A stretch of 64,000 bases of DNA from Arthrobacter pullicola (lineage in GTDB: Bacteria; Actinomycetota; Actinomycetes; Actinomycetales; Micrococcaceae), in assembly GCF_014836875.1 (NCBI RefSeq), contig NZ_JACSQC010000001.1, forward strand, positions 1 through 64,000, given 5' to 3'. Positions 1-64,000 of the stretch are shown in pieces. The notes under the pieces were generated by a model that worked only from the letters and a program-made list of their open reading frames with translations, was not told where the DNA came from and searched no databases. How positions within the stretch are numbered: position 1 is the first letter of the stretch; each line of letters starts with the position of its first letter. The position numbers were made by a program, and so were the translations under genes.

Positions 1-148
1 GGCGGGACAGCCAATTCAACCAATCAAAATAATTGGTATCAATAAACTTGGCACACTATTGAGTTCTCAAACAACAGTCGCATCCGGTCTACTCAGAAAA
101 ACTATTCCGTTTCCGGATCATTGTCTTTCTTTTCGCACCGCTGCGGTG
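1..148 (-). other. 5' leader of an rRNA operon running leftward out of the window
   Basis: Read on the minus strand, bases 1-80 carry the leader found just upstream of 16S rRNA in Arthrobacter and relatives: GTTGTTTGAGAACTC (box A-like antitermination element), then CAATAGTGTGCCAAG, a TTGATACCAATT block and GGCTGTCCCGCC. The 16S gene itself should start beyond base 1. A small hairpin CACCGC-AGC-GGTG lies near 138-150, close to the expected transcription start. No protein-coding gene is supported in 1-719; the open frames there are chance products of high GC. Confidence 0.85.
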
Positions 149-155
149 TTTCATA

Positions 156-184
156 ATTCTATTTCATCTTTCCGGTTTTTGCAA
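156..184 (-). promoter_or_regulatory. rRNA operon promoter (minus strand)
   Basis: On the minus strand TTGCAA (184-179) is followed after exactly 17 bases by TAGAAT (161-156), a good sigma-A-type promoter placed about 75 bases before the box A-like leader element. Bases 185-719 further upstream hold no recognisable gene. A second weaker candidate (TTTGCG, 16 bases, TGTAAT, near 370-400) could be an upstream rrn promoter. Confidence 0.65.
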
Positions 185-719
185 TTCGGCGGATTTCCGT
201 GGAAATCGTTCCGAACCGTTCAAACCGGCTGTCCGAACCCAGCATTCAGTGTCAGGCTTTCCGCCGGCGCACCAGGCGCGCAGTGGATCCACCATCAAAT
301 GTTTGTTGGGGTTTGGCCGCCATGCTTCGGGCGCTTTCTCAGCGTCCCTGCCGCGGCGACTCAGAAAACATTACACGGTGCCGGGCGGGCGCGCAAATCG
401 AATCAAGGTGTCCTGCACCACGCCCTACATAACACTGAGAACAGCACCCGTTCGCCCGGCAGCCCCGGCTTTTTTGGTGCCTTTATACCGCCCGCCAGTG
501 GCATGCCTGTTCCCGGCCTCCAACCCCGTATACGAACGACCAACGAACAGCCAACAAGCACCGGGCACCAGCACTTCGGCGCCTGCAACGTCTTTTCATC
601 AGCGTCCACACACGGGATGATCTCCGGACGGAGGCGCAACCTTGCGCTCCCTACTCCCGTACTGCCCCTGGTTGTACCGTTGACACACAGCCAACCTAGG
701 TGTCGAGGCAGGTACCGAC

Positions 720-1619
720 ATGACGATATTGACGGCCAAACCACCCATGCCGGTAGTACCCGGGGTAGACCACACATTTGTCGACCTGCATGACGGACGA
801 ATGCACGTCGCCACCATGGGGACGGGAACCCCTGTCCTGCTGCTTTCGGGGTTTGCGCAAACTTGGTGGGAATGGCGCGATCTGATGCCCGCATTGGCCG
901 GCGCAGGATATCGGGCGATAGCGCCGGACCTGAGAGGCGAGGGGTGGAGCGAGCTGCCCTCCGGTGCGGTCACCCGCCTGCGCCGCGCCGAGGATGTCAT
1001 CGCATTACTCGATGCCTTCGAACTTGACCGTGTCCGGATCGTAAGCCACGACATGGGGGCGATCACCGCCTTCCAGCTCGCCTTGGCCCTCCCTGAACGG
1101 TTCTCCGCACAGATGATGCTGGCGGTGCCGCCCCCGCAGATGAGGTTCTCGATAGGCCTCCTCCCCGGTATGCGGCATCTTTGGCATCAGGAGGTCCTGG
1201 CAATTCCCGGTCTCGGGCCCGCGTTGCTGCGCGAGGGACATTTGCCGGCACAACTGTTCTCACGTTTCTCTGGCCGCCCGTTAAAGCCGGAGGTTCTCGC
1301 ACTGTATATAGCGTTGCTGCGGGACCCCGAACTCGCGCAGGCTTCGGGCCCTCTGTGCCGGAGGATGGTGCTCCCTGAACTGGTGAGGATTATCCGGGGG
1401 ACGTACCGGCAGGAACGGTTCACGATGCCGTCCCTCTTCGTTTTCGGCACTGCGGATGTTGGCTTTCCTCCGCACATCACCCGCGAACTCTTCGCCGACC
1501 CCTCCGTCATCGGCACGGACGCGCGGCTCGCATTAGTCGCAGGGGCCGGCCACTTCATCGTCGATGAGGACCCGGATGCCACGGCGGCCCTCGCTTTGGA
1601 GTTCTTCGCGTCGGCGTGA
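720..1619 (+). CDS. Alpha/beta hydrolase, epoxide hydrolase-like
   Basis: 299 aa. A soluble alpha/beta hydrolase. The nucleophile elbow reads SHDMGA, with Asp where serine hydrolases have Ser; this is the arrangement of epoxide hydrolases and haloalkane dehalogenases. The N-terminal oxyanion/substrate loop SGFAQTWWEWR resembles the HGFPESWYSWR region of epoxide hydrolases, although the usual His is Ser. The C-terminal GAGHFIVDEDPD supplies the catalytic His. A cap domain fits between about residues 130 and 210. It starts at ATG 720 after a GAGG-containing stretch. It stands alone between the rRNA leader and the SRP RNA, so context does not suggest a substrate. Epoxide hydrolase is the best guess; dehalogenase is less likely. 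Confidence 0.75.
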   Translation: MTILTAKPPMPVVPGVDHTFVDLHDGRMHVATMGTGTPVLLLSGFAQTWWEWRDLMPALAGAGYRAIAPDLRGEGWSELPSGAVTRLRRAEDVIALLDAFELDRVRIVSHDMGAITAFQLALALPERFSAQMMLAVPPPQMRFSIGLLPGMRHLWHQEVLAIPGLGPALLREGHLPAQLFSRFSGRPLKPEVLALYIALLRDPELAQASGPLCRRMVLPELVRIIRGTYRQERFTMPSLFVFGTADVGFPPHITRELFADPSVIGTDARLALVAGAGHFIVDEDPDATAALALEFFASA

Positions 1620-1787
1620 GTATGGATGGGTTATGCGAGGTCCGCATGGGTTAAGCCTGACCGCGTGACATAAGGAGTGCCCCGCTAAAGCAGGCACCTA
1701 TTCGGTACTTGCCGGACCGCAGCCACCCGGCACTGTCCCCGCAAACCACCTCGGAATGGGCAGGCAAAAAATCGGGTAGACTTGTTG

Positions 1788-1877
1788 GCGGCCCCTCATG
1801 TGGTGTCATCCTGTGAACTCCCCCAGGACCGGAAGGTAGCAAGGGTAAGCGGGCTCTGGCAGGTGCATGGGGGGTCT
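1788..1877 (+). ncRNA. ffs: Signal recognition particle RNA (4.5S type)
   Basis: The apical domain is unmistakable: CAGGACCGGAAGGTAGCAAG at 1824-1843, the conserved GGAA loop with the asymmetric Ffh-binding bulge. The closing helix pairs GGCCCCTCATG-like sequence at 1789-1800 with GTGCATGGGGGG at 1863-1874, giving a hairpin of about 90 nt. A TAGACT -10 box at 1777-1782 would place the start near 1789. The RNA scaffolds Ffh in co-translational membrane targeting. A position directly upstream of dnaX is usual in actinobacteria. Bases 1620-1776 show nothing else. Confidence 0.92.
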
Positions 1878-1959
1878 TTAATTTATCCGGAAACAGCGGC
1901 TGTTGAACCGCCCCGGCGCCGGATGCGAACCGTCAGTGCCAACCGATAGGGTTCTATCT

Positions 1960-4900
1960 GTGAGTACAGCCCTTTACCGCCGTTACCGTCCCGAGAACTT
2001 CGGGGACGTGATCGGCCAGGAGCATGTCACCGAGCCGCTGATGGCGGCCCTCTCGAAGAACCGCGTCAACCACGCCTATCTCTTCTCCGGCCCGCGCGGC
2101 TGCGGCAAGACCACGTCAGCCCGCATCCTCGCTCGGTGCCTGAACTGCGCTGAAGGCCCGACGCCGACCCCGTGCGGCAAGTGCGACAGCTGCGTTGAGC
2201 TTGCCCGCAACGGTTCCGGCAGCCTGGACGTCATCGAAATCGACGCGGCCAGCCACGGCGGTGTGGACGACGCCCGCGATCTGCGTGAACGCGCCACCTT
2301 CGCCCCCGTGCGCGACCGCTACAAGATCTTCATCATCGACGAAGCCCACATGGTCACCTCGGCCGGGTTCAATGCACTGCTCAAGATCGTCGAAGAGCCG
2401 CCGGAACACATCAAGTTCATCTTCGCCACCACGGAACCGGACAAGGTGATCGGCACCATCCGATCCCGGACCCACCACTACCCGTTCCGCCTGGTTCCGC
2501 CCGAGCCGCTGATCGCGTATCTGGAAAAGCTGTGCCAGCAGGAGAACGTTGCGGTGGCGCCCGGCGTCCTCTCGCTCGTCATCCGGGCCGGCGGCGGATC
2601 CGTCCGTGACTCGCTCTCCGTACTGGACCAGCTGATGGCCGGTGCCGGTGAATCCGGTCTGGACTACGAGCTGGCCGTGAACCTGCTCGGCTACACCCAC
2701 GTGGCACTGCTCGACGACGTCGTTGATGCCTTCGCTGCCGGTGATGCAACCACCGTTTTCAGCGCCATCGACCGCGTGATCCAGACCGGTCAGGACCCCC
2801 GCCGGTTCGTCGAGGACCTGCTGGAGCGATTCCGTGACCTCATTGTGGTCAATGCGATGCCGGACAGTGCAGCTGCTGTGCTCCGCGGCGTTCCGGAAGA
2901 CCAGATCAACCGGATGCACACGCAGGCGGCCCAGTTCGGCGGCGCCGAGCTCTCCCGCGCCGCGGACATCACCAACACCGCGCTGACCGAAATGACGGGT
3001 GCAACCTCACCGAGGCTCCACCTGGAACTTCTCTGTGCCCGGATCCTGCTGCCCGCCGCCGATCAGTCCGAGCGCGGCACGGCAGCACGCGTGGACCGGC
3101 TCGAACGCCGGCTCAGCTACGCCGGCGACGGCGCCCCGGCCTATGCTGGCGGCGAGACAGGGCAGGGGGCACAGGCATCCGCTCCAGCAGCTGAACGCCC
3201 GACGGCGGCACAGCGTCCCGCAGCAGCGGCACCGGCCGCTGCCCCCAGCCGGCCGGCTTCCCAGCCGGAAGCGCCACAGCCGGCTCCCGCAGAATCCGCA
3301 CCAGCGGCCGCGGACTGGGGCGGAACCTGGGCGACACCTGCTCCCACCGTTCCTTCCTCCCCTGCTGCAGGGCAGTCCGCCTCCGGGACCTCAGCGGCCC
3401 CCGGCGGATCGAGCCGGACGTGGGACGATGTTTCCCGCGAAGCGGCCGAACAACAGCCTGCAGCCCAGCAGTCAGCTGCACCCGTTGCATCCCAGGACTC
3501 TCTCCATACGCAGGGTTCCCCTTCTCAGGCCACCGACCCTTCTCAGGCCACCGACCCTTCCCGCGACACCGCGCCGGCCACGCAGAGCCGTGGTGGCGGG
3601 GCGCCCTCCGACGCTCCGTCTGGGGCTCCGTTCTCCGCACCACAGCCGGGGGCCCCGGCCTCCGCACCACAGTCCGGTGCTCCGGCAGCGGTTTCCCAGT
3701 CAGGTCCGTCAGCAGGTTCCCGGCCGGAGTCGGCAGCAGCTGCTTCGCAGTCAGTTCAATCAGCTCCGTCTGCTCCATCAGCTCCGCAGGAAGCCGGCCG
3801 CGGCGCTGGCGGCGCTGGCGGCGCTGGCGGCGGCGGGCAAATTGAGATGATCCGGCGGGCTTGGCCGGAAATCATGGACGCCCTCACCAGCATTCGCCGG
3901 GCGACCTGGCTGAACGTCAGCAAGAACGCTTCGCCTCGTGCCTTTGACGGCCGGGTACTGGAACTCGCGTTCTCGAATCCCGGTGCCGCAACAAACTTCA
4001 ACCGGCCCGATCACCTGGAGAACCTCCGCAAGGCCATCCACCAGGTCCTTGGTGTGGATTGCCAGGTCAACGCGGTCCACGACAGCACCGCGGCAGCGGG
4101 TGAACCCGGCCCAAAAGCTGGTAGCCGGCCTAACCCGCCGGCACAGGTTCCGGCACCGGCTCCCCAGCAGCCCGCGAGAGGTGCCGCTGCTCCTGTGCCC
4201 GCCAGTGCGCCTGCGCACCCGGTGCCTCCCGCTCAGCGTGAGCCTGCTGGTCCGCAGTCGTCGCAGCCCTCGGACCAGCAGGCTTCACAGCCGCAGCCTG
4301 CCCCGGGAATGAACGGACAGCCAGCAGCAGGTGCCGCGGCCACCACGGTCCCGCCGGCGTCAGCACCCTCAGCCGGCGCCGGACCTGAAGCCCGGCCGAA
4401 TGTACGCCCGGAGTCCCACATCTCCGAGGCGGGCCCGGGGGCTCATGCCAGGCCCGCTGCGGGTGCTCCCGCGGCGGCTCCCGTACCGGATGCTCCAACC
4501 GCGCAATCTGCCCCGGGCTCACGCATGGGACAGCGCGCAGCAGGTTCTTCCGCGGTGACTCCCGCAGCAGGTTCTTCCGCGGAGGCTTCTGCCCCGGGCT
4601 CACCGACGGCGCAGCCCGCACCAGGTTCTTCCGCGGCGTCCGATCCGGCGGCGTCCGGTCCCACACCGTCACGTCCAGCGCCGTCACGTCCCGGGCCGGG
4701 CCGACCGGCAGCACCCCGTTCCGCAGCACCACTGCCCGACGATTGGCCGCAAGAGCCCTCCGATCCGGCTGACATGCCGGAGAGCAATGCCTGGGAACAC
4801 GCTGCACCGCCTGAGGACATCCATGTCAGCAGCGCAGTCAGCGACGACGAGTGGGCCAACACCAACTGGGCCGGAACCACAGCCACGCGTCCCGCGGGGC

Positions 4901-5391
4901 AGTCCGCCGGCGCAGCATGGGGACAGACGCCCGGCCGCCAGATGTCCGGCCAGGACTCTCCTGCCGGAGCTCCTTCCGGCGCTTCCACGGGCTCTCCGGC
5001 CAGGACACCGGCAGCGCAGGGAGCGCAGGGAGGGCAGGGATCTTCAGCACACGGATCCGGTTCCTCGACGGTGCAGGCACCAGTCCAGACGGCACCGCAG
5101 CCGACCCGGTCACAACCAGCACAAACGCCTGCCGCCCCGGCGGGCAGCCAGGGCAACCGTCCGCTGAGCCGCTACCAGAAACTGCTCAATGAGGCTGCCC
5201 AGCGCAATGGCACGGCGCAGCATGCCGCAGGACGGGGCAACGTAGACTTGGCCTACGTCGAAGACGTGCCAAGCGCCGACGATGTAACTCTCGAGGACTC
5301 GGGTTTGGTGGGCCGCAAGGCCATCGAACGCATCCTGGGCGGCCGGCTGATCGAGGAACGCAGCCTCGACGGACAAGACATGCGCCGCTGA
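1960..5391 (+). CDS. dnaX: DNA polymerase III subunit gamma/tau
   Basis: 1143 aa from GTG 1960, chosen because the product then begins STALYRRYRPENF as in the family; an upstream in-frame ATG at 1903 would add 19 aa that overlap the end of the SRP RNA region. It is the clamp-loader ATPase that opens the beta clamp and couples the replisome. Walker A GPRGCGKTT is at residues 44-52, a four-Cys zinc module follows (CLNCAEG...CGKCDSC), then Walker B DEAHM and the arginine finger in SRT. From about residue 390 the chain is dominated by Pro/Ala/Ser/Gln low complexity, interrupted by one conserved block (bases 3839-4080). The C-terminus (SRYQKLLNEAAQ...GRKAIERILGGRLIEE) is conserved. The length is far above the roughly 640 aa of E. 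coli but not unusual for Arthrobacter. recR follows after 32 bases. Confidence 0.96.
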   Translation: MSTALYRRYRPENFGDVIGQEHVTEPLMAALSKNRVNHAYLFSGPRGCGKTTSARILARCLNCAEGPTPTPCGKCDSCVELARNGSGSLDVIEIDAASHGGVDDARDLRERATFAPVRDRYKIFIIDEAHMVTSAGFNALLKIVEEPPEHIKFIFATTEPDKVIGTIRSRTHHYPFRLVPPEPLIAYLEKLCQQENVAVAPGVLSLVIRAGGGSVRDSLSVLDQLMAGAGESGLDYELAVNLLGYTHVALLDDVVDAFAAGDATTVFSAIDRVIQTGQDPRRFVEDLLERFRDLIVVNAMPDSAAAVLRGVPEDQINRMHTQAAQFGGAELSRAADITNTALTEMTGATSPRLHLELLCARILLPAADQSERGTAARVDRLERRLSYAGDGAPAYAGGETGQGAQASAPAAERPTAAQRPAAAAPAAAPSRPASQPEAPQPAPAESAPAAADWGGTWATPAPTVPSSPAAGQSASGTSAAPGGSSRTWDDVSREAAEQQPAAQQSAAPVASQDSLHTQGSPSQATDPSQATDPSRDTAPATQSRGGGAPSDAPSGAPFSAPQPGAPASAPQSGAPAAVSQSGPSAGSRPESAAAASQSVQSAPSAPSAPQEAGRGAGGAGGAGGGGQIEMIRRAWPEIMDALTSIRRATWLNVSKNASPRAFDGRVLELAFSNPGAATNFNRPDHLENLRKAIHQVLGVDCQVNAVHDSTAAAGEPGPKAGSRPNPPAQVPAPAPQQPARGAAAPVPASAPAHPVPPAQREPAGPQSSQPSDQQASQPQPAPGMNGQPAAGAAATTVPPASAPSAGAGPEARPNVRPESHISEAGPGAHARPAAGAPAAAPVPDAPTAQSAPGSRMGQRAAGSSAVTPAAGSSAEASAPGSPTAQPAPGSSAASDPAASGPTPSRPAPSRPGPGRPAAPRSAAPLPDDWPQEPSDPADMPESNAWEHAAPPEDIHVSSAVSDDEWANTNWAGTTATRPAGQSAGAAWGQTPGRQMSGQDSPAGAPSGASTGSPARTPAAQGAQGGQGSSAHGSGSSTVQAPVQTAPQPTRSQPAQTPAAPAGSQGNRPLSRYQKLLNEAAQRNGTAQHAAGRGNVDLAYVEDVPSADDVTLEDSGLVGRKAIERILGGRLIEERSLDGQDMRR

Positions 5392-5423
5392 CCGGTCCAA
5401 CAACTATTCCCTAAGAAGGCCAC

Positions 5424-6020
5424 GTGTACGAAGGTGCGGTTCAGGAACTGATCGACGAGTTGGGACGCCTCCCCGGCGTGGGTCCCAAGTCGGCGCAGCG
5501 GATCGCGTTCCACATTCTGGAATCGGATCCCGAGGATATGTCCCGTCTGGCGTCCGCGATCACCACGGTCAAGGAAAAGGTGAAGTTCTGCCAGGTGTGC
5601 GGCAACGTCACTGAGCAGGAGACCTGCAACATCTGCCGCGATCCGCGCCGCGATCCCACCATGATCTGTGTGGTGGAAGAGTCCAAGGACGTTATTGCCG
5701 TGGAACGCACCCGTTCCTTCCGGGGCAGGTACCACGTGCTCGGCGGAGCGATTAACCCGATTGCGGGCATCGGCCCGGACCAGCTGCGCATCCGCGAACT
5801 GCTGAGCCGGCTCTCCGACGAGAAAATCGAGGAAATCATCATCGCCACGGACCCCAACCTCGAGGGCGAGGCGACGGCGACGTACCTGGTGCGCATGCTC
5901 AAGACCCTGGGCATCAACGTCACCCGCCTGGCCTCCGGGCTGCCGGTGGGAGGGGACCTCGAGTACGCCGACGAGATTACTCTCGGACGCGCCTTCGAAG
6001 GCCGCCGCAGCCTCACCTAG
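5424..6020 (+). CDS. recR: Recombination protein RecR
   Basis: 198 aa, normal length. It starts at GTG 5424 after AAGAAGG (5413-5419). RecR acts with RecO and RecF to load RecA at gaps. Visible are the helix-hairpin-helix ([20 protein letters not shown]), the zinc finger CQVCGN...CNIC, and a Toprim domain starting [10 protein letters not shown]. It follows dnaX by 32 bases, the usual dnaX-recR operon. The last codons and the TAG stop lie inside the first unit of a 16-bp tandem repeat that continues past the gene. Confidence 0.97.
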
Positions 6021-6108
6021 GCGCAACTCACCTAAGGCACAGCCCACCTAAGGCGCAGCCTGACCTAGGCCCAGCTCACCTAAGCCGCAGCTCACCTAAA
6101 GCGCAGCC
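6005..6108. repeat. 16-bp tandem repeat spanning the recR and MBL gene ends
   Basis: Six consecutive units of exactly 16 bases plus a half unit: 6005-6020, 6021-6036, 6037-6052, 6053-6068, 6069-6084, 6085-6100, 6101-6108. Consensus is SCGCAGCTCACCTAAG. The first unit is the end of recR including its TAG stop; the sixth unit supplies, on the minus strand, the TAG stop of the converging metallo-beta-lactamase gene. The array therefore looks like amplification of the recR 3' end between two convergent genes. Confidence 0.9.
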
Positions 6109-6893
6109 GCCCCGACAGTGAAGCTGCTGCCCGGTGCCGCGTAGTCGACGGCGCCGTCGTACCGGTCCGCGGCGCGCTGCACAGCCTCTGCCGGGCTGAG
6201 GAACGGGCCCACGTGCGTGAGGAGTAACCGTCCGGCACCGCTGGCGAGCGCTGTAGCGCCGGCGTCCTCAGGCGTGTGGTGCACCTTCTCCCCGTCCATG
6301 GGACCGCCAGCGCTGTCCGCTTCACAGAGCAGCGCGTCACACCCGCCGGCAAGCTGCGTCAACGCCTGGCAGGGCGCACTGTCCCCGGAATAGACCAGCG
6401 AGCTGCCGTCGGCCTCAACCCGCAGGGCGAACGCCGGCATGCCGTGCTCCACGGCCCGGCTGGTCAGCCGCAGGGTTCCGGCGTCGGCCTGGTGCCCGTC
6501 GTACAGTTCCCTGATCTGGAAGGCAGACTCGACCGGGCTGCGCTGCGCCGTGTGGGTGGAGGAGCTGTTCGTCAGGAAACCGGCAAGCCGATCGGCAGTC
6601 CCGGCGGGGGCAAACAGCGGAAGCGGCGCGGAGCGCTGAACGTCAGCGAACAGCAGGCCGTAGTACGCCGTCAGCAGGTCGGCACAGTGATCGGCATGCA
6701 GATGCGAAATCCAGACGGCGTCCAGGTCCGCCAAGCTGACGTGTTGCTGGAGCGGCCCCAAAGTGCCGCTGCCGGCATCCACCCAGATCCGGGTACCGCG
6801 GTGGGAGACCAGGTACCCGGAACAGGGGTTGTCCGCGCTGGGGTACGGGGAGGCAGACCCAAGAACGGTCAGGTGCAGGGGCTCGGCGGCCAC
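6096..6893 (-). CDS. Metallo-beta-lactamase fold hydrolase (RNase Z-like family)
   Basis: 265 aa. The HLHADH motif (near residues 63-68), an early Asp in VDAGSG, and downstream GHQADAGTLRL, YSGDSAPC and THVGPF fit an MBL-fold metal-dependent hydrolase of the arylsulfatase/RNase Z superfamily. Start GTG 6893 overlaps the stop of the upstream permease by one base (TAGTG), so the two are translationally coupled. It is the last gene of a three-gene operon ATPase-permease-MBL. The substrate is unknown. The stop codon lies within a tandem repeat shared with recR. Confidence 0.8.
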   Translation of the reverse strand: MAAEPLHLTVLGSASPYPSADNPCSGYLVSHRGTRIWVDAGSGTLGPLQQHVSLADLDAVWISHLHADHCADLLTAYYGLLFADVQRSAPLPLFAPAGTADRLAGFLTNSSSTHTAQRSPVESAFQIRELYDGHQADAGTLRLTSRAVEHGMPAFALRVEADGSSLVYSGDSAPCQALTQLAGGCDALLCEADSAGGPMDGEKVHHTPEDAGATALASGAGRLLLTHVGPFLSPAEAVQRAADRYDGAVDYAAPGSSFTVGAAAL

Positions 6894-7963
6894 TACGCGA
6901 TCCTTGTACCCGACGCGAGCCGGCGGGCGGGGGTCACCAGCCGCCGTCGTGCCAGTGCCAGCAACAGGGCGGCTCCGCCCAGCTGCACCGTGAGGCCCAG
7001 CGGCCAGATGGGGAACGACGCCGGGAGGTCACGGTCCTGGCGCACCTCGCCGTTGATGCACTGCGGTCCGCTGAATTCCGGGCCGGCCTGGACATAGCGG
7101 ACCGACTGGCTGATGCTTTCCATTGGCCCTCCGGCGACGTCCCGGGTGTCGTAGGGCACGGCGTCGGCCACCACCACGAAGGGGTTCACCGCCAGCAGCC
7201 AGGCCGAGCGCTCGGTGTGGTTGACTTCCATTTCCACCAGCGGCCCGGTGCATGTGTAGCTGTCGTTGAAGGTCTCGTCCGGCGCCGTGTACGGCTGGTA
7301 CCGCTCGTACTGCGCGAAATTTGCCTGGACCGTGCCCTTGACCAGCGGCATGCTCAGCGCGAAAGCGATCAGCGTCCCGATCGAAAGCAGCGCCACCAGC
7401 ATGTAGGTCACCACGATCGAGAAGAGCGGGCGGTTCGCGAGCGCGGACACCCCCACCCCCAGGGCACAGACGATGGCCAGTTCGACGCCGAGCATCAGCA
7501 GCGAGACCACGGCTGCGCCTGGGCGGACGCCACCAAGCGCGAGCGCCCAGATCAGGAACGGGACGCTCGCGAGCAGGAACCCCAGTGACGCCACCCAGGA
7601 GGCCAGCCATTTGCCGGCCAGGAGCTGGCCCGGCCGCAGCAGCGTTACCTGCAGCACCGCGAGCGTGCCGGCTGCCCGGTCCCCGTTGACCGCGTTCGCC
7701 GACAGTGCCGGAGCCACCAGCAGTCCAAAGAACAGGACAAAGCCGATCATCAGTTCGAACAGGGTTTCCCCGGCACCCGTGGCCTCACCGGCCAGCCAGG
7801 CGGTGAAGGCTGCCACCAGCCCGATCACGACGAACCACACGCCGAGCAGCACGTACCAGCCGCGTGAGCGCACCCGCTGCCTCATCTCGAGCGCGAAGAC
7901 CGTGCTGATGCCCTTCCAATACCCCAGGCGGTCCTGCCGCTGGGAGGCCTCGGCAATACTCAT
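6893..7963 (-). CDS. ABC-2 type transporter permease
   Basis: 356 aa integral membrane protein with about six hydrophobic segments (for example LLGVWFVVIGLVAAFTAWLA, LMIGFVLFFGLLVAPALSA, VALLSIGTLIAFALSMPLV). A long extracytoplasmic loop sits between residues of roughly 210 and 310, and the last hydrophobic segment is near the C-terminus. The conserved stretch NGDRAAGTLAVLQVTLLRPGQ is typical of ABC-2 exporters. ATG at 7963 overlaps the ATPase stop by four bases. It likely forms an exporter with the ATPase; the cargo cannot be read from the sequence. Confidence 0.82.
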   Translation of the reverse strand: MSIAEASQRQDRLGYWKGISTVFALEMRQRVRSRGWYVLLGVWFVVIGLVAAFTAWLAGEATGAGETLFELMIGFVLFFGLLVAPALSANAVNGDRAAGTLAVLQVTLLRPGQLLAGKWLASWVASLGFLLASVPFLIWALALGGVRPGAAVVSLLMLGVELAIVCALGVGVSALANRPLFSIVVTYMLVALLSIGTLIAFALSMPLVKGTVQANFAQYERYQPYTAPDETFNDSYTCTGPLVEMEVNHTERSAWLLAVNPFVVVADAVPYDTRDVAGGPMESISQSVRYVQAGPEFSGPQCINGEVRQDRDLPASFPIWPLGLTVQLGGAALLLALARRRLVTPARRLASGTRIA

Positions 7964-8895
7964 GGCTTCTCCGCCTCCAGGCTCATGTAGGTTTCCTCGA
8001 GCGCCCCGGTTGCCGGAGCGAAGGCCGAAACGTCGACGCCCCCCAGCACCAGGTCCCGCAGCAGGGCCGCCGCCTGCTCCTCGCCGGCCAGCTGGACACG
8101 CACCTGCCCGCGGCGTGGACCGTCGCCGGCCTGGTGCGGAAGCCCGTGCGCATCGAGTGCCCGCATGAGCTCACCCGTCCGCCCCGCCCGGATGGCGTAC
8201 CACCGCAGCTGGCTCCCGGCGTCCTCCAGGGTTTGGGTCTTGACCGTCTTCCCGCCGGAAACAAACACCGCACGGTCGGCCATCTCGTCCAATTCGGACA
8301 ACACATGTGAGGAGACCAGGATGGTTTTGCCGTCCCCGGCCAGGCGGCGCAGGAGCAGGCGCAGCTCCACCCGGGAACCCGGGTCCAGGCCGGAGGCAGG
8401 TTCATCGAGCAGGAGCACCGACGGATCGTGGATCAGCGCCCGGGCCAGGCTTAGCCGCTGCTGCTGCCCCCGGGAAAGCACACGCGCCGGCTGGTCCGCG
8501 AATTCGGAGAGCCGGACCTCGGCCAGCAGTTCAGCGGCCCGGGCGGCGGCCGCTGCCGGCGCCATGCCATAGAGCTTCCCCACGGTGACCAGGATTTCTG
8601 TGGCCGTCAGCGAATCCCAGACACCGAGTGTGTCCGGCATCCAGCCCACGGCACGGCGCACGGCCTGCGGCTGCGTCAGCGGGTCCGCACCGTTGATCCG
8701 GACCGTGCCGGTGTCCGGGGCCAGCAGCGAGGCCAGGATCAGCAGCAGGGTGGTCTTGCCGGATCCGTTGGGCCCAATCAGGGCAGTGACTGACCCGGGC
8801 GGAGCGGTAAAATCCATCCCCCGGACAGCCTGGACCGTTCCAAAGCTTCGTTGCACGCCCTCCGCGGAAATTCCGCCGGGCTCTGTTGTCCCCAT
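7960..8895 (-). CDS. ABC transporter ATP-binding protein
   Basis: 311 aa. Walker A GPNGSGKTT near residue 42, signature LSRGQQQRLSLARAL, Walker B VLLLDEPASGLDP, and switch His in VSSHVLSELDEM. The C-terminal about 90 aa is the extra domain common in ABC-2 exporter ATPases. It is the first gene of the ATPase-permease-MBL operon. A TATAGT -10 box (minus strand, 8909-8904) ends only 8 bases before the ATG and no ribosome-binding site is present, so the mRNA is probably leaderless. Confidence 0.88.
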   Translation of the reverse strand: MGTTEPGGISAEGVQRSFGTVQAVRGMDFTAPPGSVTALIGPNGSGKTTLLLILASLLAPDTGTVRINGADPLTQPQAVRRAVGWMPDTLGVWDSLTATEILVTVGKLYGMAPAAAAARAAELLAEVRLSEFADQPARVLSRGQQQRLSLARALIHDPSVLLLDEPASGLDPGSRVELRLLLRRLAGDGKTILVSSHVLSELDEMADRAVFVSGGKTVKTQTLEDAGSQLRWYAIRAGRTGELMRALDAHGLPHQAGDGPRRGQVRVQLAGEEQAAALLRDLVLGGVDVSAFAPATGALEETYMSLEAEKP

Positions 8896-9072
8896 GCGGC
8901 CAGACTATAGGGGCGGGCCTTGCCGGCCGGTGTTTCCGCGGTAATACTGCCCCGGTGAGTTGCGGCCGGGGCGTGCCGGCACGGGTTGGCGCGTCCCGGC
9001 CGGTGGCATGAGATCGTTAAGGAGAGATTGAGCGGACATTTCGGCGGCATTTCGGTGCCGCCGCAGGGCCGC

Positions 9073-9110
9073 TATAGACTTTTGAGCATCGGCCGCGCGG
9101 GCGGCCTTTT
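9073..9110 (+). promoter_or_regulatory. lysC promoter and leader hairpin
   Basis: A TATAGACT -10 region lies at 9073-9080. About ten bases after the expected start there is a GC-rich hairpin, GGCCGC (9091-9096), GCGG loop, GCGGCC (9101-9106), followed by TTTT. This terminator-like element sits in the 100-base untranslated leader of lysC, between its promoter and its ribosome-binding site, so it may attenuate transcription. The -35 region is not clear. The rest of 8910-9181 shows nothing else. Confidence 0.45.
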
Positions 9111-9181
9111 CCACGGATAGTGCCGGTGCGGCGCAGCGCCGCCGGGCAGCAACGAAGAAGAGTTCCAGAGAGCGTGTACGC

Positions 9182-10468
9182 ATGAGCCTGATAGTGCAGA
9201 AATTCGGCGGTTCCTCCGTTTCGGACGCCGAAGGCATTAAGCGCGTCGCCAAGCGCGTGGTGGACACCCAGAGCGCCGGGAACGACGTCGTCGTCGTCGT
9301 TTCCGCCATGGGCGACAGCACCGATGAACTGCTGGACCTGGCCGGCCAGATCACCACCGGCACCCACCCGCGTGAAATGGACATGCTGCTCAGCTCGGGC
9401 GAACGCATCTCCATGGCACTGCTGGCCATGGCCATTAACGAACTCGGCGCCTCCGCACAGTCCTTCACCGGCAGCCAGGCCGGCATGATTACCGATGCCA
9501 TCCACGGCCGGGCCCGGATCATCGACGTCTCCCCGCACCGGATCAAAACCGCGATCGACAAGGGCGACGTCGCCATTGTGGCCGGTTTCCAGGGCATGAG
9601 CCGGGACAGCCACGACATCACCACCCTGGGCCGCGGCGGCTCCGACACCACCGCCGTCGCGCTCGCCGCCGCGCTCAATGCCGATGTCTGCGAGATTTAC
9701 ACGGATGTGGACGGCGTTTACACCGCGGATCCCCGCGTGGCCTCGAGCGCGCAGAAGATCGACAAGATCTCCAGCGAGGAAATGCTGGAAATGGCAGCCT
9801 CGGGCGCCAAGATCCTGCACCTGCGCTGCGTGGAATATGCCCGTCGCTTCGGCGTTCCGCTGCATGTGCGGTCCTCTTTCAGCCAGCACGAAGGGACCTG
9901 GGTACTGCCCAGCCCGGACGACAAGATCAAGATTCAAGAGGGAGAACCCTTGGAACAGCCCATCATCTCCGGCGTTGCACATGACCGCTCCGAAGCGAAG
10001 CTCACGGTCGTCGGCGTCCCGGACATTCCCGGCAAGGCTGCGGAGATCTTCGGGATCGTCGCCGGCGCGAACACCAACATCGACATGATCGTCCAGAACG
10101 TCTCCACCAAGGGTTCGGGTAAGACGGATATCTCCTTCACCCTTCCGATGGTGGACGGCCAGGCCGCCATGGACGTGCTCAACGCCGCGAAGGCCACCAT
10201 TGGCTTCGACGCCATCGACTACGACGAGCAGATCGGCAAGCTCTCCCTCATCGGCGCGGGCATGCGCTCCAACCCGGGCGTCTCAGCCCGGTTCTTCGAA
10301 GCGCTGCACCTGGCGGGCGTGAACATCGACATGATCTCGACGTCGGAAATCCGCATCTCCGTGGTGACCAGCGCAGCGCTGCTGGATGACGCGGTCCGCG
10401 CGGTGCATGCCGCGTTCGGGCTCGACGGCGAAGCTGAGGCTACCGTGTACGGCGGCACCGGCCGCTAG
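9182..10468 (+). CDS. lysC: Aspartate kinase (alpha subunit, with internal beta start)
   Basis: 428 aa. It phosphorylates aspartate, the first step to lysine, threonine, methionine and isoleucine. The N-terminus [16 protein letters not shown] is the kinase signature; FQGMSRD and [18 protein letters not shown] follow; two ACT domains occupy roughly residues 270-420 ([38 protein letters not shown]). As in Corynebacterium, the beta subunit is probably made from an internal in-frame start: TTG 9950 with AGAGGGAG just upstream, giving 172 aa that begin [20 protein letters not shown]. No asd gene follows; a terminator at 10500 ends the transcript. Confidence 0.96.
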
Positions 10469-10499
10469 AGGCAGCAGGCCCAGGCCAACACAGCCACGA

Positions 10500-10527
10500 A
10501 GGGCGTCCGGCTACCCGGGCGCCCTTT
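10500..10527 (+). terminator. Terminator after lysC
   Basis: GGGCG-T-CCGG at 10501-10510 pairs with CCCGGGCGCCC at 10514-10524 around a CTA loop, followed by TTTGCT. It lies 32 bases after the lysC stop and also faces the minus-strand gene ending at 10610. Confidence 0.7.
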
Positions 10528-10609
10528 GCTGTGTCCGGTGCTGTGTCCGGCCGTGATTTGGTGTCCGGGCCGGGGGCCCTCCGCGAAGTCTGGATGGCGG
10601 CCGGCTGGC

Positions 10610-10846
10610 CTAGTACAGGTGTTCGCGGAAGACAGGGGCGTGGAAATAGTCCTTGTAGATCACCGGCTCAGCCGGGTCACGGTGCGGTTTGCCGTCGGCA
10701 AAGTCGCGGTCCACTCCATAATGGTGCCCTTCACTGTCGGTTTCGACGATGATTTCCGACTCGTCGAACTCCGCCATCTGCGGGATTTCGTCGCTGGGCA
10801 GACGGGGCTCACCGCCGTCGCCCGGATCCGGCACGATTGTTGCCAT
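10610..10846 (-). CDS. Hypothetical acidic small protein
   Basis: 78 aa, MATIVPDPGDGG... to ...KDYFHAPVFREHLY, rich in Asp and Glu. The start at 10846 is chosen because a strong AGGAGGGG lies 6 bases upstream on the minus strand; the longer frame from 10921 runs back through this site. It has no signal peptide, membrane segment or recognised domain. It follows the 71-aa gene at 10951-11166 in the same direction, with about 100 bases between them. Its codon use and ribosome-binding site support a real gene, but no function can be assigned. Confidence 0.6.
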   Translation of the reverse strand: MATIVPDPGDGGEPRLPSDEIPQMAEFDESEIIVETDSEGHHYGVDRDFADGKPHRDPAEPVIYKDYFHAPVFREHLY

Positions 10847-10950
10847 TGGGAACCCCTCCTTAGAGGCAAAGGTGTCCCTTAAGAATAGATTTCCGCGGCC
10901 CCGGGGGAACCCCCTGCACACAAAAAACCGAGCACGCTCAGCGGTGCAGT

Positions 10951-11166
10951 TCAGTCAGCCTTGCGGGGCAGGATGTAACTGCTGCCGTCGGCCCGCGTGA
11001 CGGTCTCCCACTTGGCCTTTTCCTCGGCCTGCTGGGCTTCGAGCAGGCGCTTGTTTTCCTCGGTCATGGCGTGGTTCAGCGAAGAACTCTGCGCGGGGCC
11101 GAAAATCAACCGGGCTTTGCCCGTTGTCCGCATGAACCGCGCGGTTAAGCTTTCCTTGCCTGCCAT
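10951..11166 (-). CDS. Conserved hypothetical small protein
   Basis: 71 aa, basic N-terminal half (KESLTARFMRTTGKARLIFGPA) and a charged, helical C-terminal half (MTEENKRLLEAQQAEEKAKWETVTR). It starts at 11166 with AAGGGA upstream. It is divergent from the OhrR-type regulator, sharing a 72-base intergenic region that holds a palindrome, so it may be part of that regulon. No domain is recognised. Confidence 0.6.
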   Translation of the reverse strand: MAGKESLTARFMRTTGKARLIFGPAQSSSLNHAMTEENKRLLEAQQAEEKAKWETVTRADGSSYILPRKAD

Positions 11167-11213
11167 CTGACGTCCCTTCCGAGGTGTATCAGTAACCTAC
11201 TGTACGCTAATTG

Positions 11214-11225
11214 TTAGTGCACTAA
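11214..11225. promoter_or_regulatory. Perfect 12-bp palindrome, candidate OhrR operator
   Basis: TTAGTGCACTAA is a perfect palindrome 13 bases before the ohrR-like start. It sits between the divergent 71-aa gene and the regulator, where MarR-family repressors commonly bind. Flanking bases (CTAATTG) are AT-rich. Confidence 0.5.
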
Positions 11226-11238
11226 GGATCGGAGAACC

Positions 11239-11697
11239 GTGACGAACCCCGTGAACCAGGCAGAGGATCTGCTGCTGGAACACCAGCTCTGCTTTGCCCT
11301 GTCCGTGGCGTCCCGGTCCGTGGTTGGAGCCTACCGCCCGGTCCTGGAAGACCTCGGCATCACGCACCCGCAGTACCTGGTGCTGCTGGCCCTGTGGGAG
11401 GACAGTCCGCGGACGGTCCGCAACCTCAGCGACACCCTGCTGATGGAACCGGCCACGCTCTCCCCCATGCTTAAGCGGCTGGAAGCGGCCGGGCTGGTGA
11501 CCCGGGACCGCGCCCCGGGCAATGACCGCGCCCTGGCGGTGAACCTGACCGATGCCGGCCTGGCCCTGCGGGACAAGGCGGTGGAGGTGCCCGGGGCCAT
11601 GATGGCGCGTCTGCAGCTCACCCGCGAACAGGTGCTCGAACTTAATGCCGCCATGCGCCGGCTCATCGAGGCCACCCGGCAGCCGCAGCTGGGATAA
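11239..11697 (+). CDS. OhrR-type MarR family peroxide-sensing regulator
   Basis: 152 aa. The match to OhrR is clear in LLLEHQLCFALSVASR, ITHPQYLVLLALWE, LMEPATLSPMLKRLEAAGLV and NDRALAVNLTDAG. Cys18, in the QLCFAL motif, corresponds to the reactive Cys of organic-peroxide-sensing OhrR and is the only cysteine, so this is a one-Cys sensor. A winged helix-turn-helix lies in the middle. Start GTG 11239 with GGAG upstream. The usual target gene ohr is not adjacent. The next gene starts within the stop codon (TAATG), so regulator and glycosylase-like gene are one transcript. Confidence 0.85.
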   Translation: MTNPVNQAEDLLLEHQLCFALSVASRSVVGAYRPVLEDLGITHPQYLVLLALWEDSPRTVRNLSDTLLMEPATLSPMLKRLEAAGLVTRDRAPGNDRALAVNLTDAGLALRDKAVEVPGAMMARLQLTREQVLELNAAMRRLIEATRQPQLG

Positions 11698-12638
11698 TGG
11701 GCGGTGTGCAGCACTTCCCCGCCGTAACGGTCCTTTCCGAGGACCAGTGGCTCCCCCGGCAGGCGGCCTATGAACAACGGGTCCGCCCCTTCACTGACGG
11801 CTACCTGCAGCGCCGGTCGGCTGGCCGGAAACACCCGGTCGAGGACTTCCTCTTCACCTATTACTCGCAGAAACCCGGCCAGCTGCTGCGCTGGCATCCG
11901 GGCGCCGGCGTCGTCCTCACCGGAGCCGCAGCGGCACAGCGGCTCGATTGGAAGTTTTACCGCCCGCTGGCGGATGGGGAACTCGCCGCTGCCGGACTGA
12001 GTCCTGGCGGCACCGCTGTCACCGTGGACCTCGGTGCCTTCGCCGGCGCCCGCGGACCGGCGCTGGAGTTCACCCGGATGCTTCTTTCCCGGACCGCAGC
12101 CCGGAAAGCGTCGCTGGGCTGCTTCGGAATGCACGAGTGGGCAATGGCCTATAAATCCGATGTCAACGGCGTCCGCCACGAGTACCTGGGGCTGCGCCTG
12201 GGCGCCGAGGGCACCGATGCCCTGGTGGAACAAAGCCGGATCCGCTGCACGCATTTCGACGCCTTCCGGTTCTACGCACCGCAGGCCGTAGGGCTGAACG
12301 AGCTCACCCCCAGCCGCGAGAACCAGCGGGACCTGGAGCAGCCCGGCTGCCTGCACGCCAATATGGACCTGTACAAATGGGCCTACAAGCTGGTGCCGCT
12401 GCTTCCCGGTGAACTGGTGATGGACTGCTTTGAACTCGCCTGGCGAATCCGCGAAATGGACATGCGAGCCTCCCCCTACGACCTGCAGGACTGGGGCTAT
12501 GAACCGATTCCCGTGGAGACGCCGGCCGGACGGGCGCAGTACGCGTCCGCTCAGCGGGCATTCTCCGAGGAATCCCAGCGGCTGCGCGCCCGCATCCTGA
12601 ACCTGCTGGAACCACTCCAGGAACAGCTCTGCGGCTAG
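11697..12638 (+). CDS. Conserved actinobacterial protein annotated as 3-methyladenine DNA glycosylase
   Basis: 313 aa. The segment RSAGRKHPVEDFLFTYYSQKPGQLLRWHPG is a hallmark of an actinobacterial family usually labelled 3-methyladenine DNA glycosylase; I do not see a standard helix-hairpin-helix glycosylase core, so the enzymatic label is tentative. Other conserved stretches are CFGMHEWAMAY and CLHANMDLYKWAYKL. ATG 11697 overlaps the ohrR stop by one base. Coupling to a peroxide-responsive regulator would fit a role in damage repair. Confidence 0.65.
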   Translation: MGGVQHFPAVTVLSEDQWLPRQAAYEQRVRPFTDGYLQRRSAGRKHPVEDFLFTYYSQKPGQLLRWHPGAGVVLTGAAAAQRLDWKFYRPLADGELAAAGLSPGGTAVTVDLGAFAGARGPALEFTRMLLSRTAARKASLGCFGMHEWAMAYKSDVNGVRHEYLGLRLGAEGTDALVEQSRIRCTHFDAFRFYAPQAVGLNELTPSRENQRDLEQPGCLHANMDLYKWAYKLVPLLPGELVMDCFELAWRIREMDMRASPYDLQDWGYEPIPVETPAGRAQYASAQRAFSEESQRLRARILNLLEPLQEQLCG

Positions 12639-12669
12639 GCTGTACGCAACCAACCGGGAGGTCTCACCG

Positions 12670-13164
12670 ATGCCGCACACGATCCGCCTGTCCCGCACCG
12701 CTCTACTGCTTGCCGCCGCCGCGTTTGTCCTGGCCGGCTGCGGAGGTTCCGATCCGGGCGCAGGCCAGGAACCGCCGTCGTCCGCTTCCTCTTCCCCGGC
12801 GGCCACGCCAAGTGCCTCCCCGGCTGCGGGCGCTACGTCGCTGACCGTGGAGCTGATGGCGGAGGGCGAAGCGGTTACTGACACCTGGACCCTGGAGTGC
12901 GACGGCGCCGCACCGGTGGGCGATTCCGGGGCCCCCGATCCGGCGGCAGCCTGCGCTGCGCTGGCTGAGAGTGGCACGGCGCTGATGGCTGAACCCGGCC
13001 CGGAAGCTGCCTGCACCATGCAGTACGGTGGCCCGCAGCGGGCCACCGTCACCGGAACGGTGGACGGCGAAAACGTTGACGCCGCGTTCGCCTACAGCGA
13101 CGGCTGCCAGATCAGCCGCTGGGACGCGCTGAGCGGGCTGCTCGGCCCGGCGGGAATGCAGTAG
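12670..13164 (+). CDS. Lipoprotein with subtilisin-inhibitor-like (SSI) domain
   Basis: 164 aa. An N-terminal lipoprotein signal ends in LAGC with the acylated Cys at residue 24, followed by a Ser/Ala/Pro linker. The mature domain resembles Streptomyces subtilisin inhibitor: a TLEC...PDPAAACAAL pattern, ACTMQYGGPQRATVTGTVDG and a final Cys in DGCQIS, giving four Cys for two disulfides. If so, it is a membrane-anchored inhibitor of an extracellular serine protease. GGGAGG precedes the ATG. The end overlaps the convergent DUF4442 gene by 53 bases. Confidence 0.7.
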   Translation: MPHTIRLSRTALLLAAAAFVLAGCGGSDPGAGQEPPSSASSSPAATPSASPAAGATSLTVELMAEGEAVTDTWTLECDGAAPVGDSGAPDPAAACAALAESGTALMAEPGPEAACTMQYGGPQRATVTGTVDGENVDAAFAYSDGCQISRWDALSGLLGPAGMQ

Positions 13165-13642
13165 CGGCGGCCTTCCCCGGGGTTTCCCGCTTGCGGCGAA
13201 GGTAAACCTGCTTGCGCACCCGGGCAACGACGTCGCCATCTGCGTCCACGACCTCCACCGTGAACCATTCCAGGACCTTGGCACCCCCGGCGGCCTCATC
13301 CCGGAGCCGGACGACGTCCTCAGGATTAATGCGGAACCGGGCGTAGACATCACCCTTGCCCGGTTTCAGGAAGTCCACCTCGGCCGCGCGGTCCCAGATG
13401 ACGTGCTCCCCGCCCAGGTGGCGCAGGAGCAGCATCATCCAAAACGGATCCGTCATCGCAAAGAGCGATCCGCCGAAGTGCACACCCGCGACGTTGCGGT
13501 TCCACCAGCGCAGCCGCAGCCGGACGGTTACTGACATAAAGTCCGGCGGGAGGTCCGTGATCCGGATACCGGAGAAGGCAAAGGGCGGCCAGAGGTTCAT
13601 GGACCGGCGCACGGCGGCGGGCTTGGCGGCAAGGAGTTTCAC
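13112..13642 (-). CDS. DUF4442 hotdog-fold protein, possible thioesterase
   Basis: 176 aa. The pattern GIRITDLPPDFMSVTVRLRLRWWNRNVAGVHFGGSL then MTDPFWMMLLLRHLG and VYARFRINPEDV is that of DUF4442, a hotdog-fold family related to acyl-CoA thioesterases. The C-terminal 25 aa (RRKRETPGKAAATAF...) is a basic tail. GTG 13642 is six bases after TAAGGT on the minus strand, suggesting a leaderless mRNA. It converges on and overlaps the SSI lipoprotein by 53 bases. Confidence 0.78.
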   Translation of the reverse strand: MKLLAAKPAAVRRSMNLWPPFAFSGIRITDLPPDFMSVTVRLRLRWWNRNVAGVHFGGSLFAMTDPFWMMLLLRHLGGEHVIWDRAAEVDFLKPGKGDVYARFRINPEDVVRLRDEAAGGAKVLEWFTVEVVDADGDVVARVRKQVYLRRKRETPGKAAATAFPPGRAARSARPSG

Positions 13643-13784
13643 CGCTCCACCTTACAGAATGTGACCTGCGTCATTCTAAGTACCGAATTTCCCTGCACGT
13701 GTTCTATTATTGAATCAGCTTGCTTACTATCCACGAAACGGACCGCGCCCCCCGGGGCGCCGGGAAATACCGGAGGAACCCAGA

Positions 13785-14210
13785 TTGTCGATCGAAGCAA
13801 CACCCGAAGACCCGCGGATGATGGCCCCGGCCGCCGCGGAAGCTCCCGCCGAGCTGGTGCCCTGGTGCTCCTACTGCGGAACAGATGAATTCCTGATTAT
13901 TGAGTCGGTTGAGACCTCGACGACGGCAGACGCAGCCGAATTCCTGGAGATCAGCTATACCTGCGGCGAATGCGACCGCTTCTACGGACACCCGGTCCGG
14001 CACTCGCCGCTGTGGGCCCGCCGCGCCACGTCCGAACCCACGGAGGCGGAATACCTCCACTGCGGCGAACCGATGCAGCCGAAGGACACCGGGACCGTTT
14101 CACTTTTCGAGCCCCTCAGCACCGAGCGTCATGAAGCCGCCCAGGATGTCCGGCTCGAAACCAGCATCCTGCGCTGCGCCTGCGGGTTCCAGATCGAGCT
14201 GCCCGCCTAA
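13785..14210 (+). CDS. Conserved zinc-ribbon protein
   Basis: 141 aa from TTG 13785, chosen because GGAGGA (13772-13777) lies 7-8 bases upstream; an in-frame ATG at 13710 would add 25 aa without such a site. Three Cys pairs are visible: CSYCG, CGECDRF and the C-terminal CACG, plus HCGEPM, suggesting two zinc ribbons. There is no membrane segment. The function is unknown. A strong terminator follows at 14261. Confidence 0.72.
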   Translation: MSIEATPEDPRMMAPAAAEAPAELVPWCSYCGTDEFLIIESVETSTTADAAEFLEISYTCGECDRFYGHPVRHSPLWARRATSEPTEAEYLHCGEPMQPKDTGTVSLFEPLSTERHEAAQDVRLETSILRCACGFQIELPA

Positions 14211-14260
14211 CAGCATCCCGTTACCGGGACCCGGGGCTCCGCCCGGAAGCCCGCCGGAAG

Positions 14261-14291
14261 GCGCCCCGTTCAGGCTTGAACGGGGCGCTTT
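14261..14291 (+). terminator. Strong intrinsic terminator
   Basis: GCGCCCCGTTCA (14261-14272) and TGAACGGGGCGC (14277-14288) form a perfect 12-bp stem with a GGCT loop, followed by TTT. It ends the zinc-ribbon gene and insulates the pur operon. Confidence 0.9.
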
Positions 14292-14433
14292 CCCGTGTCT
14301 TCATCAGGGCACCGCCGATGCGCCGTTACGTGGTGCTTAGCCTTAGAATGAAACGGCAAGCTCGCGGAGCGCTGGATCAGCGTGAGACGGCACATCCGCG
14401 GCCACACCCCTCTTTACTCACAGGAGTCACCGG

Positions 14434-14688
14434 ATGCCCCGGATCGTTGTTGATGTTATGCCCAAGCCCGAAATCCTGGATCCGCAGGGCAAAGCCATTG
14501 CCGGCGCCCTTCCCCGCCTGGGCCTGACCGGCTTCACCGGTGTCCGCCAGGGCAAGCGCTTCGAACTCACCGTTGACGGAGATGTCACTCCGGAAATCCT
14601 GGAGCAGGCCCGCGCCGCGGCCGCCACGCTGCTCTCCAACCCCGTGATCGAAGACGTCACCCGCGTCGAAGTTATTTCGGAGGCCTGA
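14434..14688 (+). CDS. purS: Phosphoribosylformylglycinamidine synthase subunit PurS
   Basis: 84 aa, normal for PurS. It forms the FGAM synthase complex with PurQ and PurL in the fourth step of purine synthesis. The sequence begins [22 protein letters not shown] and contains [13 protein letters not shown], both typical. AGGAG (14422-14426) precedes ATG 14434. The 145-base leader after the upstream terminator contains a TAGAAT box at 14344-14349, a candidate -10. It is first in the purS-purQ-purL operon, two bases before purQ. Confidence 0.95.
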
Positions 14689-14690
14689 TT

Positions 14691-15464
14691 TTGAGCACCC
14701 CGCTGATCGGCGATTACTCCGCTGCGCCGGAAAACTCCGCCCTGCGTGCGGTCCGGGTTGGCGTGATCACCTTCCCCGGCACCCTCGATGACCGCGACGC
14801 CGCCCGGGCCGTGCGCCTGGCCGGCGGCACCGCTGTCGAACTTTGGCACGGCGACGCAGACCTGCAAGGCGTGGACGCCGTCATCATTCCCGGCGGCTTC
14901 TCCTACGGCGATTACCTGCGCGCCGGCGCCATCTCCCGCTTCGCGCCGCTAATGGAAAAGGTGGTGGATGCGTCCAAGGGCGGTATGCCCGTGCTGGGCA
15001 TCTGCAACGGTTTCCAGATCCTCACCGAAGCGCACCTGCTGCCGGGCTCGATGATCAAGAACGACCACCTCAAGTTCATGTGCCGTGACCAGCTGCTGCG
15101 GGTGGAAAACAACTCCACCGCGTGGACCTCCGCCTACGGGCAGGGTTCCGGGATGGTCATTCCGTTGAAGAACCAGGACGGCCAGTACGTCGCCGATGAA
15201 AAGACCCTGGATGAGCTGGAAGGCGAAGGCCGCGTGGTCTTCCGCTACGACGGCTTCAACCCGAACGGCTCCCGCCGCGACATCGCCGGCATCTCCAACG
15301 CCGCCGGTAACGTCGTCGGCCTGATGCCGCACCCCGAGCACGCCATCGAAGCCGGCTTCGGCCCGGACTCCTCCGCGTACGGTGACGTTGCCCTGGGCGG
15401 CGGCACCGACGGGATCGGCATCTTCACCTCAGTACTCACCTCGCTCGTTGCCGGAGGCAAATAA
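14691..15464 (+). CDS. purQ: Phosphoribosylformylglycinamidine synthase subunit PurQ
   Basis: 257 aa, class I glutamine amidotransferase that supplies ammonia to PurL. The nucleophile is Cys in GICNGFQIL, and the His/Glu pair is in PHPEHAIE. It starts at TTG 14691 after GGAGG (14679-14683). The chain is about 25 aa longer than usual at the N-terminus ([20 protein letters not shown] before [12 protein letters not shown]), so a later start cannot be excluded, though none has a better ribosome-binding site. Its TAA stop overlaps the purL ATG by one base. Confidence 0.95.
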
Positions 15465-17773
15465 TGACCGCGTCTGCTAACTCCACTGCCGAGCAGAAGA
15501 AGTTCAACATCGACACCGTTGAGCATGCGGCGTCCACCCCGGACACCCCGCTGCCGTGGGCTGAGCTGGGCCTGAAGGAAGACGAGTTCAACCGCGTCGT
15601 CGAAATCCTGGGCCGCCGCCCCACCGCGGCGGAGCTGGCCATGTACTCGGTCATGTGGTCCGAGCACTGCTCCTACAAGTCTTCCAAGGTGCACCTCTCC
15701 CAGTTCGGCGAGAAGGTCACCGAGAAGATGAAGGAACACCTGCTGGTCGGCATCGGTGAGAACGCCGGCGTCGTCGACATCGGTGACGGCTGGGCCGTGA
15801 CCTTCAAGGTGGAGTCCCACAACCACCCGTCCTTCGTGGAGCCCTACCAGGGCGCTGCGACCGGCGTCGGCGGCATTGTCCGCGACATCATTTCCATGGG
15901 CGCCCGCCCGGTTGCCGTGATGGATCCGCTGCGCTTCGGCGCAATTGACCACCCGGACACCGCGCGTCTGGTGCACGGCATCGTCTCCGGCATCGGCGGC
16001 TACGGCAACTCCCTGGGCCTGCCGAACATCGGCGGCGAGGTCGTCTTCGACTCCGTCTACCAGGGCAACCCGCTGGTCAACGCACTGGCCGTGGGCGTCA
16101 TGCGCCACGAGGACATCCGCCTGGCCAACGCTTCCGGCACCGGCAACAAGGTGGTTCTCTTCGGTGCCCGCACCGGCGGCGACGGCATCGGCGGCGCCTC
16201 CGTGCTGGCCTCCGAATCCTTCGACGACGCCAAGCCGTCCAAGCGCCCCGCCGTGCAGGTTGGCGATCCCTTCGCCGAGAAGGTCCTGATCGAGTGCTGC
16301 CTGGAACTGTTCAAGGCCTCCGTGGTGGAGGGCATCCAGGACCTCGGCGCCGCTGGCATTTCCTGCGCGACGTCGGAGCTGGCTTCCAACGGCGACGGCG
16401 GAATGCACGTGGAGCTGACCAAGGTCCTGCTGCGCGATCCGACCCTGACTCCGGGCGAAATCCTGATGTCCGAGTCACAGGAACGCATGATGGCCGTGGT
16501 GACGCCGGAGAACGTGGAAGCGTTCGAGGCGATCATGGACAAGTGGAACGTTGAGTACTCCTGGCTGGGTGAAGTTACCGGCACCGGCCGCCTGGTCATC
16601 GACTGGGACGGCGAGACGATTGTCGACGTCGACCCGCGCACCGTTGCCCACGAAGGTCCGGTCTACCACCGTCCGTTCAACCGGCCCGAGTGGCAGGACA
16701 GCGTGCAGGCGGATTCCTTCAAGGCCGACCGCCCGTTCGGCGGCGAAGCCGTGAAGCAGGCCATCCTGGAGCTCATGGCCTCCCCGAACATGTGCGACAA
16801 GTCCTGGGTCACCAACCAGTACGACCGCTACGTGCAGGGCAACACCGCCCTCGCCATGCCCGACGACGCCGGCGTGATCCGCGTTGACGAGGAAACCGGC
16901 CTGGGCGTGGCGATCTCCACCGATGCCAACGGCCGCTACACCTACCTGAACCCGTACGAAGGCGCCAAGCTGGCCCTCGCCGAGTCCTACCGCAACGTCG
17001 CCACCTCCGGCGCCCGCCCGATGGCCGTCACCGACTGCCTGAACTTCGGCTCCCCCGAGGATCCCGAGGTCATGTGGCAGTTCGCCGAAGCCGTCCGCGG
17101 CCTGGCAGACGGCTGCCAGGAACTCGGCGTGCCCGTCACCGGCGGCAACGTCTCGCTCTACAACCAAACCGGCGGCGTCGCCATCCACCCCACCCCCGTG
17201 GTGGGCGTGCTCGGCGTGTTCGACGACGTCTCCCGCCGCACGCCGTCGGGCTGGCGCGAAGACGGCCAGGCCATCTACCTGATGGGCGTCACCCGCGATG
17301 AGCTGGACGGCTCCGAGTTCGCGAACCTGCGCGGCCACCTGGGCGGACAGCCGCCGAAGGTGGACCTGCAGGCGGAGAAGCTGCTCGGCGACCTGCTGAT
17401 CAACGCCTCCCGCGACGGCATGATCGACTCCGCGCACGACCTCTCTGAAGGCGGCCTCGCGGCGGCCCTGTCCGAGATGGCACTGCGCTTCGGTGTTGGC
17501 GCCCGGATCGGCCTGGACGAAGTGGCAGAGCGCGACGGCGTGGACATCTTCACGCTGCTCTTCTCCGAGTCCCAGGCACGCGCCGTCGTGTCCGTGGCCC
17601 GCAGCGAAGAGGTCCGGTTCAAGGACATGTGCTCCGCCCGCGGCTTCGCGCACTCGCGCATCGGCGTGGTGGATACCGAGATCGGCGCACTGGACTTCCA
17701 GGGCCACTTCACCCTGCCCCTGGACGAGCTGAAGGCAGCCCACGAAGGGACCCTGCCGAAGTACTTCGGCTAA
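15464..17773 (+). CDS. purL: Phosphoribosylformylglycinamidine synthase subunit PurL
   Basis: 769 aa, the small-type PurL that works with PurS and PurQ to convert FGAR to FGAM using ATP and ammonia. Recognisable segments are [72 protein letters not shown] and [16 protein letters not shown]. The start overlaps the purQ stop, so the three genes are coupled. A perfect 16-bp dyad terminator follows at 17789. Confidence 0.97.
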
Positions 17774-17788
17774 CCTTTCGACCATGCA

Positions 17789-17822
17789 GAACACCCGCCC
17801 GGGATTCCCGGGCGGGTGTTCT
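17789..17822. terminator. Bidirectional terminator between purL and the convergent gene
   Basis: GAACACCCGCCCGGGA pairs perfectly with TCCCGGGCGGGTGTTC, a 16-bp stem. It lies between the purL stop (17773) and the end of the minus-strand oxidoreductase at 17834 and can serve both. Confidence 0.88.
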
Positions 17823-17833
17823 GCGTTGCGGGG

Positions 17834-19111
17834 TCAGCCGGCCGTCCCCGGCTGGTCCCGCGTACCGGCCGGGAGCGGTAGCCCCGCGGCGCCGGCAGCT
17901 TCCTGTGCCGCCGCTTCCCCGATGCCCCAGATGAACGGGGGCTCAGCGGCGTTGACTTCCCAGTCCCCCACGATCCGGGCCTTGTAAATGAACGGATTAT
18001 GGGTCGCCACCGTGCGCGCGTTCCGCCAGTGCCGGTCCAGGGCCTTGCTGGCGCTGGTGGAGGACGCGCCGAGGGCGTTGAAGATCGCTCCAGCCGCCTC
18101 CGGCACCAGCGTGCTCAGTACGGTCTGGGCCCGGGCAGATTCCAGCTCAGCGGCAATATTCGCCGCCTTCTCGACGTCGGCGCCCTGCTCCCGGGCCGCG
18201 AAGACCCGGTCCAGGCTGTGCGCCACGCTGAGTGCTGCGGCCCTGGCTACGTAGGCTTTTGCGCTGATCTCGCCGACCACCTGCAGGATCTGGGGGTCCT
18301 GCCGGACCAGAGGTGCGTTACCGTTGCCGAAAACCCGTTTGCGCTCCCGCACCTGGGTGCCGGCTTCGGTAACGGCCGCCTGCGCGATTCCCGCGAGGAC
18401 CACCAGCAGGATGTGCTGGTACAGCGCGGTCTGGTACGGGAACCGGTTTTCGAAGGCAAACACGTGGGCGGGGTCCACTGCAGCATTGGTGAAAACCGTG
18501 GTCCCGCTGCCGGTCAGCCGCTGGCCGAAACCGTCCCAGTCGTCATAGGTCTCGACGCCGGAGGTCCGGGTGGCGACGATCACCGAGACGTGGGAGCCGT
18601 CCGGCCGCTTGGCGGTGACGTCGATCCAATCGGCGAAGATGGTGCCCGTGGTGTAGAACTTCCGCCCGTCGAGCACCAGCCCGGCGTCCGTTTCGGCCAG
18701 GACCGTGGCCGTGCCGCCGGCGCCGGGTTCGGTCCAGGCGTTGCCGGCCAGCTCGCCGGCTGCGAAGCGCCGAAGCCAGCCGCTGCGGTCGTCACCCCGG
18801 CCGTGGTGGTAGAGGCTGTCCTCCACGAGTGCGATATGTCCGCGCAGGGCCTGTGGAATATGGCTGTCCGCCGTTGCCAGCTCGATCAGCAGATCGGTGA
18901 ATTCCGCCCAGCCCAGGCCGTCCCCGCCGAACTCAGCGGGGATGCGGGCGGCCCCGAAGCCGGCCTCCCGCAGCCAGTTGATCTGTTCGAACGGAAGTTC
19001 CCGGGCCAGCTCGCGGTCCAGCGCCCCGGCCGCGATGCGTTCGAAGACCGGCCGGTACTTGGCGGCGGCCCTGGCATGGGCCGTGGAGGTGTCGGTGAGA
19101 GTGTCAGTCAT
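17834..19111 (-). CDS. Acyl-CoA-dehydrogenase-like flavin monooxygenase, sulfur acquisition type
   Basis: 425 aa. It has the acyl-CoA dehydrogenase fold as used by DszC/SfnB-type monooxygenases: an N-terminal helical domain with LPFEQINWLREAGFGAARIPAEFGG, a middle domain with NAWTEPGAGG...LDGRKFYTTGTIFADWIDV, and a C-terminal helical domain with LDRHWRNARTVATHNP. Such enzymes use reduced flavin and O2 rather than acyl-CoA. AGGAG precedes ATG 19111, 60 bases after the upstream gene, so both are probably under the SAM-IV leader at 20486. No flavin reductase lies nearby. The actual organosulfur substrate is unknown. Confidence 0.78.
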   Translation of the reverse strand: MTDTLTDTSTAHARAAAKYRPVFERIAAGALDRELARELPFEQINWLREAGFGAARIPAEFGGDGLGWAEFTDLLIELATADSHIPQALRGHIALVEDSLYHHGRGDDRSGWLRRFAAGELAGNAWTEPGAGGTATVLAETDAGLVLDGRKFYTTGTIFADWIDVTAKRPDGSHVSVIVATRTSGVETYDDWDGFGQRLTGSGTTVFTNAAVDPAHVFAFENRFPYQTALYQHILLVVLAGIAQAAVTEAGTQVRERKRVFGNGNAPLVRQDPQILQVVGEISAKAYVARAAALSVAHSLDRVFAAREQGADVEKAANIAAELESARAQTVLSTLVPEAAGAIFNALGASSTSASKALDRHWRNARTVATHNPFIYKARIVGDWEVNAAEPPFIWGIGEAAAQEAAGAAGLPLPAGTRDQPGTAG

Positions 19112-19171
19112 AGTGGTGCTCCTGGTTTCGCCCGTCCGGGCAGGGTGGTGGTGCTGCGCCGCAGCCCGGGC

Positions 19172-20410
19172 TTAGGTGTAGAGCGAAATCGGCTGGACTT
19201 CACCGAGCAGGTAGTTGGCCCCGACCTCAACCTTTTTGTAGTCGACCGGATCATGCAGGCTGTGCGTGCGGATGTTGCGCCAGAAGAGGTCCAGGCCTAC
19301 CGCAGACTTCGCCGAGGATGATCCGGTCACCTCGAAGATACGGTTGGCCGTGTCCACGCCCACCTCACTGGAGACCACCTTGAGCCGGGCGATCTCAATG
19401 GCATGCTCCGCCCGCGCTTCGGCGGTCAGCTGGCCGCCGGCGGCAATCACGCCGTCGAACCGGCGGTTCGTCCGGTCTGCCAGAGCTTCCACGGCTGCGA
19501 TCCGGGAGTCCAGTTCACCGTAGATCCGTTGGGTCAGCGGGTCCTGGGCGTAGGTTTCGGCACTGGACAGGAACCAGGAGTTCCTGCGGCCCAGCGTAAT
19601 CTCGCGTCCACGCGCCAGCGCTCCCTGGGCAATGCCGAGGTAGAGGTTGCCGAAGGCCAGCTGGATGTACGGCGTAACCAGGGTGGAGAACGGTTCCTCC
19701 CCCACTTCCCCGATGATGTCTTCCGCGGTGATCCGCACACCGCTGTACTTCACCGAACCGCTGGCGGAAAGGCGCTGGCCCAGCGCGTCCCAGTTGCCGA
19801 GGTATTCGATGCCGCTACGGTCATGGTCCACGACGAGGGCCAGGAATTTCCCCTGGTTTTCGCCGGCGGAAATGACCGCGTTGACCAGGATGGCATTGCC
19901 TACGGACGCGCCGGTGGAAAAGTGCTTGATGCCCTCCAGCCGGAAGCCGCCGTCGTCGGGAACCAGTTCCAGGTTGGGGTCCACGGGGTTCACCGAATCA
20001 CCCCAGGACCAGCCGGCCTGGGCCGAGCGGCGGAACAGGCGTTCCTGCACCGATGCGCTGCCGTAGAAAACCACGGATCCGAGGTTGGCGTAGTGGTAGG
20101 CCAGGATCTGGGCGATCGACGCGTCAGTGCGCGCCAGGATGCGTACGGCGTGCAGCGCGCTTTCCCAGTGTCCGCCCCGGCCGCCCCACTCCGCGGGGAT
20201 GATCAGGTTGAGCAGCCCGGAACGCCGCAGCAGTTCCACCTCGGCATGCGGGTCGGCGTTCCGGCGGTCCCGTTCCAGGACGTCCGCGGCCAGTGCGGCG
20301 GCAACATCCTCAGCGGTCCTGCTCCAGTGATCCAGCTCTTCGGGGGAAGCATGCCCGTTCCAGGGCGAACGGGCGGCCTGCAGCTCTACTTCGTTGTCGA
20401 CGATGGTCAT
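19172..20410 (-). CDS. SfnB/DszC-like flavin-dependent monooxygenase
   Basis: 412 aa from ATG 20410, preferred over a TTG at 20458 because GAAGGA lies upstream and the product then begins MTIVDNEVEL. It is an acyl-CoA-dehydrogenase-fold protein of the sulfur-acquisition group: LRRSGLLNLIIPAEWGGRGGHWESA, SWGDSVNPVDPN, GIKHFSTGASVGNAI, ALGQRLSASGSVKYSGVRI and a C-terminal DLFWRNIRTHSLHDPVDYK. The last motif recurs almost unchanged in the gene at 24198-25412. It is directly downstream of a SAM-IV riboswitch on the same strand. It probably oxidises a sulfone, sulfoxide or sulfonate derivative with FMNH2 from an unlinked reductase. Confidence 0.82.
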   Translation of the reverse strand: MTIVDNEVELQAARSPWNGHASPEELDHWSRTAEDVAAALAADVLERDRRNADPHAEVELLRRSGLLNLIIPAEWGGRGGHWESALHAVRILARTDASIAQILAYHYANLGSVVFYGSASVQERLFRRSAQAGWSWGDSVNPVDPNLELVPDDGGFRLEGIKHFSTGASVGNAILVNAVISAGENQGKFLALVVDHDRSGIEYLGNWDALGQRLSASGSVKYSGVRITAEDIIGEVGEEPFSTLVTPYIQLAFGNLYLGIAQGALARGREITLGRRNSWFLSSAETYAQDPLTQRIYGELDSRIAAVEALADRTNRRFDGVIAAGGQLTAEARAEHAIEIARLKVVSSEVGVDTANRIFEVTGSSSAKSAVGLDLFWRNIRTHSLHDPVDYKKVEVGANYLLGEVQPISLYT

Positions 20411-20485
20411 ATCGCGTCCTTCAGTCCAAGGCACCCGCCTGCCGACGGCGCGCAGCAATCACCCGGTTGGGGGGAGCCGCCGAAG

Positions 20486-20606
20486 GGGGGCCGTACTTGC
20501 CTGGCACGGTCTGTGCGCGGCCGGATCCTCATCTGGGGCACCCCGCTACGGGAGAGGGTTGCCGCCCAACCAGCCAGAGCTTGTCGTTGGGACTCTTGAT
20601 CTTGGA
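20486..20606 (-). ncRNA. SAM-IV riboswitch upstream of SfnB-like monooxygenases
   Basis: On the minus strand the order of elements matches SAM-IV: GATCAAGAGTCCCAACG, CTCTGGCTGGTTGGGCGGC, AACCCTC, CGGGGTGCCCCAGATGAGGATC closing P1, then a GCAC-AGACC-GUGC hairpin and GGCAAGTACGG, the pseudoknot strand. The element at 37080-37198 has the same elements with compensating differences. A CATACT -10 box (20616-20611) lies just upstream. High SAM would be expected to reduce expression of the two monooxygenases. Bases 20411-20485, between the aptamer and the gene, would hold the expression platform; I see no clear terminator there. Confidence 0.85.
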
Positions 20607-20744
20607 GACGAGTATGCCGCTGCAGCGGCCGTAAAGGGTAGGAAATGAAGGTCAATGACGCCCTGCTGCCCCGTGTTACGCGGTGTGCTGCCATACCGGA
20701 GCCGGGGGCGGGATTCGCCCGGGGAACCAGTGGAATCCCGGAGC

Positions 20745-20771
20745 TTGCAGAAACCGTGGACACTGTATATT
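20745..20771 (+). promoter_or_regulatory. Candidate promoter for the GNAT gene
   Basis: TTGCAG (20745-20750), 15 bases, TATATT (20766-20771), 52 bases before the GTG start at 20823. The spacer is short, so this is tentative. Confidence 0.4.
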
Positions 20772-20822
20772 TTGCCGTCGAATGGACGTTTCCGGGTGAA
20801 TCCATAGGGAAGAATATTCATC

Positions 20823-21359
20823 GTGACCACAATTTCTGAGGAGCAGGTGCCCGCGGGCAGCCTGCTGTCCGACCGGCTGGAGCTGGCGGAGATGTCAGCG
20901 GCAGACGTTGACGCTTTGATTGTCGGTGTCCGGTGCCCGTCCTGGGCTGAGGACTTTCCGCAGGCCGTCGACGAGGACGCGGCCACGCAGTACTTTCAGG
21001 CCGGGCTGCTTGGCCCGCGGGCCGGGATTTTCGGTGCCCGGCTGATCCGCGAGCGCGGTGGGGCCGTCATTGGGACCATCGGTTTCCTGGGCGCTCCGGT
21101 CGACGGCGCCGTGGAAGTCACCTACAACATTGTTCCCTCACGGCGGGGCGGCGGGTATGCCACCGAGGCTCTGATTGCGCTCAGCCGCTTCGCGCTGGCC
21201 CAGCCGGGTGTTGAACGGGTGACCGCGTATACCGACGAACAGAACGATGCCTCGATGTCCCTGCTCCTGACAGCGGGCTTTATGCCGGTGGAATCCTCGG
21301 GCCCGGACCTGGCCTTTGTCCTCCACCACAGGACTCAGCTGCCCGACGCCGAGGGGTGA
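20823..21359 (+). CDS. GNAT family N-acetyltransferase
   Basis: 178 aa. The acetyl-CoA binding region reads VPSRRGGGYATEALIALSRFAL, the R/Q-x-x-G-x-G/A signature of GNAT enzymes, followed by YTDEQNDASMSLLLTAGFMPV. This pattern is of the RimJ/RimL-like group that acetylates amino groups of proteins or small molecules. Start GTG 20823. It stands alone, divergent from the SAM-IV operon. The substrate is unknown. Confidence 0.82.
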   Translation: MTTISEEQVPAGSLLSDRLELAEMSAADVDALIVGVRCPSWAEDFPQAVDEDAATQYFQAGLLGPRAGIFGARLIRERGGAVIGTIGFLGAPVDGAVEVTYNIVPSRRGGGYATEALIALSRFALAQPGVERVTAYTDEQNDASMSLLLTAGFMPVESSGPDLAFVLHHRTQLPDAEG

Positions 21360-21373
21360 GCTGGTAGGTCGGC

Positions 21374-21949
21374 CTACGCCTTTCCCGCCGCCAGCCGCCG
21401 GGCGGTCCGGAAATACCGGTTCGTAAACATCTGCTGCGTGCGCCGGTTCAGCGGACCGCCGACTTTGATGAGCAGGTTCGCGGGCCGGCTGAACGCGGCA
21501 ATCCGGAAATACAGCTGCCCGTCTTCGCTGAGCTCACCGTAGAACCCTTCCTCGCCGGCCTCGGGGTGTCCGCGCAGCGTGCCGTACCCGAAACCTGCCC
21601 GCTGGCCAGGCACCGGACGGCCGCCGTCGTCGAGCATGGGTTCAGTGCTCCACAGGACTCGGCACGGCGCGTGCCAGCGCAGCGGGCCGATCCCCACGCC
21701 GGAGGACATTTCCAATCCCGGACGGGCGCGGGGTGTACCGGGATCCACCCACAGTCCGCTGCCGCGGTGCAGGTCCCAGCCGAGCACGCCGTCGACCAGG
21801 CGCAGGAACCCCAGCGCCGGATCCTTCACAGGAATGCGTTCCTCTCGCAGCACCAGCCGGTACCGCGGAGGCCAGCCGCCCTCCAGCGGCACCGGGTACG
21901 GGCGTTCGGTCCGGCCGGGATCCAGGTAGGTCAGTTTCCGCTGTGTCAT
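21374..21949 (-). CDS. DUF1990 family protein
   Basis: 191 aa. The segments LGWDLHRGSGLWVD, SSGVGIGPLRWHAPCRVLW, GFGYGTLRGHPEAGEEGFY and a C-terminal FTNRYFRTARRLA are those of DUF1990. The function is unknown; some family members are fused to other domains. The start overlaps the stop of the YjbR gene by four bases (ATGA), so the pair forms one transcript. Confidence 0.8.
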   Translation of the reverse strand: MTQRKLTYLDPGRTERPYPVPLEGGWPPRYRLVLREERIPVKDPALGFLRLVDGVLGWDLHRGSGLWVDPGTPRARPGLEMSSGVGIGPLRWHAPCRVLWSTEPMLDDGGRPVPGQRAGFGYGTLRGHPEAGEEGFYGELSEDGQLYFRIAAFSRPANLLIKVGGPLNRRTQQMFTNRYFRTARRLAAGKA

Positions 21950-22338
21950 CCCCCGGCCAGCCCCTTCCAGGCCAGGGATTCCCGGTCCCGGCGGGGCAGG
22001 GAGGCCACCACCAGGTCATAGGAATCCTCCACCAGGTTCCGCACCACGTCATCAGCCAGGTTTCCGGTGAGGTCCAGCTGGTTCCAGTGGGTCTTGTTCA
22101 TATGCCAGGCCCCGGTGATTTCCGGATTGGCGGCCCGCAGCTGCTGCGCGAGCTCGGGTTCACATTTGAGGCTGATGGTCAGCGGATCGCCGGCCAGGGC
22201 GGACAGGGCGAACATTTTGGCCGGCCGCCCTGCACCGGCTGCACGCACCTTGAACACCGAGGATTCGGGGCCAAACGGAAAGTCCTCATAGGCTCCGGTC
22301 AGGGACAGGCAGTACTGCCTCAGGGTTGCGGCGTCCAT
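21946..22338 (-). CDS. MmcQ/YjbR family protein
   Basis: 130 aa, YjbR-like DNA-binding-fold protein: GAYEDFPFGPESSVFKV, PLTISLKCEPELAQQLRAAN, GAWHMNKTHWNQLDLTG and DDVVRNLVEDSYDLV. The biological role is not established. TAAGGT ends 6 bases before the ATG on the minus strand with no ribosome-binding site, suggesting a leaderless mRNA. It is first in a two-gene operon with DUF1990. Confidence 0.82.
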   Translation of the reverse strand: MDAATLRQYCLSLTGAYEDFPFGPESSVFKVRAAGAGRPAKMFALSALAGDPLTISLKCEPELAQQLRAANPEITGAWHMNKTHWNQLDLTGNLADDVVRNLVEDSYDLVVASLPRRDRESLAWKGLAGG

Positions 22339-22492
22339 GAATTGACCTTAGCGCCGCGTAGGTCCCGCGCACCACAGATGGCAGGATGGAGAAACCACTA
22401 AGCACACGCACTACTTCGGCGGCCCCACCGGGCGCCGGCAACCTTTGGAGGATGGATTGGGCAAGGACCGGGCAAACGCCGGCGGGGGCAGG

Positions 22493-23290
22493 ATGACGCA
22501 GGCCGCAGAGCGTGCTGCCGACTCCAAGTCATTTGAGCGGGCAGCGCGCATGGGCTACGTGGCCAGTGGCTTGCTGCACGCCCTGATTGGCCTCATTGCG
22601 CTGCAGATCGCGTTCGGTGACGGGGGCAGTGCCGACTCCTCCGGTGCGATGTCCGCGCTCGCTTCCCGGCCGGGTGGCATCTTCCTGATCTGGGCCTGTT
22701 TCCTTGGCTGCCTTGCGCTGGCGCTGTTCCAGGTCAGCCGCGCGTTCCTTGACTCGGCCGGCAGCCGGAAGGAAGTCTGGAAGAAACGGGCGACCGATGC
22801 CGGTTCAGCCGTTGTCTACGGCGCCATTGGCATCAGCTTCGGTGTTTTCGCGCTCGGTGGTTCCAGTGACAGCGGGCAGAACCAGGCCACCTGGACGGCC
22901 CGGCTTCTCAGCCAGCCCGCAGGCCAGATCCTGGTGGGCCTGATCGGTGCGGTGGTCGCCGGCATCGGGATTTACTTCGTCTACAAGGGCGTGATGCGGA
23001 CGTTCCGGAAGAACCTCGGACCGATCCCGAGCGGGCCCTGGCAGCGTGCAGTGACCATCACGGGGATCACGGGTTTCACCGCGAAGGGCCTCTCACTGCT
23101 CATTCTGGGCGGCCTGGTCATTGCTGCCGCCGCCACCGCGGACCCGCAGAAGTCCACCGGTTTGGACGGCGCCCTGCACGCCTTGAAGGAGGCGCCCCAG
23201 GGCTGGCTGGCGCTGGGCGCCGTCGGGGTGGGGCTGATTTGCTACGGCCTGTACCTGGGCATTATGCGGGCCCGCTTCGGCAAGCTTTAG
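22493..23290 (+). CDS. DUF1206 integral membrane protein
   Basis: 265 aa from ATG 22493; TTG 22457, preceded by GGAGG, is a real alternative that adds 12 aa. Three repeats of about 75 aa each carry two membrane helices: MGYVASGLLHALIGLIALQIAFG, DAGSAVVYGAIGISFGVFALGG and ITGITGFTAKGLSLLILGGLVIAAAATA open the repeats, and each is followed by a second helix. The GxVAKG/TAKG turns are typical of DUF1206. The function is unknown. Its TAG stop overlaps the stop of the convergent metQ (TTAG, 23287-23290). Confidence 0.8.
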   Translation: MTQAAERAADSKSFERAARMGYVASGLLHALIGLIALQIAFGDGGSADSSGAMSALASRPGGIFLIWACFLGCLALALFQVSRAFLDSAGSRKEVWKKRATDAGSAVVYGAIGISFGVFALGGSSDSGQNQATWTARLLSQPAGQILVGLIGAVVAGIGIYFVYKGVMRTFRKNLGPIPSGPWQRAVTITGITGFTAKGLSLLILGGLVIAAAATADPQKSTGLDGALHALKEAPQGWLALGAVGVGLICYGLYLGIMRARFGKL

Positions 23291-24162
23291 GCCTGCCACC
23301 AGGAGTCGAGTTCCTCAAGCGGGTCAGCGTCCCACGGTGTGGGCAGCACACCGTCCATGTAGCCGGCAAACCACTCCTTGACCTCGGGTGACTGGTAGGC
23401 CTCCTTGAGTACCTTCGCCTTTTCGGTTTCTGCGAATTCCGCTGTTCCGGCGACGACGCACCGGAACGGAATCTGGTCCGCTTCCTTCTCGAACGCCAGG
23501 GCGTCATCAGGTGAGAGTCCAATTTCGGCGGCCAGGCGCACGAACAGGAACCCGGCGTCGACGTCGGGCAGCGTCTTGGACAGCGACTGCTGGTCCACTT
23601 CCACAAAGGTCAGGTTCTTCGGGTTGGCGGTGATGGTTTCCTGCGACGTATGGATCACCCCCACACCGTCCTTCAGTTCCAGCAGCCCGGCGTCGCGCAG
23701 CAGCAGGAGGGCGCGGCCGTTGTTCGAGGGGTCCACCGGCAAGGCGATCCGGGCGCCGTCCGGAAGTTCCTGCAGGCTGGAGTAGCGCTCGGACCAGATG
23801 CCGCCGGGTGAGCCGTAGACGTAGAACAGCGGCTGAACTTCCAGCTTCTGGTCCACGTTGAACTGCTGCAGGTAGGCGCCGTGCTGGAAGTAGTTGGCGT
23901 CGAATTCGCCGTTGGAGACGGCCAGGTTCGGCTGCACGATGTCGGTGACGTACGTGGGTTCCAGCGTCCAGCCCTTGGCCTTGAGCAGTTCGACGGCGAT
24001 CTTCGTGGGCTCCTGATAGGGGGCGGACTCGGTGACGATGATCTTGATGGTCTTGTCATCCGAGGCGGACGCCCCGCCGGTGAGGCCGCAGCCGGTGGCG
24101 GCGGTGAGCGAGGCGGCGCCTGCGCCCGCCAGGGCCAGCTTGAGAAAGTTCCTGCGTTCCAT
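23287..24162 (-). CDS. metQ: MetQ/NlpA family substrate-binding lipoprotein
   Basis: 291 aa solute-binding protein of a methionine-type ABC importer. The N-terminus combines a twin-arginine-like motif (ERRNFLK) with a lipoprotein cleavage site before Cys25, so it may be exported folded and then acylated. The mature chain has IIVTESAPYQEP, GEFDANYFQHGAYLQQFN and DPSNNGRALLLL, which match the NlpA family. It is the last gene of the SAM-I operon metN-metI-LLM-SfnB-metQ; separation of metQ from metNI by two monooxygenases suggests it binds the organosulfur substrate of those enzymes rather than methionine itself, which is inference. Confidence 0.82.
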   Translation of the reverse strand: MERRNFLKLALAGAGAASLTAATGCGLTGGASASDDKTIKIIVTESAPYQEPTKIAVELLKAKGWTLEPTYVTDIVQPNLAVSNGEFDANYFQHGAYLQQFNVDQKLEVQPLFYVYGSPGGIWSERYSSLQELPDGARIALPVDPSNNGRALLLLRDAGLLELKDGVGVIHTSQETITANPKNLTFVEVDQQSLSKTLPDVDAGFLFVRLAAEIGLSPDDALAFEKEADQIPFRCVVAGTAEFAETEKAKVLKEAYQSPEVKEWFAGYMDGVLPTPWDADPLEELDSWWQA

Positions 24163-24197
24163 GGTTGTCCTTCGTAAGGGGTGGGTGACGTGAGTGG

Positions 24198-25412
24198 TTA
24201 CCGGTAGGCGGAGGGAACGGGTTCGGTGCCGTTGAGGAAGTAGCGGCCGAGTTCGTTGTATTTGTAGGCCACCGGATCATGGAGGGTGTGGGTGCGGACG
24301 TCCCGCCAGTAGCGGTCAAAGCCGTATTTGCTGCCCGCAGCGCGTGCCCCGGTGACGTCGAAAACCCGTGCGGTGACGTCCAGGGACACTTCGTGGGCGG
24401 TAACCTTCGCAGCGGCAATCTGTTCGGCCACTCCGGCCCGGTCCGCCGCGGTCAGCTCCTCCCCGGCATCCCAGGCCCACTGCAGCGCCGTGGCGGCATG
24501 GTCGACGACGGCGGCCAGCGTCTGCAGCGCGGCCGTGAAGGAGCCGTAGTGGTTCTGGATAAACGGATCCTCCGCAGCGGACTCCACCTCGGCGTGGAAC
24601 CAGGGCCGCGCACTGCTGCGCGTGTAGTCCCGGGCTGCGAGGACGGCGCCTTCGGCTGCGGCCAGGTAGGCATGCGCGAAGAGCAGCTGGAAGGCGGGGG
24701 TGGTGAGGACCTGGTGTGGACGGCGTTCGCCGTCGTGCGCTCCCAGATTCGTAATCACGTCCCCATCCGGCACAAAAACGTCGCGGAATTCGATGGTGTT
24801 CGTTGCGGTAAGCCGGGAGCCAAGGACGTCCCAGTCGTCGTGGCGGACCACTCCCTCGGATGCGGTGTCGATGATCAGCGCCAGCCGGTCTCCGCCGTCG
24901 ACAATTGCCCGGCCGTAAATCCTGTCGGCGACCCGGCTGCCGGTGGAGAACGGCTTTTTACCGGTGACCCGGTAGCCGCCGTCGACGCGGCGGGCGGTGG
25001 CCTGCGGTCCCTGCGGGGTGCCGGTGGAGGACCAGAGCCATTGCTGGGCCAGGCATTCGTCTGCGAGTGCCTGCCCGCGTACCTCGTCCAGGTCGATGTA
25101 CGGGAAGGACTGGAAAATGTAGTGGTAGCCGAGCAGCTGGCCGATGGAGTTGTCCGCCCGGGCGATCCGCTGCACAATCTCGAACGCCGTGGGCCAGTCA
25201 ATTCCTGCGCCGCCGAAGCGGGTGGGAATGGTCAGCGGCAGCAGGCCGGACCGGCGCAGGATTTCCACCTCGGTGAAGGGCGGTTTGTTCGCCAGGTCCC
25301 GTTCCAGGGCGTCGGCACCGAGGATCGCGGCAACCTCGTCGGCCAGTGCGAACCAGTGTTCCTGGCCGGCACTGGTGCTGCGGCCGTAGCGGTGAAGCAG
25401 GCTGGCGGTCAT
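24198..25412 (-). CDS. SfnB-like acyl-CoA-dehydrogenase-fold monooxygenase
   Basis: 404 aa. N-terminal EILRRSGLLPLTIPTRFGGAG, central QWLWSSTGTPQGP and GKKPFSTGSRVADRI, WDVLGSRLTATNTIEF, and C-terminal FDRYWRDVRTHTLHDPVAYK identify the same sulfur-acquisition group as the gene at 19172. It probably hydroxylates a sulfur compound with reduced flavin. ATG 25412 overlaps the stop of the FMN monooxygenase by four bases (ATGA); coupling of an LLM enzyme to an SfnB/DszC-type enzyme suggests two steps of one pathway. Confidence 0.82.
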   Translation of the reverse strand: MTASLLHRYGRSTSAGQEHWFALADEVAAILGADALERDLANKPPFTEVEILRRSGLLPLTIPTRFGGAGIDWPTAFEIVQRIARADNSIGQLLGYHYIFQSFPYIDLDEVRGQALADECLAQQWLWSSTGTPQGPQATARRVDGGYRVTGKKPFSTGSRVADRIYGRAIVDGGDRLALIIDTASEGVVRHDDWDVLGSRLTATNTIEFRDVFVPDGDVITNLGAHDGERRPHQVLTTPAFQLLFAHAYLAAAEGAVLAARDYTRSSARPWFHAEVESAAEDPFIQNHYGSFTAALQTLAAVVDHAATALQWAWDAGEELTAADRAGVAEQIAAAKVTAHEVSLDVTARVFDVTGARAAGSKYGFDRYWRDVRTHTLHDPVAYKYNELGRYFLNGTEPVPSAYR

Positions 25413-26842
25413 CGGGTTTCTCCTGCGGTTGCAAGGCCGGCTTCGGGGGCAGCGGCTGTGAAGGCTCCGCGGAAGCGGGCGGCCGGGTGGCGTTCGTTCA
25501 GCAGCGGCCCGTTGCCGAAGAGCTTTTCGCGCAGGGTTCCCGGCGTGTACTCGTTCTGGGCCAGCCCGCGGCGGCGCAGTTCCGGCAGCACCCCGTCAAT
25601 GAAATCGGTGTAGGAGCCGGGCAGCACAGCATTGATGATGTTGATGCCGTCCACGCCGGCGTCCTGCCAGCGCTCGAGTTCATCGGCGATCTGCTCCGGG
25701 GTGCCGGTGATCTGCTGCGCTTCGGTCCGGTACCGGGCGACGTCAGCCAGGGTCGGGTTGCCTCCGGGGGTGGAGTCGATGATGGCCTGCAGCACGCCGC
25801 GGCCGCCTTCGGTCTGCACGTCGCCGAGCGGGGTTTTAAGATCGAGCCCGCCGAGGTCGATTCCCAGGCCGCCGCCGATGTGCGCGATCACGGCGTCCAG
25901 GTCCAGGTATTCGTCCAGTTCGGCCTTTTTGCGCCGGGCTTCGGCTTCGGTGCCGCCGACCACAAAGGACAGTCCGGTGAAGACCTTGACATCGTCCGGC
26001 AACCGCCCGGCCTCGACGGCCCGGGACCGGACCCCGGCGGCCACCTTGGCGGCATGGGCGGGGTTCGGCGCGAAGATGAACGTGGCTTCGGCATTGGCCG
26101 CCGCGAACTGCTGGCCGCGTCCGGAGCTGCCGGCCTGGAAGAGCACGGGGGTGCGCTGTGCCGACGGTGCGCTCAGGTGCGGCCCGTCAATGGAGTAGCG
26201 CTCGCCGCGGTGATGGATCTTGTGGACCTTCTCCGGGTCGGCGTGCACACCGCTGGCCTTGTCCTGGATCAGCGCGCCCTCGTCCCAGGAGCCTTCCCAG
26301 AGTTTGTACACAGCTTCGACGTATTCATCCGCCCAGTCATACCGGCGGTCATGTTCCGTGAGCCCGGCGCCGTCGAAATTGCGGTGCGCGTTCTCCAGGA
26401 CCGAGGTGACGATGTTCCAGCCGGCGCGGCCGCCGGAGAGGTGGTCCAGCGTGGACATCTGCCGGGCGAACTGGAAGGGGTGGCTTTGCACCACCGACGA
26501 TGTCGCGGCCAGTCCGATGTCCTTGGTGGCTCCGGCCAGCGCCGCGAGCAGCAGCACGGGATCGTTGGCCGGCACCTGCAGGCCGCGGCGCACATGGGAC
26601 GCCCAGCCGCCGTCGTGGTTTCCATACAGGCCCACGACGTCGGCGAAAAAGAGGGCGTCGAACTTCGCCGCTTCGAGCTGCCGGGCCAGGTCCGTCCAGA
26701 AGCCGAGCTCGTTGAAGCGGTGCTGCTCCGCCTCGGGGTGGCGCCACTGGCCGCCGCGGATGTGGCTGGTGGTATTCATCAGGAACGCGTTGAGCAGCAG
26801 GCGCGGCCTGGGCCCGGAAAAACGGGTGCTGGGGATAGGCAT
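25409..26842 (-). CDS. NtaA/SnaA/DszA family FMN-dependent monooxygenase
   Basis: 477 aa, bacterial luciferase-like TIM barrel. LLLNAFLMNTTSHIRGGQWR, WTDLARQLEAAKFDALFFADV, HPFQFARQMSTLDHLSGGRAGWNIVTS, HDRRYDWADEYVEAVYKLWEGSW and TPVLFQAGSSGRGQ are hallmarks of this family, which includes DszA (dibenzothiophene sulfone) and NtaA (nitrilotriacetate). It needs FMNH2 from a separate reductase. It lies between metI and the SfnB-like gene inside the SAM-I operon. A role in cleaving C-S bonds is inferred from that context. Confidence 0.85.
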   Translation of the reverse strand: MPIPSTRFSGPRPRLLLNAFLMNTTSHIRGGQWRHPEAEQHRFNELGFWTDLARQLEAAKFDALFFADVVGLYGNHDGGWASHVRRGLQVPANDPVLLLAALAGATKDIGLAATSSVVQSHPFQFARQMSTLDHLSGGRAGWNIVTSVLENAHRNFDGAGLTEHDRRYDWADEYVEAVYKLWEGSWDEGALIQDKASGVHADPEKVHKIHHRGERYSIDGPHLSAPSAQRTPVLFQAGSSGRGQQFAAANAEATFIFAPNPAHAAKVAAGVRSRAVEAGRLPDDVKVFTGLSFVVGGTEAEARRKKAELDEYLDLDAVIAHIGGGLGIDLGGLDLKTPLGDVQTEGGRGVLQAIIDSTPGGNPTLADVARYRTEAQQITGTPEQIADELERWQDAGVDGINIINAVLPGSYTDFIDGVLPELRRRGLAQNEYTPGTLREKLFGNGPLLNERHPAARFRGAFTAAAPEAGLATAGETR

Positions 26843-26863
26843 GGTGGTTCTTTCGGTTGAAGG

Positions 26864-27529
26864 CTAAAGACGCTTGTCCGCGCGCCGGGAAATCCAGGAG
26901 CCGCCCAGCTGGACGGCCTGCACCAGCAGGATCATCAGGACGATCGCGGTGATCATCAGCCCGGTTTCGTAGCGGTAATAGCCGTAGCGGATGGCGAAGT
27001 CGCCGATTCCGCCCCCGCCGACAAGCCCGGCCATCGCGGAATAGGAGATGAAGCTGACCGTCATGATGGTCACGGAGCTGATCAGCCCCGGCCGTGCTTC
27101 CACGAGCAGGACGTCGCGGACAATCTGCCCCCGGGTGGCGCCCATGGACCGGGCAGCCTCCACCACACCCCCGCCGAGAGCGGTGATGTTCTGTTCCACG
27201 AACCGGGCGAAATACGGGATCGCGTTGATGGTCAGCGGCACGATCACCGCCGCCGTGCCGATGGTGGTGCCCACGACGAAGCGGGTGAACGGGATGATCG
27301 CGATCAGCAGGATCAGGAACGGAAAGGACCGGACCAGGTTGACCAGCGAATCCAGGACCCGGTGCAGTTTGGGCTTGTGGACCAGCCCGTTGGGGCCGAG
27401 CGTGTACAGCAGGACACCCAGCGGGGTGCCGATCAGCACGGCCAGGGGAATGGCCACCAGGAGCATGATGCCGGTTTGGCCCAGCGCGGTGAGCAGCTCG
27501 GGCCAGACTTCGATGATGCGCTCAAGCAC
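26864..27529 (-). CDS. metI: Methionine-type ABC transporter permease MetI
   Basis: 221 aa from GTG 27529, preferred because AAGGAG lies 6 bases upstream and the length matches MetI (about 217 aa); the longer frame from 27574 overlaps metN by 53 bases. Five to six membrane helices are present, with SFPFLILLIAIIPFTRFVVG, the EAA-like loop EAARSMGATRGQIVRDVLLVEARPGLI, and GLVGGGGIGDFAIRYGYYRY. All are typical of MetI. It overlaps metN by 8 bases. Confidence 0.9.
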   Translation of the reverse strand: MLERIIEVWPELLTALGQTGIMLLVAIPLAVLIGTPLGVLLYTLGPNGLVHKPKLHRVLDSLVNLVRSFPFLILLIAIIPFTRFVVGTTIGTAAVIVPLTINAIPYFARFVEQNITALGGGVVEAARSMGATRGQIVRDVLLVEARPGLISSVTIMTVSFISYSAMAGLVGGGGIGDFAIRYGYYRYETGLMITAIVLMILLVQAVQLGGSWISRRADKRL

Positions 27530-28331
27530 GGTGGGCTCCTTCGAGCCGGCGGCCGGCCGGCTTTCTTTCGGCACGGTCCAGACTGATTTCGTCGGAGATC
27601 AGGTACCGGCCGATCGAGGTGGCGGGGCTGAAACCGGGCTGCTGCAGGTCCGTGAGCGCGAACTGTTCCACTACCCGCCCGTCCTCCATCACGGCCACAT
27701 TGTCTGCGATCGCCTTGATGACGTTCATTTCGTGGGTCACCACCACGATCGTGATGCCGAAGCGGGCGTTCACATCGCTGAGGTACTGCAGCACGGAGGC
27801 AGTGGTCCGCGGGTCGACGGCGGAGGTGGGCTCGTCGCACAGCAGCACCTTCGGCTCGGTGGCCAGGGCCCGGGCGATTGCCACCCGCTGCTTCTGGCCG
27901 CCGGAAAGCTTGGCCGGATACGCTCCCGCTTTGTCGGACAGATCGACGACGGCGAGCGCCTCGAGTGCCCGGCGGCGGCGCTCGGCGGCGTTTTTGACCC
28001 CGGAGAACTTCAGCGAAAGTTCCACGTTCTGCGCCGCGGTGCGGTTGTTCAGCAGGTTGAAGTGCTGGAAGATCATGCCGATCCCGTGCCGGGTTGCACG
28101 CAGGGCCGCGTCATCCAGAGCTGTCACGTCCACGCCGTCCACCAGGACCCGTCCGGAGGTGGGACGCTCCAACAGGTTGATGTTGCGCAGCAGGGTGGAT
28201 TTACCGGCTCCGGAGAAGCCGATGATTCCCTGGATACTGCCACGCGGGATTTCCAGTGACACGTCATCCACGGCGGTGAAACTGGATTCTCCGGTGCCAA
28301 AAACGGTCGAAACATTCTCGATCCGAATCAT
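27522..28331 (-). CDS. metN: Methionine-type ABC transporter ATPase lacking the NIL domain
   Basis: 269 aa. Walker A GFSGAGKST, Q-loop FQHFNLL, signature LSGGQKQRVAIARAL, Walker B VLLCDEPTSAVDP, switch VVVTHEMNV. The N-terminus MIRIENVSTVFGTGESSFTAVDDVSL is MetN-like. E. coli MetN is about 343 aa because of a C-terminal ACT-like NIL domain that binds methionine and shuts the transporter; here only about 40 aa follow the ATPase core, so that allosteric domain is absent. Regulation may rest on the SAM-I riboswitch instead. It is the first gene of the five-gene operon. Confidence 0.88.
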   Translation of the reverse strand: MIRIENVSTVFGTGESSFTAVDDVSLEIPRGSIQGIIGFSGAGKSTLLRNINLLERPTSGRVLVDGVDVTALDDAALRATRHGIGMIFQHFNLLNNRTAAQNVELSLKFSGVKNAAERRRRALEALAVVDLSDKAGAYPAKLSGGQKQRVAIARALATEPKVLLCDEPTSAVDPRTTASVLQYLSDVNARFGITIVVVTHEMNVIKAIADNVAVMEDGRVVEQFALTDLQQPGFSPATSIGRYLISDEISLDRAERKPAGRRLEGAHRA

Positions 28332-28381
28332 GCCGTCCTCCTTCGGTCATTGCCCGGGAAGAGGTGAGCACCGCACGGCAT

Positions 28382-28413
28382 CCTCATGGATGCGCTGAGG
28401 CGCACCCATGAGG
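28382..28413 (-). promoter_or_regulatory. Hairpin between SAM-I aptamer and metN
   Basis: CCTCATGG-TGCGC and GCGCA-CCATGAGG form a 13-bp stem with one mismatch and a four-base loop. It is placed between the aptamer and the metN ribosome-binding site (AAGGAGG). There is no U-run after it, so it is a candidate for an expression platform that is not a simple terminator. Confidence 0.45.
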
Positions 28414-28438
28414 GGACCAAAAGAAAGCGGGTGCTTCT

Positions 28439-28534
28439 CCATCGGTCCTGGCGGTAGCACCCCTCTCCTCCGCAGGATTACGGAAGGGGTTGCTGCGGCG
28501 TCATGGAGCCAGGTCTCTCAGCCGCTCTGGATGG
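28439..28534 (-). ncRNA. SAM-I (S-box) riboswitch of the metN operon
   Basis: Minus strand: CCATCCAGAGCGGCTGAGAG, ACCTGGCTCCATGACGCCGC, AGCAACCCC, then GGGGTGCTACCGCCAGGACC and GATGG. CCATC and GATGG close P1; the kink-turn (GCUGAGAGACC), the P3 strands CAACCC/GGGGUGC and the conserved GCCAGGACCGAU are the S-box core. It is 90-100 nt long. SAM binding should lower expression of the downstream metN-metI-LLM-SfnB-metQ operon. Confidence 0.9.
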
Positions 28535-28602
28535 TTACTGGTCCATGTAAGCCGGGACAGCCCCAGCCCGGCAAGAACATGTCGGTGTATGGCCCGGCAC
28601 GT

Positions 28603-28633
28603 CGCTGTGTGACGCTTCGGGCGTCACACAGCG
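28603..28633. promoter_or_regulatory. 13-bp perfect inverted repeat in the metN/SAP intergenic region
   Basis: CGCTGTGTGACGC (28603-28615), loop TTCGG, GCGTCACACAGCG (28621-28633), followed by the 8-bp palindrome TTACGTAA at 28640-28647. There is no T-run in either direction. It lies between the divergent SAM-I operon and the SAP-domain gene and could be an operator for both or a stable hairpin. Nothing else is recognised in 28535-28724. Confidence 0.55.
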
Positions 28634-28724
28634 CCTTTGTTACGTAACCCGGACCGGCCCGACATAAACACCTTTGACGCCTAGGGTCACCGGGATATCC
28701 GCCCGGGTCAGGGAGGATAGGGCA

Positions 28725-29282
28725 GTGACTCTTCCGGAACGCCCTGCCCTCTCCCCTGCTCTGAGCGCGGCCGAGTTCCGCCGCTGGTACTGGCTGAAAG
28801 AGGAGCTGCTGGTCTTTGCCCGGACCCAGGGAATCCCCGCCTCCGGCTCCAAGGAGATCCTGGGCGAACGGATTGCTGCGTTGCTGGGCGGAAAACCCCT
28901 CCCTGCCGTGCCTGCCCCGGCGGGCAGGAAGGACAGGGTCCACCGTTTAGTGCCCCCGTTGACCATCCATACCGTGATCCCGGCCGGGCATCCCTGCAGC
29001 CAGGTCCTGCGGGAATTCTTCGTGAACGCCCTCGGCCCCGGGTTCCGGTTCGACGCACCCATGCGGGAGTTCTTCGCCGGCAATGACGGCACCGCAACCA
29101 TGGGCGCGGCACTCGATCACTGGCACGCCACCCGGGGAGAGGCACCCCGGCCGATCGGCAAGCAGTTTGAGCTGAACCGTTTTTCCCGCGAGTGGCATGC
29201 TGCCAATCCGTCCGGCAGCCGGGAGCAGATGCTCGCGGCATGGCAGGTTCACCGGTCGCTGCCGGTGGATCAGCGAACATAG
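28725..29282 (+). CDS. SAP and DUF6434 domain protein
   Basis: 185 aa from GTG 28725 with GGGAGGA upstream. The N-terminal LSAAEFRRWYWLKEELLVFARTQGI...SGSKEILGERIAALL is a SAP-like helix-extended-loop-helix, often nucleic-acid binding. The middle part (LTIHTVIPAGHPCSQVLREFFVNALGPGFRFDAPMREFF, about residues 75-130) fits DUF6434. The function is unknown. It is divergent from the metN operon and convergent with the CoA-binding protein gene. Confidence 0.75.
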   Translation: MTLPERPALSPALSAAEFRRWYWLKEELLVFARTQGIPASGSKEILGERIAALLGGKPLPAVPAPAGRKDRVHRLVPPLTIHTVIPAGHPCSQVLREFFVNALGPGFRFDAPMREFFAGNDGTATMGAALDHWHATRGEAPRPIGKQFELNRFSREWHAANPSGSREQMLAAWQVHRSLPVDQRT

Positions 29283-29297
29283 GGACCTGCGGCTGAC

Positions 29298-29714
29298 CTA
29301 CAGTCCGTAGCGCCCGGCTTCGATCACCGGGCAGGTGTCCATCACGACGTCGAGCCCGGCGTCGTGCGCACGCTGGGCAGCCGCTTCATCGATAACACCC
29401 AGCTGCAGCCACACCGCCTTCGCGCCGGCGTCGATGGCCTGGTCCACGATGCTGCCCACCTTCGCGGAGTTCACGAAACAGTCAACGACGTCGATCTGGC
29501 CGGGGATATCCGCGAGACGGGTATAGCCGGTGTTCCCGTGAACGTCCTCGCCCTTGAGGTTGACGGGGATAACTTCCATCCCCAGCGCGTCCTGAATGAA
29601 CCGGGACACGCCAACGGCTGGGCGCAGCGGATTATTGGACAGCCCCACGACGGCCCATCGGCCCCGGGCGGAGAGCAGGCGGGAAATGACCTCGGGATCG
29701 TTACGGTGCGTCAT
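29298..29714 (-). CDS. CoA-binding domain protein (YccU-like)
   Basis: 138 aa from ATG 29714, with GGAGG upstream; the longer frame from 29858 is unlikely. Rossmann-like CoA-binding domain: RWAVVGLSNNPLRPAVGVSRFIQDALG, VIPVNLKGEDVHG, IDVVDCFVNSAKV, GAKAVWLQLGVIDEAAAQRAHDAGLDVVMDTCP. It is a paralogue of the protein at 45092-45595. The biochemical role of the family is not settled. Confidence 0.85.
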   Translation of the reverse strand: MTHRNDPEVISRLLSARGRWAVVGLSNNPLRPAVGVSRFIQDALGMEVIPVNLKGEDVHGNTGYTRLADIPGQIDVVDCFVNSAKVGSIVDQAIDAGAKAVWLQLGVIDEAAAQRAHDAGLDVVMDTCPVIEAGRYGL

Positions 29715-29800
29715 AGGGCCGCCTCCTCCGGTCGGTCGTGCTGAAGACATTCCCACCTTACGCGCCAGGCAGCGTGCCCGTGGAGGTGCGGAGTCGCATC

Positions 29801-30574
29801 CTAGTCGAGGAAAGCGTCGACGGCGGCGGCCAGTTCGGCATCTTCGATGCCGTGCCATCCGCCGGCCAGGAGCTGGAATGATCCTTCGGGGAGCATCTCC
29901 GCAGCGTTCCGCGCCCAGTCCTGCAGCCGCTCATCGCTTCCGCTGCTGGCCAGGACGAGCACTGGCACCCGGACTCCGGTCAGGCTCCGCACATCAGTGT
30001 CGATCATCAGCGTGAGGTCGTAGGAAATAGTGTGCGCGGCAGGCTCAAACGGGCTGGGCTCGGAGGAGCGGATCATCTCCTCGGGGACCCCGATGGACTC
30101 CTGGAAAAGCCGGATCGCGCCGGCACGGTCATCTGCCTCGATGAGCGCTGCCAGCTGCGGACGGAAGTCTGCGCCGGAGCCGCCGTCACCGAAAAGGGGC
30201 GGTTCAACCGCCACCACGCTGGAGATGACGGCGGATTCCGAAGCCGCCCGCAGCGCCAGGATCGCTCCGGAAGAGGTGCCCAGCACATCCGCTGTCCCCC
30301 CGGCAGTTTCCACGACCGCAAGAAGGTCATCGACCTCGGATTCGGCGGTGTATTCCTCCCCGTCCCCGCTTTCGCCCTTTCCCCTGCGGTCATACGTGTA
30401 GACGGTATGGCCTGCGGCAAGCCGCTCGGCAACACCGGCCATTCCCGAGGTGGTCCGGTCCATCATGATCGGGTCCACCACCACCAGGGGAGGACCTTCA
30501 CCGTGCCGCTCCCAGGCGATTGGTGTTCCATCGGCGGACAGCACGCGCCCCGAGGCGCCGTCTGAGGGGTCCAT
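29801..30574 (-). CDS. Alpha/beta hydrolase
   Basis: 257 aa. The nucleophile is the Ser in LGTSSGAILALRAA; the family marker YDRRGKGES follows the first strands; GWHGIED near the end supplies His. It resembles small esterase/haloperoxidase-type hydrolases. AAAGGAGAAG precedes ATG 30574. It is a monocistronic gene between the CoA-binding gene and the LysR gene; the substrate is unknown. Confidence 0.78.
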   Translation of the reverse strand: MDPSDGASGRVLSADGTPIAWERHGEGPPLVVVDPIMMDRTTSGMAGVAERLAAGHTVYTYDRRGKGESGDGEEYTAESEVDDLLAVVETAGGTADVLGTSSGAILALRAASESAVISSVVAVEPPLFGDGGSGADFRPQLAALIEADDRAGAIRLFQESIGVPEEMIRSSEPSPFEPAAHTISYDLTLMIDTDVRSLTGVRVPVLVLASSGSDERLQDWARNAAEMLPEGSFQLLAGGWHGIEDAELAAAVDAFLD

Positions 30575-30660
30575 GGCTTCTCCTTTGTTGGAGTTGGGGC
30601 CACTGGCAGGCCGTCATTCCACGGTAGGAGGGCCCCCGGGCGGGGTCAATGGGCTGCTGC

Positions 30661-31554
30661 TTACGGCTGCCAATGAGCGCGGAGCGCGGCCAGGGACTCT
30701 TCCACCAGGGCGCTGCGGGTCACGCCTGCCGGCAGCGCGGCCATCACGGAATTGGTGGGGCTGCTCCCAGTCAGCGGCAGGAACTCCAGCGGCCGCCCCT
30801 CCGGGCTGAGCGGAGAAGGCTGCATCAGCAGGGAGTAGGCCAGGTTCCGGCCCACCACGTTGTGGATGGCCTGCACGCTCGCCGACCGCCAGCGGACATC
30901 CGGTTCCACACCGGCCCGGGCAAACTCGGCGATGGTCCGCTGGAGTGCAGGCTCCTCATCCATGAGGATCGCGGGGAAGCGGGCCAGCTCCGCCAGACTC
31001 ACCGACGGCTGCCCGGCCAGGGGATGGTCCGGGCTGAGGACGGCTTGCCGCCGGGTCTCCTTGAGCAGCTCGGCCGTGCAGTCGGGCAGCACCTGTGCCT
31101 CGTAAACCACGCACAGCTGGAGCCGGCCGGCGAGCATGGCCTCCTGGATATCGGGTCCGCTGCCTTCCACAAAGTCCAGTTCAACCTGCGGATGCCGGGT
31201 GGTGAACCAGTCGACCAGTGCAGGGATGGCGTGCATGGCCAGCGTCCTGAACACTCCGATGACCAGCCGGCCGGACAGCTGGCCGTGCACCTGATCGAGC
31301 ACCGCGGCCAGATCCGCGATCTGGCCGGTCATCTGCCGGGCCCGGGTGGCTACCACCTGTCCTTCCGGGGTCAGGGCCACCCCCTTGCCCCGCCGCCGGA
31401 TAGCCAGGGTCACCCCGAGCGCCTGCTCCAACTGGGACAGCGCCAGGCTCACGGCCGCCTGAGAGACATGGCAGCGCCGTGCCGCCTCAGTGATCGACCG
31501 GGTCTCTGCAACGGCCGCGAAGTACTCGAGCTGGCGCAGTGTGATTTCGCTCAT
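30661..31554 (-). CDS. LysR family transcriptional regulator
   Basis: 297 aa. N-terminal winged helix-turn-helix LRQLEYFAAVAETRSITEAARRCHVSQAAVSLALSQLEQALGVTL, then the periplasmic-binding-like effector domain (LSGRLVIGVFRTLAMHAIPALVDWF). It is divergent from the metallo-hydrolase/MHS transporter genes and likely controls them in response to their substrate. A dyad with LysR-type geometry lies in the shared intergenic region. Confidence 0.9.
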   Translation of the reverse strand: MSEITLRQLEYFAAVAETRSITEAARRCHVSQAAVSLALSQLEQALGVTLAIRRRGKGVALTPEGQVVATRARQMTGQIADLAAVLDQVHGQLSGRLVIGVFRTLAMHAIPALVDWFTTRHPQVELDFVEGSGPDIQEAMLAGRLQLCVVYEAQVLPDCTAELLKETRRQAVLSPDHPLAGQPSVSLAELARFPAILMDEEPALQRTIAEFARAGVEPDVRWRSASVQAIHNVVGRNLAYSLLMQPSPLSPEGRPLEFLPLTGSSPTNSVMAALPAGVTRSALVEESLAALRAHWQP

Positions 31555-31571
31555 AAGGCCATCTTATGGGT

Positions 31572-31592
31572 CTAGCCAGTAATTATAGCTAG
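31572..31592. promoter_or_regulatory. LysR-type operator candidate
   Basis: CTAGC (31572-31576), 11 bases, GCTAG (31588-31592), within an AT-rich stretch containing ATTATA. It lies 18 bases from the LysR start and about 70 from the metallo-hydrolase start. Confidence 0.55.
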
Positions 31593-31659
31593 GTAAATGT
31601 GATGTAGGACACCATCCTTGAGGAAGCCCGCAAAACAGCAACCCCACGGAGCAACCCCT

Positions 31660-32727
31660 ATGGATGTACAGGATTCCCTTCCCCACGTGATCACCCTCGG
31701 CACCGCGGGCGGCCCCCGCTGGTGGAAGGACCACCAGGGCACCCCGCGCTTCGGCATCGCCACGGCGGTAGTCGTCAACGGCACCTGGTACCTCGTGGAC
31801 TGCGGCCAGGGAGCGGGCCGCCAGGCCAACGCCGCCGGCCTGGACATGGCCAACCTCGGCGGAATCTTCATCACCCACATGCACTCCGACCACACCGTGG
31901 ACCTGCCCTCCCTGCTGCTCTTCGGTGCCTTCGAACTGAAGAACACGCCGCGGGGCCCGATCCCCGTGGTCGGGCCAGGCGACCGGGGCAAGCTGCCGCC
32001 GCTGTCGCCGCGGGCCACCGCGGTTCCGGTCCCCGTTGCGCCCGAACGGCCGACGCCGGGAGTCGCCGGATTGGTTGAGGGCCTGCTGGCCGCCTACGCC
32101 ACCGACTGCAACGACAGGATCTTCGATTCCCTGGCCAAGAGCCCGGCAGAGCAGTTCCAGCCCCGCGAAATCACCCTTCCGGCCGGCCTCGGGTTCGATC
32201 CGGACACCAACGTCACCCCGGAAATGGAGCCGATCGAAGTCTTCCGGGACAAGAACGTCACCGTGACCGCCGTCCTGGTCGATCACCACCCCACCGCACC
32301 GGCCTTTGCCTTCCGCTTCGAGACAGAATCCGGCTCAGTGACCATTTCCGGCGATACGGCCCCGTGCGCCAACATGGTGCGGCTGGCCCGCGGAACTGAC
32401 CTCCTGCTGCACGAGGCCATCAACCTCGACATCCTGGCCCGCCAGTACACGGACGCGCAGATGCTCCAGGCCACCATGGACCACCACCGCCGTGCCCACA
32501 CCACTGCTGCAGAGGCCGGCCGAATTGCGTCCGAGGCCGGGGTACGCCACCTCGCGCTGCACCATCTGGTGCCGAGCTACTCCCCGCCCGAGGCGTGGGC
32601 CGAGGCCCGCACAACGTTCACCGGGAACCTCAGCATCCCCGAGGACCTGGAGGTCATTCCCTTCGGCAGCACCGGCAGCGCTGCCGTTTGCCGGTCCGTT
32701 TCCGGCGCGTCAGCCGCCGCCCTTTAG
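31660..32727 (+). CDS. Metallo-beta-lactamase fold hydrolase
   Basis: 355 aa from ATG 31660 (GGAG upstream); TTG 31618 would add 14 aa. VITLGTAGGPRWW, a GTWYLVDCGQGAGRQ strand, ITHMHSDHTVDLP (zinc ligands), DHHPTAPAFAFRFE, TISGDTAPC and LALHHLVPSY place it among arylsulfatase/RNase Z-like MBL hydrolases. A 60-70 residue insertion between about 120 and 190 is distinctive. It is the first gene of a module with an MHS transporter, TetR and SDR. The substrate is unknown; ester or lactone hydrolysis is plausible. Confidence 0.8.
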   Translation: MDVQDSLPHVITLGTAGGPRWWKDHQGTPRFGIATAVVVNGTWYLVDCGQGAGRQANAAGLDMANLGGIFITHMHSDHTVDLPSLLLFGAFELKNTPRGPIPVVGPGDRGKLPPLSPRATAVPVPVAPERPTPGVAGLVEGLLAAYATDCNDRIFDSLAKSPAEQFQPREITLPAGLGFDPDTNVTPEMEPIEVFRDKNVTVTAVLVDHHPTAPAFAFRFETESGSVTISGDTAPCANMVRLARGTDLLLHEAINLDILARQYTDAQMLQATMDHHRRAHTTAAEAGRIASEAGVRHLALHHLVPSYSPPEAWAEARTTFTGNLSIPEDLEVIPFGSTGSAAVCRSVSGASAAAL

Positions 32728-32745
32728 GATTTCGAGGAAACCACC

Positions 32746-34161
32746 ATGAGCACCCAGCCCCATACTCCGGCCACGCCGGCCGGCAGCTACCACGCCTCCC
32801 CGCGGGAAATGCGCCGGATCCTGCTTTCCAGCTTCCTCGGCACCGCCGTCGAGTATTACGACTTCATCCTCTACGCCACCGCAGCCGGCATCGTCTTCAA
32901 CCAGGTCTTCTTCGCCGGAATGGACCCGCAGGTCGCCATCTTCGTCTCCTTCGGCACCCTCGCCGTCGGCTACGTCGCGCGGCCCCTGGGCGGCTTTATC
33001 TTCGGCCACCTCGGCGACCGGGTCGGGCGGAAAACCATCCTGGTCACCACCGTCCTCATGATGGGCATTGCCTCCACCCTGATCGGACTGCTGCCCACCA
33101 GCGAACAGGTCGGGGTATGGGCCCCGATCCTGCTGGTGTCCCTGCGCCTATTCCAGGGCATCGCCGTGGGCGGAGAATGGGGCGGAGCCATGCTGCTGGC
33201 CTTCGAAAATGCCAAGAAGGAATCCCGCGGCTTCGCATCAGCCTTCGCCTACATGGGTGCCCCCGCCGGCACGATCCTCGGCACCCTGATGCTTTCGGCC
33301 ATGTCCACCCTGCCGCAGGAGCAGTTCCTGTCCTGGGGCTGGCGCGTGCCGTTCCTGCTCTCCGCAGTCCTGATGGGCCTGGCAATTTTCATCCGCATGA
33401 AGGTCTCTGAATCCCGGATCTTCAATGAGCTCTCCGCTAAGGCAGAGACCAAGAAGCGCCGGGTCCCTGCCGCCGAGCTGTTCCGCGAACACCCCAAGGC
33501 ACTGCTCATCGCCGTGGGCGCCGGGCTTTCCGGGCAGATGGCCCAGGGACTGATGGGCGCCTGGGCAATCTCCTACGCCGTACAGCAGGCCGTCCTGGCC
33601 CAGACCGAAGTACTCAACATCAAGGCCCTCGGCGGTGTCAGCACCATCCTCGTGATCATCGTGGCGTCCAAGCTCTCAGACCGGATGGGCCGCCGCCGCG
33701 TGCTCATCTGGGGCAACATCGGTGCCATGATCCTGGCCTTCCCCGTGATGGCACTGCTGGACATGGGGTCCACCGTGGCGTTTATGCTGGCCATCTTCCT
33801 GGGTCTGTCCCTGGTGCAGGGCTTCACCTCCGGACCCTACGGCGCCTTTGCCGGTGAGCTGTTCCCCACCTCCGTGCGCTATTCCGGCGCTTCGATCGGC
33901 TACCAGCTGGCGGCCACCCTCGGTGCGGGCTTCACCCCCATGATCGCCACCGCCCTGGTCATCGCCGGCGGCGGCTCCCTGTGGCTGGTCGCCGGACTGT
34001 GGACAGCGTTCTCCGGCATGTCGCTGATCTCTCTGCTGGCCGCCAAGGACCGTTCCGGCGAGGACATCCAGGAACTCGACGGCCCGGGCAGCACCCACGC
34101 AGCGGCCGCGGAGGAGCCGGAGCCCGTCCCGGCGTCTGCCGAACCTGTGCGTACACCGTAA
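32746..34161 (+). CDS. MFS transporter, metabolite:H+ symporter (MHS) family
   Basis: 471 aa with 12 predicted helices. LLSSFLGTAVEYYDFILYATAAG and ARPLGGFIFGHLGDRVGRKTIL are MHS signatures; RLFQGIAVGGEWGGAMLLAFE and GELFPTSVRYSGASIGYQL also fit. The C-terminal 35 aa is acidic and cytoplasmic. MHS members import carboxylates, betaines or aromatic acids with protons. It follows the metallo-hydrolase by 18 bases, so it probably imports that enzyme's substrate. Confidence 0.88.
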   Translation: MSTQPHTPATPAGSYHASPREMRRILLSSFLGTAVEYYDFILYATAAGIVFNQVFFAGMDPQVAIFVSFGTLAVGYVARPLGGFIFGHLGDRVGRKTILVTTVLMMGIASTLIGLLPTSEQVGVWAPILLVSLRLFQGIAVGGEWGGAMLLAFENAKKESRGFASAFAYMGAPAGTILGTLMLSAMSTLPQEQFLSWGWRVPFLLSAVLMGLAIFIRMKVSESRIFNELSAKAETKKRRVPAAELFREHPKALLIAVGAGLSGQMAQGLMGAWAISYAVQQAVLAQTEVLNIKALGGVSTILVIIVASKLSDRMGRRRVLIWGNIGAMILAFPVMALLDMGSTVAFMLAIFLGLSLVQGFTSGPYGAFAGELFPTSVRYSGASIGYQLAATLGAGFTPMIATALVIAGGGSLWLVAGLWTAFSGMSLISLLAAKDRSGEDIQELDGPGSTHAAAAEEPEPVPASAEPVRTP

Positions 34162-34197
34162 ACAAACAAGGTATACACTGTAAACACCGACGTTTAC
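34158..34197. promoter_or_regulatory. TetR operator candidate
   Basis: GTAAAC (34180-34185), six bases, GTTTAC (34192-34197) form an inverted repeat just upstream of the TetR start. A third GTAAAC (34158-34163) overlaps the stop codon of the transporter. A TATACACT at 34172-34179 may be the -10 covered by these sites. Confidence 0.6.
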
Positions 34198-34210
34198 GAA
34201 AGGGGTGCCG

Positions 34211-34909
34211 ATGGCCCGGTCCCTCCCGCTGCACCCCGATACCATTGCCGCTGCCGCCGTCCGGATTGCCGACGCCGAGGGCCTGGACGCCGTCAGCATG
34301 CGCCGGGTGGCGGGGACGTTGGGCGTCTCTGCGATGGCCCTCTACCGCCATGTCGCGGACCGCCGCGCCCTCCTGCTGCTGATGGCCGACGCCGCCAAGG
34401 ACTTCGCGCTCCTGCCTCCCGGCGTGGCCACCTGGCAGGCAACGCTTGAACACATGGCCGACGCCCAGTGGCAGGCATTCCAGGCCCATCCCTGGCTGCT
34501 GCACATCGTACTGACCCCCCGTCGGCTGGTGAACCTGGCGACACCGGGTGAGGTGGAGCTGCTGCTCGCCCGGCTGCGCGGCGCCGGCCTCACCGAGGAG
34601 CAGGGCTTCGACTGCCTGCTGGGGATCTCTGCGGCTGTTATCGGCGCAGCCTCAATCACGGCGGCGGCGCAGTCCGGCCCCGAACAGTCCGGACCTGACG
34701 ACCATGCGCAGTGGAACTCCGGGGCCGTGGCACGGTTCCCGCTGGCGGCCCGGTTCCAGGACCAGGGCATCAGCTCCGCAGCTTCCCGCCGCTCTCTGGA
34801 CTTCGTCGTCGCCAACTTTATCCGCGGCGTCGAACAGGCGCTTGGGCAATTCCCCGGCTCCGCAATGCGCCCGGTTTCATGGAAGGAAGAAAATGCAACT
34901 GAAGGATAA
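34211..34909 (+). CDS. TetR family transcriptional regulator
   Basis: 232 aa from ATG 34211 (AAAGGGG upstream; GTG 34205 is a close alternative). The N-terminus IAAAAVRIADAEGLDAVSMRRVAGTLGVSAMALYRHVADRRALLLLMAD is the TetR helix-turn-helix; the C-terminal part resembles the tetracycline-repressor C-terminal domain. It probably represses itself and the SDR gene, whose ATG lies inside its last codons. Confidence 0.9.
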   Translation: MARSLPLHPDTIAAAAVRIADAEGLDAVSMRRVAGTLGVSAMALYRHVADRRALLLLMADAAKDFALLPPGVATWQATLEHMADAQWQAFQAHPWLLHIVLTPRRLVNLATPGEVELLLARLRGAGLTEEQGFDCLLGISAAVIGAASITAAAQSGPEQSGPDDHAQWNSGAVARFPLAARFQDQGISSAASRRSLDFVVANFIRGVEQALGQFPGSAMRPVSWKEENATEG

Positions 34910-35642
34910 GACTGCAATCATCACCGGCGGTGCCGGCGGAATCGGACGCGGAATTGTCCGCCGATTCCTGTCCGAGGGCGCGAAGGTGGCCGTGGTCGAC
35001 ATCGACCAGGCCCAGGGCGACCAGCTCCTGGCTGACCTCGACGGCCTGGGCGATGTCATTTTCATCGCCAAGGACATCTCCAAGGAGGAGAATGCCGCCG
35101 CGATCGTGGCCGAAACCGTGGAGCATTTCGGCGCCCTGGACATCCTGGTCAACAACGCCCATGCCTCCAAGCAGGCGCCGATCATGGAGACCACCCAGGA
35201 AATGTGGGACCTCTCCTTCGGCACGGGCACCATGGCAACGTTCCACCTGATGCGCGCCGCCTACCCGGAGCTGAAGAAGACCCGCGGCAGCATCGTCAAC
35301 TTCGCTTCGGGCGCCGGCATGAAGGGCCTGCCGAACCAGGCAACCTACGCCGCGGCGAAGGAAGCCATCCGCGCCATCTCCCGGACCGCTGCCAATGAGT
35401 GGGCTGCGGACGGCATCCGCGTCAACGTGGTCTCTCCCATTGCCCTGACGCCGGGCATCGTCCAGTGGAGCCAGGCCTTCCCCGAGGCCTACCAGGAAGT
35501 CGTGGATGCCGTCCCGCTGGGCCGCCTCGGCGATCCCGAAACGGACATCGCACCGATCGTTGTGTTCTTGGCCAGCGAACAGTCCAAGTACATGACCGGC
35601 CAGACGCTGATGGCCGACGGCGGTTCCATCAAGCTGTACTAG
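34893..35642 (+). CDS. Short-chain dehydrogenase/reductase
   Basis: 249 aa from ATG 34893 after GGAAGGAAG, overlapping the TetR gene by 17 bases. Nucleotide-binding TGGAGGIGRGI, VVDID (Asp favours NAD), NNAHAS in place of NNAG, catalytic Ser in NFASGAG and YAAAK. The C-terminus ITGQTLMADGG-like (MTGQTLMADGGSIKLY) is typical. It follows the LysR/MBL/MHS module and may act on the same substrate. It converges on the minus-strand monooxygenase with six bases between stops. Confidence 0.9.
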   Translation: MQLKDKTAIITGGAGGIGRGIVRRFLSEGAKVAVVDIDQAQGDQLLADLDGLGDVIFIAKDISKEENAAAIVAETVEHFGALDILVNNAHASKQAPIMETTQEMWDLSFGTGTMATFHLMRAAYPELKKTRGSIVNFASGAGMKGLPNQATYAAAKEAIRAISRTAANEWAADGIRVNVVSPIALTPGIVQWSQAFPEAYQEVVDAVPLGRLGDPETDIAPIVVFLASEQSKYMTGQTLMADGGSIKLY

Positions 35643-35648
35643 CCAGCC

Positions 35649-37046
35649 CTAGCCGTTGACCGCCGGGGCGAAGCGGTACTTCGCGCCCCGGTGGGTTTCG
35701 GGCAGCTTGTCGCCGGCGCCGAAGAGCTTGTTCCGCAGCGTTCCGGGAGCGTATTCCGTGGGGTAGGCACCGCGCTTCTGCAGCTCCGGCACCACAAACT
35801 CCACCACGTCTTCAAACGTGCCGGGCGTCACGGCGTAGGCCAGGTTGAAACCGTCGACGTCGGTCTCCTCAACCCAGCGGATCAGTTCCTCGGCAACCTC
35901 GGCACCGGAACCGACCAGCCGCGGACCCAGCCCGCCGATCCCGGCAGATTCGGCGATGTCCCGCACGGTCCAGGGCTCGCCGTCATCCTTCACCTTCTGG
36001 AAGTTTCCGGCGGCGGACTGGATGGCGTTGGATTTCACGTTGCCCAGCGGCTCGTCCAGGTTGTAGGTGGAAAGGTCCACGCCCATCCAGCCGGACATCA
36101 GGGCCAGCGCCCCTTCGTCGCTGGTGTAGCGCTGGTAGTCCTCATGCTTGGCCTGCGCCTCTTCCGGAGTCGCTGCCGTGATGATGGTCAGCAGCGTGTA
36201 AATCCGGATCGAGTAGCGGTCCCGGCCGGCGGCTTCAGCGGCGTCGCGGATCTTGGTGACCGTGGCCTTGAGCTTTTCCACCGTGGGGGCTCCCACGAAA
36301 ACGGCCTCGGCGTTCTCGGCGGCGAACGCGATGCCGCGGGGCGAGGCGCCCGCCTGGAAGATCACCGGGGTGCGCTGCGGGGACGGCTCGGAAATATGGA
36401 TGCCGGGAACCTTGAAGTACTTGCCCTCGTGGTTGATGTCGTGCACCTTCGAGGGGTCGGTGAAGACGCCTGACTCGCGGTCCCGGACCACGGCGTCGTC
36501 CTCCCAGGAGCCCTCAAGCAGCTTGTAGACCACTTCGAGATACTCATCGGCATGGTTGTACCGCTCGTCGTGTTCCAGCTGGTCTTCCTGGCCCATGTTT
36601 CGTGCGGCGGAGGGAAGGTAGCCGGTGACCACGTTCCAGCCGACCCGCCCGTTGGTGATGTGGTCCAGGGTGGAGAGCCGGCGGGCAAACGGGTACGGGT
36701 GCTCGTAGGCAGTGCCCGCGGTGACGCCGAAGCCCAGGTTCTCGGTGACCAGGGCCATCGCAGAGACCAGCAGCAGCGGGTCGTTGACCGGCACCTGGGT
36801 GCCCTGGCGCAGCGTGGCCTCATTCGAGGAACCGTAAACGTCGTAGGTGCCCAGCACGTCGGCGATGAAGATGCCGTCGAAGAGCCCGCGTTCACAGATC
36901 TTGGCCAACTCGGTCCAGTAGCGGATGTCGTTGTACCGCGAGGACTGGTCTTCGGGATGGCGCCACAGGCCGGGCGACTGGTGGCCCACGCAGTTCATGT
37001 CGAAGGCATTGAAGCGGATCTGACGGGGTGCGGGCGAGTTTGCCAT
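35649..37046 (-). CDS. NtaA/SnaA/DszA family FMN-dependent monooxygenase under a SAM-IV leader
   Basis: 465 aa. FNAFDMNCVGHQSPGLWRHP, WTELAKICERGLFDGIFIADVLG, HPYPFARRLSTLDHITNGRVGWNVVTGY, HDERYNHADEYLEVVYKLLEGSWEDDAVV and TPVIFQAGASPRGI are family hallmarks. It is clearly a paralogue of the protein at 25409 but with a longer N-terminal loop. It is single-gene and follows a SAM-IV riboswitch by about 35 bases. It probably oxidises a sulfur compound with FMNH2; no reductase is adjacent. Confidence 0.87.
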   Translation of the reverse strand: MANSPAPRQIRFNAFDMNCVGHQSPGLWRHPEDQSSRYNDIRYWTELAKICERGLFDGIFIADVLGTYDVYGSSNEATLRQGTQVPVNDPLLLVSAMALVTENLGFGVTAGTAYEHPYPFARRLSTLDHITNGRVGWNVVTGYLPSAARNMGQEDQLEHDERYNHADEYLEVVYKLLEGSWEDDAVVRDRESGVFTDPSKVHDINHEGKYFKVPGIHISEPSPQRTPVIFQAGASPRGIAFAAENAEAVFVGAPTVEKLKATVTKIRDAAEAAGRDRYSIRIYTLLTIITAATPEEAQAKHEDYQRYTSDEGALALMSGWMGVDLSTYNLDEPLGNVKSNAIQSAAGNFQKVKDDGEPWTVRDIAESAGIGGLGPRLVGSGAEVAEELIRWVEETDVDGFNLAYAVTPGTFEDVVEFVVPELQKRGAYPTEYAPGTLRNKLFGAGDKLPETHRGAKYRFAPAVNG

Positions 37047-37079
37047 GTAAGTCCTTTTCGGGTTGACGCACCGTCAAGG

Positions 37080-37198
37080 AGCGCCGTACTTGCCACTGGC
37101 GAAAGCGCCTGCGACCGGATCGTCATCTGGGGCACCCCGCCACGGGAGAGGGTTGCCGCCCAACCAGCCAGAGCTTTGCGTTGGGACTCATGATCCTG
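37080..37198 (-). ncRNA. SAM-IV riboswitch of the DszA-like monooxygenase
   Basis: Minus strand: GGATCATGAGTCCCAACGC, GCTCTGGCTGGTTGGGCGGC, AACCCTCTCCCGTGGCGGGG, TGCCCCAGATGACGATCCGG, then hairpin GGCG-CUUU-CGCC and GGCAAGTACGG. GGATC and GATCC close P1. It is nearly the same as the copy at 20486-20606 in the core, while the apical hairpin after P1 differs in sequence but keeps its pairing. CATACT (37211-37206) is a candidate -10. The aptamer ends only 34 bases before the ATG, so control of translation is possible. Confidence 0.87.
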
Positions 37199-37251
37199 CC
37201 CGCCCAGTATGGAACACCGCCCCCGGTGGCGCGCAAGCCGGACTGTGTCAC

Positions 37252-37273
37252 GCGGCGTAATGCCCGACGGCGG
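37252..37273 (+). repeat. Direct repeat left of the 37348-38187 gene
   Basis: GCGGCGTAATGCCCGACGGC followed by GG matches 38202-38223 with one mismatch over 22 bases. The two copies flank a single gene of lower GC content. Confidence 0.6.
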
Positions 37274-37347
37274 CGCTGGGGAATCCGTTCTCAACAGGCA
37301 GGTCCGGCGTAGCTGCCTGTCGGCGAAGAATCCCTTAGGGTAGCGAA

Positions 37348-38187
37348 ATGAGAAGACACCTCACCTGGATTCTTCCCTTGGCGCTCATCCCCATTGCCTA
37401 TATCGCCTTGCGGCTGGTTTTCACTGCATACGGTGAGAATGATGCGGACAGTGGCGCTTCGATGGATCTTGGATATGCCCTCTTACTTCTTGCTGCCCTT
37501 GGGGTTTGGTTGGTCGGCACCATTTACCTAACCATCAAGGCAATTACGAACGCGCACCGGGTATTCCGCTCGTTCCGACGGGGAAAAGGCCATTACACCC
37601 GCACGGAACAGGCACAGCGGGACCTCCAGCTGCATTATGAAGATTCTTGGAATAAAGCGCAGGCGTTGACCGGACAATTGAGTGAAGGCCATCTCCCTCC
37701 CGCCATGCAGGTGTGGGGCGTGGTTCTGGAACCGGGCGAAAACCTCCACCTCCAAATCACCGCTGACTATGCCCGCTTTTACGGCTCGCCCGGTACATAT
37801 GTCCACACGAGCGGTTTCTTTTGGGGTCAGCCGGCTTTTGTGCTTGCCGGGATGGGAGTAACTGCCTTGTCCAATAATTCTCGGCGCCGGTCGGCAGAAG
37901 CTGCCTCACGCCAGCATTGGCGCGACGCAAGACGCACGGCAATGTTTTTGACTGACCGCCGCATCCTCTGCCAGGTGGATGGCCGCTGGTTGAGCTTTTA
38001 CTATTCCCACGTCGCGGCCTGCTATCCCGAGCCGGAAAACAACAGTGTGGTGTTGGAATTCCATCAGGGCGATCCGCTGCTGATCGGCGGACCGGAAGCG
38101 CCACTTGCGGCGGCCTACATTGTCTGGGCGCTCTACGGCGCAAATGGCCTCACCAGCCATCCTGCGCTGGGGTCCCTACGCGGTTAA
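37348..38187 (+). CDS. Membrane-anchored protein with PH-like C-terminal domain
   Basis: 279 aa. Two N-terminal membrane helices (LTWILPLALIPIAYIALRLVF and ALLLLAALGVWLVGTIYLTI), then a cytosolic part with ARFYGSPGTYVHTSGFFWGQPAFVLAG and a C-terminal stretch AMFLTDRRILCQVDGRWLSFYYSHVAACYP that resembles bacterial PH domains (T-x-x-R-L/I-L pattern). Codon choice is less GC-biased than in the neighbours (tta, ata, aat occur) and it is flanked by a 22-bp direct repeat, so transfer or late insertion is possible. It sits between two SAM-controlled units but has no sulfur-related feature. The function is unknown. Confidence 0.72.
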   Translation: MRRHLTWILPLALIPIAYIALRLVFTAYGENDADSGASMDLGYALLLLAALGVWLVGTIYLTIKAITNAHRVFRSFRRGKGHYTRTEQAQRDLQLHYEDSWNKAQALTGQLSEGHLPPAMQVWGVVLEPGENLHLQITADYARFYGSPGTYVHTSGFFWGQPAFVLAGMGVTALSNNSRRRSAEAASRQHWRDARRTAMFLTDRRILCQVDGRWLSFYYSHVAACYPEPENNSVVLEFHQGDPLLIGGPEAPLAAAYIVWALYGANGLTSHPALGSLRG

Positions 38188-38201
38188 TCATCCGGCGCAC
38201 G

Positions 38202-38223
38202 GCGGCGTAATGCCCGGCGGCGG
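38202..38223 (+). repeat. Direct repeat right of the 37348-38187 gene
   Basis: GCGGCGTAATGCCCGGCGGC followed by GG, the partner of 37252-37273 with one mismatch. The rest of 38188-38309 is GC-rich with no gene. Confidence 0.6.
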
Positions 38224-38309
38224 GAGCCGGGTTCGCCGCGAATCCGGCGCGGCGAATTGTTACGCCGGGACTTGCCCGCGGGCAGCCCGAGGGCGTTTAG
38301 TTATGGCTT

Positions 38310-38472
38310 GACCATCCCGAGCGGCTGAGAGACCTGGATCAGTGAAGCCGCAGCAACCCTGGTCGGCGCGTTTCCTCCTTGAGGCGCGGCGATAACGAGG
38401 TGGACGTCGCAGGAGGCCGGTAAGCCGGCCCAGGACGTTTTCCGTAGGGTGCTACTGCCAGGACCGATGGAG
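38310..38472 (+). ncRNA. SAM-I riboswitch with long P3, upstream of ssuB
   Basis: Plus strand: CCATCCCGAGCGGCTGAGAG (38312-38331), ACCTGGATCAGTGAAGCCGC, AGCAACCC, then after about 90 bases GGGTGCTACTGCCAGGACC and GATGG (38466-38470). CCATC/GATGG close P1. The core matches the element at 28439, but the P3 arm is expanded from about 35 to about 90 bases and contains GGCCGGTAAGCCGGCC. The 3' strand of P1 (GATGGAG) contains the GGAG that serves ssuB, so SAM binding would hide the ribosome-binding site directly. Confidence 0.9.
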
Positions 38473-38478
38473 TGTTCA

Positions 38479-39306
38479 ATGACTGCAGTACTTTCCTCCG
38501 GGTCCCATGCCGTGTCCGCTGCCGCGGGCCCCGCACCAGACACCGCCCTGTCCGTGACCTTCGACGGCGTGGGCCGCAGCTTCGGCTCCGGCCCGGACGC
38601 CCACGTGGTGCTCCGGGACATTCACTTCGAGGTGCGCCCCGGTGAAGTCCTCGCCATCCTTGGCTCCAGCGGCTGCGGCAAATCCACCCTGCTGCGGGCC
38701 ACCGCGGGGCTCGACGCCGCTTCGACCGGCAGCGTGCGGATCGACGGAACAGCCGTCCGCGGCATCGATGACCGCTGTGCCGTGGCCTTCCAGGAACCCC
38801 GCCTGCTGCCCTGGCAGACCCTGCAGGCCAATGTTGCGATCGGCCTCCCCAAGGGCACCAGCGCCAGCGAGGGCAAGGCGAAGGTTGCCGAACTGCTGAA
38901 GCTGGTGGAGCTGGACAGCTTCGCCAAGCACCAGCCCCGCGCGGTATCCGGCGGTATGGCGCAGCGCGCCTCCCTGGCACGGGCCCTGGCCCGCAGGCCC
39001 GGGGTGCTGCTGCTGGATGAACCGTTCGGTGCTCTCGACGCGCTGACCCGCCTGAAGATGCAGGATCTGCTGCTGGACGTGCACCGCGCCGCCCCGGCCA
39101 CCGTCCTGCTGGTCACCCACGACGTCGACGAGGCGCTGCAGCTCGCAGACCGCATCATCGTCCTGGGCCGCGAACCGGGCAAACCCGGCGCCACCATCAC
39201 CCAGACCATCACCGTCCCGGGCGCACGTCCCCGGGACCGTGCCTCGGCCGAACTGGCGCGAATGCGCGGCGAGCTCCTGGCGAGCCTCGGCGTCGAGCGC
39301 CACTAG
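38479..39306 (+). CDS. ssuB: Sulfonate/nitrate-type ABC transporter ATPase
   Basis: 275 aa from ATG 38479; ATG 38467 lies inside the riboswitch P1 helix and is less likely. Walker A GSSGCGKST, Q-loop FQEPRLLPWQTL (the EPRLLPW form is typical of SsuB/TauB/NrtD), signature VSGGMAQRASLARAL, Walker B VLLLDEPFGALD, switch VTHDVDEAL. It powers uptake of sulfonates with SsuA and SsuC encoded downstream. It is the first gene after the SAM-I leader. Confidence 0.88.
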   Translation: MTAVLSSGSHAVSAAAGPAPDTALSVTFDGVGRSFGSGPDAHVVLRDIHFEVRPGEVLAILGSSGCGKSTLLRATAGLDAASTGSVRIDGTAVRGIDDRCAVAFQEPRLLPWQTLQANVAIGLPKGTSASEGKAKVAELLKLVELDSFAKHQPRAVSGGMAQRASLARALARRPGVLLLDEPFGALDALTRLKMQDLLLDVHRAAPATVLLVTHDVDEALQLADRIIVLGREPGKPGATITQTITVPGARPRDRASAELARMRGELLASLGVERH

Positions 39307-39413
39307 CCTTCCCACCCGTTGTCCCACGTCCCGGCCGTGCCGGGACGTCTCCGCGGACGTTTTGTGCCCGCACCAGCTTTGCTTCCCCACCCCGCTCATC
39401 CAAAGGAATCCCC

Positions 39414-40460
39414 ATGAACAGCCGTTCCCGCTTTACCCGCCGCCCCCTCGCGGTAATCGCCGCCACCGCCGCCGCGGTCTCCCTGGCCCTGACCGGCTGC
39501 GTCGCCGGTGAGGATTCCTCCGCCGGTGCCGCCAGTGAAGCTGCCGACGGCGGCACGCTGAACATCGACTTCGCCACCTACAACCCCCTGAGCCTGGTCA
39601 TCAAGGACCAGGGCTGGCTGGAAGCCACCCTCGCCGAGCAGGGCGTGGACGTGAACTGGGTACAGTCCGCCGGCTCCAACAAGGCGAATGAGGCACTGCG
39701 GGCCGGGGCGATCGACGTCGGCTCCACCGCAGGTTCTGCCGCCCTGCTGGCCCGCGCGAACGGCTCGGAGATCACGACCATCAGCATCTACTCCCAGCCG
39801 GAGTGGGCTGCCCTGGTGGTCGGCCCGGACTCGGACATCACCTCGGTGGCGGACCTGGCCGGCAAGTCGGTCGCTGCGACCAAGGGCACCGACCCGTACT
39901 TCTTCCTGGTCCAGGCCCTGGAGGAGGCCGGCCTGAGCACCTCGGACGTAACGGTGGAGAACCTGCAGCACGCCGACGGGCGCACCGCACTGGAAAACGG
40001 TGCCGTTGACGCCTGGGCCGGGCTGGATCCGATCATGGCAGGCGCCGAGCAGGCCGGTGCGGAGCTGCTGTACCGCAACCTGGACTTCAACACCTACGGC
40101 TTCCTGAATGCCACCGAATCCTTCCTCAAGGAAAAGCCCGAGCTGGCACAGGTGGTTGTGAACGCGTATGAGAAGGCCCGCGCCTGGGCCGCCGAAAACC
40201 CGGAGGAAACCGCGCAGATCCTGGCCGACGTCGCCGGCCTGGACCTTGAGGTAGCCAAGACCGTGATCCTGGAGCGCAGCAACCTGGACGTTGACGCCGC
40301 CCCGGGTGACGCGCAGCGTGCGGTCCTGGAAAAGATCGGCCCCACGTTTGTGGAGACCGGTGACGTCGCGGAGCAGTCCACCATTGACGACGCCATCGCC
40401 AACCTGCTGGACGATTCCTTCGTGAAGAAGGCCGATCCGGAAGCCATCAAGGAATCCTAG
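39414..40460 (+). CDS. ssuA: Sulfonate-type ABC transporter substrate-binding lipoprotein
   Basis: 348 aa. Lipoprotein signal ending LALTGC with the modified Cys at residue 29. The mature protein has LNIDFATYNPLSLVIKDQGWLE, WVQSAGSNKANEALRAGAIDVGSTAGSAALLARANGS and VAATKGTDPYFFLVQALEEAGLS, the SsuA/TauA pattern. It captures a sulfonate outside the membrane for SsuBC. It follows ssuB after 107 bases that contain a GC-rich stretch but no clear terminator. The ssuC start overlaps its stop (TAGTG). Confidence 0.88.
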   Translation: MNSRSRFTRRPLAVIAATAAAVSLALTGCVAGEDSSAGAASEAADGGTLNIDFATYNPLSLVIKDQGWLEATLAEQGVDVNWVQSAGSNKANEALRAGAIDVGSTAGSAALLARANGSEITTISIYSQPEWAALVVGPDSDITSVADLAGKSVAATKGTDPYFFLVQALEEAGLSTSDVTVENLQHADGRTALENGAVDAWAGLDPIMAGAEQAGAELLYRNLDFNTYGFLNATESFLKEKPELAQVVVNAYEKARAWAAENPEETAQILADVAGLDLEVAKTVILERSNLDVDAAPGDAQRAVLEKIGPTFVETGDVAEQSTIDDAIANLLDDSFVKKADPEAIKES

Positions 40461-41332
40461 TGAGCAATTCGTACCTGACCGGAAGCTCGGCAGTACCCGG
40501 CGGCTTGCAGGGCCCCCCGGCAGTGCTCCCGTCCCAACCCGCTGCCCCGGAGCGGATCTCCGGGGCCTCCGGACCGCTCTCCCGGGGCTGGGTCCGAGTG
40601 CTCCTGGGCCTGGTGGTCCCGGTGCTGGTCCTTGCGCTCTGGCAGCTGGTTTCGGTGCTGGGGGTCTTCAGCGCCGTGCAGCTGCCCTCGCCGGGCGCTG
40701 TCCTGTCCTCCGCCGTCGACCTGTTTGACCGCGGGGAACTGGGCACACATATCGCCATCTCCACCCAGCGCGTGCTGACCGGTTTTGCCGCCGGCGCCGC
40801 GCTGGGCCTGGTGCTCGGCGCCGTGCTGGGCCTTTCCCGCCTGGCCGATGTCCTGCTCGGCCCGCTGCTCGGCGCGCTCCGTGCCGTACCGTCGCTGGCG
40901 CTGGTGCCGCTGCTGATCCTCTGGATGGGAATCGGGGAGGACTCGAAGGTCACGCTGATCACCATCGGTGCGTTCTTCCCGGTCTTCACCACCGTGTCCC
41001 TGGCGCTGCGGCACGTGGACAAGAACCTCGTCGAAGCCGCGCGGGCGTTTGGCCTGAACGGCGTCAAGCTGCTCACCACTGTGCAGCTGCCCGCCGTCGT
41101 CCCTGCCGTGTTCTCCGGGCTGCGGCTGGCACTGGCGCAGTCCTGGCTGTTCCTGGTGGCGGCCGAGCTGATCGCCTCCTCCATGGGGCTCGGCTTCCTG
41201 CTGACGGACTCGCAGAACAACGGCCGCACCGACCGCATGTTCCTGGCAATCGTGCTGCTGGCAGTTATTGGTAAGACAACCGATGCCCTGCTGGGCCTCG
41301 CAGAAAAGTGGGCAGTGAAGAAGTGGGCGTAA
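40460..41332 (+). CDS. ssuC: Sulfonate-type ABC transporter permease
   Basis: 290 aa from GTG 40460, overlapping the ssuA stop by one base. Six helices follow an N-terminal cytoplasmic region of about 45 aa. The EAA loop reads EAARAFGLNGVKLLTTVQLPAVVPAVFSGLRLAL, typical of SsuC/TauC, and SWLFLVAAELIASSMGLGFLL completes the signature. It forms the channel of the sulfonate importer with SsuB. Confidence 0.9.
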   Translation: MSNSYLTGSSAVPGGLQGPPAVLPSQPAAPERISGASGPLSRGWVRVLLGLVVPVLVLALWQLVSVLGVFSAVQLPSPGAVLSSAVDLFDRGELGTHIAISTQRVLTGFAAGAALGLVLGAVLGLSRLADVLLGPLLGALRAVPSLALVPLLILWMGIGEDSKVTLITIGAFFPVFTTVSLALRHVDKNLVEAARAFGLNGVKLLTTVQLPAVVPAVFSGLRLALAQSWLFLVAAELIASSMGLGFLLTDSQNNGRTDRMFLAIVLLAVIGKTTDALLGLAEKWAVKKWA

Positions 41333-43302
41333 GAACAGCACCCCAGCCGGCCGCAGAGCCGGAGTTCGCCACTGAAGCGGAACGCATCGCGTTCTGGGAG
41401 GAAGCCGCGCGGCGGCTGCAGTGGGAGGAACCGTGGCACACCGCGCACCGGTTCACCCCGCCGCAGCGCCTCAGCGGGCCGGAGGTTCCCGAAGCCGACG
41501 CAGAATACAGCGTTCCGGAGATCGAGTGGTTCGCTGGCGGCAAGCTCAACGTCGCCGTGAACTGCGTGGACCGCCACGTCGCCGCCGGCCACGGAGACAA
41601 GGTTGCCCTGCACTTCGAGGGTGAGCCCGGCGACCGGCGCACCCTGACCTACGCCGACCTGCAGCAAGAGGTCTCCCGCGCCGCCAACGCTCTGCTGGCC
41701 CTCGGCATCGAACAGGGCGACCGGGTGGTCATCTATCTGCCGGTCATCGCCGAAACCGTCATCATCACCCTGGCCTGCGCCCGCATCGGGGCCGTGCACT
41801 CGCTGGTGTTCGGCGGGTTCTCCGCGGAGGCGCTGAAGTTCCGGGTGGAGGACACCCGCACCAAGCTGCTGGTCACCACGGACGGGCAGTACCGGCGCGG
41901 GGCAGCCGTCCCGGTCAAGGACAACGCGGATAAAGCCGTGTCCGGCGAGAACTCGATCGAGCACGTCCTGGTGGTCAAGCGGACCGGCTGCGACATCGCC
42001 TGGACCGAGGGCCGGGATATCTGGTGGCACGAGACCGTTGACACCGCCTCCGACGTGCACGAACCGGAAGCGTTCGACGCCGAAACCCCGCTGTTCATCA
42101 TGTACACCTCCGGGACCACGGGGAAGCCCAAGGGCCTGGTGCACACCATGGGCGGCTACCTCACGCAGGCCTCGTGGAGCTACGAGTTCCTCTTCGCCAA
42201 CCCGGACGAAGCCGCCCGCGCTGACGACGTCCACTGGTGCACCGCGGACCTGGCCTGGGTCACCGCGCACACCTACGAAATCTACGGTCCACTCTCCAAC
42301 GGCGTCACCGAGGTGATTTTCGAGGGCACTCCGAACACCCCGCACCCCGGCCGGCACTTCGAAATCATCGAACGCTACAAGGTCACCAGCTATTACACCG
42401 CCCCCACCCTGGTCCGCTCCCTGATGGGCTGGTTCCCCGACGGCGTCCCGGACACCTGGGACCTGTCCTCCATCCGGCTGCTCGGCACCGTGGGCGAGGC
42501 CGTGAATCCGGAGGCCTGGCGCTGGCTGCGGGAAAACGTCGGCCGCGGCGAAGTCCCGGTGATCGATACCTGGTGGCAGTCCGAAACCGGCGCCACCATC
42601 CTCTCCCCGCGCCAGACCGACACCGTGTTCAAGCCCGGCTGCGCCTCCCGTGCCCTGCCCGGCGTCTCCACCCGGATCGTCGACGAGGACGGCAATGACG
42701 TCCCGGCCAATACCCAGGGCTTCATCGTGGTGGACCGGACCGGCCCGTCCATGGCCCGCACCTGCTGGGGCGATCCGCAGCGCTACCTGTCCTCCTACTG
42801 GCGGCAGTACGCAAAACAGGGCTGGTTCCTGGCCGGCGACGGCGCCCGGTATGACGACGACGGCGATACCTGGATCCTGGGCCGGGTGGACGACGTCCTG
42901 AACGTCTCCGGGCACCGGCTCTCCACGATCGAGATCGAGTCGGCCCTGGTGTCCCACCCCTGGGTCGTGGAGGCAGGGGTCTGCCCGGTCGCCGATCCGA
43001 AGACCGGGCACGCGATCGCCGCGTTCGTGGTGCTGACCGAGACTGCATCGAAGGATGCGGGCGAGGTGACGAAGGAACTGCGGAACCACGTCGCCAAGGA
43101 AATCGGGCCGATCGCCAAGCCCGCCGCCGTCGTCGTGGTTCCCGATGTCCCCAAGACGCGCTCCGGCAAGATCATGCGCCGGCTGCTGACCCAGCTGTTC
43201 GAGGGCACCACGCTCGGCGACACCACCAGCCTGCAGAACGAACCGTGCATTCCGGCGATTCACGCCGCCTGCCAAGTCCGCAGGACTGGAAGTGGCGTCT
43301 AA
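41308..43302 (+). CDS. Acetyl-CoA synthetase-like AMP-forming ligase
   Basis: 664 aa. It overlaps ssuC by 25 bases if GTG 41308 is used, 10 bases from GTG 41323. ATP-binding YTSGTTGKPKGLVHTMGGY, DTWWQSETG (the Trp that limits the pocket to acetate in Acs), and TRSGKIMRRLL with the regulatory Lys. It makes acetyl-CoA (possibly propionyl-CoA) from the acid. Coupling to ssuABC is unusual; acetate could be a product of sulfonate breakdown, or acetyl-CoA could supply the O-acetylhomoserine used by the nearby MetY. Both are inference. Its stop shares four bases with the convergent 86-aa gene. Confidence 0.85.
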   Translation: MGSEEVGVRTAPQPAAEPEFATEAERIAFWEEAARRLQWEEPWHTAHRFTPPQRLSGPEVPEADAEYSVPEIEWFAGGKLNVAVNCVDRHVAAGHGDKVALHFEGEPGDRRTLTYADLQQEVSRAANALLALGIEQGDRVVIYLPVIAETVIITLACARIGAVHSLVFGGFSAEALKFRVEDTRTKLLVTTDGQYRRGAAVPVKDNADKAVSGENSIEHVLVVKRTGCDIAWTEGRDIWWHETVDTASDVHEPEAFDAETPLFIMYTSGTTGKPKGLVHTMGGYLTQASWSYEFLFANPDEAARADDVHWCTADLAWVTAHTYEIYGPLSNGVTEVIFEGTPNTPHPGRHFEIIERYKVTSYYTAPTLVRSLMGWFPDGVPDTWDLSSIRLLGTVGEAVNPEAWRWLRENVGRGEVPVIDTWWQSETGATILSPRQTDTVFKPGCASRALPGVSTRIVDEDGNDVPANTQGFIVVDRTGPSMARTCWGDPQRYLSSYWRQYAKQGWFLAGDGARYDDDGDTWILGRVDDVLNVSGHRLSTIEIESALVSHPWVVEAGVCPVADPKTGHAIAAFVVLTETASKDAGEVTKELRNHVAKEIGPIAKPAAVVVVPDVPKTRSGKIMRRLLTQLFEGTTLGDTTSLQNEPCIPAIHAACQVRRTGSGV

Positions 43303-43559
43303 TGCACCCGCGCAAGGGTCACCCGGTCCAGCTCCACGGCGCCGCCCATGGCACGGTGCAGCCGGATGAACTCGACCGGGGAGACCTCCAGGATCGATGT
43401 GTCCTTTTTCTCCGGCAGCAGGTCGGGATGCCCGTTCTCCATCAGCTCGATGAACAGCTGCTGCGCGTCCGTCCGGTCCATGGGATCCGTGGGGGTGATC
43501 TTGTGGTTGGCGGAGGCCAGTTTGTAACCGGTTTCGACGACGATCACGTACTGTTCCAT
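43299..43559 (-). CDS. Hypothetical small protein
   Basis: 86 aa from ATG 43559, with GGGAGCGGG upstream on the minus strand; the frame opens at 43589. The sequence MEQYVIVVETGYKLASANHKI... ends VSPVEFIRLHRAMGGAVELDRVTLARVH. It has no membrane segment and no recognised domain. It lies head-on to the acetyl-CoA synthetase, sharing CTAA at the stops, and separates that gene from metY, so metY needs its own promoter. Confidence 0.55.
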   Translation of the reverse strand: MEQYVIVVETGYKLASANHKITPTDPMDRTDAQQLFIELMENGHPDLLPEKKDTSILEVSPVEFIRLHRAMGGAVELDRVTLARVH

Positions 43560-43713
43560 GCCCGCTCCCGGGTTGTGGGGTTCCGGCACCGGCCGGAGTA
43601 GACCCCGCGCTCAGCGCAACTGTCCTCAACATTGTTGGTTTCCACCGCCCAATAAAGCAACCATTGCCTTACCGCTTCGCAGCGGTCCCCCTAAGGAAGG
43701 AGCACTCAGTCCC

Positions 43714-45099
43714 ATGAGTGATCGCCAGTTCGGATTCCGTACCCGCGCCCTGCACGCGGGCGGCACACCCGATGCCATCCACGGTGCGCGCGCCGTCCCC
43801 ATCTACCAGACCACGTCCTTTGTCTTCAAGGACACCGACGACGCCGCCAACCTCTTCTCGCTGCAGAAGTACGGGAACATCTACTCCCGCATCGGCAACC
43901 CCACGGTGGCTGCGTTCGAGGAACGCATCGCCTCCCTGGAGGGCGGCATCGGTGCGGTGGCGACGGCGTCGGGCATGTCCGCCGAATTCGTCACCTTCGC
44001 GGCGCTCTGCCAGGCCGGGGACCATATTGTGGCCGCGTCCCAGCTCTACGGCGGCACGGTCACCCAGCTGGACGTCACACTGCGCCGCTTCGGCATCGAC
44101 ACGACCTTTGTTCCCGGCACCGATCCCGCCGACTACGCGGCGGCCATCCAGGAAAACACCAAGGCCGTGTACGCCGAGGTAGTCGCCAACCCCAGCGGCG
44201 AGGTCGCCGATATTGAGGGCCTGGCCAAGGTGGCGCACGACGCCGGTGTGCCGCTGATCCTCGACGCCACCCTGAGCACGCCCTACCTGGTCCAGCCGTT
44301 CAAGCACGGCGCGGACATTGTCATTCACTCCGCCACCAAGTTCATCGGCGGCCACGGCACCACCCTGGGCGGCGTCGTCGTCGAGGCCGGCACGTTCAAC
44401 TGGGGCAACGGCAAGTTCCCGGCCATGACCGAGCCGGTGCCGTCCTACGGCAACATCTCCTGGTGGGGGAACTTCGGGGAGTACGGCTTCCTGACCAAGC
44501 TGCGTTCCGAGCAGCTGCGCGACATTGGACCCACGCTCTCCGCGCAGTCCGCCTTCCAGCTCCTGCAGGGCGTGGAAACCCTGGCCCAGCGGGTGGATGA
44601 GCACCTGCGCAACGCCCAGGCCGTGGCCGAGTGGCTCGAAGCTGATGACCGCGTGGCCTGGGTCTCCTACGCCGGCCTGGAATCACACCCGCACCACGAG
44701 CGGGCGAAGCACTACCTGCCCAAGGGCGCAGGCTCCGTCTTCAGCTTCGGGGTGAAGGGCGGCCGCGCTGCCGGGCAGGTGTTCATCGAATCCCTGCAGC
44801 TCGCCTCACACCTGGCAAACATCGGAGATTCCCGCACCCTGGTGATCCACCCGGGTTCGACCACCCATCAGCAGCTCTCCCCCGAGCAGATGGCCGCAGC
44901 CGGTGTTCCGGAGGACCTGGTGCGGATTTCCGTGGGCCTGGAGGACCTGGAGGACATCCTCTGGGACCTGGACCAGGGCCTCACCGCTGCCGCTGCCGCA
45001 GCGTCCGGCGCTGCCACTGCAGTCCCCGCCGCTGAAGCCGCGTCCTGCACCGTGCCCGCCCCGGCCGCCGTCGAAAACCAGGAGTCCGCCAATGTCTGA
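43714..45099 (+). CDS. metY: O-acetylhomoserine sulfhydrylase
   Basis: 461 aa from ATG 43714 (AAGGAAGGAG upstream; the frame opens at 43558). PLP enzyme of the Cys/Met metabolism family that condenses O-acetylhomoserine with sulfide to homocysteine. FGFRTRALHAGGTPDAIHGARAVPIYQTTSFVF, YSRIGNPTVAAFEERIASLEGG, and the PLP Lys in HSATKFIGGHGTTLGG are diagnostic. A 40-aa Ala-rich tail after DILWDLDQGL is extra. The leader holds a small ACCGCT-TCGC-AGCGGT hairpin (43671-43686) but I find no SAM riboswitch. The next gene begins 8 bases before its stop. Confidence 0.93.
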   Translation: MSDRQFGFRTRALHAGGTPDAIHGARAVPIYQTTSFVFKDTDDAANLFSLQKYGNIYSRIGNPTVAAFEERIASLEGGIGAVATASGMSAEFVTFAALCQAGDHIVAASQLYGGTVTQLDVTLRRFGIDTTFVPGTDPADYAAAIQENTKAVYAEVVANPSGEVADIEGLAKVAHDAGVPLILDATLSTPYLVQPFKHGADIVIHSATKFIGGHGTTLGGVVVEAGTFNWGNGKFPAMTEPVPSYGNISWWGNFGEYGFLTKLRSEQLRDIGPTLSAQSAFQLLQGVETLAQRVDEHLRNAQAVAEWLEADDRVAWVSYAGLESHPHHERAKHYLPKGAGSVFSFGVKGGRAAGQVFIESLQLASHLANIGDSRTLVIHPGSTTHQQLSPEQMAAAGVPEDLVRISVGLEDLEDILWDLDQGLTAAAAAASGAATAVPAAEAASCTVPAPAAVENQESANV

Positions 45100-45595
45100 G
45101 AACCGCACTGACACCGGGAGCTGGGTAGGCCCCAGCGCCCCTGAACGCCTCGCCCTGCTCCGCTCGGCCAAGTCGATCGCCATTGTGGGTGCCTCGGACA
45201 AACCGTCCCGGGCCTCCTACTTCGTGGCGACGTACCTGCTCTCTTCCTCGCCGTACAAGGTGTATTTCGTGAACCCGGTGGCCAAGGAAATCCTGGGCCA
45301 GCCGGTCTACGCCTCGCTGGCGGACCTGCCGGAAACCCCGGACATCGTGGACGTTTTCCGCCGGCATGATGACCTGCCGACCGTCCTGGAAGAGGCGAAG
45401 GCCGTGGGCGCGAAGACGCTCTGGCTGCAGCTGGGTTCCTGGCATGAGGAAGTGGCCCGGGATGCCGAAGCCGCCGGAATGAACGTGGTCATGGACCGCT
45501 GCGTGAAGATTGAGCACGCGCGGTTCCACGGCGGATTGAACCTGGCCGGCTTCAACACCGGGGTGATCTCCTCGAAGCGCCAGCTCACGGCGTAG
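45092..45595 (+). CDS. CoA-binding domain protein coupled to metY
   Basis: 167 aa from ATG 45092, with GGAG 7 bases upstream, overlapping the end of metY by 8 bases. Rossmann-type CoA-binding fold: KSIAIVGASDKPSRASYFVATYLL, VYFVNPVAKEILGQPVYASLADLP, DIVDVFRRHDDLPTVLEEA, GAKTLWLQLGSWHEEVARDAEAAGMNVVMDRCVKIEH. Pairing with metY suggests a role in homocysteine or thiol metabolism, still undefined. It is a paralogue of the protein at 29298-29714. Confidence 0.87.
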   Translation: MSENRTDTGSWVGPSAPERLALLRSAKSIAIVGASDKPSRASYFVATYLLSSSPYKVYFVNPVAKEILGQPVYASLADLPETPDIVDVFRRHDDLPTVLEEAKAVGAKTLWLQLGSWHEEVARDAEAAGMNVVMDRCVKIEHARFHGGLNLAGFNTGVISSKRQLTA

Positions 45596-45600
45596 CTTCC

Positions 45601-45686
45601 GGGCCTTATGCGGAGTGAGGGCCTTATCCGGAGTGAGGGTCTTATCCGGCGTGAAGATCTGGCCGGTGTGAAGGTCTGTCCGGAAG
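45601..45686. repeat. 18-bp tandem repeat after the CoA-binding protein gene
   Basis: Units at 45601-45618, 45619-45636, 45637-45654, 45655-45671 (17 bases) and a partial at 45672. Consensus GGGCCTTATCCGGAGTGA. Copies diverge from left to right. It sits between two convergent genes, like the array at 6005-6108 but with a different sequence. Confidence 0.85.
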
Positions 45687-45693
45687 CGATGCC

Positions 45694-46479
45694 CTAGCGG
45701 GAGCCGGGACCCCAAGCGGAGTTTCCGCCGTGGTTCCGGCTCCCGTCGCCAATGGGCTGCCACACGTTGGATGTGCCGCTGCGCGAATCCTCCGCACCCT
45801 TGCCTGGGTTTCGCTGCTGCCAACCGCCGGACTGTTCAGCCCGGTGCTGGCCGCGGAACCCGTCGTCGTCGTCATCATCGTCGTCGTCGTCGTGCCACTG
45901 ACTCTCGGGGCGTTCCGCGCGCCCGTTCCCCTGTCCATGACCCTGCCCGCGGTCGCTGGTGGACCAGTCCTGGTTTGCGCCGGGACCGGGCTGCGCTTCA
46001 TCTGCCGCAGGGGCCGGCACAGCAGGGACGGGCTCAGCTGGGGTTTCCTCCGCGGGCACCGGGACCGGGGCCGGCGCAGCCGTCTCGGCCGGGGCCGGGA
46101 TGGCGGGCTCCAGGGGAGGTTCCGGTGTGGGGGCCGGAACCTCTTCGTAGGTGAAAGGAGCGGGCGCTTCGTGCGATGTCTCGGCCGTAACCCAGAAGTC
46201 ATGGCTGGTTGCCGCCACACCGGTGGTGCCCGCTGCCATCGCGGCAATCACCGCGCCGCCGAGCAGGAAGCCCCGCCTGCGGGTGGATTTCCGCAGGGGC
46301 GTTACCCCGGCGGTGAAGAGGGCTTCGAGTTCTGCACACGGCGCCGGTGCCGCTTCCCGGCCGGATTCGCGCATGCGGAGAAGCGCCGCCTCAAGCTCCT
46401 GAGTGGCCTCTACGCCTGATTCCGTCAAGAGGCGTCGGATGGCTTCCTCGTCATTGGGGTTGCTGGACATACTGTTCAT
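45694..46479 (-). CDS. Putative membrane anti-sigma factor with poly-Asp tract
   Basis: 261 aa. An N-terminal cytoplasmic region of about 70 aa (DEEAIRRLLTESGVEATQELEAALLRMRES) precedes a basic stretch RKSTRRRG and one membrane helix FLLGGAVIAAMAAGTTGVAA. The outside part is a Pro/Ala/Glu linker followed by Ser/Gly/Gln-rich sequence with ten consecutive Asp (GTC/ATC repeats on the plus strand near 45866-45895). ATG 46479 lies inside the end of the sigma factor gene, so the pair is coupled, as for sigma/anti-sigma pairs. No zinc anti-sigma motif (HxxxCxxC) is present, so the call rests on layout. Confidence 0.68.
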   Translation of the reverse strand: MNSMSSNPNDEEAIRRLLTESGVEATQELEAALLRMRESGREAAPAPCAELEALFTAGVTPLRKSTRRRGFLLGGAVIAAMAAGTTGVAATSHDFWVTAETSHEAPAPFTYEEVPAPTPEPPLEPAIPAPAETAAPAPVPVPAEETPAEPVPAVPAPAADEAQPGPGANQDWSTSDRGQGHGQGNGRAERPESQWHDDDDDDDDDDGFRGQHRAEQSGGWQQRNPGKGAEDSRSGTSNVWQPIGDGSRNHGGNSAWGPGSR

Positions 46480-47077
46480 GCTCCGTTGCCTCCTTTCCTG
46501 TGATTCGTTCCTTAAGGGCGATGAGGGCCCTCCGCTGAAGTTGTTTGACCGAGTTAACCGTCTTCCCCATAATCACGGCGGAATCCTCGAGGGACAGATC
46601 CGCCACCACCCGCAGGAGCAGGACCTCGCGCTGCTGCTCGGTGAGGCCTGCCAGGAGCGGCTCCGCTGCCAGCACCGATTCCAGGACCGCCGTTTCGGCG
46701 GACGGGGTGTACCGGGTGTCCGCCAGCGGATCGTACGGCGCTGCCACGGGCTGGCGTTCCCGCCGGCGGTGGTCATCGACCATCCTGGCGTGGGCGACCG
46801 AAAAGGCGAAGGTCCGCAGTCCGGCCGCTCCACCGGTAATGGTTGGCAACTGGGAAAAGACTGTCAGGAAGACCTCCTGCGCCAAGGCTTCCGGATCCTC
46901 GCAGCCTTTGGATCTCAGATACCCAAGGACCCCTGGTGCCAGGGACTCATAAACCGCCCGCAGGGCCACCGGATTTTTTGCGCGCGCCTCGGAGACCATC
47001 TGCTCTGTCAGCGGGTCAGCCAAGGCGGGGTCTTTTCGATCTGGGACGTTGGGGCGAACCAAATCGTACCCCGCCAA
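46451..47077 (-). CDS. ECF-type RNA polymerase sigma factor
   Basis: 208 aa from TTG 47077; ATG 46999 (MVSEARAKN..., 182 aa) is an equally possible start. Region 2 is LYESLAPGVLGYLRSKGCEDPEALAQEVFLTVFSQL-like (starting VYESLAPG) and region 4 is LTEQQREVLLLRVVADLSLEDSAVIMGKTVNSVKQLQRRAL, a helix-turn-helix for -35 recognition. It overlaps the putative anti-sigma gene by 29 bases. The signal it answers is unknown. Confidence 0.87.
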   Translation of the reverse strand: MAGYDLVRPNVPDRKDPALADPLTEQMVSEARAKNPVALRAVYESLAPGVLGYLRSKGCEDPEALAQEVFLTVFSQLPTITGGAAGLRTFAFSVAHARMVDDHRRRERQPVAAPYDPLADTRYTPSAETAVLESVLAAEPLLAGLTEQQREVLLLRVVADLSLEDSAVIMGKTVNSVKQLQRRALIALKERITGKEATEHEQYVQQPQ

Positions 47078-47098
47078 GGCAGGTCCCGCTGGGAAATA

Positions 47099-47139
47099 GC
47101 CGTGCCGGAGCTTGCTGGGGGGATAAGCCCCGGCACGGC
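47099..47139. promoter_or_regulatory. 10-bp inverted repeat between sigma factor and permease genes
   Basis: GCCGTGCCGG (47099-47108) and CCGGCACGGC (47130-47139) are perfect partners 21 bases apart, about two helical turns, consistent with an operator or a hairpin. The intergenic region 47078-47380 shows nothing else definite. Confidence 0.5.
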
Positions 47140-47380
47140 CATTACACAGGGGTAATCGCAGTGGACGCCGAAAAGGTTACGCGGCAGCCAAAGTTTCTTT
47201 TCCACCCTCCGGGTGTGGGCTCTCCGTCCGCCCCGCCGGAGCCGGCGCACAGGGAATGTGGGAGAATTAACCGGGCTCCGCCTTCCCGACGGCGGAGGCG
47301 GCGCGGCCGGCCGGGATCAACAAGGCCCGCTGCGCGCCGGACCAGCAACCCGCGGCCAAGCCCCGCGGCACAGGATATTG

Positions 47381-48805
47381 ATGACCCTCAGCAACTCCAG
47401 CACGCACCACGACACAGAGCTTAGACGCAGTCTTTCACTGCGGCATATCCGTTTTATTGCCCTCGGCTCGGCTATCGGCACCGGTCTCTTCTATGGTTCC
47501 TCCGAGACCATCCAGGCCGCCGGTCCCGCCGTGCTCATCGCCTACATCATCGCTGGCTGCGCCGTGTTCCTGGTGATGCGTGCCCTAGGTGAGATGGCGG
47601 TCCGCCACCCGGTCGCGGGCTCGTTTGCCCAGTACGCCGGCCGCTACCTTGGCCCCCGGATGGGGTTCCTGACCGGCTGGACCTTCGCGTTCGAAATGGT
47701 CATTGTTGCCATCGCGGACATGACAGCGGTCAGCATGTACATGGGTTTGTGGTTCCCGGACACTCCGGGCTGGCTCTGGATGATTGCTGCCATGCTGTTG
47801 ATCGGCGGGCTCAACCTGATGCGGGTCAGCGTCTTCGGTGAACTGGAGTTCTGGTTCACCCTGATCAAGGTCTCCACCATCGTCGCGATGATTGCCGGCG
47901 GGCTCTACCTGATTGTGTTCGGCGTCAGCACCGGCGGTTACGAGCCCGGCGTCAACCACCTGGTGGATCACGGCGGGTTTGCACCGTTCGGGGTGTGGGG
48001 CATCGTGATGAGCCTGGGAATCGTGGTGTTCTCGTTTGGCGGCGTCGAAACCCTCGGTGTGACTGCCGGCGAAACCGGCGACCCAACACGTGCGATCCCC
48101 AAGGCTGTTAACACCGTGCCGGTGCGGATCCTGCTTTTCTACGTGCTCTCGCTGGGAGTGATGCTCTGCCTCCTGCCCTGGGACAGGATCGGCTCGGAGG
48201 GCAGCCCCTTCGTTCAGGTCTTCGCCGGGCTGGGCATCCCCTTCGCCGAACACCTGATCAATGCCGTTGTCCTCACCGCAGCCCTCTCCGCGATGAACTC
48301 AATCTTCTACGCGGCCTCCCGCACCATGTACGGCCTGGCCGAACAGGGACACGCTCCGCAGGAATTCACCCGCGTCTCGCGGTTCGGTGTTCCTGTCTGG
48401 CCCGTGGCGATCATCATGGCCAGCCTTCTCGGCGGACTGGGCCTGTACCTGTGGATCCCTGAGCAGCTCTTCCTGGTGGTTGCCTCCACCGCCACCTTTG
48501 CCACCATTTTCACCTGGTCCTCCATCCTGCTCAGCCACCACCGCATGCGCCGCCAGATGCGCCGGGAGGGGACCCCGTCGGCGGGCTTCCCCTTCCCGGG
48601 CTGGCCGGTCCTGAACTACGCCACGCTGGCCTTCATGGGCCTGGTGACCGTCATCCTCGCCTTCACCGGCCCTGGACGGACGGCCCTGATCGTCGGTGTG
48701 GTGTGGCTCCTGCTGATGCTGGCCGCCTACCAGTTCCTGGTCAAGGGGAAAGGCCGGCAGCCGATCGAGCTGCCGACGCCGTCTGCCGACGCTCCTCGGA
48801 GCTAG
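47381..48805 (+). CDS. Amino acid permease (APC superfamily, AAT family)
   Basis: 474 aa from ATG 47381; the frame opens at 47213 but only this start gives the family N-terminus ELRRSLSLRHIRFIALGSAIGTGLFYGSSETIQAAGPAVL. Twelve helices. ALGEMAVRHPVAGSFAQYAGRYLGPRMGFLTGWTF and SFGGVETLGVTAGETGDPTRAIPKAVNTVPVRILLFYVLSLGVM are typical of AroP/ProY/CycA-type transporters. It brings amino acids in with protons; the specific substrate cannot be read. It is divergent from the sigma factor gene. Confidence 0.9.
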   Translation: MTLSNSSTHHDTELRRSLSLRHIRFIALGSAIGTGLFYGSSETIQAAGPAVLIAYIIAGCAVFLVMRALGEMAVRHPVAGSFAQYAGRYLGPRMGFLTGWTFAFEMVIVAIADMTAVSMYMGLWFPDTPGWLWMIAAMLLIGGLNLMRVSVFGELEFWFTLIKVSTIVAMIAGGLYLIVFGVSTGGYEPGVNHLVDHGGFAPFGVWGIVMSLGIVVFSFGGVETLGVTAGETGDPTRAIPKAVNTVPVRILLFYVLSLGVMLCLLPWDRIGSEGSPFVQVFAGLGIPFAEHLINAVVLTAALSAMNSIFYAASRTMYGLAEQGHAPQEFTRVSRFGVPVWPVAIIMASLLGGLGLYLWIPEQLFLVVASTATFATIFTWSSILLSHHRMRRQMRREGTPSAGFPFPGWPVLNYATLAFMGLVTVILAFTGPGRTALIVGVVWLLLMLAAYQFLVKGKGRQPIELPTPSADAPRS

Positions 48806-48809
48806 CTGA

Positions 48810-48931
48810 CTTCCCTGCCCTTGGGGACATCCCTGCCAGTTGGGGACACCGCGGGAGGCAGCTTCCCTGCCCTTTGGGACATCCCTGCCAGTTGGGGACT
48901 TTCCTGCGTGGCGCCACGGCAGGAAAGTCCC
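48810..48931. repeat. Compound repeat: two 38-bp direct repeats ending in a long hairpin
   Basis: 48810-48847 and 48862-48899 are near-identical 38-mers. Each is two 19-bp units TCCCTGCC-N4-GGGACA, themselves imperfect dyads. The array ends in a strong hairpin at 48895-48931: GGGACTTTCCTGC and GCAGGAAAGTCCC around TGGCGCCA, about 18 pairs with one bulge. It fills the space between two convergent genes. Confidence 0.85.
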
Positions 48932-49003
48932 ATGGCGTGCGATTTGTCCCAAACCGGAGCGAGCCGCAGGCCATAGGGGGCAGAGACCGCTGCGGTACTA
49001 AAG

Positions 49004-49810
49004 CTAGTTGGCAGCCTCGATCTGCTCGTTGACCGCGAACCGTCGGTTCTGCAGCACGGGCAGGAATTCCCGGACCTCTTCGATGCGGTTCCGCGTCACT
49101 TCCGCCGTGGCCACCCCGGCGGTCTCCTCAGCCAGGAAAACCTGCGGCACGCCCATGGGATCCAGGATGGCCGAGTGCCCGATGGTGTGGCCGCTGGAGG
49201 TGCCTGCGGCTGCGATCCACACGGTGTTCTCGATCGCCCGTGCCTTGAGCAGCGTTTCCCAGTGGTCGATTTTGTGTTCGCCCTTGAACCAGGCGGCCGG
49301 AACCGCGATGAGGTCCGCACCCTGGACGGCCAGTGCCCGGGCAAGTTCGGGGAACCGGAGGTCGTAGCAGGTCATCAGGCCCACCCGCAGGCCACCGAGT
49401 TCCACTACCTGGATCCCGCGGTCACCTGCTTTGATCCGGGTGGACTCCTGGTAGCTGAACGCATCGTAGAGGTGGAGCTTCCGGTAGGTCGCTGCGATCC
49501 GGCCGTCGGACTCGATCGCCACCAGCGTGTTGTAGGGCCGTTCCTCTCCCGAGGACTCGTAACCCCCGGCGATCACTGCGATTTTCAGTTCCGCGGCCAG
49601 GAGGGAAAGCTGCTGGACGAAGGTGCTCCAACCGGCGTCGACCGCTGCAGCCAGGGTCCCCTCCACCTTGCCGATGCTGAACATCGACTCCTCCGGGAAC
49701 ACGATCAGCTCCGAACCCTCGCCCTTGGCCTGCTCAGCCAGCGAGCGCATCGCCGCCAGGTTTTCCACGACGTCCCCCGTGGGGCTGAACTGACCTACGC
49801 TGACCAACAT
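49004..49810 (-). CDS. Nitrilase superfamily carbon-nitrogen hydrolase
   Basis: 268 aa, full length. The Glu-Lys-Cys triad is visible: Glu in ELIVFPEESMF, Lys in YRKLHLYDAF, Cys in VGLMTCYDLRFPELARAL. It is of the omega-amidase/NIT2-like group that hydrolyses small amides such as deaminated glutathione or alpha-ketoglutaramate; the exact substrate is uncertain. It stands alone, convergent with the permease. Confidence 0.88.
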   Translation of the reverse strand: MLVSVGQFSPTGDVVENLAAMRSLAEQAKGEGSELIVFPEESMFSIGKVEGTLAAAVDAGWSTFVQQLSLLAAELKIAVIAGGYESSGEERPYNTLVAIESDGRIAATYRKLHLYDAFSYQESTRIKAGDRGIQVVELGGLRVGLMTCYDLRFPELARALAVQGADLIAVPAAWFKGEHKIDHWETLLKARAIENTVWIAAAGTSSGHTIGHSAILDPMGVPQVFLAEETAGVATAEVTRNRIEEVREFLPVLQNRRFAVNEQIEAAN

Positions 49811-49852
49811 TGGACTACCGCCTTGCCTTTGAGGACCGGACTTTCTTCCAGC

Positions 49853-50971
49853 CTAGTGCAGGTCCTCAAAGTGGAGCACAGGTTTCAGCACCTCCCCCGC
49901 TTTGGCTGCAGCGGCGGCGTCGTTAATCTCGTTGAACCCGTACCGGGTGATCATCTTCTGCAGCGGGAACCGGCCCTGCTGGACCAGTTCCACGAGCGCG
50001 GGCAGGAACAGCTGCGGTGTGGCATCGCCTTCCGTGATGCCAATGACCTGGCGGCCGTTGAGCATGAAGTTCACGTCCAGTTCCACGGTGGATCCGGCGG
50101 CCGGAGCGCCGATCAGCCCGAGCTTGCCCAGCGGCGCCAGCGCATCCGCGGCAGTGGCCGCCACCCGGGTGCTGCCCGTGGTTTCGAGGGCATGCGTGAC
50201 ACCGTCGCCGTTGGTCAGTTCGAAGAGGGCCTGCAGCGCGTCGGTACTGCCGGAATTCACGACGTCGGTGGCCCCCAGTTCGCGGGCCAGCTCCAGCCGC
50301 GAGTCCACCAGGTCCATCACCACAACCCGGGTGGAACCGGACAGCGCGGCGGCCATCACCGCGGCCAATCCCACGGGACCGGCGCCGAACACGGCGAGGA
50401 TGGATCCAGGCTCCGGCCGCAGGACGTTCAGCACGGCTCCGGCTCCGGTCTGAATGCCGCAGCCCAGCGGGGCCAGCAGGCTCAGGTCCGCGTCCGGGTC
50501 CACCTTGGTGACACCGCGGGCATCGGCCAGGACGTAGTTGGCGAAGGATGACTGGGCGAAGAAATGTCCGTGGACCCCTTTGCCATCCTTGGTGATGGTG
50601 GCGGTGCCGTCCATGCGCTGCCCACCAATGAGGTTCAGGTCCAGGAAGTCCGTGCAATAGGCCGGGTGGCCCAGGCGGCAGTTCCGGCAGACTCCGCAGC
50701 TGGAAAAGCTCAGCAGAACCTGGTCGCCGGGCACCACGGAGGTCACTCCGGATCCGACGGCCTCCACGATGCCTGCGCCCTCATGCCCAAGGACTCCCGG
50801 CAGGGGAAAGGGAATGTGCCCTGCCTGGACGCCGAGGTCGGTTCCGCAAACGCCCGCGGCGGTAACCCGGACCAGGACCTCGTCCGGCCGGGGATCATCC
50901 AGGGTGACGTCGGTGATTTCAAAGGGTTCGTGGACACCGCGCAGGATCGCGGCACGCGCCTGAGTAGTCAT
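49853..50971 (-). CDS. Zinc-dependent alcohol dehydrogenase (aryl-alcohol type)
   Basis: 372 aa MDR dehydrogenase. Catalytic zinc ligands in GVCGTDLG and GHEGAG; structural zinc from four Cys in CGVCRNCRLGHPAYC; Rossmann motif VFGAGPVGLAAVMAA with VVMDLVDSRLELA, Asp favouring NAD. The general form is that of aryl-alcohol or benzyl-alcohol dehydrogenases. It is monocistronic, divergent from the DUF2804 gene. Confidence 0.88.
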   Translation of the reverse strand: MTTQARAAILRGVHEPFEITDVTLDDPRPDEVLVRVTAAGVCGTDLGVQAGHIPFPLPGVLGHEGAGIVEAVGSGVTSVVPGDQVLLSFSSCGVCRNCRLGHPAYCTDFLDLNLIGGQRMDGTATITKDGKGVHGHFFAQSSFANYVLADARGVTKVDPDADLSLLAPLGCGIQTGAGAVLNVLRPEPGSILAVFGAGPVGLAAVMAAALSGSTRVVVMDLVDSRLELARELGATDVVNSGSTDALQALFELTNGDGVTHALETTGSTRVAATAADALAPLGKLGLIGAPAAGSTVELDVNFMLNGRQVIGITEGDATPQLFLPALVELVQQGRFPLQKMITRYGFNEINDAAAAAKAGEVLKPVLHFEDLH

Positions 50972-51074
50972 AGGGCCACGCTACGCCGCCGCCGCAGCAG
51001 CCGTCAGGACCTGCGGGAGTATGGAGCCCGGATGAGCCGGAGTTTGTGCCGCCTGCGTCCTAGACTGTGGCGGC

Positions 51075-52070
51075 ATGGAAGAGATCAAGGAACCGGTGCA
51101 GCTGTCCCGCGCGGACGGCACCCTGAATCCCGCCGCCACAGGCTTCTCCCGCACTGCCCTGCACAGCTTCGCGCACCTGCCCTCGGGCCTGCGGCACGGC
51201 TGGCGGACCAAGCGCTGGGAGTACTGGGGTGTGCTGACACCGGAGCTTGCGGTCGACATGACGATCGTGCACCTGGACTACGCGGCCGCCCTGCAGCTCT
51301 ATGTCCTGGAGCGGGCCACCGGCAAGGAGATCAGCTATGACCCGCTGACCATACCGCCCGGTTCCACCGTCATCCTGCCCAACGCTGCACCCCCGCTGAC
51401 GGCTGTCGGAACCATGGGCGGGACGCATCTGCGCTTTCACGACGACGACGGCGGCACGCATCTTCGGGCTGTTTCGGAACGCATCGGCGTCGAACTCTAT
51501 GCACCCGCCGCCGGCGACGTGCTCGGCGTAGTGGTCCCCTGGTCGGATACCCGCTACCAGTACACGCTCAAGGACGTGGCCCGGGACGTCAGCGGTACCG
51601 TCACCGTGGATGGCCGGGAGTACCCGGTTGGCGGCGACGGCGCTTTCGCCGTGCTGGACCGCGGCCGGGGCCGCTGGCCCTACTCCAAGCGGTGGATCTG
51701 GGCGGCCGGCTCCGGAACCGTGGGCGGATCCCGGCTCGGCCTGCAGCTGGGCGGGCTGTGGACCGGCGGCACGCCGGCCACGGAGAACGCATTGATCGTG
51801 GACGGCGTGCTGCACCACTACGACGGCGAGCTGGAGTTCAGCTACGACCTCACCAATCCCATGGGACCGTGGCAGGTCCGCGGGGACTGGATCGACGCGG
51901 TGCTGACCCCGTTCCACCGGCGCCGGGCCGCCACGAACGCCGTGCTGGTGGCCTCAAAAATCTGGCAGGCCTTCGGTTCCTGGTCCGGCTGGGCTGCGTC
52001 GCCGGACGGCACCCGCTACCGGCTCGACGGCCTGGAAGGCTGGGTGGAGGAGGCACGGAACCGCTGGTAG
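51075..52070 (+). CDS. DUF2804 family protein
   Basis: 331 aa. EPVQLSRADGTLNPAATGFSR, LRHGWRTKRWEYWGV, SDTRYQYTLKDVARDVSGTVTVDG and WPYSKRWIWAAGSGTVGG then WQVRGDWIDAVLTPFHRR match DUF2804, a family of unknown function with a likely lipocalin-like beta barrel. TAGACT (51061-51066) ends 8 bases before the ATG with no ribosome-binding site, so the mRNA is probably leaderless. Confidence 0.82.
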   Translation: MEEIKEPVQLSRADGTLNPAATGFSRTALHSFAHLPSGLRHGWRTKRWEYWGVLTPELAVDMTIVHLDYAAALQLYVLERATGKEISYDPLTIPPGSTVILPNAAPPLTAVGTMGGTHLRFHDDDGGTHLRAVSERIGVELYAPAAGDVLGVVVPWSDTRYQYTLKDVARDVSGTVTVDGREYPVGGDGAFAVLDRGRGRWPYSKRWIWAAGSGTVGGSRLGLQLGGLWTGGTPATENALIVDGVLHHYDGELEFSYDLTNPMGPWQVRGDWIDAVLTPFHRRRAATNAVLVASKIWQAFGSWSGWAASPDGTRYRLDGLEGWVEEARNRW

Positions 52071-52136
52071 CTGTCCGGGTGATGTGGCAGCGTAGGCGCC
52101 CTTACGCGCTCGGTCCGTGGATGGGAGACTGGTCCG

Positions 52137-52166
52137 TTGACTCCCGAAGAACGCCGCTGCTAGGTT
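52137..52166 (+). promoter_or_regulatory. Promoter of the VOC gene
   Basis: TTGACT (52137-52142), 18 bases, TAGGTT (52161-52166); the VOC gene starts at 52204 after GAAGGAG. Confidence 0.6.
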
Positions 52167-52203
52167 CGCAGGTACTTTTTACGCGCCGTCGAAGGAGCCA
52201 GCC

Positions 52204-52569
52204 GTGAGCAGCAGATTCTCATCCCTCGCCCTCGATGCGGTTAACGTCCCTCTGCTGGCCGGGTTCTGGACCCGGGCGCTGGACTACCGGGTGGCCGAGG
52301 AGCTCGACGGTGGTATCAGCCTGGCCCCGCGAAATGGTTTCCTGGGCCCGCCACTCGACATCTTCCCCGTCCCCGAACCCAAAACAGCAAAGAACCGGCT
52401 GCACCTGGACCTGGTGCCGGATGGCTGCACCCAGGAGGAGGAAGTCGAGCGGCTGCTCGCCCTTGGCGCTGTCCTGGCCGACGTCGGCCAGGGACCGGAT
52501 GTGTCCTGGGTTGTGATGGCCGATCCGGAGGGCAACGAGTTCTGCATCCTCTCGGGGAGAACGGAGTAG
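52204..52569 (+). CDS. VOC (glyoxalase-like) family protein
   Basis: 121 aa from GTG 52204 with AAGGAG upstream. One vicinal-oxygen-chelate fold: VPLLAGFWTRALDYRVAEEL, KTAKNRLHLDLVPDG (metal His) and VMADPEGNEFCILSG (metal Glu). Members include glyoxalases and resistance proteins; the role here is unknown. Confidence 0.85.
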   Translation: MSSRFSSLALDAVNVPLLAGFWTRALDYRVAEELDGGISLAPRNGFLGPPLDIFPVPEPKTAKNRLHLDLVPDGCTQEEEVERLLALGAVLADVGQGPDVSWVVMADPEGNEFCILSGRTE

Positions 52570-52596
52570 GGCGCGGGGCTCTGTACCATCCAACAC

Positions 52597-52796
52597 ATGA
52601 ACACCGTCGAGATATCTGTCCGGCCTCCCGCCGAGAATGACGCCCGACGCCTGGCCGCGATTCACCTTGCAGCGTGGCGGGCAGCTACACCAGTCACGGC
52701 TGGGTCGACGACGGCGGTACTTGGGAGGACTGCCGGTTTGATCCTCCTGTCTCCGAAGTGCGGTACGGCCGTGTTTTCTCCTCGCCCTCGGCATAG
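52597..52796 (+). pseudogene. GNAT acetyltransferase remnant with internal deletion
   Basis: From ATG 52597 the first frame reads VEISVRPPAENDARRLAAIHLAAWRAAT, the normal N-terminus of a GNAT enzyme. From about 52684 a different frame reads SHGWVDDGGTWEDCRF, then DPPVSEVRYGRVF, ending TAG at 52796, which is the normal C-terminus of the same family (GWV-DG...EVRYRR). The roughly 100 central residues with the acetyl-CoA site are missing. TACCAT lies 7 bases before the ATG (leaderless type). The gene has been inactivated by a deletion that also shifts frame. Confidence 0.7.
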
Positions 52797-52832
52797 CAAA
52801 GGCCCCGCAGCCAAACGGCTGCGGGGCCTTTG
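52796..52832. terminator. Bidirectional terminator before purA
   Basis: GCAAAGGCCCCGCAGCC, loop AAA, then CGGCTGCGGGGCCTTTGC: a 17-bp perfect stem with A-rich and T-rich ends. It terminates purA (minus strand) and transcription from the left. Confidence 0.92.
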
Positions 52833-52841
52833 CTAAGGAAA

Positions 52842-54131
52842 CTATTCGCTGATCAGGTCGCGGATCACGATCGTCTGGTCGCGGTCCGGACCAACGCCGA
52901 TCGCGGAGAACCGGGTGCCGGAAAGCTTTTCCAGGGCCAGCACGTAGTTGCGGGCGTTCTCCGGCAGGTCATCGAGCGTCTTGGCGCCGGTGATGTCCTC
53001 GGTCCAGCCGTCGAAGTACTCGAAGACCGGCTTGGCGTGGTGGAAGTCGGTCTGCGTCATCGGCATCTCGTCGAACCGAACGCCGTCGACGTCGTAGGCA
53101 ACGCAGACCGGGATCTTCTCGATGCCGGTGAGCACGTCCAGTTTGGTCACAAAGTAGTCCGTGAAGCCGTTGACGCGGGAAGCGTGGCGCGCCAGCACGG
53201 CGTCGTACCAGCCGCAGCGGCGCGGGCGCCCGGTGTTCACACCGAACTCGCCGCCGGTCTTCTGCAGGTACAGGCCCATGTCATCGAAGAGTTCGGTGGG
53301 GAACGGGCCGGCGCCAACGCGGGTGGTGTAGGCCTTGATGATGCCCACGGCGCGGTTGATGCGGGTGGGGCCGATGCCGGAGCCCACCGATGCGCCGCCG
53401 GCGGTCGGGTTGGAGGAGGTCACAAACGGGTAGGTGCCGTGGTCAACGTCCAGGAACGTGGCCTGGCCGCCTTCCATCAGGATGACCTTGTCTTCGTCGA
53501 GGGCCTTGTTCAGCTCGTAGACCGAGTCGATGACCATCGGGCGCAGCCGGTCCGCGTAGGAGAGGAAGTACTCCACCGTTTCTTCGACGTCCACGTCGCG
53601 GCGGTTGTAGACCTTCAGCAGCAGCTGGTTCTTCTGCCGCAGCGAACCTTCGACCTTCTGCCGCAGGATCGACTCGTCGAAGATGTCCTGCACGCGGATG
53701 CCGAGACGCGCCACCTTGTCGATGTAGGCCGGGCCGATGCCGCGTCCGGTGGTGCCGATGGCACGCTTGCCCAGGAAGCGTTCGGTGACCTTGTCCATGA
53801 CCTGGTGGAACGGAGCAACAAGGTGGGCGTTGGCGGAGATCCGCAGCTTCGAGGTATCCGCCCCCCGTGCCTCAAGGCCGTCGATTTCGGCGAACAGCGC
53901 CTCGAGGTTCACCACGCAGCCGTTGCCGATGACAGGAATTGCGTTGGGGCTGAGGATGCCGGCGGGCAGCAGCTTCAGTTCGTACTTTTCACCGCCGACG
54001 ACGACGGTGTGGCCGGCATTGTTTCCGCCGTTGGGCTTGACGACGTAATCGACGCGGCCGCCGAGAAGGTCGGTGGCCTTACCTTTACCCTCGTCGCCCC
54101 ACTGGGCGCCGACGATGACAATTGCTGGCAT
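52842..54131 (-). CDS. purA: Adenylosuccinate synthetase
   Basis: 429 aa from ATG 54131, after GGGGGAGG; the longer start at 54146 is unlikely. It joins IMP and aspartate using GTP in AMP synthesis. [14 protein letters not shown] at the N-terminus is the signature, with [45 protein letters not shown] and [12 protein letters not shown] following. It is monocistronic, with a strong terminator 10 bases after its stop. Confidence 0.97.
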
Positions 54132-54315
54132 GGGATCCTCCCCCATTAGTTACGTTAGGGAGCCGCGCCAGGCGCTGAACCGCTACCGTGCATGAGAACG
54201 CCCCTGCACTCGTGGCGTGGAACACGCTCAAGCTGCGGGGCTCTTACCAGTCAAGTTTAGCCGATCTCCAGCCCGCCCCCTCCGGAAGCGGCCCGCCGGG
54301 CGTACGGTTTAAGCC

Positions 54316-55017
54316 ATGGAGCGCTTCCGCGGCTATATTGCCGGGCTGGGCACCGCCTCCGGAACCCGCCTGGTTGTGGGCCACTGGCCCGACTCTCCGT
54401 TCGGTCCTTTCACCGACGTGATGGTGGAGAACCGCTTCGGTTCCCGCCTGCTGCTGGCCCCTGACGAAAACATTGCCCGGTACGTTTCCGCCACGTATTC
54501 CTTCGACGCTGTGGACGTTGTCCCCGTCAGCGCGCGGCTCGAGGGCGGGACTCTGACTGTCGACGGCGGTCCGCTGCGCCTGCGGGCCAAACTGGGCCGG
54601 GTGACTTTCCTGGGCCGCATGCTGCAGACCGTGCCGGCGCCGCTGGCAGTGCATCCACTCTGGCTGCGGGCCCTGAACCCGCTGGCCGGCCTGATCGTGC
54701 GCGGCGTGCAGACCGCGGGAACCACCGGGGACCGGCTGGAGTATTACGGCGTACGCTCCATCCGGCGTGTCACCGCGGCGGAGTGTTCCTGGAATGGGAA
54801 GGACCTTGGGCAGCTGGCCCCGGTCAGCCCGCCGGTGCGGTTCGGATTCTCATCGGTGCCGGTCCGGCCGCAGATCCTCGCCGTCACCACCACCATCACC
54901 GCCCGCGAGGCGCGAACCGAAGTGAGTGGGCCATGGAGAACCGTTTTCATCCGCATGCCGAATCCGTCTGGTCTTACCCGCGCCCGCCCCGGGTCGAACC
55001 GAGCGATGAGTCCGTAG
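54316..55017 (+). CDS. Conserved hypothetical protein
   Basis: 233 aa. MERFRGYIAGLGTASGTRLVVGHW, DVMVENRFGSRLLLAP, SFDAVDVVPVSA and LWLRALNPLAGLIVRGVQTAG are ordered, non-repetitive sequence, with no recognised domain. TACGGT ends 7 bases before ATG 54316, suggesting a leaderless mRNA. The last 30 residues overlap the DUF427 gene by 85 bases and look unlike coding sequence of this frame; a shift of one base near 54900 would end the protein at TGA 54923, just before the DUF427 ATG. A frameshift or sequencing error is possible. Confidence 0.65.
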   Translation: MERFRGYIAGLGTASGTRLVVGHWPDSPFGPFTDVMVENRFGSRLLLAPDENIARYVSATYSFDAVDVVPVSARLEGGTLTVDGGPLRLRAKLGRVTFLGRMLQTVPAPLAVHPLWLRALNPLAGLIVRGVQTAGTTGDRLEYYGVRSIRRVTAAECSWNGKDLGQLAPVSPPVRFGFSSVPVRPQILAVTTTITAREARTEVSGPWRTVFIRMPNPSGLTRARPGSNRAMSP

Positions 55018-55418
55018 AGGTCTGGCTGGGCGGGACGCTGGTGGCGCAGACCTCCTCGGCGCTGCGGGTGCTGGAAACCAGCCATCCGCCGGTCTACTAC
55101 CTGCCCCTGAACGCCTTCGCCCCGGGGGTGCTGCACCCGGTGCCGGGCGTGACCCATTGCGAATTCAAAGGTGCTGCCTCCTATTACGACGTCGTCTCCG
55201 GCGGCCACCGTGCCGCGCGGGCCGCCTGGGCCTATCCGCACCCGGCCCCCGGTTACGAGGAGCTGGCCGATACGGCCGCCCTGTACCCGGGGCTGATGGA
55301 CTCTGTGCGGGTGGACGGCGAGGAGGTGCAGCCGCAGGACGGCGACTTTTACGGCGGCTGGATTACCAGCCGCGTGACCGGCCCGTTCAAGGGCCCGCCG
55401 GGCACCTGGGGCTGGTAA
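54933..55418 (+). CDS. DUF427 domain protein
   Basis: 161 aa from ATG 54933. VWLGGTLVAQTSSALRVLETSHPPVYYLPLNAF and CEFKGAASYYDVVSGGHRAARAAWAYPHP are DUF427 hallmarks, a small beta-fold family of unknown function. It follows and overlaps the hypothetical gene at 54316. A dyad terminator lies at 55448. Confidence 0.85.
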   Translation: MENRFHPHAESVWSYPRPPRVEPSDESVEVWLGGTLVAQTSSALRVLETSHPPVYYLPLNAFAPGVLHPVPGVTHCEFKGAASYYDVVSGGHRAARAAWAYPHPAPGYEELADTAALYPGLMDSVRVDGEEVQPQDGDFYGGWITSRVTGPFKGPPGTWGW

Positions 55419-55447
55419 CCGCCGTCGGCCCTCACCGGCTAAACACT

Positions 55448-55479
55448 GGAGGCGCCCTCCCGCTGGGGAAGGCGCCTCC
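55448..55479. terminator. Bidirectional terminator
   Basis: GGAGGCGCC (55448-55456) and GGCGCCTCC (55471-55479), with further pairing of CTCCC and GGGGAA in the loop. It lies between the convergent DUF427 and DUF3151 genes. Confidence 0.75.
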
Positions 55480-55506
55480 GGTGATGTTTCAGCTGGTGCT
55501 GTTCAG

Positions 55507-55928
55507 TTATGCGGCTTCGATCGCGGCCTTGGCGGCTGGGTCGGAGCTGTCCAGGAACTTCTCGATCCGGTCCACTTCTTCGGCCTCATTGATAGCGGCG
55601 GCCGCGCGGCCCAGGGCGTACAGCGCACGCAGGAACCCGCGGTTCGGTTCGTGCTCCCACGGGATGGGTCCGGCGCCGCGCCAGCCGGCCCGGCGCAGGG
55701 CGTCCAGACCGCGGTGGTAGCCCACGCGGGCGTAGGCGTAGGACTCCACGGGCTGGCCCTCGGCGTAGGCTTCGTCGGCCAGCAGCGCCCAGACCAGGGA
55801 GGACGTGGGGAACTGAGCTGCCAGGTCCACGGGCTCATCCCCGGCGGCGAGGCGGGCCAGGACGTCCGTTTCCTCGGGCAGGTAGGTGGGCTCGGGACCA
55901 AGCAGGTTCTTGCGGAATTCGTCTGACA

Positions 55929-55929
<1 letters not shown>
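55507..55929 (-). CDS. DUF3151 family protein
   Basis: 140 aa. LLGPEPTYLPEETDVLARLAAG, SSLVWALLADEAY, ESYAYARVGYHRGLDALRRAGWRGAGPIPWEHEPNRGFLRALYALGRAA identify DUF3151. It is all helical with TPR-like character and of unknown function. ATG 55929 overlaps the fba stop by one base (TAATG); the fba-DUF3151 pairing is common in actinobacteria. Confidence 0.9.
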
Positions 55930-56948
<1,019 letters not shown>

Positions 56949-57063
56949 GCTGACTCCTTAGCGAAGTTGAGAAAATGCGGCAGGGCCGGGCCCTCTTTGG
57001 CTCCTCCCATCCTAGCCACAAGTGCCCCGGGAGCAGCAGGGTGGCTAAAGTCCTTCCCCGGGG

Positions 57064-57735
57064 TCAGGAGACTTTCTGCCCGAAGACGTGCCGGCGGACC
57101 CAGCCGTGCATCGCAATGGCGGCCGCCGCGGAGGCGTTCATGGAGCGGGTGGAGCCAAACTGCGCGATCGAGAGGGTGGCTTCGGCCGCTGCGTGGACTT
57201 CCGGCGTCAGGCCGGGGCCTTCCTGGCCGAAGACCAGGACAGCGTTACGCGGCAGGTCGTAGGTTTCCAGCGGCACGGAGTCCGGGAAGTTATCAATCCC
57301 GATGATCGCCAGACCCTCGGACCGGGCCCATTCGGTGAAGTCCTCCACCGTCGGGTGGTGCCGGACGTGCTGGTAGCGGTCGGTGACCATGGCTCCGCGC
57401 CGGTTCCACCGGCGTCGTCCAATGATGTGCACTTCCTTGGCCATAAAAGCGTTGGCCGTGCGCACCACCGACCCGATGTTCAGGTCGTGCTGCCAGTTTT
57501 CGATGGCGACGTGGAATTCATGGCGCTTGGTGTCCAGGTCCGCAACAATCGCGTCTTGCTTCCAGTAGCGGTATTCATCCACCACGTTCCGGCGGTCGCC
57601 GGCGGCCAGCAGTTCAGGGTCCCAGTGCTCCCCCTCGGGCCAGGGCCCTTCCCACGGCCCGACGCCGACCTCGGGGACTGCGGGGTCCACCGGTCCGGGT
57701 TCGGGAACGGGTAATGTTTCAGGGCTCTCTATCAC
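57064..57735 (-). CDS. TrmH/SpoU family RNA 2'-O-methyltransferase
   Basis: 223 aa. The knot fold motifs are present: NIGSVVRTANAFMAKEVHIIGRR (motif 1), NAVLVFGQEGPGLTPEV (motif 2) and LSIAQFGSTRSMNASAAAAIAMH (motif 3). It transfers a methyl group from SAM to a ribose 2'-OH of tRNA or rRNA; the target is unknown. GTG 57735 lies six bases after TACGCT on the minus strand, suggesting a leaderless mRNA. Confidence 0.9.
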   Translation of the reverse strand: MIESPETLPVPEPGPVDPAVPEVGVGPWEGPWPEGEHWDPELLAAGDRRNVVDEYRYWKQDAIVADLDTKRHEFHVAIENWQHDLNIGSVVRTANAFMAKEVHIIGRRRWNRRGAMVTDRYQHVRHHPTVEDFTEWARSEGLAIIGIDNFPDSVPLETYDLPRNAVLVFGQEGPGLTPEVHAAAEATLSIAQFGSTRSMNASAAAAIAMHGWVRRHVFGQKVS

Positions 57736-57855
57736 CCTTCCAGCGTAAGGTGAAAGACTGGACCATCCCGCATCCGCACCGGGCGGAGCAGGTCTGTGCC
57801 GGCGCCGTTAGGGCGCACGCAGTCCTGCCAGGAGTAAGCGCAGGAAGAGGGAACC

Positions 57856-58647
57856 GTGGGCGAAAACGAAAACATCGAGTGCTGGCTGACCGACATGGAC
57901 GGGGTGCTGGTTCATGAGAACCAGCCGATCCCCGGGGCTTCGGAGCTGATCAACCGCTGGGTGGACACCTCCAAGCGGTTCCTGGTGCTGACAAATAACT
58001 CGATCTACACGCCCCGGGACCTGGCCGCCCGGCTGCATGCTTCCGGCCTGGAGGTCCCGGAGGAGAACCTCTGGACCTCTGCCCTGGCCACTGCGGAGTT
58101 CCTGAAGGACCAGCTCAAGAACTCCTCTTCTCCGGGCCGCGCCTTCGTGATCGGCGAGGCGGGACTGACGACGGCGCTGCATGAGGCGGGGCTGATCCTC
58201 ACCGACACGAACCCGGACTACGTGGTCCTGGGCGAAACCCGGACCTACTCCTTCGGCACCATCACCAAGGCCATCCGGCTGATCCTGGACGGCGCCCGGT
58301 TCATTGCCACCAATCCGGATGTCACCGGCCCTTCCGCGGAGGGACCTATCCCGGCGACCGGTGCGATTGCGGCACTGATCACCGCCGCCACGGACCGCGT
58401 GCCCTACATTGTGGGCAAGCCGAATCCCATGATGTTCCGCTCGGCCATGAACAAGATCGACGCGCACTCGGAAACCACCGGCATGATCGGGGACCGGATG
58501 GACACGGACATCGTCGCCGGCATCGAGGCCGGGCTGACCACCGTGCTGGTGCTCTCCGGAATCACGCAGCGGGAAGATATCAGCCGCTATCCGTTCCGCC
58601 CGTCCCAGGTGATCAACTCCGTGGCGGACCTGATCAACACGGTCTAG
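57856..58647 (+). CDS. HAD family phosphatase, NagD-like
   Basis: 263 aa from GTG 57856 after AAGAGGGA. Class IIA HAD: DMDGVLVHENQPIPGASELI (nucleophile Asp), VLTNNSIYT, GKPNPMMFRSAMN (Lys) and MIGDRMDTDIVAGIEAGLTTVLVLSG. It probably hydrolyses a sugar or nucleotide monophosphate. Its TAG stop overlaps the stop of the convergent hydrolase (CTAG, 58644-58647). Confidence 0.9.
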   Translation: MGENENIECWLTDMDGVLVHENQPIPGASELINRWVDTSKRFLVLTNNSIYTPRDLAARLHASGLEVPEENLWTSALATAEFLKDQLKNSSSPGRAFVIGEAGLTTALHEAGLILTDTNPDYVVLGETRTYSFGTITKAIRLILDGARFIATNPDVTGPSAEGPIPATGAIAALITAATDRVPYIVGKPNPMMFRSAMNKIDAHSETTGMIGDRMDTDIVAGIEAGLTTVLVLSGITQREDISRYPFRPSQVINSVADLINTV

Positions 58648-59651
58648 AACGGCGTTTTGCTGCCGCCCCCGCCGGTGGCCGGCAGGGGTGCGTAAGTGTC
58701 CAGGATGTTTTGGACCACCCGCTGATAGATCACCGGATTCCACTGTGGACTGGCGTGGGCCGGACGCGCGCCCTCGGTGATCAGGGCGTTGGACACCATG
58801 TTCTGCGGGAACAGTTCGGTCCAGCGCTGCCGGGCGGTGTAATAATTCACCGTGGTGTCATCCGGGTTGCCCAGGAACGCCAGCTCGGCCTTCCCGATGC
58901 CGCCGGCGAAGGCTGCTGCGTTGTAGTGGTAAATGTAGGACGATTCCGACTGGATCAGGGTGCTCGACGGAGCCAGCGGCGAGAGCTGCTCCAGCGTCTG
59001 GTCCGCGATGGTGCTCCAGCTGCGTTCGTCCTTGTGCAGGATCCGCTCTCCCAGCTCGTACCCGCCGCGCAGGGCACTGGGGATCCGCGCGCCGGCCTCG
59101 TAGAGGAAGACCACGCCCCGGATCATGCCGGCGTCCAGCACATCGAACCGGCCGGACGGGCTGGAGTCCAGGATGATGATTTCCACCTGCACACCGCGGG
59201 CCAGCAGCCGTGCGGCAATTTCGACCGCGAGCATCCCGCCGAAGCTGTGCCCGTAGAAGTAGACGCGGTTAATCCGGCGGTTGCGGATGTAGCGGAACAC
59301 CTCGGCCTCCACGGTGTCCACGTCCAGGCCCTTATTGGAGTAGCCGACGGCGGCCATCTGCCCGCGGCTGGCCAGGGCCGGGCGCAGCGAGTTGAGGATC
59401 CAGACGGCTTCTTCCCAACTGGTCTTGTACCCGGGAAAGAGGAACCACATGGCCCGCGGGAAGCGGGCGGCCGCTTCGTCGTCGCGCACCGGGAGGATTT
59501 CCAGTTCCTCTCGGCCCTCCTGGATGAGCCGGGTGACAAACAGGTCCGTGGCCAGCGTCAGGCCCGCGGCAGCTCCCACCAGGAACCGCCGCCGCGAGTA
59601 GCGTCCAAGGTCCGACGCCGAGCGCAGGACCTTTTTTGGGTCATCGGTCAT
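58644..59651 (-). CDS. Alpha/beta hydrolase with Tat-like signal
   Basis: 335 aa. N-terminal YSRRRFLVGAAAGLTLATDL is a twin-arginine motif plus a hydrophobic core, suggesting export or membrane anchoring. The catalytic Ser is in YGHSFGGMLAVEIAA; a strand with LDSSPSGRFD follows; the acid and His are less certain, His perhaps in RPAHASPQ. The thioesterase-like GHSFGG elbow suggests an ester or thioester substrate. It converges on the HAD gene and precedes nothing else; pyrE lies 24 bases upstream on the same strand. Confidence 0.78.
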   Translation of the reverse strand: MTDDPKKVLRSASDLGRYSRRRFLVGAAAGLTLATDLFVTRLIQEGREELEILPVRDDEAAARFPRAMWFLFPGYKTSWEEAVWILNSLRPALASRGQMAAVGYSNKGLDVDTVEAEVFRYIRNRRINRVYFYGHSFGGMLAVEIAARLLARGVQVEIIILDSSPSGRFDVLDAGMIRGVVFLYEAGARIPSALRGGYELGERILHKDERSWSTIADQTLEQLSPLAPSSTLIQSESSYIYHYNAAAFAGGIGKAELAFLGNPDDTTVNYYTARQRWTELFPQNMVSNALITEGARPAHASPQWNPVIYQRVVQNILDTYAPLPATGGGGSKTPF

Positions 59652-59675
59652 AGGCTCCCGCTGCAGGTGTTGGAC

Positions 59676-60245
59676 CTAGTCGAGTCCGAGCTCGTCCTTA
59701 CCGAACGCGAACAGGTACGGGACTCCGGCTTCGGCTTCGATCCGTTCCTTGGCACCGGTGTCGCGGTCCACGATTACCGCGACGGCCACCACGTTACCGC
59801 CCGCCTTGCGGACACCTTCGACGGCGGCCAGCGCGGATCCGCCGGTGGTCGAGGTGTCTTCCAGCACGACGACGTCGCGGCCGGAGACGTCCGGGCCTTC
59901 AACCTGGCGGCCCATGCCGTAGGACTTCTGCGCTTTGCGGACGACGAAGGCGTCAACGGTGCCGCCGCTGCGGGCCGAAGCGTTCATCACTGCTGTGCCG
60001 ACGGGGTCGGCGCCCATTGTCAGGCCGCCGGCGCTCTGGAAGCTGATGCCTGCGGATTCGATCATGTCCAGCATGACTTCGCCAACCAGCTGGGAGGCCT
60101 CGTGCTGCAGCGTGACGCGGCGCAGGTCAATGTAGTAATCGGCTTCCTTGCCGCTGGAGAGGATCACCTTTCCACGCACCACCGCCAGTTCCTTGATCAG
60201 TTCCAGGAGGCGGGCACGGGACGCGGCGGTCTGCGGGGAAGTCAT
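59676..60245 (-). CDS. pyrE: Orotate phosphoribosyltransferase
   Basis: 189 aa from ATG 60245; the frame opens at 60302. It joins orotate and PRPP to give OMP. ILSSGKEADYYIDLRRVTLQ near the start, GGLTMGADPVGTAV, RKAQKSYGMGRQVEG and the PRPP loop VVVLEDTSTTGGSALAAVEGVR are diagnostic. It is separate from the rest of the pyr genes here and divergent from nadE. Confidence 0.95.
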   Translation of the reverse strand: MTSPQTAASRARLLELIKELAVVRGKVILSSGKEADYYIDLRRVTLQHEASQLVGEVMLDMIESAGISFQSAGGLTMGADPVGTAVMNASARSGGTVDAFVVRKAQKSYGMGRQVEGPDVSGRDVVVLEDTSTTGGSALAAVEGVRKAGGNVVAVAVIVDRDTGAKERIEAEAGVPYLFAFGKDELGLD

Positions 60246-60339
60246 GGTCCCAATCCTATCGGAGCACCCCGGCCCGTCCCGGGTCAGGCCAGCCGCACCC
60301 ACCCCCTCCGGGCCCAGTGATTCGCATCACGCGCTGCGC

Positions 60340-60397
60340 TGAGCCTGCTGGACTGAACCGCCGGGACTGAACCTGCTGGATTGAGCCTGCGTTGGAT
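60340..60397. repeat. 14-bp tandem repeat upstream of nadE
   Basis: Units 60340-60353, 60354-60367, 60368-60381 and a 16-base variant 60382-60397, consensus TGAACCTGCTGGAY. The last unit runs into the TAGGCT box that appears to be the nadE -10, so copy number could alter the promoter. Confidence 0.75.
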
Positions 60398-60409
60398 AGG
60401 CTGAACGCC

Positions 60410-61234
60410 ATGCGTGAACTACAAGCACAAATCATTGCCGAAATGGGTGTGCAGCCCAGCATCGATCCGGCCGCGGAGATCCGCCGGCGGGTGGACTTCC
60501 TTAAGGAGTACATGCTCGCTTCCCGCACCGCGGGATTCGTGCTGGGCATCAGCGGCGGGGTGGATTCCACCCTGGCCGGACGGCTGGCCCAGCTGGCCGT
60601 CGAAGAGCTGGACGCCGAGGGCACCGACGCCAACTTCATCGCCCTCCGCCTGCCCTACCGCGTGCAGCACGATGAGGACGATGCGCAGGCCGCCCTGGAC
60701 TTCATCCGGCCCAAAACCTCCTGGGTCTACAACATCGGGGAAGCGGTGGACGGCTTCGAAAAGGAGTACGCCGCCATGTCCGGCGGCGAGACCATCAGCG
60801 ACTTCAACAAGGGCAACATCAAGGCGCGGGTGCGCATGACCGCCCAGTACGCCGTCGGCGGCCAGCACAACCTGCTGGTCATCGGCACCGATCACGGCGC
60901 CGAATCGGTCACCGGGTTCTTCACCAAGTACGGCGACGGCGGCGCGGACATCCTGCCGCTGTTCGGCCTCAACAAGCGCCAGGTCCGTCAGCTGCTTTCC
61001 GCCCTGGGTGCCTCGGACGCCCTGGTCGGCAAGGTCCCGACGGCAGACCTGCTTGACGGTGTCCCCGGCCAGACGGACGAAACGGAACTGGGCATCACCT
61101 ACGACCAGATCGACGACTACCTCGAGGGCCGCGGCGTCTCCGGGGAAACCGCCGAGAAGATAGAGAAGCGGTACCTGGCGACCCGCCACAAGCGCACCAC
61201 GCCGGTTTCCATTCTCGATTCCTGGTGGAAGTAG
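60410..61234 (+). CDS. nadE: NH3-dependent NAD synthetase
   Basis: 274 aa from ATG 60410, chosen because the product begins [20 protein letters not shown] as in the family. It amidates deamido-NAD with ATP. P-loop SGGVDST in [18 protein letters not shown], then [61 protein letters not shown]. There is no glutaminase domain. TAGGCT (60396-60401) is 8 bases before the ATG and no ribosome-binding site is seen, so the mRNA is probably leaderless. Bases 61235-61446 after it hold no gene. Confidence 0.96.
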
Positions 61235-61446
61235 GTTCCCCACGCCCGTGTTTCCGGTCCGCCCGCCGGGCGGGACGGAACGGCGGCAACGAAACTCCTT
61301 GCTCGCAGAGCTCGCCGGAGTATTAAAGCCGCCTTATCCGCCCCGTCCGGAGGGCTGTCGACTGGGTCCCACAGTGGTGCGCGGGCCAGATATGGGAGCG
61401 CAGGCCGTTAGTACTGCTGCGGCGGTTGCTGGCCCGGGCGAGGTGC

Positions 61447-62616
61447 TTAGACTGAGCGCAGGACCACGGCGCTGCCCTGCCCGCCGCCGCCGCAAATCGC
61501 AGCGGCGCCCCATGCTCCGGGGCCCTTCGCGGCCAGCTGGAGCGCCAGGGAACCGACGATGCGGGCTCCGGAGGCACCGATGGGGTGCCCCAGTGCGATT
61601 GCCCCGCCCCGCGGATTCACTCGCAGCGGGTCCATGCCCAGCAGCTGCGTCGAGTGGACGGCGACGGCGGCGAAGGCCTCATTGATTTCCACCACGGCCA
61701 GGTCCTCGACCTCGGCCTCCAATCCCTTCAACGCGGCAAGGATGGCGTTGGCCGGCTGGGCGTGCAGCCGCACCCCCGGCCCCGCCACGAGCGCATGGGA
61801 TTCAACCACCGCCAGCGGGTTCAGCCCCAGACGTCCGGCAGCTTCAGGGCTGACGACTACCACCGCCGCCGCGCCGTCACTGATCTGGGATGAGTTGCCG
61901 GCGGTGATCGTTCCGTCCCCGGCAAAGGCGGGCCGCAGTTTCCCGAGGGAAGCGGCGGTGGTGTCCGGGCGGACGCCGTCGTCGACGTCGGCCACGGCTT
62001 CTCCGCGCCCGGACGCTCCCGAATAGGAGGCTGTTTCTTCCGCCAGAGCAGACGCATGGGCTGCCGCGTACTGATGTGACCGGGCAGCCCAGGCATCCTG
62101 GGATTCCCGGTCCAGGCCGAGCTCAGCGTTCCCCTCCTCGGTCGATGCCCCCATGGAGCGGCGCTCGAACGCATCGCTGAGCCCGTCGTGTTCCAGGGAG
62201 TCCAGAACTTCCAGCGACCCGTAGCGCTGCCCCTGCCTGCCGTGGAAAAGGTGCGGCGCCCGGGTCATGGACTCCTGGCCGACGGCGACCACCACGTCAG
62301 CTTCGCCGGCGGCAATCAGCCTGGCGGCTTCGGCAACGGCCTCCATCCCGGAGAGGCAGACAGCGTTGAGCGTCAGGGCCGGGACGTTCAACGCGATACC
62401 TGCCGCCACAGCGGTCTGGCGGGCCGGGTTCTGGCCGGCTCCGCCCTGGAGCACCTGCCCTGCTACCAGCCGGTCCACCTGGTCGGGGCGGACACCCGCC
62501 CGCCGCAGGGCGGCTGCTGCCGCGTGTCCTCCCAGGACCGTTGCCGGAACGGAGCCCAGCACGCCGTTGAAACGGGTGAACGGGGTCCGGGCGTAGCCGG
62601 CTACCAGCGCCTTCAT
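61447..62616 (-). CDS. Acetyl-CoA acetyltransferase (thiolase)
   Basis: 389 aa. Catalytic Cys in [12 protein letters not shown], His in [11 protein letters not shown], second Cys in [12 protein letters not shown], and [10 protein letters not shown]. It joins or splits acetoacetyl-CoA or a related 3-oxoacyl-CoA. Its start overlaps the stop of the CoA-transferase B subunit by four bases, so the three genes form one operon for 3-oxoacid use (acetoacetate, or 3-oxoadipate as in PcaIJF). The sequence alone does not separate these. Confidence 0.9.
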
Positions 62617-63263
62617 GCTGCGGCCGCCGTCTCCAAGTCGACCAGAAAGGGTGCGGCAGTGCAGCCTTCCAGGTCCGCCGGCTGGACCCCTGGTGCTGTG
62701 CGCCGAAGCACCAGTCCGCCGTCAACAACGTCAAAAACGGCACGGTCGGTGATGATGCGGTCAACCACGCCAACACCCGTCAGCGGCAGGTTGCACTGCT
62801 GCACGATTTTGGGTTCCCCGTCCTTGGAAACATGATCGGTGATCACAATGACGCGCGGAGTCCCTGCAACCAGATCCATCGCCCCGCCCATCCCCTTGAC
62901 GAGTTTGCCGGGGATGGTCCAGTTCGCCAGGTCTCCGGCGGCGGATACCTGAAGTGCGCCCAGGATGGCTGTCTCTACATGGCCGCCACGGATCATTCCG
63001 AAAGACGTCGCCGAGTCGAAGAAACTGCCACCCGGAAGCACGGTCACGGTTTGCTTGCCGGCATTGATCAGATCAGCGTCCTCCTCCCCTTCGAAGGGGA
63101 ACGGCCCCATCCCCAGCAACCCGTTTTCGCTCTGCAGGGACACTCTCACGCCGTCGGGCAGGTGGTTCGCCACCAGGGTGGGAATGCCGATGCCCAGGTT
63201 GACGTATTGGCCATCCTGCAGCTCGGACGCGGCGATGGCCGCCATCTCTTCTCGTGTCCACAT
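62613..63263 (-). CDS. 3-oxoacid CoA-transferase subunit B
   Basis: 216 aa. [35 protein letters not shown] carries the catalytic Glu (SENG), followed by [24 protein letters not shown] and [10 protein letters not shown]. It forms the transferase with subunit A, moving CoA from succinyl-CoA to a 3-oxoacid. It starts five bases after the A-subunit stop, and its stop overlaps the thiolase start. Confidence 0.93.
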
Positions 63264-63268
63264 AGGTC

Positions 63269-63976
63269 CTAGGCTCCCGTCCGGACTCGAACGGTCCGCT
63301 GCTCGATGTGTTTTTCGGTGTTTCCCGCGTCAATGACCCGCTGGACGTAGATGCCGGGGGTATGAATCTGCTCCGGGTCCAGGAAATCCTGCCGCAGCTC
63401 TTCCGCCTCCGCGATGGTGAGCCGTCCGGCCGTGGCGACGAGCGGGTTGAAGTTCTGCGCCGTCATCCGGTACCGCAGGTTGCCTTCCGGATCTGCCTGA
63501 TGTGCCCGCACCAGTGAAATGTCGGCGGTGATACCGCGCTCAAGAATGGCCCGCTTTCCGTCGAAGACTGCTTCGGGCTTTCCCTCCGCCACCGGCGTCC
63601 CCACTCCGGTGGGCGTATAGAAGGCCGGAATTCCTGCGCCGCCGGCGCGCAGCCGCTCAGCCAGGGTTCCCTGCGGGACGAACTCCACCTCAAGATCCCC
63701 GGACAGATACTGCTCAGCGAACAGCTTGTTCTCGCCGACATAGGAGCCGAGCACCCTGGAAACCTGCTTGTTTTCCAACAGCAGTCCGAGTCCTTTGCCA
63801 TCCACGCCCATGTTGTTGGAAACGATGATCAGCCCGGTGGCGCCGCTGTCCCGCAGCGCCTGGATGAGGTTCGTAGGGATCCCGCTGAGGCCGAATCCCC
63901 CCACTGCGATCGTCATCCCGTCGCGCACGGTGCCCGCGAGGGCCTCCACCGCACTGCTAAAAGTCTTTGAACCCAC
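63269..63976 (-). CDS. 3-oxoacid CoA-transferase subunit A
   Basis: 235 aa from GTG 63976, with GAGAGGTGG upstream; an in-frame ATG exactly at 64000 would add 8 aa, and the true 5' end could lie outside the window. [78 protein letters not shown] and [17 protein letters not shown] are diagnostic. It is the first visible gene of the CoA-transferase/thiolase operon. Confidence 0.92.
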
Positions 63977-64000
63977 TTGTTCCCACCTCTCGGACCACAT

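Follow-up and report, generated by a model that had tools for sequence, protein, structure and literature searches.

Can RNA leaders that sense the end product SAM organise the use of organic sulfur in a bacterium? Control of organic sulfur use is normally credited to protein regulators; in Pseudomonas, organosulfur genes are controlled by SfnR and CysB. The question is raised by positions 17834–45595 of contig NZ_JACSQC010000001.1 of Arthrobacter pullicola (assembly GCF_014836875.1), where an initial annotation had read four SAM leaders of two classes among oxygenase and importer genes. The window analysed here is the whole stretch of 64,000 nucleotides that comprises positions 1–64,000 of the forward strand. 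The data given below make it probable that the region forms the centre of a set of genes spread over the genome, in which SAM-binding leaders shut off oxidative organosulfur scavenging at high SAM.

Four SAM aptamers of two classes

All four leaders were located within five bases of the positions initially assigned to them, and three of them exceeded the Rfam cut-offs. These three lie on the minus strand: two SAM-IV aptamers (37081–37195, 96.4 bits, and 20488–20601, 91.5 bits; RF00634, cut-off 38) and a P4-less SAM-I aptamer approximately 105 nt 5' of metN (28436–28537, 57.1 bits; RF00162, cut-off 44.4). The fourth element, located on the plus strand (38309–38473), misses the RF00162 cut-off with 38.9 versus 44.4 bits (E 1.3e-5) and is classed only as a variant of the SAM-I type (S-box), in which P3 is expanded and structured and the P4 hairpin is lacking.

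This element was accepted as real because of three observations. A lineage covariance model (R1), trained on 32 other SAM-I copies that all have a short P3, scored it at 83.0 bits (E 6.8e-19). Under strict filters, 28 of the 29 genomes from this genus gave matches of 161–166 nt to this element. In 21 aligned copies the long P3 insert covaries, with both sides changed in 59 cells compared to 18.2 in shuffles. On the same data, a chance match was rejected. That the element is a decayed relic of a SAM-I aptamer would agree with the score under the Rfam cut-off, with the long insert, and with the stability of the leader folded alone, which is no greater than that of shuffles (z -0.65). However, core and P1 are almost invariant across the 21 copies while the P3 arms covary, and given its retention throughout nearly the whole genus, decay is hardly credible. 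Within the P3 insert, alignment columns 64–68 and 104–108 form a pseudoknot candidate, which is only suggestive in that these columns are shared with helices that also covary.

SAM-IV possesses a second pseudoknot between the P3 loop and the 3' tail. A candidate for its pairing can be read by eye as CCGUA/UACGG in the aptamer at 20488 and as CCGUG/UACGG in that at 37081; a further copy (L014) has two mismatches. Inspection of the SAM-IV leaders by eye made out no expression platform. Judged from their sequences, both the SAM-I and the SAM-IV leaders are predicted to bind SAM and to change expression.

The whole genome contains 11 SAM aptamer matches, seven of SAM-IV and four of SAM-I. The occurrence of four of these 11 inside 18 kb is unlikely to be due to chance, as only 30 of 200,000 simulations that placed the aptamers uniformly reproduced it. 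Other aptamers of the genome lie 5' of metY-metX, metQNI, and MetY-like/cystathionine gamma-synthase genes. The region belongs to a larger genome-wide set, which is beyond the sight of the window alone.

Oxygenases and importers of the region

Genes were called from the open reading frames of the window, which were picked by hand and cover small frames in part. Family searches bore out the earlier reading of two NtaA/DmoA-type and three DszC/SfnB-like oxygenases combined with MetNIQ- and SsuABC-type importers. The two NtaA/DmoA-family enzymes are encoded on the minus strand (35649–37046 and 25409–26842) and pass the TIGR03860 cut-off of 279.7 bits with 570.9 and 508.1 bits, respectively. The former is an FMNH2-dependent monooxygenase whose closest solved relative is the dimethyl-sulfide monooxygenase 6ak1 (585 bits). 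We claim kinship to 6ak1 and no more; activity on dimethyl sulfide is putative. The three DszC/SfnB-like flavin oxygenases are likewise encoded on the minus strand. The first (24198–25412; NF043015 302.1 bits, TIGR04022 250.2 bits) is DszC/SfnB/MsuC-like, and its PDB matches include DszC and methanesulfinate monooxygenase; the second (19172–20410) was assigned by family searches and probably starts with the ATG at 20410; the third is SfnB/DszC-like (17834–19111; TIGR04022 235 bits). All equivalog cut-offs of this group were missed (TIGR04022, 235–250 versus 430.9 bits; NF043015, 107–302 versus 850 bits).

The MetNIQ-type importer consists of an ABC ATPase (27522–28331; TIGR02314 303.3 bits, cut-off 499.7), a permease (26864–27574; PRK10782 197.1 bits, cut-off 212) and a MetQ/NlpA-type lipoprotein (23287–24162; PF03180 186.6 bits), all on the minus strand. 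On the plus strand, the SsuABC-type importer comprises an SsuB-type ATPase (38479–39306; family searches), whose ATG at 38479 lies 6 nt 3' of GATGGAG, an SsuA-type substrate-binding protein (39414–40460; TIGR01728 218.8 bits, cut-off 163.5) and an SsuC-type permease (40460–41332; PF00528, and PRK11365 as best match with 185.6 bits, cut-off 347).

The monooxygenases might instead serve alkane-like or xenobiotic catabolism or detoxification, and be linked to SAM only via neighbouring methionine genes. For the enzyme at 25409–26842, the hexachlorobenzene oxidative dehalogenase 6lr1 ranks before 6ak1 (DmoA) among solved relatives, and both NtaA/DmoA copies also match the alkane monooxygenase 3b9n. 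In contrast, aptamers lie directly 5' of the monooxygenases and of an unlinked flavin reductase gene, and not of met genes alone; we therefore regard this alternative as improbable.

Conservation of the gene–aptamer pairing in relatives

Loci on the map of relatives were chosen for their aptamers and are hence biased; the actual test is provided by counts that start from the genes. NtaA/DmoA-like proteins gave 62 matches in 59 relatives. Independently of the listed aptamer matches, 55 loci were re-scanned. Among the 30 NtaA/DmoA-like loci re-scanned, 23 have an aptamer directly upstream, 18 of them SAM-IV and five SAM-I. The same monooxygenase is preceded by SAM-IV in some species and, as judged by sequence, by SAM-I in others. 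An aptamer within 7 kb was found for at least 20 matches, some of them 5–7 kb away and perhaps belonging to another operon, and 18 of the 62 are without aptamer among the matches listed. These 7-kb counts are lower bounds, because the listed SAM-IV matches entered them only in part (the strongest, the weakest and some others were left out). The aptamer searches of relatives were run with stricter filters.

The flavin reductase gene is located on a contig different from that of the cluster in A. pullicola. At least 21 of its 25 homologs have a SAM-IV aptamer upstream, including all with an identity of at least 62%. Within the genus, the reductase and the DmoA-like gene are, at an identity of at least 82%, both present in 17 of 29 genomes and both missing from the other 12, a count that ignores kinship. 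The reductase is missing from seven of 30 genomes having a DmoA-like match. It is the likely source of FMNH2 for the oxygenases.

Altogether, the survey of related genomes lends good support to the view that organosulfur use is organised in a SAM-aptamer regulon, which in the genomes sampled is mainly Micrococcaceae-like. The enzymes can do without this control, since only eight of 79 named homolog loci hold any SAM aptamer in the flanking stretches scanned.

Protein regulators and the limits of the SAM-I operon

An adjacent CysB- or SfnR-like regulator had been thought to be lacking. This holds for the two named types: a LysR-type gene does lie inside the interval (30661–31554, minus strand), but its best match is CynR and it reaches only 89.2 of the 436 bits required for CysB. 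Moreover, the Sigma54_activat domain typical of SfnR gave three matches in the genome (26.4–34.6 bits) and none in the window. A CysB or SfnR homolog within the cluster was rejected on these grounds. One may still argue that the LysR protein is the true controller and the aptamers merely contribute fine-tuning, given its position and its similarity to the CysB family (99.6 bits to PRK12684, cut-off 402). Besides favouring CynR, the gene is divergent from metallo-hydrolase, MFS and SDR genes. It occurs in the stretches L037 and L053 of relatives and is absent from L043, L051, L057 and L058 (tblastn, E 1e-20), which retain the sulfur blocks. We therefore consider its role as controller very unlikely.

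Downstream of ssuC follows a gene for an acetyl-CoA synthetase (41308–43302, plus strand; TIGR02188 789.8 bits, cut-off 724.95). A second Acs with 55% identity is encoded on a different contig. Among the 33 AcsA matches with at least 62% identity, to which the count was restricted, 30 have a SAM-I aptamer within 7 kb upstream; at four of the aptamer-chosen loci (L019, L022, L029, L030) AcsA has a SAM-I aptamer of its own. By these sequence criteria, the regulon includes a second acetyl-CoA synthetase. A function as ligase for larger acids was rejected, as the alignment to solved Acs enzymes shows that the motifs WVT, VGE and WWQ are kept, which we take to be the acetate pocket.

MetY, an O-acetylhomoserine sulfhydrylase of 461 residues (43714–45099, plus strand), was assigned with a TIGR01326 score of 596.6 bits (cut-off 495.1), obtained on a longer reading frame; the start is the ATG at 43714. 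The proposal that metY terminates the SAM-I operon of this genome did not hold. A small conserved open reading frame of 86 residues on the minus strand (43299–43559) separates it from acsA; the two genes are neighbours but do not share a transcript in A. pullicola, and a search upstream of metY detected no aptamer. Because the interval also contains a LysR gene and metY has a separate upstream region, SAM may not be the sole control.

Architecture of the SAM-I leaders

In Bacillus, S-box (SAM-I) leaders precede met genes and a MetNIQ-type importer, as is the case here. The Bacillus leaders, unlike those described here, have transcription terminators and a P4 hairpin. To our knowledge, that regulon contains no set of monooxygenases and flavin reductase.

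In the alignments of the four SAM-I copies of A. pullicola, P4 is absent and 2 nt stand for 18 consensus positions. The linker between GGTGC and CGATGG comprises 11–13 nt in 65 of 71 SAM-I copies; the outliers are three Nocardia copies with 18 nt, two of 26 nt that are pattern artefacts, and one copy without pattern match. In 49 of the 71 copies, a start codon lies no more than 24 nt beyond P1, two of these starts (TTG, in L051 and L057) being probably wrong. Most copies examined are without P4 and carry the Shine-Dalgarno sequence in or beside P1. For example, the 3' strand of P1 (GATGG) in the element at 38309–38473 overlaps the Shine-Dalgarno sequence GGAG at 38469–38472.

We infer that in most copies a SAM-stabilised P1, which overlaps or abuts the Shine-Dalgarno sequence, would hide it and act as a direct switch. 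In a calculation that leaves out pseudoknots, enforcing P1 lowered the unpaired probability of the two Shine-Dalgarno G's from 0.24 and 0.40 to 0.001 and 0.01, whereas that of the A and G that follow was hardly altered (0.29 and 0.40 to 0.28 and 0.29). As a sign of Shine-Dalgarno hiding, this model is only suggestive. If this is right, such a compact SAM-I variant would be material for structural work. Ribosome-binding sites in or beside the aptamer are likewise characteristic of the direct-occlusion riboswitches SAM-II/V, SAM-III, SAM-SAH and preQ1; SAM-I is missing from the classes named in the available part of the review (PMC10907184).

Proposed mechanism and fate of the sulfur

The aptamers, the gene families, the conserved pairing of genes with aptamers and their co-occurrence are established by the above data. 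We infer from them a response to SAM, its mechanism, and the substrates as follows. When SAM is plentiful, the mRNA leaders would bind it and the organosulfur genes would be off. When SAM is low, the leaders would open, and the five oxygenases, both importers and the acetyl-CoA synthetase would be made; FMNH2 would come from the unlinked, SAM-IV-led flavin reductase. Breakdown products would reach methionine via MetY and MetX, possibly in part as methanethiol, and AcsA may recapture the acetate released by MetY.

A competing idea, compatible with the regulon and rival to the methanethiol step, is that dimethyl sulfide or sulfones are taken stepwise to sulfite and into cysteine synthesis, as in Pseudomonas and Acinetobacter, with the SAM leaders just coupling the pathway to methionine demand. 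In its favour, the DszC/MsuC-like and SsuABC-type genes are similar to those of the pathway just named, and, in the available text on dimethyl sulfide assimilation by Acinetobacter baylyi, one flavin reductase powers several two-component flavin oxygenases (PMC13352529), a likeness to the set described here. The genome, in contrast, has no SsuD-type monooxygenase over the cut-off; TIGR03565 gave three weak matches at E<=1e-10, two of which are the NtaA/DmoA genes of the region. This sulfite route is a serious possibility, at somewhat less than even chance. More speculative, and rather doubtful as a whole, is a methionine-first route of Micrococcaceae with SAM riboswitches in place of protein sensors. 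DmoA-type oxygenases would free methanethiol from dimethyl sulfide or other thioethers, MetY would join it to O-acetylhomoserine, a dedicated AcsA would recycle the acetate, and the same signal would tune the flavin reductase. SAM-I would here be a stripped, P4-less direct-occlusion form, in one case with a three-way domain in P3, and would interchange with SAM-IV before the same gene. SsuABC-type import fits poorly with the methanethiol idea.

If regulation by SAM-binding leaders is true, end-product RNA sensors can run organic sulfur use across a common soil lineage. It would further allow two SAM aptamer classes to be compared in nature before one and the same gene, and predict functions for the regulon's flavin reductase and sulfur-linked acetyl-CoA synthetase.

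Relation to known systems

The suggestion that such a regulon is undescribed stands insofar as no description of an organosulfur SAM-aptamer regulon was found in the part of the literature searched; SAM riboswitches that govern sulfur use are in themselves already known from Pelagibacter (PMC5069961). This SAM-V/SAM-II response is the nearest precedent: according to the available part of the report, leaders of these classes control metY and other methionine-directed organosulfur genes in Candidatus Pelagibacter ubique. As in the region studied here, the SAM leaders are of two classes and many of the genes controlled lie in one genome region; SAM-V occludes the ribosome site, as is proposed here for most SAM-I copies. 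In contrast, the aptamer classes and genes are others, the organism is a marine alphaproteobacterium, and flavin oxygenases, importers and a flavin reductase are unnamed in that part (PMC5069961). For A. baylyi, the available main text never names a riboswitch (PMC13352529). For Mycobacterium avium, the accessible text reports a single SAM-IV leader and leaves organosulfur oxygenases unmentioned (PMC3774663). That leader precedes the O-acetylhomoserine sulfhydrylase gene metY, and A. pullicola likewise has a SAM-IV aptamer before metY at another locus of its genome (L012).

Predicted SAM-sensing leaders and the genes behind them

Across the whole window, matches above the Rfam cut-offs comprised SAM-IV elements at 37081-37195(-) and 20488-20601(-), a SAM-I element at 28436-28537(-), and a small SRP RNA. 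A permissive search of 17000-46500 added a SAM-I element at 38309-38473(+) with 38.9 bits versus a cut-off of 44.4. The initial annotation had proposed four SAM-sensing leaders; all were located with coordinates agreeing to within five bases, three of them above the Rfam cut-off but the SAM-I element at 38309-38473 below it. The genome as a whole (all contigs) contains seven SAM-IV and four SAM-I matches. When 11 elements were placed uniformly at random on 3.62 Mb, four fell inside 18 kb in 30 of 200,000 simulations.

Gene families were assigned by means of Pfam and NCBIfam. SAM-IV 20488 leads two DszC/SfnB-like oxygenases. Behind SAM-I 28436 come metN-like and metI-like genes, then genes for a monooxygenase of the NtaA/DmoA family, another DszC-like oxygenase and a lipoprotein of MetQ/NlpA type. 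All of these DszC/SfnB-like products score far under the equivalog cut-offs and are therefore aptly labelled 'like'. A second NtaA/DmoA-family gene follows SAM-IV 37081; divergent from this unit, SAM-I 38309 leads ssuB-ssuA-ssuC-type genes and acsA. The PDB entry nearest to the product of 35649-37046(-), termed DmoA-like here, is the dimethyl-sulfide monooxygenase 6ak1 (585 bits). For the product of 25409-26842(-) the nearest is 6lr1, an entry titled hexachlorobenzene oxidative dehalogenase, with 499 bits, and 6ak1 comes next with 414 bits. Proteins with a PF13380 CoA-binding domain are encoded near the metN block (29298-29858(-)) and at 44903-45595(+), overlapping the end of metY.

An extended P3 helix in the fourth element

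The element at 38309-38473 lacks P4 and carries an insert of about 78 nt in P3. Against a lineage model of 32 short-P3 SAM-I copies, from which it was itself left out, it scores 83.0 bits (E 6.8e-19). SAM-I matches 161-166 nt long are present in 28 of the 29 genomes of the genus searched, G007 being the sole exception, and the core is near-invariant in 21 aligned copies. In these copies the insert forms three helices with 95.5% of cells paired. Pairing drops to 36-46% when the helices are slid, and both sides were changed in 59 cells compared to 18.2 in shuffles; deriving the structure from the same alignment biases these figures in its favour. The sequences hint at an additional contact in which 5 bp would join the P3a loop to the P3b/P3c junction.

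Proposed modes of switching

Within this lineage, CGATGG in the 3' strand of the SAM-I P1 helix shows no variation among the 32 copies of alignment A1, and in 49 of 71 SAM-I copies a start codon (ORF of at least 80 codons) lies at most 24 nt after GATGGAR. The ssuB leader of the window reads GATGGAG-TGTTCA-ATG, with the GG of GGAG paired in P1; in some copies, for example at L017:8191 in the same genome, a purine-rich Shine-Dalgarno sequence is found just past P1. We infer that P1 would block the ribosome by direct occlusion. The SAM-I element before metN has a leader of about 105 nt with strong alternative hairpins (z -3.79), and probably switches by strand exchange. In 41 of 45 SAM-IV leaders, a simple Shine-Dalgarno rule finds a plausible start 33-83 nt beyond the aptamer. 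These leaders perhaps act at translation, since no terminator after SAM-IV was evident by eye.

metY and protein regulators

metY starts at ATG 43714 and encodes 461 residues. It had been taken for the end of the SAM-I operon, which does not hold: a conserved minus-strand ORF of 86 residues (43299-43559) intervenes between acsA and metY, and no SAM-I-like element precedes metY in the window, the top score of 6.8 bits being at chance level. According to tblastn, the ORF precedes metY in 18 of 23 loci, window included (metY identity at least 70%). Among the five loci missing it, metY has its own SAM-I in L020, L022 and L030 and follows a SAM-I-led ssuBAC block in L036; the fifth, L037, is from the closest relative. 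The palindrome CAACATTGTTG at 43627-43637, upstream of metY and found in four of the 23 loci, looks like a candidate protein-binding site.

The further claim that no CysB- or SfnR-like regulator is adjacent needs correcting in one detail. A LysR-type gene does lie inside the region (30661-31554(-)), divergent from unrelated genes and with scores far under the CysB cut-offs; of three sigma-54 activator domain matches genome-wide, none is in the window. By tblastn (E 1e-20) the LysR-type gene was detected in two relatives' stretches, L037 and L053, but not in L043, L051, L057 or L058, which retain the sulfur blocks.

Aptamers elsewhere in the genome

Outside the window, aptamers lead metY-metX (L012), metQ-metN-metI (L013), a flavin reductase gene (L014) and, in L017, genes for a MetY-like protein, cystathionine gamma-synthase and a 412-residue product that matches no NCBIfam family at E 1e-30. 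The third of the weak matches to luciferase-family monooxygenases (C14:145137-145766) lies about 10 kb from the nearer of two SAM-I elements in L017.

NtaA- and DszC-type oxygenases depend on a partner reductase for FMNH2. The L014 reductase is therefore important. No homolog of it was picked up by tblastn in the window, and its top PDB match is the flavin reductase 3pft (163.6 bits). An example of oxygenases fed FMNH2 by a partner reductase is described in A. baylyi (PMC13352529).

Weak SAM-IV-like elements precede a 41-residue ORF (L015:8572-8697(-), 64 bits) and a gene for an unknown protein (L016:2765-2904(+), 49 bits). They are divergent in sequence from SAM-IV, with the altered core ACCAACCCC...GGGTGGTTCGG, and could be a variant class with a different role. 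SAM-IV matches of 64-69 bits, candidate counterparts, exist in at least 16 other genomes of the genus. A sub-threshold cspA thermoregulator match in stretch L006 (1763-2033(-), 31.4 versus 78 bits) probably marks a cold-shock gene.

Gene-aptamer pairing among relatives

With the DmoA-like protein as query (E<=1e-100), 59 relatives yielded 62 matches. An aptamer lies within 300 nt of 24 (19 SAM-IV, 5 SAM-I) and on the same strand within 7 kb of a further 20; the remaining 18 had none among the aptamer lists used. On re-scanning of 30 loci, 23 showed an aptamer directly upstream of the gene (18 SAM-IV, 5 SAM-I), and its class differs between genomes: SAM-IV leads the DmoA-like gene in 16 genus members plus G030 and G033, whereas SAM-I does so in the genus member G009 and outside the genus in G029, G031, G032 and G035. 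A second copy in G032 (53%, L031) has SAM-IV 1.4 kb upstream.

SAM-IV is located upstream of 21 of 25 flavin reductase matches. All 23 genomes having the reductase contain a DmoA-like match, and seven of the 30 with a DmoA-like match lack the reductase. Within the genus, 17 of 29 genomes have both and 12 neither (raw counts, kinship ignored), the 12 including G012, which retains a 44% NtaA copy. In G013 the DmoA-like match is partial (C1:27201-28244) and the reductase match has an internal TGA (C1:1714923-1715333); both may be sequencing errors.

A further set comprised 79 named homolog loci taken from the 80 best among 586 relatives. Two of them, both from Arthrobacter, have SAM-IV immediately before the gene. 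SAM-I was seen in loci from Arthrobacter sp. MYb213 (4), Nesterenkonia haasae (3), Micrococcus (1) and three Nocardia (1 each), sometimes before a gene other than the homolog. Homologs from Microbacterium, Curtobacterium, Frigoribacterium and similar genera (about 72-77% identical) showed no aptamer in the stretches scanned. Relatedness to Arthrobacter and other genera would place the genus of the window in the Micrococcaceae.

In the literature searched, which took in few subscription journals, no paper turned up on SAM riboswitches before such oxygenases or a flavin reductase. This is weak evidence that the arrangement is new.

A possible methionine-directed route

O-acetylhomoserine sulfhydrylation releases acetate, and this would explain a putatively SAM-controlled acetyl-CoA synthetase next to metY. 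In corynebacteria, methanethiol is a methionine precursor in the MetY reaction, according to PMC7279501. No SsuD reaching the cut-off was found anywhere in the genome. The methanethiol reaction of MetY, the possible pairing of acetate with AcsA and the lack of an SsuD over the cut-off point towards a methionine-directed route but fall short of proof. For AcsA matches of at least 62% identity, SAM-I lies within 300 nt in three of 33 cases and within 7 kb upstream in 27, with none in three. A second Acs (55% identity) is encoded on another contig of the same genome.
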